Below, in pieces: positions 1 through 64,000 of a DNA stretch of 64,000 nucleotides. The notes beneath the pieces are model-generated. The model searched no databases. It saw nothing but the letters and a program-made list of their open reading frames with translations, and had not been told where the DNA came from. Position 1 is the first letter of the stretch. The number at the start of each line of letters is the position of its first letter. The stretch lies in contig JAULBX010020965.1 in NCBI GenBank assembly GCA_032358255.1, positions 1 to 64,000 of the forward strand. The letters are read 5' to 3'. Origin of the DNA: Heterotrichella gracilis. Its lineage: Eukaryota > Sar > Xanthophyceae > Tribonematales > Xanthonemataceae. Made by a program: the position numbers and the translations under genes.

Positions 1-235
1 ATGCGCCTGTTATGCCACAAAACCCCTCTGAGCGACGCAAAGGCGCCACCTGCACGGCTCAAGCGGTGTGATATCTCCGCGTCTAAAGTGTTATCGAGTA
101 CCATCAAGGATATTTGTCCTATAATATTACAGGACTTATATCATAGGACTAATATCATCCTCGTATCGCCCTTGCCACTACTTACATCTTCACTCCAGAT
201 GTGAGCCTACTAAATATAATCAAGAGTGCTCTTAC

Positions 236-1711
236 CGGGTGCAAAAAGTACATGTAGTCAAAAATCAGCGAGTCCCCCGGGACCACTGTAAAATTGACAG
301 ACTGCGCAAAAGCGTTTGCGTCCTCCACGTGCAGCATGTTGAGCTCCTGGTTACGGCTCATGCGCCAGCCTTGCTGCAGGGTGGGGAGTGGGACATGTTG
401 AGGGGCCGGGGTGCCGGGTATGGCGTGTGTTTCTAATGCCCACTGAACTGAATAAAACCCTTGCAGTGTCATGAAGTAAATGACATTGCTCAACACCTGT
501 CTTTAGTGTGCAACTTTTCGAAAGTATCACCAATATTGAAGAATGGACCTCATTAGTTTTCAGTCCTGAAGAATAAATCTTATAACAATCTTGTAGTATT
601 TTATTTCATTCGATATTGCAGATGGGGCAACGTACCAGGGCTGTGTCGCCATCCAGAACCGTGAACCAGCGCCCATCGTTGTACCTGAGGGACATGTGAT
701 TGCCAGGTCAGATGGAGCCGCATCGCCGCAAGCTTTTCTATTTTGTAAACAAGGCTGGGTCAATATAGGCACCGTGGGATGGCAGTTGGCAGCAACTTGT
801 GCAAGCGTTCGTGGCTGGTGGCTCTGTTCGTGAACCAGACTAGCGCAGGTGGGGTCCCTTGACATGCACTAACTCAAAAACCTCAACATTATCCCTAAAC
901 CCTAATTCAGGCATAGCCAGCAAATGGCTTACCACAGGTTGTCGTAGATGCAGTGGGTTGGCGTGCACTTGATGCCGGTCTTGGGGCTGACTTTGGGCAC
1001 ATTCCACCTGCAGTAAATGGAGATTTTGATCCAATTTTCCTTCCAAATGGCTGCTGCCAGCACAGCAATGTTTCGATTAAGGAAGCAAAAATCAAGGACA
1101 CTTTTGTGGATGACTGCTTGGGCTTAGATGAAGTGAGACCTTACAAAAGCTAAAAATATATGGTGCCTTGTCGGTGCAGGCACCCCGGTGACATGCATGC
1201 AGGCGCCTCACCCGTCGACCTTCTTTTTGGCTGCTATGGTGCACTCTATGGGCTGCTCCTTCGACCACGTTTCCGCTGTCTGGTTCCAGTATTCATACTC
1301 GGGGATGTCCCACAGAAATCGCTGTTCCTGGCCCTCGTAGCTCACATCCCTCCACTTGCACCCCACCGGAAAGGTCCCCTCAGACGGCCCGAAAATGGGC
1401 ACCAGCGGCGCGGGCTGCTTGAAGGGGTTCAAATTGGACAAACCCTTGTGTAGGGCTTTGCACCTCGTCACCAGGCCCTGGGCTGAGGACTGGAGCTGGG
1501 TGTTGAGTCCACCTGGGAGCCAGGAGCTAGCTGTGAATGCTGCTAGCAAGGTGGCGCATAGCAGGCCTGCTAACCACAGGAACCGCCTGCTGTCCCGCTT
1601 TCGAGAGGCCTTCTTCTTCTTGCCGTTCGGTGGCCGCCGTGGGGCCGTCCCCGTGGTTGTGTCTGACTCTGAGCCTGCTTTCGCAGCCCTGCTCTGCCTG
1701 GTGACGACCAT
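236..1711 (-). CDS. Type II membrane glycosyltransferase, GT61-like (3' part beyond left edge)
   Basis: Four exons fit together on the minus strand: 1212-1711, 933-1007, 636-684 and 236-373. All have GT-AG borders and matching phases (2, 2, 0, 0), giving 254 residues before the last donor, CCCG|GTAAG. The gene continues past base 1. The first exon encodes a basic cytoplasmic tail rich in K and R, then one membrane segment at about residues 45-65 (LWLAGLLCATLLAAF). This is the signal-anchor layout of Golgi glycosyltransferases. Later exons carry CIYDNLWYNDGRW and VPGDSLIFDYMYFLHP. These resemble the N-terminal Cys/NLYYNNG region and the central H-containing region of GT61 (DUF563) enzymes, the xylosyl/arabinosyltransferase family. 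Family assignment is from memory of motifs and is moderate; membrane topology and gene structure are firmer. A different glycosyltransferase-like secretory protein is possible. It is divergent from the cpSRP43 gene. Confidence 0.55.
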
Positions 1712-2528
1712 CGACCTAGGCTGTTGACTGCTGCTGAGGTTGTGGACATGGGGAGCGGCTGGCGGTCTGAGCTGTCATGAGGCTTGGTCGGGTACTTGCA
1801 ACGCTGTGGTGTGTTGTGCTCCTTCGCTATATGGCTGTAGATCACATTAGAAGGTGCATGCATGCATATAGGCGTCAAAGAGGCTGGCAAGTGACGTGTT
1901 CCCCCCAATGTGACGCCCACTACTGGTTGCTACTTTATACTAGGAGTTTGCATTGGTTGGAAGCCGTGAATAGCTAATTTAAGCAAAGAACAGAGATCAA
2001 TTTTTGAAAGTGGTTCGCTATAGTTGACTATACGACGGAATGTGGACTTGCTGCAACTCGTGGAAACTTGAGTCAGTGTCCTAAGGTCTCTCGCAATGGG
2101 TTGCAAACAACAGCTTGTTGAGTGTCAGATAAAGGGACAGGATTGGGCCGAAAGTCTGGGCAAAGTGTCACTTCAGTTGCATGCATGTAGGATGGATACA
2201 TCCATGAAATACAAACGGGGGAGTTAACTCTATCCATATCCCTGCCCTTATCCTGAGACGAAGTGTGTTTTTAGTGCAGTAACAGCACCAAAAAGGCTGT
2301 GAACCTGCCAGCAATTGCACCATTCGACGTGTTTTGTAACGGTATTCACCTCCTGGGTAGTGGGCAGTGTTGACTTCTGGGCCATCGGGGTCGCCGAATA
2401 CACCGCGACGCATGCTGTAGTGGCATCCTTGCTCTCCACAGAGCCCCACTCGCAGGGGTTCTGGTGTCCTAAAGTGTACATTACCTCTCTTTATTCCGAT
2501 ACACATGGTTGCAGCCTACTAGGCCAAC
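1712..2528. other. Divergent intergenic region between the glycosyltransferase and cpSRP43 genes
   Basis: About 0.8 kb separates two start codons facing away from each other, so it should hold both promoters and 5' leaders. I see CATGCATG palindromes near 1856 and 2178 but no clear TATA box and no credible extra gene. Confidence 0.5.
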
Positions 2529-5500
2529 ATGAAGCAAGTCGGGTGCAAACCACACCAGCTAGCCCCCACCCACCCCATTGCTCGCTGCTCCCTACCACCC
2601 ACCCGCCACCGCAGCCACCCACCAGTCCACAGGAGGCGCAGCAACACTACCCAAGTCCATACCACCCACCGCCCCACCTCTCTCAGCCGCAGCCGGCCGC
2701 ACAGCACGCGAATCACCGCCACAGCGCAGGAGGTTGGGTACAGTGAGGTGGCAGAGGTTGACACCCTCAAGGGGGTGAGGGTCAGCTTTCCTGAAGAGGG
2801 CAAGCCACTGATAGAGTACCTGGTGGTGTGGAAGGTAGGTGGTGCTCCACAGATAGCCTTTTGGACGTTCTTTCCTTGACCACAGTTACTGACATGCTGG
2901 TGTTCTGTTATTGCAGGATGACTCTCCAGACACTTGGTGAGTGCCCCTTGACGCTACAGTCAGCTGTTATTGAGTATGAATGGGCTCATTTTTGGTGAAG
3001 TAACGGGTATTCCAGTAGCTGTGTAGTTAATTTCGTGTCGTGGTGGTTACCTGTGGGCGTGAAACTGCAGGGAGCCTGTGCAGAACCTGGCCGATAACCT
3101 GCTGAGGGATTATGAGGAGCGGTGGTGGGGCTGTGCACGCAAGGTGGGTGGTCTCGCAAGTGCTTTTAAAATATGCTTAGTCAGTTGTTCACACCAGAAC
3201 CTGGGCAGGGCTCAGCCTGCCTGCCCCCAAACCCTGAGCAAGGGTTCAACCAGCGTATGCTTCGGAAGGGCTGAACCTGGAATGCACCAGGACTTACACG
3301 GGGTTCAATCTTGAATTGCACCATATAATCTGAATGCAGCTGGGTTTTTGCCGTTTTCAATCAGGGCTAGTGCGACTAGTCTGATTGGTTGGTTGACTTG
3401 CCTTGCCTTTTTTAATTGGACCGGGGGTTTGCGTTGCGCATCGTCCCACCATACCGTACGCATGGCAGGTTCTACTTAGGGTTCAGCCTGCATGCAGCAC
3501 ATGGGGCCATGGGGCCAGCTATCTGTGTTCATGCTCCACTGCCTGTCATGACCCTGCATGCTCGGACAGCAAAGCCTTGAGGCACCAGGAATTTGGTGAA
3601 GCGCAGCGGAATCCTGCTCGGTTGCTGTGCAGGCTAATGCGGAGGTGATGGCGGAGATGCTGGCGGGCGGGGGCAAGGTGCTCGCGCAAACAATTGACGA
3701 AAATGGCAGATGGTGAGGAACAGATCAGCTTCACCCGTCGGATCTGATCCTGCTCGTCTGATTGGCGATGCAAGATAAATGCATGCCACTCGCTGCCTGC
3801 TATGCAATGCCTTGAAGTATGCTGGTGCCATGCCATGCCATACCATGCAGCTTGCTGCTCGGCCTGCCATTCCAATCTGCCGCCGCCCATGCCATCCCCA
3901 AACTACTCCCATGCCGCACCATGCAACGCAATGCCACCATGCTGACTGGTGAATCCTTAGCCTGAGCAAGTTCCCCACACCTTCTGCAGCGCGCTGCATT
4001 TTGCCGCGGCCCTGGGCAGCGTACCCTGCACCCAGATGCTGCTGCAGTATGGTGCAGATCCGGATGTGGGTGACAAAGATGGTGCGTTTTCTTTACTCTC
4101 TAGGTCCCAGACCCTTCATCCAAAACCCTGAACAGCTGCTGCAAAATCCCAGGCTCCATTCCATTTGATTGCTGCCGGCTGCATGGCTATACCCATATAT
4201 ACATGCACATGTTTCTCCCCCACACTCACCATAAATCACCACTCCTTTCTCTCCCGGATGTGGGCGACAACGACGGTGCGCCGGGCCCAGCTGCTCTGTA
4301 CCTTCCATATTGCTGTTATTGCTGTGCACCCCCAACCCCACCATTCTCATCAACGGCCCTGAACCATTGCCCTGCAATTCCTCCGCCACTCTGCGCCGTG
4401 GCTCACCAATGCGTACAGGAACATGCACACCCCCAAAAGGAGCAACACACGCACCACTATGCATACCTCACCCCTCACCCCCCGTTCCTCCCCTCGTCCA
4501 GGCTTCACCCCCTCCACATGGCCGCCGGCTACCGACTCATACACATGTCTTTTCCCCACACACAACCTCACTCATCTCCCTCCCTTCCCCCCCTCGTCCA
4601 GGCTTCACCCCCCTGCACATGGCTGCCGGCTACCTGCACACATCTACAGTCACCGCGCTGCTCCAAGGGGGTGCAGACCCCGAGTACAAGGACCAATCGG
4701 GGAGGGATGTGCTGCTGCTGGTGGATGGGCTGCGGGCTAGCCTGCCGGCGGACAACCCTGCGGTTTTGAGTAGGCGCATGGCCCTGGAGGAGGTGGCGCG
4801 CGTGCTGACGGGTGGGTGGTGGCGGTTTGGGGATTGTGCTTGGGGAGTGGATGGTGGGTGGGGGGGGTGCATGGCTCTGGAAATTGGTGTTGACGTGTGT
4901 GTGGCGGGGGGTATGGGGAGCGTGTTGTGGTGGGCGGATGGCGGGTGGTGGGGGGTTGCATGGTGGTGGAGGAGGTGGTGCGGGTGCTGACGGGTGGGGG
5001 GAGTGTGAGTTTTATCTGGTGGGGGGTGGAGGGGGGGTGAGTTGCGGATAGGCTGCACGCCTTGCTGCCTGGGAATGATGTGGCGGTCGGAATCAAGACA
5101 TGCGCTTGGTTGGAAACATGCGCTTGGGGTTGGAGATGTGCGCTTATTGGAGGGGGGCGTGCATGTTGTCTGGTGGGCGGGAAGGGTGGTGAGAGGTTGT
5201 GGGGACGTGGGTGCTGACGGGTGGATGGCGGCGGGCTGCTGGCTGGGCTGTTGGCTGCGTGGTCTGTGGGCAATTGTGTGGGCCTCCACAGGCGCATGGT
5301 GCTGGGGGTAGATGGTGTGCGCTTGACGGCTGGGGCTGAGGCTGGGTGAAGGGTCGAGCGGGGTGCTGCATGGATGGGATGTAGCCTTGTCATGGTGGAG
5401 CAATGTGGGGCTGTGTTTGTAGCACATTTTCCGCTGGCGACATCGCCTGCTCATTCCCTCCTCACTCTAGGTCTGTGTGTCTCACCTCCACCTGCCCCTG

Positions 5501-7179
5501 CAGACAACCTGTATCTCACGTCAAACCTACCCCCTCGTCCCACGTGGACATCCCTACCTGGTCCTATACCTGCGTGTCCACCCACACATGTATCTTCGGT
5601 ATGTTATTTCCGTTATTGTATTGTACCATGTATGATTACCGTATGATTTCCTGCGCAGACAACCTGTACGAGGACGTTGAGCCTATGGCCATAGCGGATG
5701 TGCGCACCAGCGAGGATGGCACGCGAGAATTCCTGATCAAGTTTGCGGATGGGAGCGAAGATAGCTGGGTGCGTGCATGGCGTTATGTGGCTTGAGACAT
5801 ATCGTTGAAATAACTGCAATTCTTCCGGAATATACAATACAAGATAAAAGAATGTTATCATACTATGCCTTGCTGTCGCTTGCTTACAGAATATTACATG
5901 TAATGTCATATGGACCCCAAATGTAATGTCATATGGTCAATGTCAATCAGGAAGAAGTTACATGCGGCTGGATCCACGTTTCCGGATGGGATTGAGGGAT
6001 GAACCGACATGGGTTCACGGCCGTCCAACATATCGTGGCACAGTGCATGGTTAGATGCGGTGTTATTTCCTTGCTCCCGCTGCCAACCAGTGCATGCGGA
6101 GTCAGACGGGGGCTGGCCTGTTGCACTCACGTGTGCCACCTCCCCGTCACACTCATGAGACCTTACTTCCCCTGTTGCTGCCCCACGCTGCAACATTTAC
6201 CCCCTGCTGCCTCAAAAGTTCCCCGTACAATTTCCCGCCTTTCACCCCCTGCCACTCCTTGCTGCGCAGTTAAGCGAGAAGTACGTCGCTGAGGACGTGA
6301 TTGAGGACTTTGACCGAGGCATTGAGTACGCTGAGGCCGACTGCCTGCTGGAGGTGCGGCAGCGAGGGGACGAGAGGAAGTACCTGATCAGGTGGGTGCG
6401 GTGGGGGTTGGGGTGGGGAAGGGGAGGGACAAGGGGGTGGTGTGGTGGGAGGAGGGACAAGGGGGTGGTGTGGTGGCATTTCTTGGTGAGTTAGGTGGGT
6501 GGGGTGGGTGGGAGGAGGGGCAGTTGGCTTGGTGGAAGTGCGGCAGCGGGGGAATGATTAGAAGTACCTCACGTGGGTACTTTGCGACGGGATAAAATGG
6601 GGAGCACGAAAGTGCGGTAAGCGGCACGACTGGTTGGCCACCATCTGCCACACTGGAAACAGTGTCATTTAAGCCTTGGCTCTAGGACTGGGGTGAGGCA
6701 TACCCAGACATGCTAACCTGGCTTCAAAGCTGGAAAGCAAATACTTACTTACTTACTTACCTCACGTGGGTGGAATGGGGGGTGGGGTGGGGGGCAGTGG
6801 GGTGGGGGAAGGGGGAGCAAGGGCATGCCTCAGTGTACCAGTACTGGTGGGGCCCCGTGGGGCGTGTTATGACCATAAAAGCTTGTGGTGTCGCTGCTGC
6901 ATGGATGGGGCCACGTAAATCAGGGCGGCTCGCCACTTCCGCCCTGTGCGCATCATGCTGTTGCCTGCGGTGTTCTCACCGTCCATTCAAACCCTAATCC
7001 ACACCCTGAATCGCAGGTGGCTGGATGGCTACCCCGACAGCTGGGAGCCCGAGGAAAACGTGTCTCCGGACCTCATCGCGCTATTTGAGAAGCAGCAGCA
7101 GGGGGAGCAAGAACCGCAGCACAGCAACGGGGCGGGGGCGGTGGGGGCTGTGGAAGTCAGCCAGCCAGCACCTGTGTGA
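2529..7179 (+). CDS. cpSRP43: Chloroplast signal recognition particle 43 kDa subunit (cpSRP43)
   Basis: Nine exons join in frame into 391 codons: 2529-2834, 2917-2936, 3071-3143, 3633-3712, 3990-4081, 4602-4811, 5659-5768, 6270-6391 and 7017-7179. Domain order is that of cpSRP43. A basic transit peptide (about residues 1-65) is followed by chromodomain 1 (EYLVVWKDDSPDTWEP), ankyrin repeats (CALHFAAALGS; GFTPLHMAAGY; GADPEYKDQSGRD), chromodomain 2 (FLIKFADGSEDSW) and chromodomain 3 (KYLIRWLDGYPDSWEPEENV). The family binds and disaggregates light-harvesting chlorophyll proteins in the stroma and hands them, with cpSRP54, to Alb3. Exon 2 is only 20 nt. The ATG at 2529 is chosen because it supplies a transit peptide in frame. 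Introns 5, 6 and 8 hold decayed copies of exon edges (separate entries). Family call is secure; the exact start is less so. Confidence 0.93.
4061..4646 (+). repeat. Copies of cpSRP43 exon 5 end and exon 6 start inside intron 5
   Basis: The exon 5 end with its donor (4061-4086, around GATGTGGGTGACAAAGATG) recurs at 4255-4282 with a few substitutions. The exon 6 acceptor and start (4591-4646, around GTCCAGGCTTCACCCCCC) recur at 4491-4545, including the AG and the coding start for GFTP-HMAAGY. Both pairs are direct repeats. The upstream acceptor copy ends in an altered reading, so the downstream one is taken as real. Confidence 0.85.
4781..5520 (+). repeat. Copies of exon 6 end and exon 7 start in the G-rich intron 6
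   Basis: The exon 6 end (GAGGAGGTGGCGCGCGTGCT, then GACGGGTGGG) is repeated at about 4956-5000 and in part at 5205-5225. The exon 7 start (CAGACAACCTGTA) at 5656-5668 has an earlier copy at 5499-5515, also preceded by a pyrimidine tract. The intron between is very G-rich on the plus strand (runs of GGTGGG), so long low-complexity frames on the minus strand there are not genes. Confidence 0.75.
6349..6785 (+). repeat. Copy of cpSRP43 exon 8 end plus short tandem repeats in intron 8
   Basis: The exon 8 end (6349-6396, GGAGGTGCGGCAGCGAGGGG then AAGTACCTGATCAGGTGGG) is echoed at 6531-6580 with the donor damaged (CACGTGGG). A 29-bp unit based on GGGACAAGGGGGTGGTGTGG is doubled at about 6423-6476. 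An ACTT tetranucleotide run lies at 6743-6760, followed by another CCTCACGTGGGTGG echo. Confidence 0.7.
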
Positions 7180-8727
7180 GCTGTCGAGGGGTTTGGGTGA
7201 GGATTTGGGGGTTTTGGGTTTGCCTTAGGGCATGGGGTTGTGTGTGGGAGGGGGAGTCAGCCTTTGTCATGTTGAGAGGGGAGGTAATGCACCTCCTTGG
7301 AGTACACGAGGCATTGCGCCCCTGATTAGATGAGAGACAGGAGTTGGGGCCAGCTTTTCACCACAGCAATAGGACGGCAACGGGGGCTGTAGTGGATTTG
7401 ATAGAGCGCCTGCGGAAGCTGGACGAGGAGGGGAGGTTTGGGTGGAGGCGGGGATGGAGGATAGCGAATGCCAGCATGCATTAAAATCATATTGACGTTG
7501 GATATACACACTGTGGGCATGGCCAGGGCCTGTAATGGCAGTACTTTGCAAATCAGCGTTCAGGATGGCATTTACTGAAGACATAGACAAGGCCAGTAGC
7601 ATTGTGCCTATATGATAGCACCAAACTGGCATTATGCCTGTACGATGTAGACATATGTTTCAGCCCACATGGATAGCACTGGCAAACTTTGCGTCACCTG
7701 TGCCCTGGCGGTGCATGCAAGCCAATTTGGAGGTTGAACATGCTGCAGCAGGGGTTTGGAGCAAGCACCCTGCCTCAGCTTCTGGCAAAGCCTTGCAAAG
7801 CTGTAATTTGGTGTTAGTACGCACCTCTTCAAGATTCCGAGTCAGCCCGGCATGCGCGATGGCTTGTTTGTTCAGATGCACTCACTGAGCAGTGTCAGTG
7901 GATTGTAATGAACTGATGGCAACAGTCAATCAAAAGTAATTGCAGCATGATCGCTGCCATGGCCTGGAAATCGCTATGCATGCGGTGCCAATGATTGAGT
8001 ACCACTTGGCAATTCCGCAGGCGTGCAGCATGCACAGTTGGCACACCCTCTACAGCCGAGGCAGGTTCGGCTTCCCCAGGTTTCGTTGTCAAGTGAAGTT
8101 CTCTCCTTTGTAAAGGTGCCCGAGAGGTCTCAAATTAGCCTGTTAGGCTAATCTGTGATGAATACTTTGAAAGTGCAGCTCGGCCTCGCCGAGTCGGCTG
8201 GTCATGCAGGTGGGAAAACTTTGAAAATGCAGCTCGCCCTCGGCTGGTCATGCCGCCACAGTGGCCGGCCCGGGCCTGCCAGTTTCATTGGCACGAGTAG
8301 TTCCCTCCTGCAAGGCACCAGCGTAGACCAATGAGGTCGCCCAACACTTGACGCCCACCTAGTGCCGGAACTTCGCTGAGCGCTTGCACCCCTGGGGCTC
8401 TGCGATGGCCATAAATAGCAACGAACTTTGTTGTGCACGGTCAGTTCCACCACCCTCAACGCAGCATTCTTCCCCAAAGTAAAGTGCTCTGAGAGACTCC
8501 TGTCACCCTGGGCCACCACGCCTTCCAAAGGTGTTGCCGAAACACAGTCTGTCTCTGTTTGCAGCAAGGACTTGCCTGTCAGTAAGAGCTTGCACTGCTG
8601 TGTCACCGAAGTGCTATTTGAAGGGCAGTCTCTGTAACAGTTGGCCCAAGCTAGCAGCGGCTATCCCAGACTGGCTCAGCTTATAGCAGTGCATACCTGT
8701 CACCTCACGTTGCCCACCAAGTTGCCA
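7180..8727. other. Non-coding stretch after cpSRP43
   Basis: The 3' flank of cpSRP43 and the leader of the next gene. No open frame here has a recognisable product or matching exons. The part at about 7760-7915 resembles the 3' flank of the rhomboid genes (see findings). Confidence 0.45.
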
Positions 8728-11700
8728 ATGGCAGTACGTCATATCCGGCGCAGCGCTGCTGCTGTCGTGGCACTGCATGCTCTTATCCTGGCAGGAGGAC
8801 GTGCATGCCTTGCGTCAGGTGCGCATGGCGTGCATGATGAATCAAGCTATCATAGCATAATGCAGTCTGCGCGTCTATGTACATGTGCTGCACAATTACC
8901 AATATTTATCTGCTGCTGGCTGCATGAAACACTCAACAGGAATTCAAACAGACAACCTCTGGGGCTGCATGTAAATGTGGCTTCCTTGCAGACGATACCT
9001 TGGCGAGCTCGTATGGTATCGATGCCAAGTTCAATCCGCAGCCAGACCCTCTCGCCAAGGTGGCTGCCAGCACGGATGGTAGGTTATGGTGGTAGCCAGA
9101 GGGGGAAATGTATCTCATGAGGGGCCTGTAGTGGCACTGCATGCATAAGAAAGTTTCTTATAAATACAAAGGTTTCTCCGCGCAGGCAGCTTGCCAGGAT
9201 ACGTGATTAAACCCCAGAGCCAGTCCACCATACCTGCGTGGACTGCGCAAGACTCCTTGGCTACCTCCTCTGCATCAGACATCCAGTGGGCCAAGGACCA
9301 TGTGGTGGGTGTGGGTGCTGCTGGAGCAACATCAGCTGATGGCACCCTGGCAGGTCCGTTGGAGTTCAAGAATGGCAAGGAGATCAACGGCGCAGCAGGT
9401 AGGGTGCTAATGGCTGCACTGGAATGTAGCCCGGTGCAGCAGGCTTGCCTACTTATTTGCTGCACATTTTTTACATTCATGTGTACTACTACCCCTCTGC
9501 TGCTACCATGGTCGCCATCAGTGACTACACACACCACTGATATACCAAACACTGTAAACTTGAATGAAAGCACACTCTCCTTTCCAGCTAAGATGGTGCC
9601 GTCATGCACACTTGCCTTTCCACCGAGATATCGTCTGGACCAGGTCTTTTATCATGCATCGATAAGCTCACTCTGTCCGTGTACTACACCGTGGCACGTG
9701 GCAGCTGAATACATGCATGGCATCAAAGGATCCAGTGCATGGCATCAAAGGATCCAGGCAAGGCATGAATTTTAGGTTGCATCAACACGTCCCCCATTGC
9801 ACAGACACCAAATTGGAGAAAATGTGTCAAGGAATGTAAATTATATGACCTGTTGTTTACCCTTTAACACATGTTATGTAATCATTATCCACACAATATT
9901 CATTTCAATCAATATGTGAATCAAGTAATCACGCATTATTTACATGATTGCCTTGCGGCCCAATTTCCCAGTCCATGTGCTGTGCTGATGCAGGCTATAT
10001 CCCGCCAGACCAGCAGGATGTTGAGAGCACCAAACTGTTCCACGACTGCTTCATCAGGAGTTGCGATGGGTCGGCAGCCAACAGCGAGAGCAAAGCCTTG
10101 TTGACAGGTAGGGCTGGTGCCAAAATTGAAAGGACAAAAGAAGCTGCAGCAGGAGGGTTGTATTGGCAACTTGGACGGTCCAAGTTGTGAAATTGCAAAT
10201 TAATGAGCATGGAGCAGATATATACCATTTAGAAGGCTAAAATTCATGAGGAGATTTTGAGTGTCTACTCTGCATATCTAGAGCGCTCACGTAGTCAACT
10301 GGGTTGTGTGCGCAGGCAACTCAGCAATGCCAGAGTACGTGTTCAACCCCAAAAGCCAGTCCACCACACCTGCGTGGACTGCGCAAGACTCCTTGGCTAC
10401 CTCCTCTGCATCAGACATCCAGTGGGCCAGGGACCATGTGGTGGGTGTGGGTGCTGCTGGAGCAACATCAGCTGATGGCACCCTGGCAATACCTGTTGGA
10501 GTTCAAGAATGGCGAGAAAACCGACTTTGCAAGAGGTAGGTAGGTAGATGTCACAGTGATTAGACTCTGGAATGCAGCAGTGCTGGGAGAGGGTTGAGTA
10601 CACCCCCGACTTATGTATTAATCCATGTAAATGAACTTATGGTGCACTCATCTGTTATGATTCATCCATCATGTTCTGGCATATTAAGTTATTAAACCTT
10701 AGGGAGGCGCCCGCGTGAGAACCTTTCCCATATATGTAACTACCCGCAGCTTCAGCCACAGGCAGGCATGACCCCATGACCATGTTCCCAAGCCGTTGTG
10801 CTGTGCTGATCCAGGGCCGCTTAATTACCTGGTTTGTCATCTCAATTGTTACTGTGCTGCACCAGGCCGGGTCCAGCCTACAGTGGCGCTTGCCCACGAG
10901 GATCTGGGGAGCACCAAGCTGTCCAATGACGGGATTGGGGGGGGCTGCCATGGGTTGGGTGACAACAGCGGGTATGATGACAAGGCCATGTTGACAGGTA
11001 GGATGCATCATGTACCTGTTCACCACATGTTCATTCATTTTGTTGCAAAATCACTTTTTGCAAATCACTTGCATTAACAATGTGCTGCCTGTCCTTTAGA
11101 GTGGTAGATGCCCTCCAGTTTCAAATTGAGAACACGCACAGAAATGATTTTTACATTATTCATTTCACTTAAGTCATTTATTCATGAAAGAAAGAAATGG
11201 TTGCCCTGGTGTTGAGCCTTGAACATTCACATCCGGGCAGGGCATATGCATCAAAGTAGGCGGAACCCCAATAACTGCAAAAGAGATTTTCTCTCATGGT
11301 TGAGCATGCATGTACTTGCCACTAACACAGACCCTGATTCCCGTGCAGGCAGCTTGCCAGGGTACATGATCAACCCCCAAGATCTGATCATCAGGCCAGA
11401 AGTTACCGCCACCGCTGACCCCGCTGCAGCAAAAATCCAGTGGACCAAGGAGCAGGCGGTGGGTGCGGGTACCGCTGGAGCAACCGCTGCTGGTGACAGG
11501 GATGGACTGCATTTAAAGAATAGAAAAATAGCTGACTCTGCAAGAGGTAGGGTGCTTTGCGCTGCACTTAGATTAGAATGCAGCAGTGCCAATGAAGCCT
11601 CCATATATGCATTTCCTTGTGTTCTCCTGTGATAATATTTGAGCCCTCATGCTCTTTTACAAGTAGTACTGTAATGCCAACAAGGCGCACATTTCCTCTT

Positions 11701-12360
11701 CCGCACCTGTCAATAACACATGTTTTTTTATCAACTGCCGGAAGTTTTGTTACTTTTATCTATTGCGTTGCGTATTTACTTTCATAGACTTCAGGAACCC
11801 TGAGATATGTATCCGGATCCCAAGTCAGAATACCAAGGCAGGATGCATGCATGTCATTGACCCGGGTATGTACATGCATCAGTCATATTTGCAGTTGCAC
11901 CTGCCCAAACCAGGCACTGCCATGGGCATGGAATGGTGAGCATTCTCGCACGCTCTCCCATGGCAGGCCATGTCCAGGCATATAGTTAAAATGTCTTTAT
12001 CCATTGTCCCCCACCCGTTGCAGTGCTCGCAATTGATAGTACCTTGTCTGTTTGTTTGCAGGCCCAAACGTGCTCACCACCCAGCCTTCAAATGACAAGC
12101 TCACTTCCCAACCCGGAAACGATGTGCTCACCACTCGCCCTTCAGATGGAAACGACGTGCTCAATGCTCCAGACAAGACTTCAAGCGGTGTGGACACTGC
12201 TCAGTCTGGAAACGACGTGCTCACTGCGCATCCTTCAAACGATGGGCTCATCGCGCATCCCTCACGCAATGCGCTTATTGTTCACCCCTCAAATGGCTTG
12301 ACCACTGCACAGCCACCGCTGGGAGTCACGGGGCGCAAGCTGCTCAGGAGGTGCTATTAG
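8728..12360 (+). CDS. Unrecognised secreted modular protein with duplicated exon pairs
   Basis: Nine exons fit: 8728-8818, 8992-9078, 9186-9398, 9994-10107, 10316-10535, 10866-10997, 11349-11546, 11788-11865 and 12062-12360. Every intron is phase 1. The N-terminus (MAVRHIRRS, then AAAVVALHALILAGG) reads as a signal peptide. Exons 3, 5 and 7 are related: exons 3 and 7 begin GSLPGY, and exons 3 and 5 share AWTAQDSLATSSASDIQW. Exons 4 and 6 are related (STKL near the middle; KALLT/KAMLT at the end). The last exon encodes degenerate 8-10-residue repeats of the NDVLT-x-PS type and ends RKLLRRCY. Exon 5 is 7 nt longer than exon 3: two extra codons plus one extra base. As drawn it breaks the frame, while skipping it keeps the frame. 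I know no family for it. Symmetric phase-1 exons are typical of extracellular modular proteins; secretion is inferred. Confidence 0.65.
9715..9757 (+). repeat. Perfect short tandem duplication in intron 3
   Basis: A unit of about 22 bp (GCATGGCATCAAAGGATCCA plus two bases) occurs twice head to tail without change, implying recent origin. Confidence 0.85.
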
Positions 12361-13889
12361 CAGAATTTCTACGCCATATATGTTTCTATGCCATATTTCT
12401 GTCCATTGGACAGAATGCAGTTTTTGAAAGGAAGTAGGATTGAGGACTAGCATGCAGTCCAATGAGAGAATACCAATAGAGATCATCAGATAATGGGTTT
12501 TCCCAAGCAGGATGGCTTGTGTGACTTATTGGGATGTCATGCATGCACTGTCAGCTGCTATTGTCAAATCATCCCTATTTTGTGCAAACATTATAACATA
12601 TTTCAGTATGATAGTCATGCTTTTTGAGGTATGTGGTTATGTGAGTGTCCACAGGTGGCTGTTTTCCATTGTTGTGCGCCACCCGGCAACAAGTGTGATT
12701 TTATGGAATTCTACCTGTTTCTGGTGAAGCATGCCATGACGATGCACGTCACGTCACTAAATTGAGTCAAATTAGTTGCAAAGACAATATTGCACCTGTG
12801 ATGTGGCCAGCAAAACACCAGGTGGTGATGGGCAGAATATGCGAGAACACAGGTCAACAGTTTTTGTATCATATATGTGCCCTGATGTGAGCCATTTGGC
12901 TTGGCAATGCAGTTTTCCCCCTTGATTCCGCGTTAAGCGCGAATCTTCCTTCTTTGTTTCTTGTTGTGTACAAGGTGGTGTGTGTGAGTTTATGGCATCA
13001 CATGAGACTCCATAGCAAATAAGGGCTCTCAGGGCTGTATGTGTAGCTTTAAACTGCTAGCTGATGCATTCCATTAAATGGAATAATGCGTGCCATGCGG
13101 TACCAAAACAATTTGGGTCAAATTGATTCAGCTCAACCCTTGCGGCATGTTTTTACTCGAGTGTTTAAAAATTCTCCATTGTGACATGAATAAAATGGTT
13201 GTGGTAAATATATGGAGGCCTCATTGGCACTGAGCAGCACTGCATTTTAAACCAAAGTGCATCGCAAAGCGCCCTCCTCTTGCAGAGTCTGCTATTTCCT
13301 AATCGTTTATCAAGTGCAGTCCATTTGTGTCACTAGCAGTAGTTGCTCCAGCAGTACCCGCACCCACTACATGCTTAATCTTTGGTGGCGGTAGATTACG
13401 GTAGTCTCAAGGCTGTCTGGGGACAGAGTTTGGGGGTTGAAGGCCTGGCAATGCAGGTCCTGCCTGCACGGGAAGCAGGGGATCTTCCTGATGCGGGGCC
13501 AGGTGGTAGGGTTAGTGTCACCATACACTGTCCGATTGCAGCATACGGGAGTGCATGGTAGTAAGTGTACCATCCTACTACAGCAACAGACAAGCAAAGG
13601 CGTTCAAATACAAGGCACAAATGCAAGCCAACGAACACCCCCTTATTCAGTTCACTGTGACGTTCAGCCTTCATAACGCTACCCTAAACCACAAACCTGA
13701 ATAACCACTTGCAGTCCCGCATTGATGATCGCTCCCCAACATGGTTGGCAATAGGTGCTTTACATGGATCACCACAGACCCAATGGTGTGTGGGTCGGAT
13801 ATGTGGGTCATGAAATACTCTTAAACTTACAATGTACTTGAAAGTACTTGTTATACTTTCCTCGTGGCGACGGGTGAACGGGCGTATTT
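12361..13889. other. AT-richer intergenic region, no gene seen
   Basis: Between the modular gene and the tandem rhomboid unit. Short open frames (for example 13437-13676) show no domain, no signal peptide and no exon partners. CCCTAAACC occurs near 13681. Confidence 0.45.
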
Positions 13890-14144
13890 TGGGTAGAAAC
13901 GTCAGGTTTGTTTAGGCTTCTTCTCAGACGGGGATTGAGTTGAGCCCTAGCCAGTCCCCAACTCAGCCCATGGGGATCCGACGTCGATCAGTGCTGAGAA
14001 AAATCAAATTGGGACAGAAATCGCACAGGCTTGATAAGACAAGAGAGGACAACCACCTGCTAAAACCATGTGCGGTCACAAATCTTGCGGCAAGTACTGT
14101 GTTCTCTTCCGCCTGGCGTGCGCGCCACGGGTCGCTTTTACGCA

Positions 14145-16514
14145 ATGGGTGTGCATGCATGCATTGGCAATGGTGCCATGTCAGTGCGGTGCCAGCGGCC
14201 TGTACGCTTGGCTGCACTTTCACACACGCGTGCTGGACCAAACTGCCTTGCTACCAAGCAGCTGGGTAGGTCGTTGCACACAGCACCTGGGGCCACTGCA
14301 GGCCCACTGGGTGCAGTACCATGTTCAGGGTTTCTGGGAGTGTTCAAGAAGGCGACAGCAACCCAACCCACAATGCGCCGTCAGAAACCTTCTAAAACCA
14401 CAAGATGTGCTGATAGCACCGACATCGTAAGGTATGTCCCTCTTGGCGCACACTCCACTTGGGGACCCACTCGTACTAAGAAAACGTTGTGCAACAGGTC
14501 TCCTGCCAAGAACCCCAGCAGCCAGCAGCACCCCCTGAGAGTTACCTGGATACTGATAGGTGTCAACGTTGTCATGTTCATCATTTGCTGGGCGCCTTTG
14601 CTGCACTTGCAGCTCAACAGGTTGGAGCAAGGGGGGGGCTTTGTGGGCAAAGTGGCGAAAAAACTGGTCTCCTCGGCGGAACCCCTCCCTCACGCGGGAC
14701 CCTTGCTGCAGCAGTGGTGGCTGGTGGGTAACTTGCCATTTATGTTGACATGCTACTGCAAGGCTGTGTTTGCATACATATGGCCTGGGTCAGTACTCCA
14801 AAACAAGGGGTTAAATGTATACCCCTTCGGTGCTACCCTCACCCCTCACCCCTAAACCCTAAACGGTTAAATGTACACCCCTTCAGTGCTGGCCTTTGAT
14901 ACGTGACCTGGCTGTGCTGATATACAGGACAAGAAGCTGTTCTGGCAAGGGGAGTGGTGGAGGGCTGTCACGTACTCGCTCCTTCACTCTGGCCCTTCCC
15001 ACCTGCTGGTACGAACCCACAAGCAAGGTTGTAAATATAGCCTCAACTTGATATATGATATGAACTCCAAATATCAAAACCCTAAACTGTTCCAGCACCC
15101 TCTGGTGCGCCTTGTTTGGCAGCAGCTACTGATATACCGTCCATAGACTATGTCAAGTGCTAAAATACAGCCCCAAACCGTTTGCAAGCCGATGGCTTAT
15201 AGGCACTACAGCTGCACCAGCTGACGCCAATACACTCTTCTGGCATAACTCATCAGCATGCAACATGCAGCATCATGTTCGTCTGCTTTGCACAGCAACA
15301 CTTGTTGTGCCATGCCAATGGTATCTCCCTAATTTGTGCTGCAACCTTTATCATGCAGATGAACACTTCGTCTCTGTACGTGACTGGGAGGGACCTGGAG
15401 GGAGCAGTAGGCGCAGGGCGCTTCCTTGCAGTGTACAGCATCTCAGTGGTTGCTGCCTCCTTGGCCAGTGCGTTTCTCTACCCATCACCTCTGCCCTCCG
15501 TCGGGGCGTCCGGCGGAATCTGCGGGGTGTGGGCTGCATACGAGGTGGTCAAGGCATGGCGAAAAGCGACAATGTACTACCAAAACCTGGATGGCAGTGA
15601 CGCATTGAAGCTCTTCAAGGCTGTGGCATATTTGGTGCTGGATGCGTCTGGAGACTTGATTTTTGTGGCTGTTTATCTACAGATCATCCGGATCTGTATG
15701 CCGGGCGTGGACAACTGGTAAGGGCAGTGGCATTCTCACACTTGGATGGATTGCATGCACCGGCTCAGCGCCTGGTGAGTAATGTTGCGCTTGCGCCTTC
15801 TGGTTGGCGTGCATTGAAAGAAATGTTTGTGAGCAAGCCGCTCAGCCTGCTAGCATCACTGCTGCTGTTTTCTATCGCTTCCCACAAAGGTGGCCTATTT
15901 GCAACTTTTAAGGACAGCCGCTCATCATACAAAATTACATGTGGATTCATCAATGAGCATTCATTCCCTTGCACACCAGTGGTAGGGATAGAGGACCCTC
16001 ATCCCAGACTGACTGATCCATCTCTTTGGCCAAGAACCCATTTGCACAGCTTGTGAGGACAGGCATGTTTACATCATTTTGAGTATGCACGGCCTTTGAT
16101 AGTCAACCCATGCCATGATTATGTAGTTTGGTGTGCTTTCATATGCATCATGGTGGCCACTCCTGGTGCAAAAACGTGGATGACAAGGCATCTCCAGCCT
16201 GGCATCGCTTCACCTGAGCAAACAGTAATTAAAACGTTGCACTGGCTGGAACAAAAGTTTTGGTTGCATCCACTCCAACAAACGCCCTGTTGTTCTCAGT
16301 GTTTGTGGTGCAAAGGTTCTACTGCTCACAGAAATTGATGCGGGTGTGCAGGGCGCACGCAGGTGGAGTTGCTGGAGGCGTGGTTTGCATCCTGCTGTTG
16401 GGGATCATGCATGGTGTCAAGCACAGGCGGAGGATGCGGGAGGGGGGCATCCCACCCTCCAATCCCTTGCTGAGGAGTATGTGCCAACACTCAGGCTCGC
16501 CAAGCAACCTGTGA
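14145..16514 (+). CDS. Rhomboid-family intramembrane serine protease, probably plastid-targeted
   Basis: Five exons close in frame to 371 codons: 14145-14431, 14498-14723, 14928-15008, 15359-15717 and 16352-16514. After a basic, Ser/Ala/Thr-rich leader comes a first membrane segment (TWILIGVNVVMFIICWAP). Rhomboid signatures follow: EWWRAVTYSLLHSG with HLLMN (loop and oxyanion Asn), TGRDLEGAVGAGRFLAVY, the catalytic Ser in GASGGICG, and the catalytic His in VDNWAHAGGVAGG in the last membrane segment. The family cleaves membrane segments of partner proteins. A short, soluble basic tail ends GSPSNL. The plastid destination is inferred from the leader only; mitochondria are possible. The ATG at 14145 is the first in frame, and the same start is conserved in the tandem copy. 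Confidence 0.9.
14809..14890 (+). repeat. Short duplication in rhomboid intron 2 with telomere-type spacer
   Basis: GGTTAAATGTATACCCCTTC (then GGTGCT) at 14809-14834 recurs at 14865-14890 with two changes. The spacer holds CCCTAAACCCTAAAC at 14850-14864. It is a compact example of the pattern seen across the window. Confidence 0.85.
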
Positions 16515-17714
16515 AGTCATCGCAAGACCTTGTTGGTGAGGGGTGCTGAGAAGAAGACTCATGTCGTACCTTTCCTACACTGGAATGCACCTGCAGGCAA
16601 GGGGAATTGGAATCCTGTCAAGTGATGTCCAATGGTTGACCCCTCATTAGTGTGCAGCATGGCAAGTTTGGAGAGGGAGTGCAAGATCTTTATCTGCTGG
16701 CGCATCGTAGTCAGTAATGGCAGGTCATTGCGTCAGAATTTGATCAATCGGTCTCACAATAGCCAGTGTACACCATCATCTGGGCGTTCAATGCGCGCAG
16801 TGTGCGCAAGGTAGAAACAGGTGATACTATCGGGACTTTGCATTGCCAAAGCCCCCTGAAGACTCGGGCAAGCAAGTCTGCAGTGCCACACAGCCAATGT
16901 GATTGCCTGGTGTGTACACGTGTGGTCCACCTGAAATGATCGAGTCTGCGCATTAAATGCATTTGAAGGTAACTTTTCATACTCAACTGACTTATTTGCC
17001 AGGATTTTTATGCGTACTCAGCTGGAGCAGTTTATCGTATAGTTGCAAGGTTTGGGCACAGCATACACGGCTTCAAGACTGCAGTGTGTTGAAAAGGTCC
17101 AAAAATGAGAAGATATTTGAAGGTCACACATTCACTGAATGTGGGGGACCCCAGTATTAATGTCATTTAGTAGAAAGGGAGCTCCCTTTGCATTTCTACT
17201 GGCAGAGTTTCAAACAGGTCTTATATCTTCACACTTGTATGTTTGATTTCTCTAGTTTATAATTCCAGCAAGAATATTCCAGCAAGCATCCTGCGTTGGA
17301 TTTGCACAATGCCTTGCAACCGCGGTGGCTTGGTGTTGAGCAATGCTGCATGCCATGCACCTTTCAAAGTTTAAAACAAAATTTCACCTCTTGCGCGACA
17401 GCTGTTTGCTCAAATGTATGCACTGAGCCACTGTCAGGTTTGTCTGGGCTTCTCTGGGTAGATAAATAAGGTGATTTTCCGGCTGATTGAATTTTCTGGC
17501 CGTCGACGGGGATTGAGTTGGGCTCTAGCTGATCCCCAGCTCAGCCCATGGGGATTCGACTTCGATCGGTGCTGAGAAAAGTGGGACAGAAATCGCACAG
17601 GCTTGTAAGACAAGAGGGGGCCACCATCTGCTAAACACAAGTGCGCCCACAAATATTGCGGCAAGTGCAGTGTCTCCTCCGCCTGGCGTGCACGCCAAGG
17701 GTCGCTTTTACGCA
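16515..17714. other. 3' flank of rhomboid copy 1 and leader of copy 2
   Basis: No separate gene is seen. The first 650 bp are conserved with the matching flank of copy 2 (20091-20720). This may be long 3' UTR, or simply duplicated DNA not yet diverged. Confidence 0.5.
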
Positions 17715-20090
17715 ATGGGTGTGCATGCATGCATTGGCAATGGCGCCTTGTCAGTGCGGTGCCAGCGGCCTGTACGCTTGGCTGCACTGTCGCTCACGCG
17801 TGCTGGACCAAACAGTCTGACTACCAAGCAGCTGGTTAGGTCGTTGCACACAGCACCTGGGGCCACTGCAGGCCCACTGGGTGCAGTAGCACTGAAGTTT
17901 CTGGGAGTGAGCAAGACGACACCAGCAACCCAACCCACAATGCGCCGCCAGAAGCCTGCTACAACCATGAGATGTGCTGCTAGCACCAATATATATCAAG
18001 GTACGCCCCTTTTGGTGCACACTCGCTCTACTGGCTGGTACTACCAAGCCTTACTAACACGACGTTGTGCAACAGGTCTCCTGGCAAGAGCCCCAGAAGC
18101 CAGCAGTACCCCCTGACAATCACCTGGATACTCATTGGTGTGAACTTCATCATGTTCTTCGTTTCCTGGGCGCCATTTCTGCAGTTCCAGTTCAAGCTGT
18201 TGGAGCAAGGGGGGGCGTCGCTAGGACAAGTGGCGAAAAACCTGGTCTCGTGGACTGACCCCCTTTCTCATGCGGGACCCTTGTTGCAGCAGTGGTGGAT
18301 GGTGGGTACTTTTGCGATTCATGCTGAGTCAGACATGCCATCTTGCATGCCTTTGCTTGTATATGGCCTGGGTCTGTACTCTAAAACAATGGGTTACACA
18401 CACAACCCTCTGTTGCACCATGGTAGACCTTTGATACATTTTCTGGCTGTGGTGCCGTACAGGTGAAGGAGCCATTCCTCCAAAGGGAGTGGTGGAGGGC
18501 TATCACGAGCGCGCTCATCCATTCTGGCCCTTTCCACCTGCTGGTACGTACACACGCACCTTTCTTTTGAAATCTCAATATGAATCTCTAGGGTTTTTGA
18601 CTAGTTATATTGAACCCTACACAGCAGTGCTGGAGCGCCTTGTTGGGCAGTGGGCTACTGAAGAACTCCCATAGTCAACTGCTGACTTATAACCCTCAAC
18701 CGCTTGCAGCCAAGAATTCATAGGCAGTGTGGTGCATGCACCAGCTGACGCCAATAAACTCGTCCTGACATTACTCATCAACCGCGTGCAGCATACAAAG
18801 TCACATGTGTCTATCTGCTTCAAAGCAAATGCACTATGACAGTTGTTTGTGGCTATGCGAAAGGTACATCCCTAATCCCTGCCGCAACCTGTGTCTTGCA
18901 TATAAACAATATGTCTCTGTACGTAACTGGGAGGGACCTGGAGGGGGCAGTAGGCGCAGGGCAATTCCTAGCCGTGTACAGCATTTCAACGGTTGCTGCC
19001 TCCTTGCTCAGTGTGTACCTAAACCCATCGCATCTGCGCTCCCTGGGGGCGTCCGGCGGAATTTGCGGGGTGTGGGCTGCATACGAGGTGGTCAAGGCGT
19101 GGCAAAAAGCGACACAGTACTACCAACAGGTGGATGGCAGTGACTTATTGAAGCTCTGTGAGGGTGTGGTCGGCTGCAAGCGTGATGGAGACGGCTGTTC
19201 ATATACAGATTATTCAAATCACAATGCGCGGCGCGGACAACTGGTAAGCTCAAGGGCAGTGGCATCTTCATACTTAGATTATTTGCATGCATTGTCTCAG
19301 TACCTGATGAGGCACTTGCACCTTTGGATTGGCATGCAATCACTGGGGATCGATTCATGCGCAAGCCGCTGTTGGAATCACTGCTGTTGGTTTTATGGTT
19401 CCCTTACAAGCTTAATGCAGACGTGGCCTAGAGTAGGGATGCAGCGGGCTTATCAGACTGGTGTGGATTGAGCAAAATTTGACTGCATTACATGTGCATT
19501 TGTGTGCTCGCACATCGGTGGTAAAAATAGAGGGGTCTCATATCAGACTAACTGGTCCACATCCTTGGCCAATAATTTACTTGCACAGCTTGTCGCAAGG
19601 ACAGTGTCATGCCTAGTCCATTTTGGGTGCACCCTATTGCACAGCCGCTGATAGTCAACCCATGGCATGGTTTTCTACTTTACTGTGCAATGCCATTCAC
19701 TTCCTCCATGGTGCCCACTCCTAGTGCACAGAAGTAGAAGGCAAGGCATCCCCAGTTTATAATTGCTTCACCTGAGCGAATAGTAAATAAGCGATGCATT
19801 TACTGTTGTTTTAGCCTTTTCTTTGCTAGTTCCATGCTCTTCAACACTGCGCAGCGCCCTGTTGTTCTCAGTACTTGTGGTGCAAAGGATCTACTGTTCA
19901 TTTACGGTAATTAATTTGGGTGTGCAGGGCGCACGTGGGTGGTGCTGCTGGCAGCGTGGCTGGCATGGCAGTGGTGGGGATCATACATGTTGTGAAGCAC
20001 ATGCTGGGGATGCTGGTGGGGGGCATTCCACCGTCCAATCCCCTGCTGAAGAGCATGTGCGAACACATAGGCTCGCCAAGGAACCTGTGA
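17715..20090 (+). pseudogene. Second rhomboid copy, apparently decaying
   Basis: Exons aligned to copy 1: 17715-18000, 18076-18301, 18463-18543, about 18902-19243 and 19928-20090. Exons 2, 3 and 5 stay open and keep rhomboid residues (HSGPFHLL; the catalytic Ser in GASGGICG; AHVGGAAGS). Three defects are visible. Exon 1 is 2 nt off-phase, in an ATATAT run before its donor. The AG that should precede exon 4 reads AT (TTGCATATAAAC). Exon 4 is 17 nt shorter than in copy 1, which shifts the frame before the last catalytic helix. Other splice choices could rescue one defect but hardly all three. This is the host's own gene, most likely a pseudogene or a gene in early decay. Confidence 0.75.
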
Positions 20091-21216
20091 AGTCATCGCA
20101 AGACCTTGTTGGTGAGGGGTGCTGAGAAGAAGACTCATGCCGTTTTTTCTTACACTAAAATGCACCTGCAGGCAAGGGGAATTGGAATCCTGTAAAGTCA
20201 TGTTCAATGGCTGAGCCCTTATTAGTGTGCAGCATGGGAAGTTTGGAGAGGGGGAGTGCAAGATCTTCATAATCAGTAATGGCAGGTCATTGCGTCAGAA
20301 TATGGTCCTTCGGTCTTACAATAGCCAGTGTACACCATCATCTGTTTTCCCCCCCCTTTCAGGACATTTGTGCGCAAGTGGGAACAGGTGATACTATCGG
20401 GAGTTGGCATTCAAGGGCAATTTGCCAAAGCCCTTGGAAGACTCGGGCAAGCAAGTCTGCAGTGCCACACAGCCAATGTGATTACCTGGGGTGTACACGT
20501 GTGGTCCACATGAAATGATCGAGTCTGCGCATCTAATGCATTTCAGTAATCAACTGAGTTATTTGCCAGGAGTTTTTATGCGTTTGTCAGCTCGAGCAGT
20601 TTATCATGTGGTTGCAAGGTTTGGGCACAGCGCACATGGCCTCAAGACTGCAGTGTGCTGAAAAGGTCCAAATAATGTGTGAGGAGACATTTAAAGGTCA
20701 CACGTTCACTGAATGTGGGGGACCCCAGTATTAATGTCATTTAGTAGAAAGGAAGCTCCCTTTGCATTTCTACTGGCAGAAACAGGTCTTAATATTTCAC
20801 ACTCGTATGTTTGACATCTCTCTAGCTAGTTTAAAATTCCAGCAAGAATATTCCAGCAAGCAGTCTGCCTTGGATTTGCACAAAGCCCTGCAACCGCTGT
20901 GGCGTTGAGCAATGCTGCATGCCAAGGGGTATATAGAAAGAGATCTCTTTCTTCTACCCCTTGGTATAGTGGACGGCATCTGTAATACATATGTATAACA
21001 TTACCACAGCAAGACCGCCTTCATACATTGAAAAATATCAAGGTTCACCATAACAAGGCGAAGAGTTACTAACTTAGTAACTAAAGCTTTAGTGCGCGCA
21101 AATCCCCACACATTTGCCGCGCCCCACATCTATTACATGGCTAATTTCATGTACAACAGCAAATGAGGGTACCAGCCATCCGACCGCATGTGCTGGGGCA
21201 GTACATCCCACTCCCC
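20091..21216. other. 3' flank of rhomboid copy 2, no gene seen
   Basis: The conserved flank ends near 20935. An inverted stretch, CCAAGGGGTATATAGAAAGA with TCTTTCTTCTACCCCTTGG at about 20922-20965, can form a hairpin of roughly 18 bp. From there to the phosphodiesterase stop codon I see nothing further. Confidence 0.5.
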
Positions 21217-24200
21217 TCACTCCTCCTTCCCCTTGTCCCCACCCTCCCCTCCTGCCTTGTCCCCCTCCCCACCCGCCCCCTGCCCCTCCAGCCACCTGAC
21301 CAGCCCTGTAGGGTTGTCGGTCTGCACGGCGCTGATGTGTGGGAAGCGGGTGGTGGCCGCTGCCCAATCCCTGGGGCTGTTGAGGACAAAAGCGATGACT
21401 GGGACGCCGCGGGCCTGCGGGTGTGGGGGTTTTGGTGGACTCTAGGCTAGGGTTGGACAACAGGCGTAAATATGGCACTGATCGCCCCTCTTGGGTGGCC
21501 ATAAACTTCACCCCAATTGAGTTACAATCTTTCTGGGAGAGAGCTGCCATCCAGCTTGATAGAAAATGCTGCCATCCAGCACTAAACATGCATGTATGCG
21601 TCGCATTTTTAAAGCCCTTCCAGCCAGCATTGCCCCCCGACCCCCCCTACCTGCAGCCACGCAAACAGCACATCTCTATTGGTGAACCACTTGCAAACCC
21701 TAAAGCGCAGCGCCCACCCTAGCCTGCGCAGCCAGCTCCTGCCATGGCTGATGGGGTTGAATGGAACCCGGAAACCGCCATCAACACGGTTGCAGTTCGG
21801 CAACAGAAAATGGCACAGGAAAGGAATGGATGTTGACAGGGAGTCCATTGTGGCTTATCAAAGCTGCGGAAATGGCGGTGAAGCCAGTCGCAACATGTCA
21901 TATTGCCATCTGGCAGCGTTTTGAACCAAATGGCACCAGGCAACGTTCAAACGTAAATGACACCTGACACCTGGCAACATTTTACAATCACATCCATGCC
22001 ACATCAGGGATTTAATTAAATTTAAATTTAAGCATGGGCCCTCACCTGGTCAGCCACAGGCACCAGTCTGTGCTCCCAGCCCGTGAGCAGGGGGATGTTG
22101 TAGATGGAGTTGTGCAGGGAACGAGGAGGGAACCAGGACAGCAGGCCAGCCATGTAGAGCGCACCCACCTTCACCGCCTGGGGGCAATGGGAAATATATC
22201 TTTTGTTAGTATATTTTATTTTGCACCAGTCTTCATCGCCTAAGCAGGGAGATGACAGGGCGTGGGTGAAGGGGTTGAGACACATTGAAGTACTTTACCA
22301 CCACTCAGTTCTAAAAAATAATTAGAAGTAATTTCTTACACACAACAGGTGCTGCAGGGCGTTTGCTGGGAGGAGGAAAACAGCGCAACTTTTCCACAGA
22401 TTGGCTTTATTTCTTGTGATACAAAACCGTGGAGCAGGAACCAGGCCATCCAATGACAAGGGCGTTACACAATCAACCCTGACCCAAACCCCAATATTAC
22501 ACGCACCTCCCACATTGGGCAGTATGATGAGCACCCCAGGTGTGTAGACTTTTAAGTTTTAGAGTTTGACAATGCGCACCTCCCGCTTGGGCAGTATGGC
22601 GAGCACCCCAGGTTCAGAGCTTGAGATGGTGTGCAAGGTCAAACCTCGTACCCTAAACCCTAACAACACGCACCTCCCCAACCGTCAGTATGGTGAGCAC
22701 CCCGGGCATCTCCTCTTGCACCATGCGGTTGATGGCGGGGTTGAAGGGGTTGCCGCTGAACACCCGCGCACCGCACCCCGCCGCTGCCACCTCACGCGCC
22801 ACCGCTTTGACAAGGTCATGGGGGCATACCAGGGTGGGTGAGGGTTGCAATGGGTGGGTGGTGAGGGTGGGTGGGCGAGGGTGGCAGTGGATGTGTGAAG
22901 AATGCAAGTACATGCAATGCTTTCCCAGGTAGGCAGGTATAGGTGAAGTCCCTGGCGCTGCTTAGTGATACTGGCACCGCCACCTCACGGTACTGGAGGC
23001 ACACTCATGGGATGGCGGTGAGTGATGCGGTCCTAGTGGGGTGCATCAAGCGGAGGGCCTATATGAGGTATCCTGGCAACTGGCGCATCACCACGAATGC
23101 CTTATCGTGCAGCAATAGATTTACAAAGGCATGTAGAACATCATGCAATCTGGCTATTGCAGGGATGCATGTAAGCAAGCACGTAAAGAGTTACAAAATT
23201 GAAAAGAAAAAGTGCTAAAATGCACACCACCGGTGACTCCACCCCCTTCCCTCCCCCTCCCTTCTCCTTACCCTGTTCTCCTCCCATATCTCCAGCAGCA
23301 GGTACGTATCCGGGTGGGCCTGTGGAGTGGTGGGGCTGTTCTGTCTCTCCAGCCATGTATGTACTTGTGACCATTCACTGGTCAGCGTCAGTCGAAGAGT
23401 ACATGCACTTGGGGATTTGCGTGCAGCCTGTGCAACTGTAATTGCCAGAAAGCACTCCATTTTGTATGCTTCTGGTCATATAACAAGAAGCGTAGAAATG
23501 GAGTATTTGCTGCCATCATAGTACCACATGCTGGATGCAAGACCCCAAGTGCACATTTTCTCAGCTTTTGTGTTTAAAAGCTCAGCGGCACATGCAACAC
23601 AGTACCATGTAAAATGATACTACAGTTACACAGTTGATGAGCCATCTACATATTGAACCCACCATCAGCAACAATGCAATGGCCCGTAGCTTGCACAGCA
23701 TGCATCAAGGGAAGGAAGGAAGGAACATTAAAGGGGCGGCAGCGCTGTAGCCATCCCCGGGAGCTCCTCACACCCGGGTCAATCGGCCATAGACAATGAC
23801 ACTCAGTGCAGGGCTACCGCCTGCACTCTGGGGCCAAAATAAATTGAGGCGCCGCAAAGGGCATGTAATCCTCATGCAAAGACAAGCCTAAAACAGGGTA
23901 GACCACTTGCCGCCAACAACTGGGTGCGCCTCCTGGAAGCAATCTCTTGCATCAAGGGTTCATGATTCACTGACAGAGTTTAGGGTTCAGGGTTAGGGTT
24001 AAGGGCGAACCTCCTGGAGCACTTCAGCCAGCAGCGGCACCCTCCTCCCCTCACTCCCGTACCCCACAGTATCAATAACCCCTTCCCCGGGCGCCCCGTC
24101 AGGGGGGAGAAGCAGGGGCAGGGAGGCACGCTACATGGGGAGGTCATTGGGGCTGGGGACGGTATTGATCATCACATCCTCCCCTGTAGCACGCTGCATG

Positions 24201-25769
24201 TTGAGCTCGTGGTAGAGCACAGGGGTGCCGTCGGCGGTGGCCAGCACATCAAACTGCAGGATCTGGGGTTTGCAGGGTTTAGGGTTAGGGTTTTGGTTGG
24301 GGGTTGTAAGCACTGCCGTACCGGCCTGTATGTGGATGCTGCATGAGCAACACAGTGTTATGTTTTAGGGTTGGCCAGCACAGGTGGCCTGCTGCATGTT
24401 GAGTTTGTGGTAGAGCATGGGGGTGCCATTGGCGGTGGCCAGCACATTACATAGCAGGATCTGGGGTTTGCAGGGTTTGGGTCAGGGTTGCGGTTGGGGT
24501 TTGACGTTGATGCGCGCTGCATCTGCGGCCACCGTGGAAGTGTTTGGGGTGTTACTTAGGGTTAGGGGTTGTCGGAGCACAGGAGCATAGCATTTTTTAT
24601 ACAGACAACTACAATGTCTCTAACAGTTCTTTGCTAAATTCCAACTATGTTTATGTGAGCTTTCCGCTTCATTTGTGTGTTGGCGTTCAGGGTCGAGGTC
24701 GGGCTTTTCCCCTCACCTTTGCGCCTGCCGCCTGGGCCTTCTTCATCGCTGCCAGGGTGTTCTCAGGGGCCTCATTGGCGCCAAATCTGGGAAACAGGGG
24801 GGAGGGCAAGGGCGTTATAGAGTAGGTGAGAGGGGGCGGGGAGGGGAAGACGGGGCACAAGTACATGGTGCATGCCAAATCTGGGAAATAGAGAGCGAGG
24901 GAGGGGTGATAGAGTAGACAAGAGGGAATGGGAGGGGGAGACGGGGCACAAGTACATTGTGCATGCCAACTCTGGGAAATGGGGAGGGGTGACGTGGTGC
25001 TAGAGTAGATGGAATTTCCTTTACTTACAAAGGAGGGGGAGGCATAAGCACATGGTGCCTGCCAACATCATTGTTGCATTTGAATATGGCAAGTGGGTGG
25101 TCACCGGCCCCGCAGGCAATGGGCAGCTGTGCTCATGATAGCTCAGAACCTTCCTGTACATGAACCCACACCCACGGAGGGTGGCAGGGTCATGAATGGC
25201 AACCCTGTGAGCTAATCATGAGCACAGCTGGACATTGCACTGCGGGGCCGCCAACCAGCGGATGGACTTCCCATGAGTCTTGATGGACCAAACATGTGAG
25301 GTGTGGATTCATTCGAGTATTGTAAAAAACCCTTCCTGCTACTGACGCATAGTCATGCATAATCCAGGCTGTTACGCCTGGCTCATGTTCCAACTGGCGC
25401 ATGGCCACCTGGCTGTTCCGCCTCGCGCATTGCCACCTTGCTGTTTCACCTGGCGCATGACCACCTGGCTGTTCCGCCTGGCGCACCCGCTAGGGATCAG
25501 CACCCCACACCCATCTTCCAATGCCACATCCAACGCCACAACTGGCATCCTGACAGGACCATCCCAGCGCAAGGCGACACCCCCACCCCCCTGTGCGCCG
25601 CCACCAGTGGTCGACCTTGGGAGGCCTGGCTGAAAGGCAGGGGGAGTGAGGCAAAGGCCATAACGGGGAGGGAATGTGGTGGAATGAGGGCAACCTCGCT
25701 CTGATGAAGGGCTGGTGGCTTTGAAAGGGCCTGCGCATGGGGGGGATGGTCAGGCAGGACGGCCAACAT
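21217..25769 (-). CDS. Glycerophosphodiester phosphodiesterase (GDPD family), with an in-frame TAG; possibly decayed
   Basis: Minus-strand exons in order: about 25581-25769 (AAHRGVG), 24717-24786 (FGANEAPENTLAAMKKA), 24011-24262 (ILQFDVLATADGTPVLYHE; later RRVPLLAEVLQE), 23272-23319 (YLLLEIWEENR), about 22674-22830 (DLVKAVAREVAAAGC), 22046-22177, about 21650-21738, and 21217-21414 (VPVIAFVLNSPRDW; AVQTDNPTGL). HRG, PENT and xFDV-TADG-PV-YH are the GDPD core; the family splits glycerophosphodiesters into glycerol-3-phosphate and an alcohol. Oddities: the metal-binding Glu of the usual EFDV reads Gln; a TAG codon at 24133-24131 interrupts the third exon in frame; the acceptor of the 22.8-kb exon and the phases of the first and seventh exons are unclear. 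The family is secure, the working state of the gene is not. Confidence 0.7.
22500..22709 (-). repeat. Three copies of a phosphodiesterase exon end (donor side)
   Basis: The exon end and donor at 22669-22709 (plus strand CGCACCTCCCC, then CAGTATGGTGAGCACCCCGG) recur at 22574-22612 and 22500-22540 as GCAGTATGG/ATGAGCACCCCAGG. CCCTAAACCCTAA lies at 22651-22663 between the last two. Confidence 0.85.
24186..24495 (-). repeat. Decayed copy of the phosphodiesterase catalytic exon start
   Basis: The segment 24186-24300 (acceptor plus the codons for ILQFDVLATADGTPVLYHE) recurs at 24385-24495. The copy would read ILLCNVLATANGTPMLYHK, with metal-site residues lost. TTTAGGGTTAGGGTTTTGG follows the real acceptor, and a decayed version follows the copy. 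Confidence 0.85.
24779..25060 (-). repeat. Three ~94-bp tandem copies at a phosphodiesterase acceptor
   Basis: The unit begins GCCAAATCTGGGAAA and ends GGGGCACAAGTACATGGTGC. It occurs at about 24779-24872, 24873-24967 and 24964-25060, in a direct array covering the acceptor of the FGANEAPENT exon and the intron upstream of it. Confidence 0.85.
25379..25488 (+). repeat. 28-bp minisatellite
   Basis: Three full and two partial units of about 28 bp (CTGGCGCATGACCACCTGGC then TGTTCCGC) run head to tail without spacers, in intron 1 of the phosphodiesterase gene. Confidence 0.85.
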
Positions 25770-27664
25770 TAGGGTTTCACGCCTGCCCTTAGGGTTGGCA
25801 GGCGTGCCCCGCTGACGCAGGACAAGGGCTGCTGCTCATCCCAGAAGTCAACCTCCTTGCTGATATAAGTAGTGTACCTATAAGTTGCAGCTAAACAGTA
25901 AACCAGGTGGAGCTTTGCTGGCTCACGCAGTAGGCGTGCGTTGGGCCGCTGCACTGGGGTTCCTCATCCATAGATTGACCGTTCAAGAACAGCACGGTCA
26001 AGCTCAGCTTCATCATGTTATTCAGTTGGCGAGAAAGAAAAAACTTTGCGACAACACGGGTAGCCTTGGCAGGTCCCATAATTTGCGATCTGAGGTGTCG
26101 GAGTTCACTGCCGCAGAGACCAGGTTCATAGCCAAACGCACCAAAAGCGCCTTGTCCAATAACTGCGCCGCGCACCGCAGTAGGTAATTGATGCGTAGTG
26201 TCGGAATCTGACGTACCTTCTGAACAAGGTGGCGCCTAGGGTTTCATGGCTATATTGCTCCTGAGCTAGGGTTTCATGGCTATATTGCTCCTGAGCTAAC
26301 TAGTGCACCCGTTGAGCTAAGTATGCAACTTTCACCTTGCGTGCCAATAGTTGGCAACCAGTCCTGACGTCAACAGGTCCCCCAGGTGGCTTGCGTGGCT
26401 TTGCACCAGGCTTTCGGGCAGACGTAAATTCTCACTGCAACAAAACCTGCACCAGCTTCACCCCTGGCAGTGGCCCACCGAACCAGGGTCCACCACCCAC
26501 CACCACATCACAAAAGTGCAACGGTTACTCCCACCTGCTTATGCAGTGTTGCTCAGCAATCCCGCGGTGGTAGTTTGAAGCAACACATAAACTGACGGAA
26601 GCTATGGAGGGTCACAGAGCTTTATACAATCGTCGACCCGCCTGCTATGCTGGGGGGAACTTCATAGAATCAAGCAGCTGGGCTGCAGATAAATTCGGCA
26701 GATAAATTCGGCAGTACTGTGGTGCCTGGGTAGGGGCATTTGGCTGTTGCCCCACTTGGCTTTCAAACTTAAATGCACCACCCGGGGCGGGGCCACATTG
26801 AATTTTACAGAGCTGTAACAGCCGTGCCACCAAGGCTCAGTTCAAACCATGCCAAGGTCACCGAAGTTGCCACGCATCATGCTCAGCAGCCTGCATGATT
26901 CACGCATGATTAATCCTCATAATTTGCGACTTTGGCATGATTGGATTTACATTTCTTGCAAAGCTTTCTCTTCTCGAGCCTGCGAGCCTTACGCGAGCCT
27001 GACTTGGGCCCACTGGCCACAATGTGAGGGCATGCCTCAGAGTCTTCACAGGCGGCCTGAGACACACCTTATGTTAGGCTAATGCCCATCCCGCATCCCA
27101 CATCCCACATCAAAGATGACCCATGCCCCCTAAATGAGCCCCTATATACAGACAGGGAAGCAGCAGGGCTAAGAAGAAGCGGCACACACATCCCACCCAC
27201 CATTGTTCCACAAATCACTCAATTCTGTCATCACATGCCCTGCCCAACCCCCACCCACGTACATGCAATGCGCCTCCCACCCCAGGCAGCAGCAGCACAT
27301 CGCCCACCATTTGTCAAGGCACAACCCCATGGAACCTCTTGTCACACCAATGATGGCACCACCAACCCCACGAGCCCCCCTGAGATTACCCACAGTCCAA
27401 CCCCAGGCAGAAAATACACTCACATCACCCCACCCCCTTGCCCACCCACCCACCACCCACCACCCAATTACCCAAACCCAATCTCAGTAATATGGCAAAC
27501 CGACTTCCCCCCACCCCCTCTCCCTCCAGTATCCCACATGCATTTGGCAAGATCCAAGTCTTCATCGAGCGCTGCACTGGGCTTCCCACCAGATGCCCCC
27601 CAGTCTGCCCGGGATTGGCCTCCTGCAACTGCCCCCCAAAAGTGAGTTTGGCAAAATCTCATTC
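25770..27664. other. Intergenic region with fresh short tandem duplications
   Basis: No convincing gene. At 26236-26295 a 30-bp unit beginning CTAGGGTTTCATGGC is duplicated perfectly. At 26687-26712 the 13-mer GATAAATTCGGCA is duplicated. From 27180 to 27530 the DNA is C/A-rich with CCCA runs, which explains long proline-rich frames there. Confidence 0.6.
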
Positions 27665-27740
27665 TCAATCGAACGCCACGCCATCATCCCCACCCGCAGC
27701 GCTGGGGTTCTCCCTGGGATTGGCCTCCGCCCGCCGCTGC
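27539..27740 (-). repeat. Copy of the RNase J 3' coding end beyond its stop codon
   Basis: The last coding part and stop region (27650-27740, plus strand GCAAAATCTCATTCTCAATC, later GGGATTGGCCTCC) recurs at 27539-27625 (GCAAGATCCAAGTCTTCATC, later GGGATTGGCCTCC). The copy lies past the stop codon, so these duplications are not confined to introns. Confidence 0.75.
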
Positions 27741-30700
27741 AGCATTCCCTCAGGCACAGGCACCGCTGGGGGCGCCCCGGTGCGGCGCGGAACCCTAGCG
27801 CGCGTCGCCCTGGGGTCCTTGGAAACCCTGGGAGCTGCCCTAGAAACCCTGGAAGGGTCTGACCTGGCCGTGGGGCTTCGCCGCATGTCGGAGGTTTCGC
27901 CTGTGGCTTCCCGGCGCGCGAGCGAGGCCTGGGCAGCCAAGCCTAGCCTGCAGGTGAGGGAGGGGGAGGGGGTATGAAGTGATGATAAGTCACACATTGG
28001 AGGAAAGGGGTATGTTTAGGAGAGGGCGACGCATGCGTGCCACCTGGGGTCCATCTTGTGCGCGATGACCACCACCGCCACCACCACCACCACCACCACC
28101 CCACATACACCACACCACACACCTGGGGTCCATCTCGTGCGCGATCACCACCACGTCCGGCCGCCGGTTGTTGAACTGCTTGCACGCGCGCTTCAGCGAG
28201 TCGGCAATCACCCGCTCCACAGCCACCAGGTTGGCGTCGGGGGGCAGGCGCCCCACCGCCTGCTCCGCGGTGCGATGGAGCGACTCCAGCAGCTTGCCGC
28301 GGTCGACCCACAGGCCCCGGGTGGTGATGCGGATGCGGGCGCGCAGGCGGCGGCGGGCCAGGGAGCCCTGCGGGTGGGTGGGTGGGGTGGTTGAGTAGAG
28401 GGGAGGGCATGGGGTGGGTGGAGGGGTGGCGACGGGGGGATGCTGAAGGGTATGTGTGTGTCGGTAGAGGCGGGGAGAGGGTGCAACAATGAAGTGGGAG
28501 CAAGGATAGGGTTTAGGGTTTTATACCATGCAAGTGTGACAACCACTCACAGCACCAACCACAGCACACATGATTCATTACTTATTTAACATTACTCATG
28601 ATGCTTCATTATTTAAGCAGCATGCATGTTATCATTCATGCAAGCAGCCTAATCCCTGACCCATCTTAGCCCCTAGATCTGCCTCCACTCTTCTCTCTCC
28701 CACTCACATCCACTGCATCCGCCCCAATGTCCCTGCCCATGACCACATCCTCGGGGGGTGGCGTGCGCACAACGTCCACCGCAGCAATCACAATGCCCTC
28801 CACAGCAAGCATGTTGCGCTCATCCAGGGCCATCTCGTCTGCGGTGCCGGTACCCTGCGCAAGGGTATGGGCAAGGGTTTAGGCAGGGTCTGAGCAAGGG
28901 TTTGGGCAGCAGGGTGGGGGTGCGCATGGGGAGATGGCATGGGTGGGACAGGCAGGCAGGGGTGTGATTCAATTGATGCACCCTGTTGGAGGATGCAGAC
29001 CCGTGCATGAGGCGCAATGGCAAGCAGCCACCACCTGTTGTCGCAGTGGGTTTGAAGTCCCCAGTATGGAACCCCGAGGGTTTCCTGGACCCTTCTGGTG
29101 CACACCCACTCCAAACCCCTTCTACAATAGGTTTTCGTGCTGCACATCAGGCGCACACCATGACCCCCCCCACCCCCATCACCACCACCTCTAAATCCCC
29201 TCCTCCCCCTCCAACACCACCACCGCCACCCACCTTGCTCCCGTCGTTGTAGTAGCTCTGCAGCTTGGCCTCCCCCAGCATGACCATGGATCCCTGGGAC
29301 ACAGTTTTGGTGTTGCGCTTCTGGTGCACCCCCAGCATCTGCCCATTCCTAATCACCGAGGTGTCCAGCACTCCCAGGGACTGCGCCATCTCAGCATGTG
29401 CGCACAGGAAGGAGTACTCGCCGTGCACGGGCAGGAAGTGCTGGGGCTTGACCAGCTTGAGCACCTCCTCCAGCTCCTCCCTGGTATGACGGGGGGATGG
29501 GGATTGTGGGGAGAGAAGGTTTGAATAAGACAATGCTAGTTGTCAAGCGCAGCGAGTAGGTTCTGTTTTTATATTTCCCTTATTTCAATGGGGAGGAAAT
29601 GCGGACCCCCCTGATTGTGCAGGTTCTTCCCCCCCCCCCCCCCTGCCCATCAGGTACGAGGTTTCGGGCTTAGGGCTCCAGGATTTAGGATTTCAGGATG
29701 TACATTTCAGAGCCCCCACCTCCAACGTTGGTGGAGGTTTCCAAAGTAGGGTTATCATGTCCCCCACCTGTACGCGGTTCTGGCCCCTGCCCATCAGGTA
29801 CAGAATTAGGGTTTTAGGGTTTCCAACTCAGGGCCCCCACCTGTATGCGTGCCCCGAGGTGTGCAGGTTCTCCCCCCTGCCCATGGCGATCCGCGGCCCC
29901 AGCGCAGCAATGGAATTCATCATCTTGGTCACGCGGGTCTCGTTCCCGGGGATGACCTTGGCAGAGTACACTATGAGGTCTGAAGGCTGCAGCTTGAGCA
30001 TGTGGCTGGAATCACGGGCTGCCAGCGAGAGGGCGGCGCGTGGCTCCGCCTGCAGGGGTGGTGGAGGTGAGGGGTTTAGGGGTAATGACTGATTTGCATG
30101 TAGGAGTTGGCAGGTGCATATCTGCCAACCTCACCACAATGCCTGCCTACCAGCACCAGGTTTAGAATCTCTGTTTCAAGGCAAGCTCAGCAACGTCAGA
30201 TTCGTGTAGTATATTGGGCCACAAATCCACCGCCCCTTCTCAAAACCCTTACGAGGGGACCACCCTTACCTGCGACCCCGTGGTGACCACCAGCACCTCA
30301 TTAGGGTTGTAGTCCTCCAGCTCAGCCACATTGATGAGCTCACGAGGGTCAAAGGGCGCGCGCCCGTCCTGCCACGCGGCCTCCAGGTACTGCCCCAGCG
30401 ACATGCCCACGAAGCATATCTTGCGTCCCGCGGCGTCGGCAGCCTTCTTCACCGAAGACAGCCTGTGAGGGTGGGGTGATGCTTAGGTTGCCGTGGGAGG
30501 GGCGTTGGGGGGGGGAGGGTGGGAGGTTAGGCAGCCCTTTTTCACCAAGGAGAGCTTGGGAGGGTGGGGTGGTGCGGAGTGAGTGGCGTGGTGGTTGCGT
30601 GGATGGTGTGTGCATGGTGGATGGACACAAAAACTGCTGACCCAGAGCTGGGTGATGCAAATCCTGCAAGCATGGCTGCTGCTCTGACGACGCTTCTCAC

Positions 30701-33036
30701 TTCATGTAGCTAACTGATCAACAAAAACCAGACACCGCATACCCCACCCCAGGCGCCAACGTACCGGTGCAGGTTGGATGCAAACTGCGTAATGATGACC
30801 TCCCCTTGAACACTAACCATAACCTTATCCTCCCCTCTCCGCGGTGGGACACCACACCCATAACCCCTCACTTCCCCATCAAATACCCTCCCCCCCACAC
30901 ACCAACGCACTCACCGGTGCAGGTTGGATGCAAACTGCGTGGTGATGACCCTGCCCTTGCCGCGGTGCGACATGACCCTCTCGCAGATCGCCTTTTGCAC
31001 CACGCTCTCGCTGGTGGTCCTCCCGGGGGTGAGCGCGTTTGTGCTGTCACTCATGAACAGCGTGATACCCTCCATGCCTGGGGGAAGAGGGGATGAAAGG
31101 GTGAAATACAGGGCTATTTCACCTTTTTTCCGGATTTATCTGATGAGACTTATTAGATTACATTCAAGTTTGGGGTTGAGAACACAGGCTTTGTGCTGCC
31201 GCTCATGAAGTGCGTGATGCCCTCCATGCCTGTGGGGGGAGGGGATGGGGAATGGGAATCGGTAAAGCGCTTTGTTGCTACTTAACTACTCAAATTTGAC
31301 GGTATTTCTTCATTTCATATGATTCTCTGCAGGTGGTGGGGATAATGAGTGCATGTGTGCTTTCATTTGAAGACAGCGTGATCTTGTATGCTAAGGGGCA
31401 AGCTTTTATGTATTCCAATGCTTAACCAGAATAAATCACATCCAGTTGAATAAAAGTATTGTATCAATCATCTTCTTACCCAGGGCCTCAAAGAAGCCGC
31501 GGTCAAAGATCTCCCCATCGATGGGCGCCTCGTCAATTTTCCAGTCCCCAGTGTGCAGAATGTTCCCCTCCTCGTGTCGCAGCACAATCCCCACGCAGTC
31601 GGGGATGGAGTGGGTCACGCGGAAGGGTTCACACCTGCAGGGGGGGTCAACATGAATAAAAAAGCCTTTAGGCATATTTTCAATCCCCAATGTGAGGCAC
31701 TCACCCCACGCAGTCGAGGACATCATTTGCAACTATGGTTGGTGATAAACACAGAACATGCTTTCAAAGCACGACTTCATGGGCATGAAGTACAGGGCGC
31801 ACTACTATCTTCCAGCACTAAATGGCTTCACCACCTTGATGTAGAATGCGTTAGGGTTTGCGCTAGGGTTACCAAGCTCCTGCAGAGGAAGAGCAAGGGT
31901 TTGGACTAGGGTTTCCCACGCACTCAAACGGCCCCAGCATGAACCTCTCCCTGATGTTGAACGTGTGGAACCTGTTGTCGTCCCACAGGTTGAACTCCTG
32001 CAGCCTGCGCCGCACCAGCTGCATGCAAAAGGTGGAGGTGTAGATGGGGGTGTTGGGGTCCAGCGCGGGGACAACCTGCGGGGGGTAAATCGATCAGTGC
32101 AGTGGGAGGAGGAGGGATTAGGGGTGGTGGCATGGGGTGTGTGAGGGGGGAGAGCTGAGTGTAGGTTGACCCAGTGGCGACGGCACGTGTTTGGCAGACG
32201 TTCGTGGTGGTTTAGTTTGGCGTGTGCACTTCAGGCTTCCAGGGTTTCTGCAATAGGGTTTTTTATCCAAGCCAGCGCCCCGAATTATAGTGGTTCTCAT
32301 GGCCGCGCATGATCACCACCATGTGCGCACGTTCGGGTTCCTAGGGTTTGCTCCAGGGTTTAGGGTTTCCTTACCCATGGCAGCGCCCCTATGTGGTCCT
32401 CATGGCCGTGCGTGATGACCACTGCCTCGATGCGGTCCTTCCACTTGTTCAAAAAAGAGGTGTCTGGCAGGATCTTCTGCATGCCCAGGTCGGTGAAACT
32501 GCGAACGAAGCGAGGGGGAGTTAAGGGGCCGAGGAAGGTGAGGAGCCAGCATGCTGTTGGCGGGGACGTGCTGCCGGGAACTAGAATTTAGATGGCAGCA
32601 GGGGCGTGCAGCGGGGATGAAGGTGGCTGGTGGGTGGCGCTGTGCTGTATATGAAGGCATTGCGCTGTGTGGTGGGAAGCATGCGTGGGGTGTATGCACT
32701 CTGCCGCTCATTGCACCATGGTTTGTGCAGCAGAGTGCATGCCTTTGTAGATGCATGTGCGTGCGCTGCCTTCATGCATGTACCATGCAACACCAAAGCC
32801 CTAGACCCTAAAAATAAACCGTACACTCACTCTGGGAACATCAGCCCTGCGTCGATGAGGATGTATCTGTCGTTCACCCCCACCAGCATGCAGTTCATGC
32901 CGATCTCGCCCAGGCCCCCGATGGGCAGGATGCGCAGGGGCGGCCCCTCTCCGGGTGGGGGCCCCGGGAATGTGGAATTTGGGTTTGGGGCCAGGGCTGA
33001 ACCCAGATGCTCTATCCCGTCGCTTTGGCGCCGCAT
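27665..33036 (-). CDS. RNJ: Ribonuclease J (metallo-beta-lactamase/beta-CASP RNase), plastid type
   Basis: Eleven minus-strand exons close to 707 codons: 32831-33036, 32375-32498, 31924-32075, 31480-31634, 30915-31077, 30270-30462, 29841-30049, 29234-29480, 28708-28854, 28123-28367 and 27665-27947. Motifs in order: [16 protein letters not shown], the zinc motif [38 protein letters not shown] (beta-CASP), VVTTGSQ, the late zinc His in LPVHGEYSF, and a C-terminal domain ([27 protein letters not shown]). A basic tail ends the protein; I see no extra DNA-binding domain like that of land-plant RNJ. The family trims and degrades chloroplast RNA and suppresses antisense RNA. The start at 33036 is provisional; an upstream exon with a fuller transit peptide is possible. 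Confidence 0.93.
28038..28100 (+). repeat. Copy of an RNase J exon end plus CCA triplet run
   Basis: CACCTGGGGTCCATCTTGTG at 28040-28059 repeats the exon 10 end and donor at 28120-28139 (CACCTGGGGTCCATCTCGTG). A CCA triplet run follows at 28068-28100. Confidence 0.85.
29611..29890 (-). repeat. Three copies of an RNase J exon 7 end
   Basis: The real edge (29834-29890, CCCCCACCTGTATGCG to CCCCCCTGCCCAT) is echoed at 29755-29800 (CCCCCACCTGTACGCG to CCCCTGCCCATC) and at 29611-29655, which contains a run of 14 or more C. Between copies sit TTAGGGTTTTAGGGTTTCC (29806-29824) and related TTAGGG-like DNA. Confidence 0.8.
30521..30570 (-). repeat. Copy of RNase J exon 6 start
   Basis: GCAGCCCTTTTTCACCAAGG then GAGGGTGGGGTGGTG repeats the exon 6 start and acceptor at 30440-30478 (GCAGCCTTCTTCACCGAAGA then GAGGGTGGGGTGATG). 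Confidence 0.8.
30761..31400 (-). repeat. RNase J exon 5 with copies of both its edges
   Basis: The exon end (30911-30957, ACCGGTGCAGGTTGGATGCA) has a near-perfect copy at 30763-30808. The exon start and acceptor (31040-31090, GCGTGATACCCTCCATGCCT) is echoed at 31195-31240 (GCGTGATGCCCTCCATGCCT) and more weakly at 31360-31400 (GCGTGATCTTGTATGC). One real exon is thus bracketed by echoes on both sides. Confidence 0.85.
32270..32440 (-). repeat. Decayed copy of the RNase J zinc-motif exon end
   Basis: The exon 2 end (32375-32440, encoding [16 protein letters not shown]) is echoed at 32272-32330. The copy would read [10 protein letters not shown], losing two metal ligands. TTTAGGGTTTCC and AGGGTTT units lie between at 32341-32370. 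Confidence 0.8.
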
Positions 33037-35362
33037 CTTGGGGGGCCCGTTTTGGGGGCGGCGATTTGCGCCGGACTTTTGGGGTGGGCCTGCGGTGCAA
33101 TGCGCATGGGGTCATTGAAGAGTCGGCTAAGGAGGTGTGGACAGTAAGGTCCTAATATGGTATTAAAAGGCTTAAGGAATTGCCCTGCAAAGGCAGTGGT
33201 GGGTGGCGCAAGGGTGTGCAAGGCTAGGTGCGCTGTGGCATCGCCGTGGCGTCGCATCTTGAGGCAGGCGGTTTGCACCAGCATTGGATGGTGGGCCTGC
33301 GTTTTGACGTCATGAATCGGTCATGCCGATGAAGGGGCGTAGCCGCTAGGGACCCGAAACTGTCACATGAAAAAATGGTGTAGGGCCTGCTCGGTGGTGC
33401 CAGCTGTGCAAGATTAGCGCTCACTTGGCTATACTACGCAACGGAGGCAAAAAATGAAGAAGTGCATCCACTCCTACTTACAAACGGCCGTGGACCTTCC
33501 TAGGAGGTGATAGTCAGATATGGCAGTGGCATTTGCAGCAAGTGGGCTGGTTATTGTGCGTTGGGGTGGGTAGTCAAACAGCGAAAGGCATTGGCCTGAC
33601 TGGAAAAAGTTGAGCGGGTGGAAATTGCGGGCTTTAGAATGGGGCAAGTAGGTTGAAATACAAGCTTCTCGTCTGTTCTTCACATGCATGCATCTGTCCA
33701 ACAATGCATGCATATGCACACAAGTGCCAAATGCCTCGAAGACAGCACATATGAGCGGCTGGACAGTTGTCACAATACATTAAAACTTTCAAGGACTATT
33801 TGGGTGGTGATAGGCTCCTAGTGTCGGTTCGAATTCGCATCGGAAGGGTTCTCCGAGACCCACCTCTGGCTGCAACTGCCAGCCGCAACCCTCTGGGTCT
33901 CCGTGCTTCGCCATGGGTGTTTGAAAATGTGGAGAAGGGTACTGCGCCCAAGAGGGCGCTCCTTTCACCCACCAGCATCGCTCCTGGCGTCACAAGCTGC
34001 CTAACTCGGCGAGGTGGGCTGTGGTGGGGCCGCCATGCACTACCAGGCGTTGAGATTGAAGTGGAAGTCGGCTGGTGTAGTAAGGTGTGGGATTATAAAT
34101 ACCAAGAGGTTGGATATATATTATGGGTAGGCTACGAGGCTTGGGTGAGCTTGCAAAACCAAACTGCAAGTTGTAATCGCGTGTGCACAATTGGGGCTCA
34201 ATGATGTGGCGACAGATTTTTATTCGTGACGTTGCCTAATATGCAAAGCACGAGCCAAAGGGTTTGATGCGTTCAGATGTCGCGTTTGCAGGGGTTATAG
34301 AGACGCAGATATGGCTAGTCTGTGATACTGCACTTGCTTACTGGGTGACCCGTTTTCCCGCCGTTGACTGGCGTGGCAGCCCAGCTTTCCAGTGCCTTGA
34401 TAAGGGCCTCTTTCGGAACCCTTCTCAACACAGTTTTAAAGCCCACTACCTTCGAGCTAACCTGCAGTAGCGCACCGGAACGACAAAACTCACTTGGTCT
34501 TGACGTGCGCCGCAACCTCGTCTGCAAAACATCACCCCTAACCCAACCACGCACTGTGCATCAGGTCTAAGCAATAGCTGGCCCCCAGTCAGCTCAATCA
34601 CGCCCCGTCACTGATCAGCTGGGTGCATACAACTAGCCCCTGGGCTGTCCCCGCCACTCATAACTACTGTCGTAACACGGGTGCACCAAGCCTTGCCATG
34701 GCATGCCACACACGATGCCACCTGCCGCTACTAGGCATGGCGCACCGAGGAGACGCTAGTGTCCGGCAATCAGGTATGGTAGTGCCCGCCTCTTCACTCA
34801 GTGCCTGTACCTCGCCAAAGTAGTGCATCACAATGGTACACCAGCTGTGCACATGCTGATGCCCACTGTACCATGCCAGCCCATTTCAACTGTACCCTTC
34901 TAACACACATAAGGCCTAGAAATAATGGTTGGAGAGAGCAGTGGTTACTGCTGCTACACACTCTGGGTGACTACCCACCCAACTCGTCTTAATCTGACAC
35001 AAACACAGGTACTGCAAATGCCACACCGGCACCAAGGGACCAATAGGCAAGGGGGACACTCTCGCATAAGTGTTGTGCACATGAGTTGGTTCTTAGCCCT
35101 CGACTGTTGCCCACTGTTGGCATCTGGAAGTGGTATAAACAACTGAACGCGCTGCTTCCAGGCCGACCAGCAGTACGTGGTACCCTAGGCAAGGGTTTTC
35201 AGCTCCCAAACCTAGGGTTGTCCCTCCCCTCCACTACGCAAGACTCCACTGCCCCTTAGGTGTGCCCTGAATACCCAACAGGAGTGCTATCCCCCCTTGG
35301 CCCTCATTAACCACCTTGCTACCCTGGGCCCATGCACAGGCAGCAGCAGGCACCAGCAGCGC
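33037..35362. other. Divergent intergenic region between RNase J and FKBP genes
   Basis: Holds both promoters and perhaps an unrecognised 5' exon of RNase J. At 33245-33300 a copy of the RNase J 5' coding edge (GGCGTCGCATCTTGAGGCAG, later GGTGGGCCTGCG) repeats 33028-33100. No other gene is supported. Confidence 0.5.
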
Positions 35363-37165
35363 ATGCCGCGGCGGAAACCCTCCAAACCCTACCCAGGCCC
35401 CAGGTGTGATGGGGCGGCAGGGCCCCCCGACCAAGCAGGGGTGAGCCGGCGCCAGGTGGCGGGTGGAGGTGCAGCGGCGGCGCTGGGGGCTTGGCTCAGG
35501 TGGGGCCGGAGGGGGTGGTGGGGTGGGTAGGCTGGGCGGAGGGTATTGTATTGCCATTCACATGCTAGGACGGTAGTGGTGCAATGGGGTGCACTGCAGC
35601 GGCGAGCAGGCCCAAGAGGCTAGTTGGGAGGCGGTGCTTGCAGCCTGGCTCAGGTGGTTTGGTGACATCCACTCAACCATAACACACCCGCTGCATGAGA
35701 CGACTTGGTCTCTGACAAGTGCTGGATGACAGCCCAATTGGCATCCAGCTAATCACCAACCACCTGCCTCAAGACGGTCAAATACGGCGTTCACCCGCCA
35801 CCTGTCAAAGGACCCACATGGCACCCATCCTGCACGCCAGGTGCGCGCCAGTCACATGGCAACCCATGGACCACCACCAACGGCAGCATGACCAGCACAT
35901 GTGGGTGTGCGTGCAGCTCCAATGGCGCATGGGCAGCAGTGAAGGGGAATGGCAGCTGGAGCTCACCGGGACTGGCAACACCAGTGGACCCTGATGCACC
36001 AAAGTGAGTGGGATGAAACCCTGTTTATGGGGTAGGGTTTCCTGTGCTGCACTAGAAATCCAGAGGATGATGGCGCATCAAAAGCCAGTTGCAATTGTGT
36101 TACGGTTTACATGTGAGTTTGAATCAAATACCCGGTGATGGCAAGTGGACGATGATGCACCAAAGTGAGTGGAGGACAATCCTGTAAAGGCCTTCCAAAA
36201 TTATGCAGTGAACAATGACCCAGATGAGTCGTGTAAAACACTGGATTTGCATTCTGGGAATTTCATAGGGTCTGATACTGTGTGTCAAGGTAATTAAATG
36301 GTGTGCCAGAATATTGCGTGCGTTTATTTTCCAGAAGGCGCAGCTGTGTTCGCAACATCATCCCCATACCTGCCCAACCAACACCCAGCCTCATGACACC
36401 CCCGCACCCCCCACCACACACGCAGGTTCTACAAAACCTCCCTTGGGGTATTGGTCCAGCCCCTCATTGCCGGCACCGGACCAGAGCCTTCGCCTGGGGA
36501 TACAGTGGTCATCGACTATGTGCTGCGCCGAGCAAACGGCTACTTCATCTACTCCACGGTGGAGGGGGTGAGCTTCCAGCCAAGGGATGTGCCTACTGGC
36601 CCGCTGGAGGTCAAATTGGTGAGGATGCTAGGTTTTAGGGTTTTAGGTTTGAAGGCGTATATGGCTACATGGGTTAGGGGCGTAGGAAGGCGGCATAGGC
36701 CAGCCCTCGCCGGGAGCAGTTCCAGTAAACGTGAATTAAAATTCTATCTAATCCCTAAGACCGTTTACCTACCCCTTAAAAACATCACAACTTGTATTAT
36801 TATATCTTATAATCTTTATAATATCATCTGTTTATGATAATATCATCTGTTTATGATACTACAAAAAAGATGTGAATAAGGCGGCATATCAACTGTGCAA
36901 ATCCTTGACCTTTTGACCCTCCCCTGCTCCCCAGGGCACTGGCCAGCTCATTCCCGGCCTGGAGCAGGTGGTCCAAACCCTACGCCAGGGTTCTCGGGTG
37001 CGCGTGCTGGTCCCACCAGCTGCCGGCTACAACGCTCCCGGCGGCGGCCCCTCGCTCGGCCCCCAGCCACCCACCTTTGCCACCCGACGCCAGCTGGAAA
37101 ACCACCGGGGCGAGCCGCTGCAGTTTGAGCTAGAATTGGTTAAAGTGCGCAGGACCGGCAGCTGA
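35363..37165 (+). CDS. FKBP-type peptidyl-prolyl isomerase, thylakoid lumen type
   Basis: Three exons close to 186 codons: 35363-35499, 36426-36618 and 36935-37165. The leader is basic, then SRRQVAGGGAAAALGAWL, a twin-arginine plus hydrophobic stretch as in Tat-exported lumenal FKBPs. The FKBP fold follows: GTGPEPSPGDTVVIDYVL, PLEVKLGTGQLIPGLEQVV, GSRVRVLVPPAAGY, and LQFELELVKV at the end. Some ligand-pocket aromatics of canonical FKBPs are replaced, as is common in lumenal members, so isomerase activity may be weak. Lumenal FKBPs serve as chaperones or assembly factors for photosynthetic complexes. A missed small exon between exons 1 and 2 is possible because no clean A-x-A cleavage site is seen, although the present junction keeps the phase. 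Confidence 0.88.
35580..35665 (+). repeat. Copy of FKBP exon 1 end in intron 1
   Basis: GCACTGCAGCGGCGAGCAGG, then GCGGTGCTTGCAGCCTGGCT and CAGGTGG, echoes the exon 1 end at 35465-35503 (GGTGCAGCGGCGGCGCTGGG, GGCTTGGCTCAGGTGG), donor included. Confidence 0.7.
36820..36860 (+). repeat. Perfect ~20-bp tandem duplication in FKBP intron 2
   Basis: ATATCATCTGTTTATGATA occurs twice in a row in an AT-rich part of the intron. Confidence 0.85.
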
Positions 37166-38396
37166 AAATGGGGTTTCTAGAAGGCCCGAGGGCACAGGCT
37201 GTGCCAGGCTGTGGAACGGATCAATCTGCCGAGCACTGTCTTACACATTCGCGACTGGACAGTCAGTGGGTGCTCACAATGTCCCCCAGCCACCCGCCTT
37301 TGCCACCTGCTGGAACTTGGGCTGAAGTTGGTCAAAATGCGGAAAGCAGGCATCAGAGATCGGGGAGATTCAACCTGGAGCTTGTCAGGGGGAAAGCGGT
37401 GTGGTGATAGGGTTGGATCAGGGTGCGTGGCAGCCAGTTGCCCCTCTCAAATTGGTTAACGGTATTCGTAATGTGCAGTACTAGCTAGGAGTGCGAGTAT
37501 CTTTTGTTTCTTGCGGTGGTAGAGTTACACATGTGGGATGCGCAATCTGCAACAGAGCAACAAAAAAACTCCCTATTTTTTTGACGCGGCATTGTAACTT
37601 GACATGTATGATATCTTATCAAACTGGCAGATAACATGAGGTTATACACTGCACAACGTGCATGAACATACAACGAGGACAAGATAACCATGGGCGAAGT
37701 CGCAAAGCTGCGGCGTTGAGGTGATATCAGCAGCAGTCAGCCACTGTTCAGATAAAATAGGACACTTTGAGTTCTATATAAACCTGTGAACAGCCTGTTT
37801 CAAGCAAAGTAGAAAGTTAGTGGATATTTCTTTCGAGGTTGAGCTTGATGTGGGCAACACTTTCAGAAAGGGTTTTGCCTCACAGCTTGGTGTGGCCTGC
37901 GAGCAAGCTACAGGTATATGCTGGTACGGCACTTGAGCACGTCTTCTGTTGCAACCCCAGCTCCAGCTGTTTCTATCTCCGCGGCACGGAGCATCTGAGA
38001 CTTCTGGTTGCTTGTCCCAGCACCGTCACTGCGCATCTCTGTCTGCCAGCTGTGGGCAGAGGGCGTTGGCACCACCATAGCTTCGGTTGCAGGTATTCCA
38101 GGCGAGTTATGTTGACGTGCACGCGTCTTTATATTGCATTTCGTATGTTTCTTAGCGTTGAGTGGGTGAAACAGGTGGTGCCGTTGGCTAGACTGGAGTG
38201 AACCTGCCCACATGCATGCATTTTTGCAAAATTTTGATGCATGCATGCATCTGCCTCTCCCTGGTATGGTTCCCTTTCCCCTAAAACTATCTACACCTGC
38301 AGTATAAACATAGTGGTTATTCACTCTACCGCGGTGCAGGCCTTCGTCCTTTCTTGTTGTTCTGTATCCGTCCTACCACCTGCTCCCTTGGACACC
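37166..38396. other. FKBP 3' flank with copies of its last exon; F-box gene leader
   Basis: At 37283-37365 the FKBP 3' coding end is echoed (CCCAGCCACCCGCCTTTGCC, later TGAAGTTGGTCAAAATGCGG against the real TAGAATTGGTTAAAGTGCGC), and a third fragment lies near 37368-37392. The rest has no supported gene. CATGCATGCAT clusters at 38213-38252. Confidence 0.6.
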
Positions 38397-40619
38397 ATGG
38401 CTGATGCACCCCAGTCGAGGGCCACCACCACCATTCAGGCGCTGCCACCTGACGTTCTGCAGAACATAATGAGTCTCACAACACTGGAGGACAGGGTAAA
38501 GGCCGTGCCTCTGGTGTGCATGGCCTGGCACAGCCTCAGCCTTGGCCCCTCGCCCATGTGGGAGGACGTGCAGGTGAGATCTGATCACAGCCTGCTGTAG
38601 AGATAATGGCATCCTCATCAATTGTAGGATTGTGACGTGCTCAGTGTGCCATATATAATGTAACAGACCCTTGATAAGGGTTTTGCAATGGACCCCTGAT
38701 ACGGGTTTTTGCACTGTACGCCTGTAATGCCGACCCATTTCATGTGGGCCATGCATAGAGACCAGGCTTGCCACCGTCTGTGACCCTACGTGACCTCTGA
38801 GGGTCTCCATGGCCAATGCAAATATTTGTTTATGGGGTTAGGGCCGTGGTGTAAAACCCTAAACCCTAAATCTGTCGTGTGTTGTCCACATATGCTGACA
38901 TTGAGCTGCCCCCTCTCTACCACAGGTGACAAGCATGGTTCAGGAAGGGGCAACCATCTCCATCGAGCTGTACAGACGGCGTCTAGCCAGCAAGGGCAAC
39001 ATTACCGCTACCCAGTTGTCTCACCTAGTAGACACCTACTACGCCCTGCTCGTCCGCTGGCTGCTGCCTCGCATGCCTTCTGTGCAGCGCCTGTGGCTCC
39101 CGCGCTCTGCCAGCGGGGCCCTAAATGATCACTACGACTGGCACAGCGGGCCCCTCGCCTCCATCCTCGTCTGCGGCCCCAGCCTTCGCCGGCTGCACCT
39201 CGGCAGCGTGGCACCAGAGGCGCTGCCCGCCCTGGCAACCTGCGAGCACCTGACGCAGCTGGAGCTGCATGTGGAGATCACCAACGGGCGTCCCATGCCG
39301 TGGGATGCCGTGGTGGAGAGGCTGGATGCCGCGCTGGTCACGTGGCAGCGCTCAAGTCCCTGCGCATCCTGGGGCTGTCATTCCCGGGGAACCTCATGGA
39401 TGCTGCCATGCGGCCCCAGAGGGAGGATGCTGTCGACCTCCAGCGGTTTTCTAACCATCTTCAAACACTCACCCTGCTGGACCGCCTGCACCTCGCGCAC
39501 TTGCCCCCCCCGGCTGACCTCACATACTTCCCGCACCTGGACGCACTGCAGATATACCTGGGTCAGCTGTGGAGCACACTGGAACCTCCAGTGGAAGGGA
39601 TGATCGATCAGCTTCATCCAGCCCCGCTGCTTATCGGCCCCAGCACCTCCCTTGGCAGCCTGACCGTCCGGTGCGGCCGCGACTACCCTTTCTCAATGCG
39701 GCTCCCCTCGGTGGACGCCCTCCCCTCCACCCTCCCCAACCTCGCCTCCCTGGCACTGGAGGGTTTCCACGCCGACGCTGGCAACAACCCAGCGAGCTTT
39801 GATGCGCTGACGCGGTTGTCTGACCTCACGGCGCTGCGCGTGGGGCAGGAGGCTGGGTCCCAAGATGAGGAGTTGTTCAACATTCCGCCGCTGATGCCGC
39901 CAGGTGCAGCTGCGCTGACAGGCCTGGTGGAGCTTGAGCTGGCGATGTTTAACGGCTGCCTCATGGTGGAATCTGAGTCGGAGCTGGGGAGGGGACTCCA
40001 TGCGCTCACGCGCCTCACGTTGCTCAAGTTGGGGTACTCGCCATTTTACCTTCATGGCGATGGGGAGAGGATCCAGACCACGCTCACCCTTCCGGAAAGC
40101 ATCACCACCCTGGCTGCGCTGCAGCGCCTGATCGTCAAGGGCTCACCAAAACCGGACGAGAACTGGCCTCTCTCCATCAAGATGGAGTGTTCGGATGTGA
40201 CGGTGGGAGCGGTCTTCACGCGGGTCCCGGACCCCAATTACACCAACCCCTACTGCTACATTGGCGCGCAGCCCGACAGCTCAGATGGTTGCCAGGGCCT
40301 GGCGGGTGCGCTGCTGTGGCTGTGGGAGCGGCTGGAGGGGTGCCCACCACGCGTCAGTGCATTGGCCGCTAACAAGCATGGGGACATCACGGTGGTAGGC
40401 TGGTGGGCTCACTCATTCGACCCCACAATCCCAGCCTATGGGGCGCTGTGGTGCCCCCCTGGTGAGCTGGCTGCCAAGCTGGAGGGGTTGGCGAGACCTG
40501 GAGGGATTTGCGGCTTGGTGCACGCGCCGTGGGGGGTGCCAGGACCCAGCGATGGTGACAGTGACAGCGACAGTGTCAGTGTCAGTGAGCAGGATGGGGA
40601 TGAGGGTGAGGGTTGGTAG
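38397..40619 (+). CDS. F-box protein with leucine-rich C-terminal region (one apparent frameshift)
   Basis: Exon 1 (38397-38573, 59 codons) encodes an F-box: IQALPPDVLQNIMSL, then RVKAVPLVCMAWHSL and MWEDVQ. Exon 2 starts at 38926 after CTACCACAG and holds leucine-rich segments (SLRRLHLGSVAPEALP; LKSLRILGLSF; LASLALEGFHA; ALTRLTLLKLGYS). It ends in an acidic DSDSDSVSVSEQDGDEGEG tail with TAG at 40617. The frame changes between VVERLDAALVT and AALKSLRIL near 39340-39352. The exon is one base short of a whole number of codons, so a base is missing in the DNA or in the sequence read. Such proteins are usually substrate receptors of SCF ubiquitin ligases; the target is unknown. The start has a good context (CACCATGG). 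Confidence 0.85.
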
Positions 40620-42649
40620 TGTGGTGACAATGAAGATGGGGATGACGGAGCATCATGGGGACGAGGATGGTGACGGCGAGATTCTCAGAAGCAGCGGTTG
40701 CCAGTGTCCCTAATTGTACCTTGGATTTTGAATCGAGTGCTTGTTTTCATGGAATTGAAAGTGCTAAGTTCATCACCATTCAGTGCTTTATTGTGAGTCT
40801 CATAAGGAGTTGGTTTAGGTTTTTTCATGCAGAAAGTATTATGTGGTAATATTTATGGTAATGATTTTACTGGCGATATAGTTTGCCCTGGTCACCGCAC
40901 CGTGCGAACCAGTGGCCCCCAAACTCCGGCTCTGTGCATCCCCTTCTTTTCTTCCTGACCAGTCTCAGACTGTCTAATGACCAACCTCAGCTCAAAATAT
41001 TACGGTAATCAAGCATTTTATGGCTCAAGCGATGTACCTGCCATTGCGGGGGTCTTGCCGTCCATGCCGCATGCAGTGCACGTGCCAACATGTTTAGGAT
41101 GTTTGTCTTTCTTTCACTGGCAGTGCCACGCAGAAGATTGAAGACCATAGATCTGCTACAAATCACATTCAAGAAACCCGTAGCTGCTATCATGCCGCAC
41201 AAGCTAGTATCGATAGTGATCAAGTACTCACTTCTGTTGAGAAATTGAACACTGCGCTGCTGATGCTGTATGACTAGCTAGCCTAGGCTAAAGTTGCATG
41301 CTATTAGCTGGAAACCGCCCTATGACATGGGGGAAACAGAAAACCTGAACATCTTTCAAAAGTAAGATTTAATTATACCGAAGTGGCTGTCAACTGCTGG
41401 GCCACTGTGTGTGTGCATGTGGATGTGGTTAAGAGTGGGGCGTCTGGGTAATCCTCTCATCTAGGTCAATGTTAACACCCCGTGCTGCACCTGCCCTACC
41501 ACTGATTGGTGCATGCAACAGCAGGGGGCCACAGTTCGGTCAAGAGTCGGACACAATCAAAATGCGTGCAAGACAATGGACATGCAGGGGTGTGGCTGTC
41601 ACTGCGAGCCAAAGCCACCCTTCCTAACACAGAATGCCGGTCAAAAAATGAAGTCAAAAGTCACCAAACTTGCTGCTCAATCTGAATGCGCTGGCAAAAT
41701 GGAACACCCACCACAGCAGCCCTGCTACTGTGTCATGTGCCTGCGCCCCTCCCCACCCTCCCTCTGCACACAAGCACCCCTAGACATGTGCTTCTATCAT
41801 ATGTGATCAGATAAAATTAGTGACATGGGCTGCGCTGTGACGTACAATCCCCACTGCTTAAAGCCGCCCCCTGGGGATTACATGGTCCTTGTGAGCGCTG
41901 TGCATTCCTGCACTGAGCCCCGCATGCCGGGTCCATTGAAGGGTTTGCGTTGCCGTTGTTGGCCATTGCCCCCTCCAAACACTGATTGTGAGGTGGTTGC
42001 CAGCTGCTCATCATCATGCAGCAAGATTGCAGCAACGTTGATCGAGTGAGCCACAGTCCAGAATCGTTGACGACCGTGCCGCAAGGTTCCATCGCCCTGC
42101 TGCCCCGCCCACACGATGCCTCCTCGCGACAGAAAAATAGAGCAATGGTGGGGGCCAGCCGCAGTCCCTGCGCGTCCCTGAACTCCCAGCTGTTGCTGCC
42201 CTCCATTAATTTGCTATGCGTACCCTCCCCCCCTTGAAGACATACCCTTGAGGGTTTAAAGGATGTGCCTATGCCCCTATTCGGTGCTCCACCTTGCTCT
42301 TGGCGGCTGACCCAGGCACCTGACAGGCAAAAGAGTAGGGTTAGGGTTCACTGAAAGAAGAAGAAAGAAAGAAAGGGAGCGCACAGAGGCGTAGTTAGGG
42401 GGCCACTGGCTCACACCATGGCACCACTGACAATCAAACTACATCTAGGCTAGGCTTCTTATACATATTGCATCGAAATGGATAGACCGATTCGCTAATT
42501 CCTGGTTTGACTCTTACCTCACCAAAGGTGAGGTGAAAATTCATATATTCTGCAGTCATGTGCAAGACCAAATAGCCACAAATCATTTGTTTTGGTAATA
42601 TGTGGTTTAAACATGGTTCCCCTTAAACCATAAACCATAAACAAGGGTT
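40620..42649. other. Intergenic region, no gene supported
   Basis: Short frames only. A possible alternative last exon for the next (minus) gene lies at about 42268-42326 (VPGSAAKSKVEHR, then stop, behind CCTGTCAG). GAAGAAAGAAAGAAAG occurs near 42360. Confidence 0.45.
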
Positions 42650-45600
42650 TCACACAGCAGGCGAGACAACCTGGGTAAGGGTCTGGACGGAACACGAACA
42701 GCAACTTGTATGGAATGCCAGTATATGCTCATTCAGGCGTTCCATTCTTTTCTCCCTCACCTGTGATCGTGGCACGCGCCTTCCCCTGAAGAACACATAC
42801 TCCTCCCCCCCTGTGGGGACGCCCTTGGCGACGGGAGCAGGTGCCGACTTAGCCTGCAACAACACACAGGGCATGGTCACGTGGGGGTGCAGGTGTGGGG
42901 GCTGTGGCCACCGATGGAGGTGCACCGGTGGGTACTGCGTGCATACATGCGTTGCTTCCAGATAACAAGGTTCAGCCCTGCTGGCTGTGTCCCCAACCAA
43001 CAACCCTAAACCCTAAGGCCTGCGGATTGCCACACAGATGTTCCCAGTCTGGCAGATGGTGTCCAGAAAACCATGCCACGTACCACAAAAATGTACTACC
43101 CTTTCCCTCTGACACTGAACCCCCATGTGATCTAGACCCGGCAATGGTGACCGTATATAAACAAATCCCACTCCAGATGGATAATTGAGATGGTGAATGG
43201 AGATGGACCAATAAACAATGGCATGCGGCGCTGGCAAACAGGGATGAAACCTAGATGACGGGGGAGCGGCCAAAGAGGTTGGGCAGCCGTGGCAGGTACC
43301 GTACATACGCTTTGTTTGCTTATCTTTATTCAGGATGTGTACCTTTGGTGCTGGAGGAGGTGGTGGAGTTGGGGGTGCTTGGCGTCCGCTGACCGTCTTT
43401 GCCACTGGCTTCTGGACAGTTGGCACCTAGAGCAACATGCACAGCATATGATGAGTGAATGATCGGGTCGCAATCAGCTTCTGAGCGCCTGGAACTAGGT
43501 GCACAGCAAATGATCAGTACTATCAGTGGATGATCGGCTCACAGCCAGCTTCTGAGCGCCTGGCACTAGATGCACAGTCGGGGCTCGAGGTCCACATGTT
43601 GTAGCCCACACACACAACATTGCTCGATTGATAAGGCACCCTTAACCCTATCTGGCACATGCAGGACTGTTGGCTAATCTGGCTGCATCACTGGAACGCG
43701 TTAATTACTCCCCACCTGCGACCGAGGTACCCTTCGGCCCCTGAAGTACACAAACTCCTCCTCACTCGCTGCTGGCTCTGCCTTCTCCTCTGATTTGGAG
43801 GGTGAGGGGGGCGCTGCTGCTGCACTGGGGCCCCCTGCCCCTGCTGCTGCCAGTTGGGGTTTGGCCTTGGCGGGTTTGGTCTTGCCGTTGGTGTTGGCTG
43901 CAGGCTTGGCGCCCTAGGTGGGGTGTGGGGAAGGGGTGGGTGAGCGCCGGGGTTTTCAAGTTAGTGGGGTGGATGTACAAAGCGGCTGATAAGCAGTGCT
44001 TACAAGGACATCAATGTGAGGAAGGGAAAGTGGAGAGAGTTGACAAGCCAGTGAGTGCATGGTGGGGTGTACAGAGGGTGTTGTGAGCCCATGTGCGTGT
44101 GTGGGGTGGGGTGGAGGATGATGGCGAGTGCATAGGTAATGGTCTGATCAGCTGGGACAGGGTTGGGAAGGGCATGTGTTTGCAGTAGGATGGCACAGCC
44201 TTGTGCATGTGTATACCTTTTGGGGCTCCACCTACACCATGCACTGTGGGCTTGGAAGCCTAGGGTTTTAAATTTTAAGTTGAACGTTACACACCTTTTC
44301 AGCCTTCACATCCACCGTGGGCTTGGGAGTCGGCTGCAACACACACAACCAACAAGTTTGGTCAGCAAGAGTGCGCGTGAATCAGGGCTCATGGATTATG
44401 AAGAGAAAATAAAGTGCACAATAGCAAGGCGCCATTGATTTTTAATAGTCTGCATTTATTCAAATTTACTTCCAAGCATCATGATGCCGGCCGATTACAC
44501 AGGCGCAGTTCGCATCCCACCCATTCTCAGCAAATGGCCTCTGCAAACAAGCTCCCCTGCCCACCCTCTGCCTATTGCCATCATGGTGTGCTGCATGTCC
44601 ACCACATCTTCCACCACCCTCCCATAGCCACAGCTCCCACCCGCTCGACACCAACCATACCATGGACGACCGCCACCACCCCCCCCCCCTCGCCCCCCCC
44701 AGCGCACACTCTGGAGGTACGTATGCGTTCTTCCTTTCCCCTGCCAACTGCAGCACACCGTCATATCCAGACCACCGCATTCTGCTCCCCTCCGCCACAC
44801 CACCACCACCACTACTACCCCACTGGCATCCTCACCTGCACCCCCCCCTCTGCCCTGCTAACTGCATCACCCCACGATTTTGCAAAACCACAGCAACAAC
44901 TATACATCCCCCACAGACACACCACCATCCCACAATGCCCCTCACCTGTGCTATGTATGCATTGAGATCCACCCCCGCCTTCTGCCCCGCCAGCAGCAGA
45001 CTTGCCACCCGGTCCTTGAGCACCGTGGTGGTCTCTGTGGCCTCCTTCAGCACCTTGCTCTGGAGCTTCATGTCGAGGGTCTGCGGGGAAAGGATGGGGA
45101 TCAACTCCAACGGCACAGCATTGTGACAACCCTAAAATTTAGGGCCTAAATACTCTGCAGCCAAGGATCTGCGGGGCAGGAAGGGGACAGGAAGGGGGGG
45201 AGGGAGAGGGGAGGGGGCGTGGAGGGACGCACAGCAATGTGGCAACCCCACATGCTATGAAGGATGACGTCAAGGGGTTGCGAATAATGGCAAGGCAAGG
45301 TTCCATACATAAAGCTTGCAGGATTCAGCTAGCCACATGCAAATGTGCACCCCTGCCTGCGTGCTATGAGTGGGCACACCAGTGGGCTAGGGCATAATCA
45401 AGACGCAATATCACACTCTGCATGGCTTGCCCCACGGGATTATGTCTGGTATGTGTGTTGCCATCCCACCACACCAACTTTGCGACTATCGAGCTAGCCC
45501 CCGCCAGCGCCGCAAACAGGGTATCAAGGGTTTAGGGTTTGTGTCTGGTCTGTGCGTTGACACCCCCACCGCACCTTCTTGACAGCTATCAAGCTGGCCC

Positions 45601-48600
45601 CCGCCAGCCCCGCAAACAGGATGTTCAGCTTGAGGTTGTCCTTGGCCATGCCAGCCTGGACCATCTCCTCGCGCATGTTTGCCATCTGGCGCTGCGCAGC
45701 CTCGAGCTCGCCTGGGGCAGGGCAGGGATTGAGACAATGTTGATTTCATGTCCAGGGTTATAACGTGCGTGTCTCCTCCGTGGGAGGGTGGTGCACTTTT
45801 CGTGGTATCATCCCTAAACCCTAAGCTGGTGTATGCATGTCTGTCATCTGGCGGTGGGTAGCCTCGCGTTCCCTGGGCAGGCAGAGATGCAGGGTCAGGA
45901 TAGGGTGGTAACCCAGCTGTACTGCGAGAGGGGAGAGAAAGAAAAAAAGAAAGGAGAAAAAAATGCATGTAGTGAACTAACCCTAGTTAATGGATGTAAT
46001 GAAGTACTACCCTATGGTATGACGGCCAGACCTGCCTGCACCAACTGCTTGCGCATGTCTGCCATCTGGGCCTGCGCTGCGTCAAGCTCACCTGCGGCAG
46101 CAGAAGGGTCAAGGCACAGTGAAGATCCCATGCACATGCAGCACCATGCCTGCGCTACCATCATGCCACGCTGATGCTTCAGGCGGGGTGCATCCGAAGA
46201 CGCTACAACCCCTATCCATACCATTGACACATAGATTCCCGCTACTCCGCTACCCAAGCGCCATCTACCCATACTCCCACTACCCATCAATGGCCAAGGG
46301 CACAACCCCCGCCCGCGCCATGCTTGGCGCACATGGAGGGCCTCCGCCAACTGCGGCCACACAGCACGCACTCCTGTCCCCCTCAAGTGCATGCAAGGCA
46401 CAATAAAGAAACGCACATCTGCACAGCCTCCCCATGAACAGGCGCGTCGGTTGCGTGCAGGCACTTTATATGCAGCTGTGCACTTCAACCAGATGGTGCG
46501 AGTGACGCCGACCCTAAACCCTAAAACCCTACGCCCTGCACCCCATCACGCACGTCTCTTCTTGTCCAGCTCCCTGCTCATTGCCTCCATGTCGATCTTG
46601 GTGGCGCTGCGCATCGTCTCAAGCTCGTCGATCAGCTTCACAACCTGGGCACAGCAGCAACAAATGCTTTCAATGCTTTGATAGATAAGAGCAGATAAAT
46701 CGTCTCAAGTTCATCCATCAGCTTCACAACCTGGCCGCACCAATAGATTCATAAACAGATAATGCCACATAAAGGCAACAAACCCAAATACCTACGCAGC
46801 TTCAAATCCTAGCGGCAGCTTAAAGTTAGAGGAGGAACCCCATTTGCTTTTGCGCTGTGACCAGCCTGGACACATCCGAGTTGAGCTGCTGTATCTGTGC
46901 CAGCTGGCTACTCAGCTAACCCACCATGGGCAGCTCGTCTAGCTCCACCAAAATCCCTGAGCCCGCAACCCTCCACCCTAATTCAAGCTCGGCACCTGGG
47001 TGGTCCAAACAGTGCCAGGAAAGAGCTGCTTGGCGCCGCAAGCGCAAGACTGATTGCTAACCTGGCTGTATTGCTGGAATGCCTGTGACTCATCAGCGTG
47101 TAAATAACCTCGCTCCCGAGCCACCCACCTGCTTGTGCGCTATCACCAGCCGGTCCTGCCCAGCAACCAACCTAGACACTTCCGAGTTGATTTGCTGGCT
47201 CAGCGACAGATGTGGCTGCTGCGCCTGGCCCAGCCAGCTACTCAACTAAATCCACCATGAGCCAGCTCGCCTATAACCATAAACCCCAGAGCCCACAACC
47301 CTCTACCCCAATCCAAGCACACCCACCTGCTTCTGCGCGATCACCAGCCGGTCCTGGGCAGCAATCAGCCTGGACACGTCCGAGTTGAGCTGCTGGCTCA
47401 GCGACTGCAGCGGCTGCTGCGCCTGTGCAAGCTCGCTGCTCAGCTGGTCCATCATGGGCAGCTTGTCTGTCGCGTGCAACAGCTGCGACTGCAGCTGGTT
47501 GAGCGCGTTGAGGTCCAGGTCGATCTCCTTGCTGGTCTCCTTCAGCTCGCGCTCCAGCCGCTGGTTCATCTGCACCGCGTGAGCAAGTCAGGTCAACAAA
47601 GAGAGGGGCCTGGCCACAAGACGTCTGCACAGCGTGAGCAAGTTACGTCAACAAAAAACAGACCTAGCCATATGAGCCTCACCAAAGCGTGAGCGAGTCG
47701 ATTCAACAAAGAAACAGATCTAGCCATAAAAAAGAGCTTCCCCAAACCTCCCAACCCACCAGCCCAGTGACGTGAAAAAGTTAAGCCAACAAAGAAATAG
47801 ATCTGTGACCCTCCCCCGCCACCCAACCCACCAGCCCAGTGTGAGCAAGTCAAGTCAACAAAGAAACAGATCTATACATATGAACCTCCCCCACCACCCA
47901 ATCCACCAGCCCAGCCAACGAGGCATGATCAGCACATTGAGGGATTAAAATTGAGGCCTGACCAGCCCACAAAAGTATGTTGTCTTCCTGTCAGGTGGGT
48001 GAGGACAAGGACCACATTGACCAACTGCCATGTGCCAGATGTAAACCTGCCAGTTGTGTCCAGAGTACCCAACCAACTACCAGGCAGCAGCAGCAATTCA
48101 AGGATACTACCGTACCTGCTTGGCCTCCGACACTGCCGATACTATCTCGGCCTCGAGCTGGTCCTGCGACAAGGTGAAGAGCCACTCAGCATAAGGAACC
48201 AGGGGTGAAGCTGCACCAAGCAATGTGGTTCGACACCCATAATAAGAGTCACTCCGTCACATTCAGCAAGCGGGCTACTGCACTGCAACCTCCCTCTTCA
48301 ACGCAGAACTTGAACGGATTATTATGGATTAACGGTTGGTAAGTTCATAGCATTGGGAAATCACACCTGGTCGGCCAGGACGTCTGCCTGTGCTGGCAGA
48401 AGGCGTGGAGCTAGCACAAGGCTGGCAAGGGATAGGAGCGCCCCACGACGGCTGAACCCAGCTGATGCTGTTTGGCTGGGGCTAGTAACCTGGCGGGAAG
48501 CAGCCTGGTCATCACGCTGGCTGGCCCTGACAACCACCACTCGGGCCCTGGCAGGGAACGTGGTGCATTTGTGGGCGGTGCCGCTGCCGTTCCTCACTAG

Positions 48601-48639
48601 TGTCGGGCCCGGCGCGTGTAGGAGCGAGCGCCCTTCCAT
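42650..48639 (-). CDS. Thylakoid-targeted coiled-coil protein with repeated RGRRVPRSQ motif
   Basis: Eleven minus-strand exons close to 503 codons: 48367-48639, 48116-48163, 47327-47569, 46554-46644, 46032-46091, 45575-45711, 44946-45080, 44295-44333, 43716-43913, 43343-43426 and 42650-42853. The leader ends GFSRRGALLSLASLVLAP then LPAQA, a twin-arginine thylakoid signal. A long heptad-rich region follows (LERELKETSKEIDLDLNALN; LSSELAQAQQPLQSLSQQL; DRVASLLLAGQKAG), with a possible membrane segment (LNILFAGLAGASLIAV). The C-terminus is Pro/Ala/Lys-rich with two copies of VYFRGRRVPRSQ / VFFRGRRVPRSQ. The layout recalls thylakoid coiled-coil proteins such as MFP1, but I cannot claim orthology. 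Exons 5 and 6 are paralogous (QMADMRKQLVQAG / QMANMREEMVQAG). The end is uncertain: splicing at RSQ|GTGAGG to an exon near 42.3 kb is an alternative. Confidence 0.7.
43410..43590 (-). repeat. Three copies of an exon 10 acceptor region
   Basis: TGGACAGTTGGCACCTAGAG at 43413-43432 and the intron after it are echoed at 43480-43530 and 43550-43590 by CAGCTTCTGAGCGCCTGG (GAACTAGGTGCACAG and CACTAGATGCACAG). Confidence 0.7.
44230..44337 (-). repeat. Partial copy of exon 8 with telomere-type spacer
   Basis: ACTGTGGGCTTGGAAGCC at about 44238-44255 echoes ACCGTGGGCTTGGGAGTC in the real exon at 44314-44331; TAGGGTTTTAAA lies between. Confidence 0.65.
45440..45880 (-). repeat. Copies around coiled-coil exon 6
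   Basis: The exon end (45540-45622, plus strand TCAAGCTGGCCCCCGCCAGC) is echoed at 45440-45520 (TCGAGCTAGCCCCCGCCAGC), with GGGTTTAGGGTTT at 45528-45540 between. The exon start is echoed at 45833-45880 (CTGTCATCTGGCGGTGGGTA), with CCCTAAACCCTAAG just before it. Confidence 0.85.
46600..47405 (-). repeat. Copies around coiled-coil exons 3 and 4
   Basis: The exon 4 start (46612-46650, TCGTCTCAAGCTCGTCGATC then AGCTTCACAACCTGG) recurs at 46698-46735. The exon 3 end (47325-47405, CACCAGCCGGTCCTGGGCAG; GAGTTGAGCTGCTGG) recurs at 47127-47205 and more decayed at 46856-46905. Confidence 0.85.
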
Positions 48640-49898
48640 CCTTGCTGTGCTGGGGATGGCTATGCGCTATAAGGGTGCAGGGGTGCGCTGCGGGGTGGGT
48701 GGTCAGTTCCGGGCGCTCTCAACTGGCTGTGAGGGGTTGGTACGCGTGGGTGCTGGGAACGTGATCCTACTGCATGCCGCGAGCAATGTGCTTACGAAAT
48801 GCGATGGTGTGGTGGCTATGCATAGGCTGTTGCAGCAGAGTGCATAGGTAGAACGCTCAAAGCCAACCGCCCTGTATCACGCTTTGTCAACGGAACAAAA
48901 GGCAAAAATTATGGCTGACTTTTGCAGGTGTAGTATAACTCATCTGCCCGCCAGTCCATGTGATTGCCACGTCAGCAGCTGTGGTAGAACTTGGGGGAAT
49001 AAATCAAGTCAAACGGAATCCCTATATTTTGGTGCCCATCCCCGATTGAGCTGAGGTTATTCCGCAGGGTTTATTTGTTTTGCAGGGTCGATGGTCCACT
49101 GTCACACCATTACTTTCCACACTAACCAGTCTCTTGAGCCCGGGATAACTCCCACTTGACTGTTTCAAAAATTCCTGTAACCAGCAATAATCTTAAACTA
49201 ATCAGTCAACTATCAAAACACCACCTTGCAAGGAGGTTCATTGGGAAAAGAAAGAAAGCCTACACCAGCAATGACACCCTAATGGCCTCCATGAAACGCA
49301 CACCACAGAGGGATACACGTTTACCACTGCTGCCGGCCCATACCCAAAAAAGAAGGAAGTGCGTGCGCGTTGCTGTAAAACAATAACAGGCACGTAGTTG
49401 CTTTCAGTCCTCTGGCTGCCAATTCTTCAGTGCCCTCAAAAGCTACTTCTAGACAGTGATAGCTATGACGATCCCCATTTGGAAGCCTCCCAAAACCAAG
49501 CTCAATGATAAGGGAGGGGTTTTCCACCTACAGTTATTGGCGAACACGGATTGCAGCGATGCCAAAAGACCCTCCCACCCCACACAAAGCCATGTGGGTG
49601 GGTGCATCCACCCCCCGGGCATCACCCGCCAAGGGGTGTACATGGCACTAATCTGGCTGGAGTGCAGTTGCCACTCTTCATTGTATTCCAACCCCTTGCC
49701 TTGGCAACGCCTCCTAGTCAGTTCGCCTCCTCGCAACATCAGTAAACCCTAAACCCTACACTTTAAACCCTGAACCGGCATGTGGTGGTTGGTGTGCGCT
49801 TGCGGATGAGCCCCTTCCAGTTTGACACAGCGCTGCCCTACTAGGGCACCCACCACCTGCGGGCAATTTCATTCGCACCCCTTGGCGCCGTCCCCATC
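48640..49898. other. Region between coiled-coil and calredoxin genes
   Basis: The start of the coiled-coil gene and the 3' flank of calredoxin. At 49778-49860 a decayed copy of the calredoxin last exon (GGCATGTGGTGGTTGGTGTG; CTTGCGGATGAG) sits past the stop, with TAAACCCTAAACCCTACAC at 49743-49761 beside it. No other gene seen. Confidence 0.6.
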
Positions 49899-52800
49899 CT
49901 AGTCAGCGTGCCTTCTTGGTGGCAGAGGCGGGTACAGGATGTTTTCCGGCATGTGGTGGATGGTGTCTGAGGGCACGTGCTTGCGGATGAGTGCCTCCAG
50001 GTCTGGCCTGGTTAGCCCCGCTAGGGCATCCACTTGCTCGCCTGCAGGGGGAGAAATAGTTATGCTAGGGAGAGAAATAGTGATGCTGTAGGGAGTACAG
50101 AATGGTGATGCCATAGGGAGTGCTCGCCTGAAGGGAGAGAATAATAACGCTATAGTGGCGCAGAAAGCTCTATTGTGCAATTGTAATAATACTGATCTAG
50201 GCTAGCAGACACACCTCCCACCAGCACCCCGCACCTCCACAGAACAGGTAGAAAGCCGGCGTCATCCTCCCCTTCAACCTGTTCTTGTATAAATCCTTGC
50301 AGGCCCCGTTGCTGTCTGCATGGAACTTGACCACCCGCAGGCAGTCCTGGTAGTGGCGCGCCAGTGCATCGACATGTGGATCCATGAACTCACACGCCCC
50401 GCACCACGAAATGGCTGCGTACACCATGGTGAGGCACTCGGTGCTGCACGCGATGGCGGCCTCGACGTCGCCGGGGGTGGGGAGGAGGGTGACGGCGCCG
50501 GGGCGGGGCTGCAGTGGGGGGATGGTGGGTGGGTGGGTGGGTGGGTGAGGGTGTGGTGGTGTGAGTGGGGGGATGGTGAGGAGTGGTGTGTGGGGGGCAA
50601 TGGTGGGGTGTGGTGGGAGAAATGCATGCAACAAGGATAGTAATGTCTCGCTTGCAGGCGTGGCTCCATGTGGTGCATGTGATGGTGGATCATGTTGGTG
50701 GTGGTGGTGGCGGGAGTGGTGGTGATGGTGATGATGTGGTGGTGGTGGGGGGGGGGGTGATGTGACGATCATGCGCCTCGCTCCTGTGAGATGACCAGCT
50801 AAGCCCTGAGACCTCCACCTATGCCCACACCCACCTCAAAGCTTGCGCTGCATGCCTGCTCCACCTCCCCGCACCGCTCGGGCTGAAGCTGGAGATAGGC
50901 GCGCACCTGGGCGCAAGCACACGGATCATATTGAAATAAATAATTACAACAATATAAAACATAAGAATGGCGTATGGCGTGCGTGTTCAAGAGGCAATGC
51001 ACTGCACTTCATCATAAACCCTTAGCTCTACAGGTGGCGCAGGATGGGCCCAGGCGCCTCGCTCCACAAGTCCTGGGTCAACAGATGCAATCCTCGATGA
51101 AGGGCCAGGGTCATCTTTAGTGTCTCATGATGCACATTCCTCTGAGAGGGTTCAGCAGCCCTTACTTGGAGCTTGGAATTTACGGTTTGAGAGCTTGGAA
51201 TGTAGGGTTTTGTGGTGCACGCACGCACCTCGCTGAGGTTGAGCAGCTCCTCCTGGAACATGCGCAGGAACTCCCGGAACTCAATGGTGCCGCTGCGGTC
51301 AACATCATACCTGCGGGAGGGGTAGATGGTCAGGCTTCAATTTTTGTGGAAGAAATGGCAATAATTGTCGTGTCATTTCCTAATCAATGGGTAGGAACTC
51401 AATGGTGCCGCTGCGGTCAACATCGGACCTGGGGGGAGGAGGGGTGTAGGGTTCAGTCCTTGGGACCTGAAGCCTATGTCAGGCTTTGTTTTGTGTCAAT
51501 ATTGGCATTTAGTGTCTTATGCACTTTCCGTGCATACAAATAATCCTATGAGATTGTGTCTTACCCGTGAGCATAAACCCTAAACCATGCACGCACCTCT
51601 GCAGCTCCTCGGCCACCTCCTCCTGGCTCGTCCCCTCGCCCACCATAAACCCCAACCCCTAAGGCATAAACCCTAAACCCTACACGCACCTCTGCAGCAC
51701 CTCAGCCACCTCCTCCTGGCTCATCTCCTTGCCAAGCCTGCGCACATGGGTAAGAGCAAGGGGATTAGGGCCTGCAGAGAAGGGGTCTAATGAAATGGTT
51801 GGATTTGCTGTGCAGATGTTAGGATCATCCTGCCTGCCGTGCCTGATGGCGTGGGCTGCAGCTGCGTTTATGGTTTAACAATGCTCTGATTCTGGGGATT
51901 GAATGCAGTACAGTATGCAGCGTTGGTGCCCACACATGCATCGCATTCACATCGGCATTTCAACTCGAATGACATCCATGCGGCATACATGAGCACAGAA
52001 ACCGTGGAGCTGGGTAGGGCTGCGCTAGATGTTACAATTCAGATTGCACGCACTTGCACAAAAATCGCTGCAGCTCGGAGGCGCTGAGTTTGCCATCCCC
52101 GTTTTCATCTGCGGCATCAAACGCCTCCTGGTATTGCTGCAGCGTGCCGTTGAGCAGGATGCCATCCTGGGCCTGCGGCGAGGGTCCCAGGGATTGGCCT
52201 AGGGTTTGGACCGGTACTCTTTTGTTGATCATGTAGGCAAGATGCCGTTCTGGGCTGCCATGGAAGGAGGGCAATAGTACTATGCTGGTGTATGATGTAC
52301 AAACAGCTATGAGTGCTACTTCCACCATAAATGATTTCTGCCATTGGGCCACAACCACACATGCCCTCAATGCTTGAGCAGGGAGTGCAAGCTTGTCACT
52401 GAAAGTGACAGCAGCCGGTCAATTCATGGTTCAATGAATAGTTCAGAGATTAAGGTTAAGGGTTTCACCCCATTGCGGTATCGTTGCAGACTTACCAGGA
52501 CCACAAACTCATCAAAGGATAGTCTCCCTGATCGGTCCACGTCATACACCCGCAGCACCTCGTCAACCTCCTCGGGAAGGATCCATGACTGAGGGCAAGG
52601 GATCGCTATGTCAGTAGGGTAAAAGCTGCGTTTTGGTACCGCGCGAGTTGTGGCCTGCTACCAATCCTTCATTGGCCAGATAAAAAGTTCATGCAAAGTG
52701 ACACCTGCTAGGCTGACTGTTGCTGACTGAATGCCGGAGAGAGAGGCGCCACTTCCATGGAGGTAGAATCCTAGTCTATGAAGCAAACGTTAGACTATGA

Positions 52801-53489
52801 GTGCATTCCAGACAGACATGCAAACATACCACAACCTGCTGCCAACCTACCACCTTCACCCCCGCACAACCAACCAATTGCACAGGCACCGGGCTCCACC
52901 TAGTGCAATGCGTCAGGGGGAGATGGGTGTTGTGGGTTCTGTACCTGAGAGAGCACCTCCATGCCGCCGTCCACGCTATTTAGCAGGCTTTGTACCTCGT
53001 CCTTTCCCAAGACACCATCACTGCGGGGGAGGTCTCACGGTTGGACAGTGGGAAGCAGCGAGAGTACCGTACCCATGAGTGGAATTGCTTGCGTTGCTCA
53101 ACGCTGCATGGGAAGCTACCCAACAATCGTGATAACCCACTGAAAATGGTCTGCATGCCTATCGTGTGAATATGCCCCTGACTCTAATGTGCCCTGATCT
53201 GGCTGTGCACATGTCATGACACCAAGGCTGCCCTGAAATGCAGCGGAAGTAGTGCTGTACTACATGCATATCATACGTACCCATCCTCGTCATACTTCAG
53301 GAAGGCGGCTTTCAGCCTGCTGAAGTCCTTCCATGTGTCTTCTGACCACACTTCTGCTGGCCAATCGGCAGCACCCTTCTTTCCTTTGCCTAGCTTTATG
53401 TGGACTAGCTGCAGGTCTCCTCGACGAGGAGCGTTACTGCGGCATGATCCGCTCAAGGACGACCCAGCCAAGTGCAATTGCGCTGCCAT
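49899..53489 (-). CDS. CRX: Calredoxin: EF-hand/thioredoxin fusion protein of the chloroplast
   Basis: Nine minus-strand exons close to 371 codons: 53281-53489, 52945-53020, 52496-52588, 52054-52172, 51690-51737, 51229-51310, 50835-50906, 50235-50508 and 49899-50041. A basic leader (about residues 1-38, transit peptide) precedes four EF-hand loops with the canonical 1-3-5-12 acidic pattern: DEDGDGVLGKDE, DVDRSGRLSFDE, DENGDGKLSASE and DVDRSGTIEFRE. A thioredoxin domain follows (VYAAISWCGACEFMDP; VVKFHADSN; MTPAFYLFCGG, the cis-Pro). This is the architecture of calredoxin, known from Chlamydomonas, where calcium tunes thioredoxin activity toward a 2-Cys peroxiredoxin. The active site reads WCGAC rather than the common WCGPC. 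The start at 53489 is the first ATG in frame. Confidence 0.9.
50693..50760 (+). repeat. GGT/GAT-rich simple repeat in calredoxin intron 7
   Basis: Runs of GGTGGTGGTGG and GATGGTGATGATG, followed by ten G. Low-complexity frames on either strand here are artefacts. Confidence 0.85.
51272..51740 (-). repeat. Copies of calredoxin exon 5 and exon 6 edges
   Basis: The exon 6 start (51272-51312, AACTCAATGGTGCCGCTGCG) recurs at 51390-51430 unchanged over more than 30 bases. Exon 5 (51686-51735, GCACGCACCTCTGCAGC... CACCTCCTCCTGGCTC) recurs at 51590-51640, with CATAAACCCTAAACC units beside each copy. Confidence 0.9.
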
Positions 53490-54168
53490 CTGGGCCTGGA
53501 AGGTTTGCAGTGGCACTCACTCCCTTGATTCACCTCAGGACAGACGGGTGGAGGTTCAAAACGTTCAGCTGATGCATGCAATACTGTTTCTACCAGGTTC
53601 CTAAGGTATTTGCTGGCGCGGTAAGTTGCGACGTGAAAGCAACGGCTTGTCCAAAACAGAACGCCACGGGTGCCACTGGGCGACCGTTTGGGATTAATCC
53701 GTATGCATGCAAATGCATGCACGGATGCCACAGCTCAGATCGCGCAGTAACTATAGCTCGACTTCCTTGACGCAACGAACAGAAGCCCAGTGTCTGAATT
53801 TATACCAAAAGGTGGAACTGAGACCTGTGCTAGTAAACACCTACTCGAGTGACGTGTACACTGTCTTGCGTCCTGGAGTGCGATACCAAAAGATCCAGAG
53901 ATGAAAGCACCAACACCAACTATTTACCACGCCGAGTCGCCAACACCACCGACGTGAATAAGCAAACCCACCGACGTTGAACACCGAGTGAAACGTGTTT
54001 GGGGTTGAGTGGCATGCCACTCCGTCGAAAAAAATAAATAAAATTGCCGTCCCAGACTTTGGACCAGAGCGGTCCCCACACATATTCCTTTATGCATGCA
54101 TGGCATCACGCAAAAGCACAAACCCAACCCTGCGTTTCGACAGCCGCAACCCCCCCCAGGCCCTCACC
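53490..54168. promoter_or_regulatory. Shared divergent promoter region of calredoxin and the PsbP-domain gene
   Basis: Only about 0.7 kb lies between the two start codons, which face apart, so both promoters must be here or overlap. CATGCATGCAAATGCATGCA at about 53702-53721 is a notable palindromic cluster. No TATA box is certain. Confidence 0.55.
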
Positions 54169-55999
54169 ATGCCGCACTCCCTGTGCCCGGCCTCGACATC
54201 ATTCAAAGCCCAGCCCTTCCAGCCCTGCTGGCAACGCCACAGATGCACTGGGAACCCCATCACATGCAGCTACCAACCGCGTCACCGACACCCAGATGGG
54301 CTGTTCCTATCAACCAGGCGCGAGCACGTCCTGAACACAGTTGTCGTCTCCAGCGCGGGGGCGCTCAACGACGTGCAAGTGCTCCAAACTCCGGTAGTTG
54401 AGCTAGCATATACCGTCAGCCGGAGGACTGTGCTCGTGGCCTCTGCTGCGCTGTGGCTGGGGCTGTGCAAAGGCGCACAAGCAGGTGCGCTAAGTATCGT
54501 TTATGTGGCAGGTTTGAAGGTTAGGCACAGCCAGTTGGGTCATGCATGCAATGCACACATGGGCTACCTGCACCTTAGCTCCTTCAAATGCATGCATGTG
54601 TCCCGGATGAGCAGGGGGGCACGTCTGAACGAGGTACAATACACAGAGGTATGGTTATTGCCTTGTTGGTTCAAATTTATATGCCCGTGTACTGCTTGGG
54701 TCTTCTTTTCTGCTGAATCATGGGTACCAATGCATGCAATGTGGCATGCATTGACACCAAGGTGCAGCGCGCCCTAGTGTCTTAGTATGCGACGGGATAC
54801 CTTAAGCCTTCTGCATTAAACCTTCACATCACCAGTGCACCAGCGTACAGTGTGCCGGTACAGCTTTACCGCCTGAAGTTCCTCGCGCCTTGAACCCTAA
54901 ACCCTAGCCCTCAAACTGTGCTCTTTGTGCGCGTGGGAGTCCTAGAACTTCGACCTTTTCTTGCCTTATCTGGTGCACATGCCCTTGGGGAGGGTTCCTA
55001 ACGAAGCAGTCGTTGGCACATGGCCACAATAGCACGCTTCTCAAACCAACCAACTAATGTCCCCCGCAAACTCATCCACTTCGGGTCACACTTGTCACCC
55101 TACACGACCCACAAACCCCAGACCACAACCCAAATAGCGCACGAAATTGTGCGTTGACTACCGCGGGAATCAGCTCACTTCATTTCACTCCACGCATTCC
55201 TCCCCACCCCACCCCACCCTCTCCAAATGCCTCAATCCCCATCTGCAGACCAGGAGGTCGACACCAGCGACCAGGCCCTCACACCCTACGCAAACCCCAA
55301 GCAAGGGTACCGGCTGCAGCGCCCTGCGCGCTTTGTTCAAGTGGACAAGGCGGGTGCCGATGCGCTGTTTAAGGACCCAGACCAGGCCTCCACCACTGTG
55401 GGTGTGACGGTGGCCCCTGTGCGCATCGCCAGCCTGGAGGAGTTTGGGACCCTAGAGGCGGTGGGGGAGCGGCTGCTGGCTGCAGAGAAGGCCAAGGTGA
55501 GGATGGTATTGATATTGAGTTTTTTCCTCTGTGCTTATCGTTTTTATACGTCGAACAAGGTAAAGAAATATGCTTATAAAATGCATGTACACCTTATTCC
55601 CTAAAGTTTACTGAATAACTCATTCTTTTATGTTTGATTCAATGTTTCATAAAGCAATATTTAGGTCAATTACCAGGGTCAACATCCACTCGCCATCGCA
55701 CAACTCCCGCACACTCACCCCACCCCGCCCATTTTCAGGAAAGCACTCTCTCCGTGGAGATGGTCGCACAGCGGTCGCGCGCAGGCGCCGCCAGCGGAGC
55801 CACCATCTACGACTTTGAGTATGAACTTGAGAGCACCCGGGGGCGCAAGCGCATCCTATCGACAGTGGCCATCGCCTCCCGGCGGCTGTACATCGTCAAC
55901 GCCATGGTGGGGTGCGACAAGGCGGACTGCAGGGGGGTGCGGGGGGTGGAGGCGCTGCTGCGGGGGGTGGTGGGGTCCTTTGACGTGGCGGCGGTGTAG
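54169..55999 (+). CDS. PsbP-domain protein of the thylakoid lumen
   Basis: Three exons close to 274 codons: 54169-54484, 55249-55496 and 55739-55999. The bipartite leader ends YTVSRRTVLVASAALWLGL then GAQA, a twin-arginine lumenal signal whose cleavage site sits at the exon border. The mature part shows the PsbP fold order: LTPYANPKQGYRLQRPARFV, VDKAGADALFKDPDQ, TVGVTVAPVRIASLEEFG, VGERLLAAEKAK, then IYDFEYELESTRGRKR and RRLYIVNA. Relatives include PsbP, PPL1 and the PPD proteins, which act in assembly or repair of photosystems. Which subgroup this is cannot be decided by eye. A start at 54100 is the alternative. TAG ends the frame at 55997. Confidence 0.92.
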
Positions 56000-57428
56000 G
56001 GGTGGGGTGGTGGATTGGCGGGAAGGGGAGGGGAGTGCACCCTCTCCAGATTGGCAATCACCTCTCGTGCGTGTACTTCTTCACTGACGGCGGGGCAGGG
56101 CCGGGAAATTCCCTTAATTTTGCAGTAATTCTACCGTGGCATGGAATTGTTCCCGGGATTGCGCTGTCAAAGAGCTGTTGGCAGGTTTTTGGCGATGGGT
56201 TTCTTGTATTGAGTACTGTTACAACCGGTGGCTGATGCCACATGCAAGCGTTGGCACTGCATGGACATGCTTCCACAACCCATGCAGCAATGCTTAGGCA
56301 TCCAATTTTGCAAAGTTGTTCAAGAAAGGAAATGCGCGCTCCTTGATCAGAGATTTGGCGGTGGAAATTCCTAGGGCGCAGACATTTCCTAGGGTTCGGA
56401 CAGCCCAAGTGAGGCAGCAGTGTAGGGTGTAGGGTTTAGGGTTTGTTCCACTGAAGGCGCTGGGTGCACACCAACCTGCTACGGCACCGGATGGTACATG
56501 AATTCACTCGCGGTCACTTCCATCGTACGCCATCGTGGGTGCCACCAAGTGCCAGCGGCAGTGCCAGCGGCTGTAACCAAAGCACAAGATGGCGGCAGCT
56601 GGCTGTGATCACACAAGGTAGTGGCTCAGCATAAGCTGGGCACGCTGCATAGCCCATTGGGCAACAAGTAGGACCACCTGTGAGCTACACCGGCGGCTAT
56701 GATCCAAAGCAAACCCTAAACAATGCAACATACGAGGAGGTTGTGCTGCACGATGACTAGTAGCCGTGACAGTCAGGCAGCCATGAAGGTGATGCAATTT
56801 CTGGGTGGCGTCTTTTGGCGAGGTTGGTTTGGGCGACGCCACTGTGCTGCTGTGTTGGGCTCGCACCTCTTGGCTGCTGCCCAATTTACTTGAGCTCAAA
56901 ACCAACTCAGGATTGCCTTGGTTGATCGTGTTTGGTCGAGGAAGGAATGATCTGACTTCCACTACTAGGGGAGGAAGGCACCAGTGGTGCCACCAACTTT
57001 ACTACACATCCGACAAAGAAACCCTCTCTTAGGGTTGAAGACCCAACCTGCAGTTGCAAATGCAAAATGCATGCATGCATCCGTTCCAGACTCTTCTTGT
57101 CCAGGCGCAATCTTCTGCCTTATCAGAAGGCCTTCTTCAGACTCGTGTAGTGTCTTGGTGGACTTCCACCTGAATTTGACGCAAGCTTGCATCACCCTTT
57201 GTTTTGCGTTGCCTTGTTTTCTTCTTTGCTGAGGGATTTATTGCCTTCCTTCGTACTTGTTACGCTCCTGCCTCTGCCGTGTGGTCTGCGCTTCTAAGCT
57301 TTGTATCTTGAAACCTTTCAAGAGGACAGGACAATATTGTGCTGAAGCTGCCTCTCGGCCACCTTGCTCCAACCGCTTGTACCCACCTGCACCTTCCTCA
57401 GAGCCCACCACCACTTGCAGAGCTGACG
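56000..57428. other. Intergenic region, no gene supported
   Basis: GTAGGGTTTAGGGTTTG near 56429-56445 follows a weak echo (GGCAGCAGTGTAGGGTG) of the PsbP-gene stop region. CATGCATGCATCC occurs near 57068. Remaining frames are short and unlinked. Confidence 0.45.
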
Positions 57429-58795
57429 ATGTCCACCTGCCAGCTGTCAACGTTTCACCGGGCCGGGGTGCTGTGCAGCGGCTCAGCAAAGCTCCGCCCT
57501 CGTATGGGCCCAAACCCAGCCCCTGACCACAGGCCTGGGGCGAAGAACAAGCAGCAGGCAACCAGGCTGCCAGCTACAGGCTCCGGTCCCCCACAGGTGA
57601 GTATACTAGTATATTGCGTAGTGTCACCTGCTGAGCTGACAAGGGTGCTGGTGTAAAAAAAGTAAAGTAAAGTGCTGCGCTGGCGGGTCCTGGTGTACTT
57701 ATTGTGTTCTCCGCGCAGGTGGCCAGGCAGGGTGTTGTTGAGACTCCTGCAAAGGCACCTTTTGCACCCTATGAGCTGGCGCCATATTTGGCTGGTGGCC
57801 TTGGAACCCTTTTGCCCCGCGTATTCCTGGACATGGGAGGCTGGCCTGCATGGCAGGAGGTACGCTCTGCTCTGCTCTGCCCTGCCTGCCAACCTGCGCC
57901 AACTATGCAGCTAAATTCTCCCCTGTCTCCCTTGTTAGTAACACAAGCCCTCTTTTTGCTTGCTGCAGTTTGCAATTAACGTTGGAACAGGGTGTGCGTT
58001 GTCTTGGCTGCTCAGCGCGGCACAAAACATCTATAACATACAGCAGGAGGAGGCTGCAGCTGCCCAGCGGACCATTGTTGTAAGTCCTAGGTTTTGGTGC
58101 CTGTTGTTTTGTCATTAACTGCCAGTGGCACCTCCTGACAGGTTGCCTGGGTGTTTGTTTGTGAACGTCACATCACTCTTGTAGCTAGCTTGTTTCTCCC
58201 GACGTATGGTGGTGATGTCATAAAGGTTATATAGGTTTGGTCCTTGCTGGTCCTTGCTGGTGTGGAGCGTGTGCTTCCCAAGTCTGGTGACACCATCGCT
58301 CGTGAAGAGATGGGGTGCATTTATTGTCTATCACATGTAAATGATATATATCATTATTACCTCCAATACAAAATCCTGATCCATAATTTTACCCACCAAT
58401 ACTTCTTAGTAAGCCGGGTGACTTCATCAAGCACCCTCAACAGTCTCGTGAGCCCGGATTGGCTCCCTGAATGTGACTGTCAAATAGTCTGTAATAATTA
58501 ATAAAATTTAATTCAATTGCAGGTGGACGTCCAGGAGGGCGGGAGGCTCATCACATGGATCACCAGCTCTGTTGGGCAGTTGATGGATGGTGCTGGTGGC
58601 CAGGCCAAGGCACTGCCAGAGTTTGTGCTGAAGGAATGCTTGCCAGCAGAAGTGACCCGCAATCCGAAGCTCGCATCATTCAAGCTGGAATTGGACAACG
58701 GGGTTGTCCTTGATATCAAGGGGTGGCCATATCCCGAGCTGGGCGATGGATTCCATTTCGTGAAGGCAATCCACGTGTACCTCACTCCGGCGTGA
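57429..58795 (+). CDS. Unrecognised protein with probable plastid transit peptide
   Basis: Four exons close to 230 codons, all introns phase 0: 57429-57596, 57719-57859, 57969-58079 and 58523-58795. The N-terminus is Ser/Arg/Lys-rich without acids for about 50 residues, like a transit peptide. Then come PFAPYELAPYLAGGLGTLLP, a mildly hydrophobic FAINVGTGCALSWLLSAAQ that may touch a membrane, a Gln/Glu/Ala helix, and a compact C-terminal domain (GGRLITWITSSVGQLM; LASFKLELDNGVVLDIKGWP; GFHFVKAIHVYLTPA). I do not recognise the family. The consistent phases and complete frame make it a real gene. Plastid location is an inference from composition. Confidence 0.75.
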
Positions 58796-59627
58796 GGCTG
58801 ACCTTTTCCCGGGTTTTGGCTGATAGGTTTGTGGGGCATCCTTCGTCTTGTTTGTCTATACCATAGGGCGGCCCTGCATGGTTTGTGCTACCTGAGCACT
58901 TACTGCCATAGTTCTAGCGGTGCAGCCTGTCTGTCCTCCATGCCTTTGTGTTGCCTGAGTGGGGCAGGGCTATTCCTAGACTTTGGTTGTCATACATATA
59001 TGTCCCTCTCCTGCAGAATGTGAAGGGTAGCAGTTTGGGTTGCCGCTGGTAGGGACATCAGAGCTCAATTCCAACTGGCACCATATGTCTCCAGAAGGCA
59101 TTGGCGAACAACAGCTGAAGCTTTCAGAAGGCCAACGTGTCTTATCACGTTGCATCCCAAGGGTGCAAGAATCTGCATACCGAGTCAACATGCAGCATCC
59201 CTTCTGATGCTGCCAGCATTCCCTAACGTTTGGCAAAAGGATGCCATCAGGAGTCCTTTCATGGGGTACAAAATTTGGCGTGTGATGAACAATACTGGAA
59301 GGACTACATTGGGATGACAGTCACTATGTAAAAATACTTCATTAATTGCCTGCGTTGGTTGTCAATCATTACGGATTATTTGCAAGAAATGAATGGTAAT
59401 ACAGTAATGACAGATTATGATGTGTAGCCTGCCAAAGGCTTCTAAAGGTCATTGCCAATCAGTCATTGGATCCAATCACTGTGGCATCTGGACTGTGATC
59501 AGTGGCCTGCAACCAATTTTAGCCCGATGAAGTTTGCTGTGGTAGACCTCAACCAACTCCAGAAAACGCTCTCACAAGGGTTACAATGAATGTCAATGTC
59601 AGGGACGGCTCCAGGCCTCGCACAGCC
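58796..59627. other. Gap between converging genes, no gene seen
   Basis: 3' flanks of the gene on the left and of the minus-strand gene on the right; nothing recognisable. Confidence 0.5.
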
Positions 59628-62051
59628 TCATGACGTTGGTGACGTGGTCGCCGTAATGCTCACTATACCACCCGCACCCCCATCCCCGCCCCGCGCCACC
59701 CCGCCAGCAATCTCCCCTTGGCCGCACCACCTCCCCTCCCGGCACGCCCAGTACCGCACCCACGCCGGCAGTTCCTCCCCCAACCCCCCCACCGCCAGCA
59801 CATCCACCACCATGGGTGGCAGCTGCGCCCCAAACCTCCCCCGATGGCTGTGCAGGAACTGCAGGGCGGCTGCTAGCGCGTGCACCTGGAAGGCTATTGC
59901 TGCGCACAGCAGGGACACGCCAAGGGCTTGCAGCATGCGTGCCGCGGGCTCTGCAGGTGGGGGAGGGTGTGCGTGAGGGTGAAGGGTTTGAGGTTTGAGG
60001 TTTGAGGTTTAGGGTTTAGGGTTGGTGTGGTCCTGAGGGCGTGGTACTTGTGGCGCGGGAGCCTCCACAGGCGCTTGGGGGTGGTGGGCGCAGGGTAGAT
60101 TTTGGGGTAGGGTTTTTGAGGGTGTGTGGCTGGTGGATTTGGCATGCGCAGGCCTTGCGTGGAGCTGGTGGCGCACATTGGCCCCTAAAGGCCTGGGCGC
60201 CCGCCCACACACCCTCTAATCACATACCACATACCCTACCCTATGCGGCGCACGTAGGTCTGCAAAAGTATTTTTGGCTTGAAAAGTGCACCACACTTAC
60301 CGTGTGAATAAATTTGCTTCTATTTAACGAAAAGTATTTTTCCATGCACAGTGGCTCCCCACGCCACTGTGGTGTGGCCCTCCTCCTATGCCAACTACAA
60401 CAACAAAAACCCCCACCTGCATGCATGCGCTCCAACAGCCTGTCAAACGCCCAGGGCACCAGGGCGCAGGCCAAGCCAGTGGCCGCGTAGGACAGCGCCA
60501 GGCGAGGGAGCAGGTGGAAGCTCCTGCAATGGGGAGGGATGGGGTCTAGGGTTCTAGGGTTTTTGGGATGAGATTTTCCTCCAGGAGAAAAGGGGGGTTC
60601 ACTGCCTAAGGAAATGGAAGTTTCCACGATGGGATGGATTGGCAGGTTTCATTACAGTTTGCCCACACAAGAGGCAGAGCTTTTGCAAAGGGTACTCCCC
60701 ATCCATGCATCGGCCCCTGGTGGCGCCCACCCCCCGATCACCATGCACGCATGGCATGGCATCATGCGTGCACCAGCCGGAGTTACAGTATAACACAAAC
60801 TCATAATCCATCCCTCTTTTACCTGTACATCACCGCGCAGCCCCTGCAGCAGTCCCCCACCGCCCCCATCACCATATTCCCCCGCAGGTCAAGCGCGGCA
60901 TCCAGCTCAACGCGCGCACACATGGGGTTCTTAATTCGGACTCTATGTAATGTGATACCTTTTATCACATTTGAATTAAAACTTTCCATTTTGAGCACTC
61001 ATCGGGTTCCTGGTTGCCACATGTACTAGAACACTGACTAAAACCCTCCTTACCTGTACATCACCGCGCAGCCCCTGCAGCAGTCCCCCACCGCCCCCAT
61101 CACCATATTGCCACGCAGGTCAAGCGCGGCATCCAGCTCAGCGCGTGCACCCATGGGGTTCCCGGTTTTGTCCAGCGCATCGGACGCCAATCCCCAGTTG
61201 ATTGGCTCCTCCCCCAGAAAAAAGGTGGTCCAGGTGTCCTGCGGGTGGAAGGCCTCCTTGCTGACGTGGCACTTGCAGGAGGGGCACACGTACTCGGGGA
61301 AGTCGCCTGGGGAGGGGGAAATAGTGTGGGGGAGGTTTTGGGTGTTTTTCACCATTGTTCTGTCATTCTACTGGGCTGGAGAATGGCATAATGCGTGCTA
61401 ATTAGGCCAGGTGTGCGCCTATTATGACCCTGCGAGCCCTGCGTGTGGTGCTACACTCATGACTTCCTGTCCTGGTGCCATGCGGTGACAAGGGTACCAG
61501 AAGGGTTCCAGGAGAGTTGTACCAGTGGTGCTGGTGTGCCTGGGACACATCTCACCAGGCAACTTCTTAATCATTGAATATAATAAGTGCATAGGTACAA
61601 TGTACTGATGGTTCAGGACCCTGATACTAGTCGTGGCACTGTTGGGTTGCTAGGCAAACCCCACCAGGCTGGGTTGCAGGGACACACACCACCACCCTCC
61701 ACCAACCAAGTATAACCAGCCCGCACCTGTGAATGGGCACAAAAGGGCGTTTTTCTTGGCCGATATGGTGTCACCTGGGCCCACAGGTCCAGCATTCCAT
61801 GGGAACCTCCGCAGGTAGTGCTCGGCTTGGACCCCAAAGGTGATACCTAGGTGGAGCGCAGCATACGCAGCACACAGCACTGATGCCACGCAGGTAAGTG
61901 TGATCTGGACGGCTATTACTGACTGTGGGGCTGCGAAGACCGCGGCTGCTGTGCTGGCCAGGCATGCTGCTGCGATGGCAGCGAGGAGCCTGGCATGGGG
62001 GCCCAGGACCAATGCTGTGGAGACAGGCGAGAGGAGCAGCACCCACAGCAT
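59628..62051 (-). CDS. Membrane protein with zinc-ribbon-like cysteines, family unknown
   Basis: Four minus-strand exons close to 335 codons: 61727-62051, 61054-61306, 60417-60523 and 59628-59950. Hydrophobic segments: LWVLLLSPVSTALVL, LLAAIAAACLASTAAAVF, VIAVQITLTCVASVLCAAY, LALSYAATGLACALVPW and LGVSLLCAAIAFQVHALAAA. Between them lies a Cys-rich soluble part: ALLCPFTG, YVCPSCKCHVSKEAF and, later, VGDCCRGCAVMYR, which could bind a metal or form disulphides. The C-terminus is Gly-rich. I do not recognise the family. The start at 62051 is the first ATG of the open exon; CGCAG just upstream leaves room for another 5' exon. Intron 2 contains a 110-bp copy of the exon 2 end. Confidence 0.7.
60820..61160 (-). 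repeat. 110-bp copy of an exon end with its donor
   Basis: 61053-61160 (TACCTGTACATCACCGCGCA ... CATGGGGTTC) recurs at 60821-60930, nearly identical over about 110 bp including the splice donor. The copy still reads open, so use of either donor is conceivable. ACTAAAACCCTCC precedes the real copy. Confidence 0.92.
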
Positions 62052-63080
62052 CAGGAATAGCGTCTCTGCGCAAAACTACTTCTATGCACCGTGGAATTGG
62101 TGTATATGACAGGCGCCTTCTAGTGGAGGTTGCGGGTTCGTTTTTATACTGGTCTGTCAAAGCTAGGCCATTGGTTAGAGCTGAGCACCACAACAATCGG
62201 GTCAAAACCGTGACCCCACAAGGTATGGTTTGAAACAAGTCATGGGTAGGGCTGTCTCGCTGCTTATCGGGCAACCACGGTCTATATTCTAGGTCGTGGT
62301 TTTTGCCTAGAAACGTCAATGTACGAGCGGGGTGAACGGGTACTGCCCATTGTACTGGCGGGGACCGTTTCGGGGCGGCATCAACACATGCCGAAGCTCA
62401 CGATGAACGTCTGTCTGTACACAGTTGTGTTTTATAGGCTTCTAAGAAGATTCTTGGGCAATGTCCAGCTGTTTCGAAGATCCTGCACGGTTGGTATCGA
62501 TATCGCTTGGAGTGCAGACACATTTGCGCGCCACAATCGCAAGTGGCAACCCTAGGCCCTAGGCTAGGGTTTGGTTCCCATGTCCGACAGGCTATGCAAG
62601 CATTTGGGCACAGCCAGCTAAGGACAAGCTTCAAGAGCGACAATTAAACCGGCATACGGGAAATGGCTGGAGTTTTGACTTGTCAAACACGAAAAACGGT
62701 CATCAGATTGGCCATGCATGGTTAAGCCACCAGGCTGGCTTTCAGGAAGCATCTTCTCAGTCGCCATGAAACAAAGCAGCCAAATATATCAAGAACAGCA
62801 AACAAAATTATTAGGGTGCAGGCCAGTGACATGTATTTCCTTTTGCCAAGGCGCAGATGCTGCGTCCCCCCAGGTCAGTGCAAAACCAAAGGTGAGAATG
62901 ATCACAAGTAACACACAATCCCTCTCCCAACACCCCACATGCTGAAGGAGCCATCCCATCCCCCATTCCCACCCACCCCTTCCCGCTCACCCATTACCCA
63001 TCCCCCCGCCGTCGCTCGCACCATCCCTCCCACCACCACCCACCACCACCCACCACCACACCCCTTGCGCCACCACCCCC
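62052..63080. other. Intergenic region with CA/CC-rich simple repeat
   Basis: Contains CACCACCCACCACC runs at about 63030-63065 just past the XPF stop. CCCTAGGCCCTAGGCTAGGG occurs at 62550-62569. No gene supported. Confidence 0.5.
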
Positions 63081-64000
63081 TCAGGCAGCCGCAAAGAAGC
63101 TCGCCGGCACCGCCCCATGCAAAAACTCCCAAAGCTTCTTGGCAGCACCCGCACCCCCCATCACCCGCTCCAGCGCATCTTTCTCAATCCCCACCAGCCC
63201 CGCCAAAGATCCCGCCTCCCGCATGAGCCCCCGGTAATTTGCATCGCTCACCCCCGGGAGCCGCCGCAGCATGTCAATGGCGGGCTGGTTCACCACCGAT
63301 TCCGCGCCGGCGGCGGCTGCGCCGGCGGCCGGCATGCCGTCGGGGCCGAGCGGGATGCCAATGGCGGCGGCGGCAGCGGGCTCGGGCTCGTCCTGATTGC
63401 TTTTGAGGGCCTGCGGGTGGAGCGGGTGGGGGTGGGTGACATGTAGTAGGTGCCCAGCGGCCCTACTAGGGTTTTAGGTTTCAGGGTTGAAGTTTAGGGA
63501 ACCGCACAAAATCATGCCACCCAGAAGAAGGATACCCGCCGTGGCGTGCAGCAACCTTGACTACAAAACACTTAATAATACCTACACCCTAACCCCTAAA
63601 CTGCGACCTTTACCTTGGAGGATGTCCACCATTGCGTAGAGCCTCCCTGGCAACATTATCCTAAACCCTTCACTCTACTCCCTAAGCCCTGCATCCCGGC
63701 CCTCACCTGGAAGATGTCCGCCGCGGCGTGCATCGACCTCCACCATCCTCAAACTGGGGACATAGAGCACCAACGGAGGTTTTTAACCTAAACCCTCAAA
63801 CCTCAACCCTAGGTTCTCACCTGGAAGATGTCGGCAGTGGCGTGCAGCGACCTCGACCATATTATTCTCACCCTGGGGAAGTGCAGGCACAGCAGCACCA
63901 GGCGCGACATGAGCGCCCCGCTGCTGATGTCATCCCCGATGTCGGCGGTAGCTTGCACCACAAACGCCTTGTCCGCCTCAAATTCGATGAGCAGGATGGG
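63081..64000 (-). CDS. XPF: DNA repair endonuclease XPF/RAD1 (ERCC4 family), C-terminal part
   Basis: Two minus-strand exons are in the window: 63821-64000 (continues past the right edge) and 63081-63410. The first encodes the end of the ERCC4 nuclease domain: ILLIEFEADKAFVVQ, ISSGALMSRLVLLCLHFPRV, IIWSRSLHATADIF. The second holds a Gly/Ala-rich linker after ALKSNQDEPEP and the paired helix-hairpin-helix domain (AIDMLRRLPGVSDANYRGLM; VMGGAGAAKKLWEFLHG) that binds ERCC1. XPF-ERCC1 cuts DNA 5' of lesions in nucleotide excision and crosslink repair. The phases agree (0/0). The nuclease-core acidic motif lies outside the window. Confidence 0.93.
63530..63875 (-). repeat. Copies of an XPF exon end in the following intron
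   Basis: The real exon end and donor (63815-63860, TCTCACCTGGAAGATGTCGG, GTGGCGTGCAGCGACCTCGA) is echoed at 63705-63762 with the donor intact (CCTCACCTGGAAGATGTCCG), at 63612-63640 (CCTTGGAGGATGTCCACC) and as a fragment at 63535-63560 (GCCGTGGCGTGCAGCAACCT). Telomere-like CCTAAACCCT units lie between copies. Confidence 0.88.

Follow-up and report, generated by a model that had tools for sequence, protein, structure and literature searches.

The 64,000-nt stretch of DNA analysed here, which is referred to as the window, was reported in a preliminary description to carry copies of exon edges in the neighbouring introns of most of its genes, which raises the questions of whether these copies are genuine duplications, why they include exon-intron junctions and what becomes of them. 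Intron lengthening and the origin of spare splice sites are mostly argued from rare cases.

Genes in the window were predicted with a small, self-trained and seeded gene finder, and 14 models were kept by hand, which together comprise 114 junctions, 12,383 exon bases and 21,085 intron bases. Among the 10 proteins queried against Pfam, matches were found to ankyrin and chromo domains (cpSRP43), rhomboid, GDPD, FKBP_C and PsbP, while four proteins (the 58.5-kb protein, gene A, the coiled-coil protein and the membrane protein) matched no family; the F-box match lay under the curated cut-off. RNase J is backed by a PDB sequence match (E 4e-81) and calredoxin by PDB sequences with 5e37 as the top match (E 3e-43), while XPF and gene42 are provisionally identified from a reading of their translations. 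The gene set includes chloroplast proteins, and TGG runs and telomere-like heptamers abound in the introns. No relatives were retrieved from viral contigs with the calredoxin and PsbP proteins as queries, nor from plasmids with one 2.9-kb DNA query. Short or low-scoring exons in the gene-finder output were left out by hand, as were the whole predictions at 41.6-42.2 kb, 56.8-58 kb and 58.2-59.0 kb and four predicted exons judged to be copies (47129-47224, 46925-46956 and 46032-46091 in the coiled-coil gene; 60823-60942 in the membrane-protein gene). As removal of copy-like exons favours a junction reading in the coiled-coil and membrane-protein genes, the junction count was repeated in the four copy-bearing genes confirmed by Pfam or PDB, namely cpSRP43, GDPD, RNase J and calredoxin.

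Plain BLAST self-comparison of the window (E<=1e-3) returned 26 direct pairs less than 500 bp apart versus 0 inverted pairs, and two direct and two inverted pairs at a spacing of 1000-2000 bp. A more sensitive self-alignment (1/-1 scoring, which suits 75% identity; low-complexity filter on; spacing <=1200 bp; E<=1) gave 56 direct pairs versus 0 mirror-image and 0 inverted pairs, and with the filter off the counts were 65 direct and five mirror-image pairs. Direct orientation with partners within a few hundred bp, as expected of short direct duplication, is thus found in the window. The 33 pairs at E<=0.02 in the 14 modelled genes group into 20 families, of which five belong to the coiled-coil gene, five to RNase J, three to cpSRP43, two each to GDPD and calredoxin, and one each to the membrane-protein gene, XPF and gene42; four of the 20 families hold at least three pairs. 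Identity between pair members ranges from 65 to 96%, in agreement with the graded decay described previously. Pairs extending beyond the modelled gene spans (e.g. 24780/24874, 35983/36144 and 42749/43705) were kept out of the 20 families, and both members of the gene42 pair 42749/43705 are modelled as exons. The families, together with one array beyond a modelled span, are as follows.

4565..4634, + strand: acceptor edge of cpSRP43 exon 4602-4811, with an upstream intronic copy at 4465-4533 (E=2e-14, 87%).
4776..5334, + strand: cpSRP43 donor at 4811 and its decayed copies in the next intron at offsets 85, 182, 409 and 518, which are G-rich, the clear one being that at offset 182 (4958-5001).
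6343..6569, + strand: piece of cpSRP43 exon 6270-6391 ending six bases short of the donor, with a copy at 6527-6569 (E=0.003), tallied as non-spanning.
22483..22706, - strand: donor edge of GDPD exon 22674-22804, with two intron copies (22575-22613 and 22483-22540), tallied as non-spanning as the best pair is copy versus copy.
24186..24503, - strand: GDPD exon 24176-24262 with its acceptor, copied at 24384-24503 (E=9e-30, 85%).
24780..25009, - strand: GDPD acceptor at 24786 within a 91-bp tandem array of 2.5 copies, beyond the modelled span and not among the 20 families.
28041..28154, - strand: donor edge of RNase J exon 28123-28367, copied at 28041-28075 (E=4e-6, 94%).
30438..30575, - strand: acceptor edge of RNase J exon 30270-30462, copied at 30530-30575, where the acceptor of the copy is AA.
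30763..30959, - strand: donor edge of RNase J exon 30915-31077 with two intron bases, copied at 30763-30808 (E=2e-8, 91%).
31038..31247, - strand: acceptor edge of the same RNase J exon (30915-31077), copied at 31190-31247 (E=3e-11, 86%).
32254..32422, - strand: donor edge of RNase J exon 32375-32498, copied at 32254-32319, where the donor of the copy is AT.
43451..43577, no strand assigned: intron-only repeat in gene42, the sole family without an exon part.
45436..45620, - strand: donor edge of coiled-coil exon 45575-45711, copied at 45436-45520 (E=2e-14).
45644..46100, - strand: acceptor edge of the same coiled-coil exon (45575-45711), copied at 45835-45888 and 46024-46100.
46613..46742, - strand: acceptor edge of coiled-coil exon 46554-46644, copied at 46699-46742 (E=1e-6, 86%).
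46851..47468, - strand: donor edge of coiled-coil exon 47327-47569, copied at 47122-47272 and 46851-46988 (E=4e-32).
47569..47914, - strand: intron array beside the acceptor of coiled-coil exon 47327-47569, practically intron-only (1-3 exon bases) and still tallied as spanning under the one-base rule.
51276..51435, - strand: acceptor edge of calredoxin exon 51229-51310, copied at 51394-51435 (E=2e-8, 93%).
51571..51733, - strand: 48-bp calredoxin exon 51690-51737 with its donor, copied at 51571-51640 (E=1e-17, 90%); the exon was picked by hand to keep the protein at the length of 5e37 in the alignment.
60819..61161, - strand: donor edge of membrane-protein exon 61054-61306, copied at 60819-60930 (E=4e-39, 96%).
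63675..63860, - strand: donor edge of XPF exon 63821-64000, whose end was set by hand, copied at 63675-63746.

In all 24 pairs with an exon-derived copy, the copy adjoins its exon in the neighbouring intron, although the filter had already barred copies touching exons and some of the pairs depend on one another. The exon-edge copies in adjoining introns noted previously are thus real. No exon-derived copy extends across more than one junction of its source exon, and among the counted pairs, which exclude gene42 42749/43705, no whole exon with both splice sites is duplicated.

With at least one base required on each side, a junction lies inside the copied piece in 17 of the 20 families, one of which has a single exon base, as against 6.3 expected (p 5e-7) under random placement of each pair along its own gene, with no more than one of the two copies allowed to touch exons. 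The corresponding counts are 15 versus 6.0 expected with at least three bases on each side (p 2e-5), 13 versus 5.6 with five (p 4e-4), 10 versus 4.7 with ten (p 0.007) and 7 versus 3.8 with fifteen (p 0.06), while the one-base count is 17 versus 8.2 when the exon rule is dropped (p 4e-5). In the four confirmed genes, 10 of 12 families are spanning versus 3.9 expected (p 3e-4), with 8 versus 3.4 at five bases (p 0.004) and 7 versus 2.7 at ten (p 0.006). A total of 18 of the 114 junctions lie inside a copied piece, and seven of the 14 modelled genes have a junction-spanning family, which is about half of the genes rather than most of them; no such family was detected in gene A, the two rhomboids, FKBP as modelled, the F-box gene, PsbP or gene42. 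Among the genes singled out in the preliminary description, the pattern is recovered in cpSRP43, the phosphodiesterase (GDPD), RNase J, the coiled-coil gene, calredoxin, the membrane-protein gene and XPF, but FKBP is unconfirmed, as its 42-bp pair (35983/36144) falls outside both modelled exons and part of an FKBP exon recurs as a 25-bp copy beyond the end of the gene.

Part of this excess arises because exon-anchored copies stay detectable for longer: exon sequence is barely free to drift, and a pair anchored in an exon thus accumulates differences at roughly half the rate of a pair within introns. When tandem duplications at the observed spacings were planted in real gene sequences with real introns, 40-46% of the admissible placements being junction-spanning, recovery was about equal up to 8% divergence (junction 98-100%, intron-only 99%), and the two classes then separated, with 95% of junction and 79% of intron-only duplications recovered at 14% divergence, 105/137 (77%) and 57/163 (35%) at 20%, and 55/128 (43%) and 1/172 (1%) at 26%. 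Forward simulations of uniform duplication and decay under the same detection, run on shuffled introns, yielded junction-spanning fractions between 0.08 and 0.42 across eight settings (0.33-0.44 in an earlier simulation at higher rate), and the observed fraction of 0.85 was reached in none of 288 simulated windows, the families per replicate (29.9-64.4) exceeding the 20 real ones in all eight settings. Uniform duplication plus decay, as modelled, thus falls short of the data. The excess at exon edges is supported with some reserve at the level of families, with a share of it owed to preservation bias, and a several-fold preference for junctions beyond that bias is likely but not certain.

The aligned pieces are mostly 35-150 bp long and mostly spaced 55-230 bp apart, and some families comprise at least three copies. 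The median ratio of aligned length to spacing is 0.51 in 15 families, as against medians of 0.71-1.00 in strict tandem simulations. Intron sequence makes up a small part of the copied pieces (384 of the 1604 aligned bases), and homology past the splice site reaches p<0.05 in 11 of 24 pairs by anchored comparison, which is over-strict at indels, and in 12 of 24 by local alignment, which is noisy. In some of the youngest copies (membrane protein, 96%; RNase J, 94% and 91%) the intron half spans 2-4 bases, with no significant similarity further into the intron by anchored or local flank alignment, and such similarity is also missing from some copies of 93-96% identity. Simulated pasting of random pieces includes a junction in 0.56-0.66 of exon-derived copies, as against nearly all real families. 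Pasting fits the spacing better, and neither the strict tandem nor the pasting model fits everything. Decay has blurred the breakpoints, and later spacer insertions and slippage, such as the RNase J TGG run at 28076-28119 and the spacer palindrome in the membrane-protein gene, may blur the geometry. Telomere repeats occur at 18% of 99 copy edges against an expectation of 12% (p 0.05 if the edges are taken to be independent), and a role for them at copy edges is not claimed.

It is very improbable that the pairs as a whole arise from low complexity, or from chance similarity together with shared splice motifs. The abundance of TGG runs and telomere-like heptamers in the introns and the weak, G-rich nature of some cpSRP43 pairs would agree with such an origin, but mirror-image and inverted pairs are absent at equal threshold with the filter on, and a direct copy scoring at least 20 within 600 bp accompanies 20/114 junctions versus 0/114 with reversed flanks, a count that predates the correction of three junctions (29/114 versus 6/114 at a score of at least 16). 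For the strong pairs this origin is excluded, and low complexity, which the preliminary description had named as a possible undoing of its reading, does not account for the copies. Alternatively, the copies may be alternative exons or splice sites maintained by selection, in line with the retention of the splice dinucleotide (GT or AG) in 20 of 24 copies, the median scores of the kept sites (top 5% for donors and top 1% for acceptors among intronic GT/AG), the paucity of stops, the slight surplus of synonymous changes and the fact that the gene finder took the coiled-coil copy 47129-47224 and the membrane-protein copy 60823-60942 for exons. However, differences between copy and exon amount to 115/812 (14.2%) at codon positions 1-2 and 84/408 (20.6%) at position 3, and the resulting ratio of 1.45, compared with 1.48-1.55 in four simulations of a dead copy beside a constrained exon, has the value of a dead copy and gives no sign of selection on the extra copy. 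Retention of 20/24 dinucleotides is likewise close to what neutral decay to 14% divergence would leave (0.86 squared, or 0.74), the scores of the kept sites are as expected for copies of such age, and the exon part of the GDPD copy carries seven amino-acid-changing codons. The changed codons comprise 48 synonymous, 100 nonsynonymous and 2-3 stops, depending on the pair alignment; the synonymous share (48/150, 32%) compares with about 25% simulated and the two stops with 4-6 expected at simulated rates, a surplus and a shortage that are not decisive and may reflect weak constraint on the copies. Selective maintenance is thus considered improbable, and the copies, as judged from their sequences, look dead and appear to decay as if neutral. 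The earlier statement that only one copy usually keeps frame and splice site does not agree with the 20/24 retained dinucleotides and the 2-3 stops, while the spare splice sites that copies were said to leave in introns are indeed present.

The prevalence of junctions may also have a cause in the duplication step itself, if breaks, nicks or template switches prefer exon-intron borders, so that edges are copied more than other DNA; putative RNA-DNA hybrids on G-rich intron starts, for instance, may be responsible. This is possible but doubtful. It is consistent with the family-level excess in all genes and in the four confirmed ones, with the failure of the simulations to reach the observed fraction, and with the age-matched class of young families (identity of at least 88% over the exon part, or of at least 80% for an intron-only pair), in which 10 junction families were counted by hand versus 2-4 intron-only ones (p 0.004-0.026), the range depending on the handling of two arrays and one marginal pair. 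Moreover, of the six edges whose copies have an exon identity of >=91%, five are copied for 2-12 bases beyond the splice site and one for 37, and direct copies are sparse outside the modelled genes (2.5% of positions, versus 16.4% in intron interiors). On the other hand, young events are few, preservation bias among older copies is strong, and the excess under the 15-base rule is small. An edge density no higher than elsewhere, which the preliminary description had named as evidence against its reading, is what is found by position, as 17.5% of positions at junctions, 16.4% of those in intron interiors and 7.2% of those in exon interiors have a direct copy scoring at least 20 within 600 bp, although the intron value includes the partners that junction copies put there. 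The broader proposal that junctions are duplication hotspots in this lineage, and that splice-site duplication is a main engine of intron growth and supplies a standing stock of spare sites, is a tentative one.

The copies are direct in orientation, near to their sources and situated in the adjacent intron, and they show the substitution pattern of dead copies and retained splice signals. They are probably the products of short direct duplication, presumably tolerated because splicing can go on at the exon-proximal site. Their orientation, their short range and the existence of families with several copies suggest that DNA was duplicated locally, with slippage, template switching and patch-type break repair as candidate mechanisms. 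In the proposed sequence of events, frequent short direct duplications would strike the genome, through patch-type repair of staggered breaks or through replication slippage and template switching, and where the duplicate spans a junction, the exon-proximal splice site would presumably still yield the old mRNA, so that the gene survives. The second copy would then turn intronic, hold a usable-looking splice site for a time and decay neutrally, while duplications within exons would be purged by selection. Junction copies would be over-represented among the detectable ones because their exon half is fixed and stays recognisable.

Introns with copies (n=17) have a median length of 496 bp and those without (n=40) 316 bp, and the copy-bearing introns average 530 bp as compared with a length-weighted mean of 480. 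Random hits would also favour long introns, which are larger targets, and the lengthening of introns by a process that may be continuing, as proposed earlier, is a possibility; the earlier interpretation as a whole is partly supported. About one junction in six of the window (18/114) has a copy of itself. A genome with datable copies at this frequency would allow one to measure directly how often such duplications arise, how old they are and what becomes of them, and would offer a way of testing splice junctions as fragile sites. The two copies called exons here are also a warning for gene predictors.

Among the matches listed in an algae-aimed search of open-licence literature, as far as their excerpts extend, introns packed with duplicates of the splice junctions that bound them are not described; the Haematococcus genome is described as repeat-rich, and the junction-copy pattern is absent from the excerpted account (PMC7617258). 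In rice, tandem and partly tandem duplications are described, together with non-tandem ones derived from within 200 bp of a break, according to the relevant section of a review (PMC7407515). The patch-mediated break-repair duplications reported there (Vaughn and Bennetzen 2014, via PMC7407515) are 10-1000 bp insertions duplicating nearby DNA and are similar to those described here, although that passage is silent on splice junctions and a break-repair origin of the present copies is an inference. For some intron positions in Drosophila, gain through the tandem doubling of a coding stretch that contains a proto-splice site is proposed, alongside intron sliding, in the part of PMC2891723 concerned; exon sequence is doubled and one copy becomes intronic, as here, but in the window existing introns hold copies of their own junctions and no candidate new intron positions are shown. 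Direct repeats of at least 5 bp are no commoner at gained Drosophila introns (19/77) than at conserved ones (26/100), as stated in an excerpt of PMC3296678. Tandem exon duplication with mutually exclusive splicing, as outlined in an excerpt of PMC9013439, likewise repeats exon sequence in the adjoining intron, whereas the copies here are partial, mostly have one splice site and look neutral. To the extent of these sources, the kind of event is thus already known, while its density and its link to junctions are unusual.

Splice junctions lie within 60 bp of 50% of the 70 intron clusters of telomere-type heptamers, where 31% would be expected (p 0.0008). These TTTAGGG heptamers, which are located mostly in introns (for example 24278-24292, 51669-51682 and 60008-60021), are about five times as frequent as other 7-mers of equal composition in the whole window (49 vs 9.3 per 7-mer).

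Gene42, a modelled gene with its product judged from translation, contains two exon ends with a donor, spaced 956 bp apart, which are possibly a duplicated exon:
42749-42806, exon end with donor, EEYVFFRGRRVPRSQ
43705-43761, exon end with donor, EEFVYFRGRRVPRSQ

No repeat family was detected at E<=0.02 in either of two adjoining rhomboid-like genes:
14064-16060, + strand, rhomboid-like gene, with Pfam match
17529-19480, + strand, rhomboid-like gene

The window also carries three related segments at 9178-11551, each of about 140-230 bp and spaced about 1 kb apart, which have similar open frames and could possibly be a mobile element. In the gene of a membrane protein, the spacer separating the exon from its 96% copy (60819-60930) harbors a small palindrome, which is perhaps a miniature inverted-repeat element:
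60949-60971, palindrome, AATGTGATA / TATCACATT
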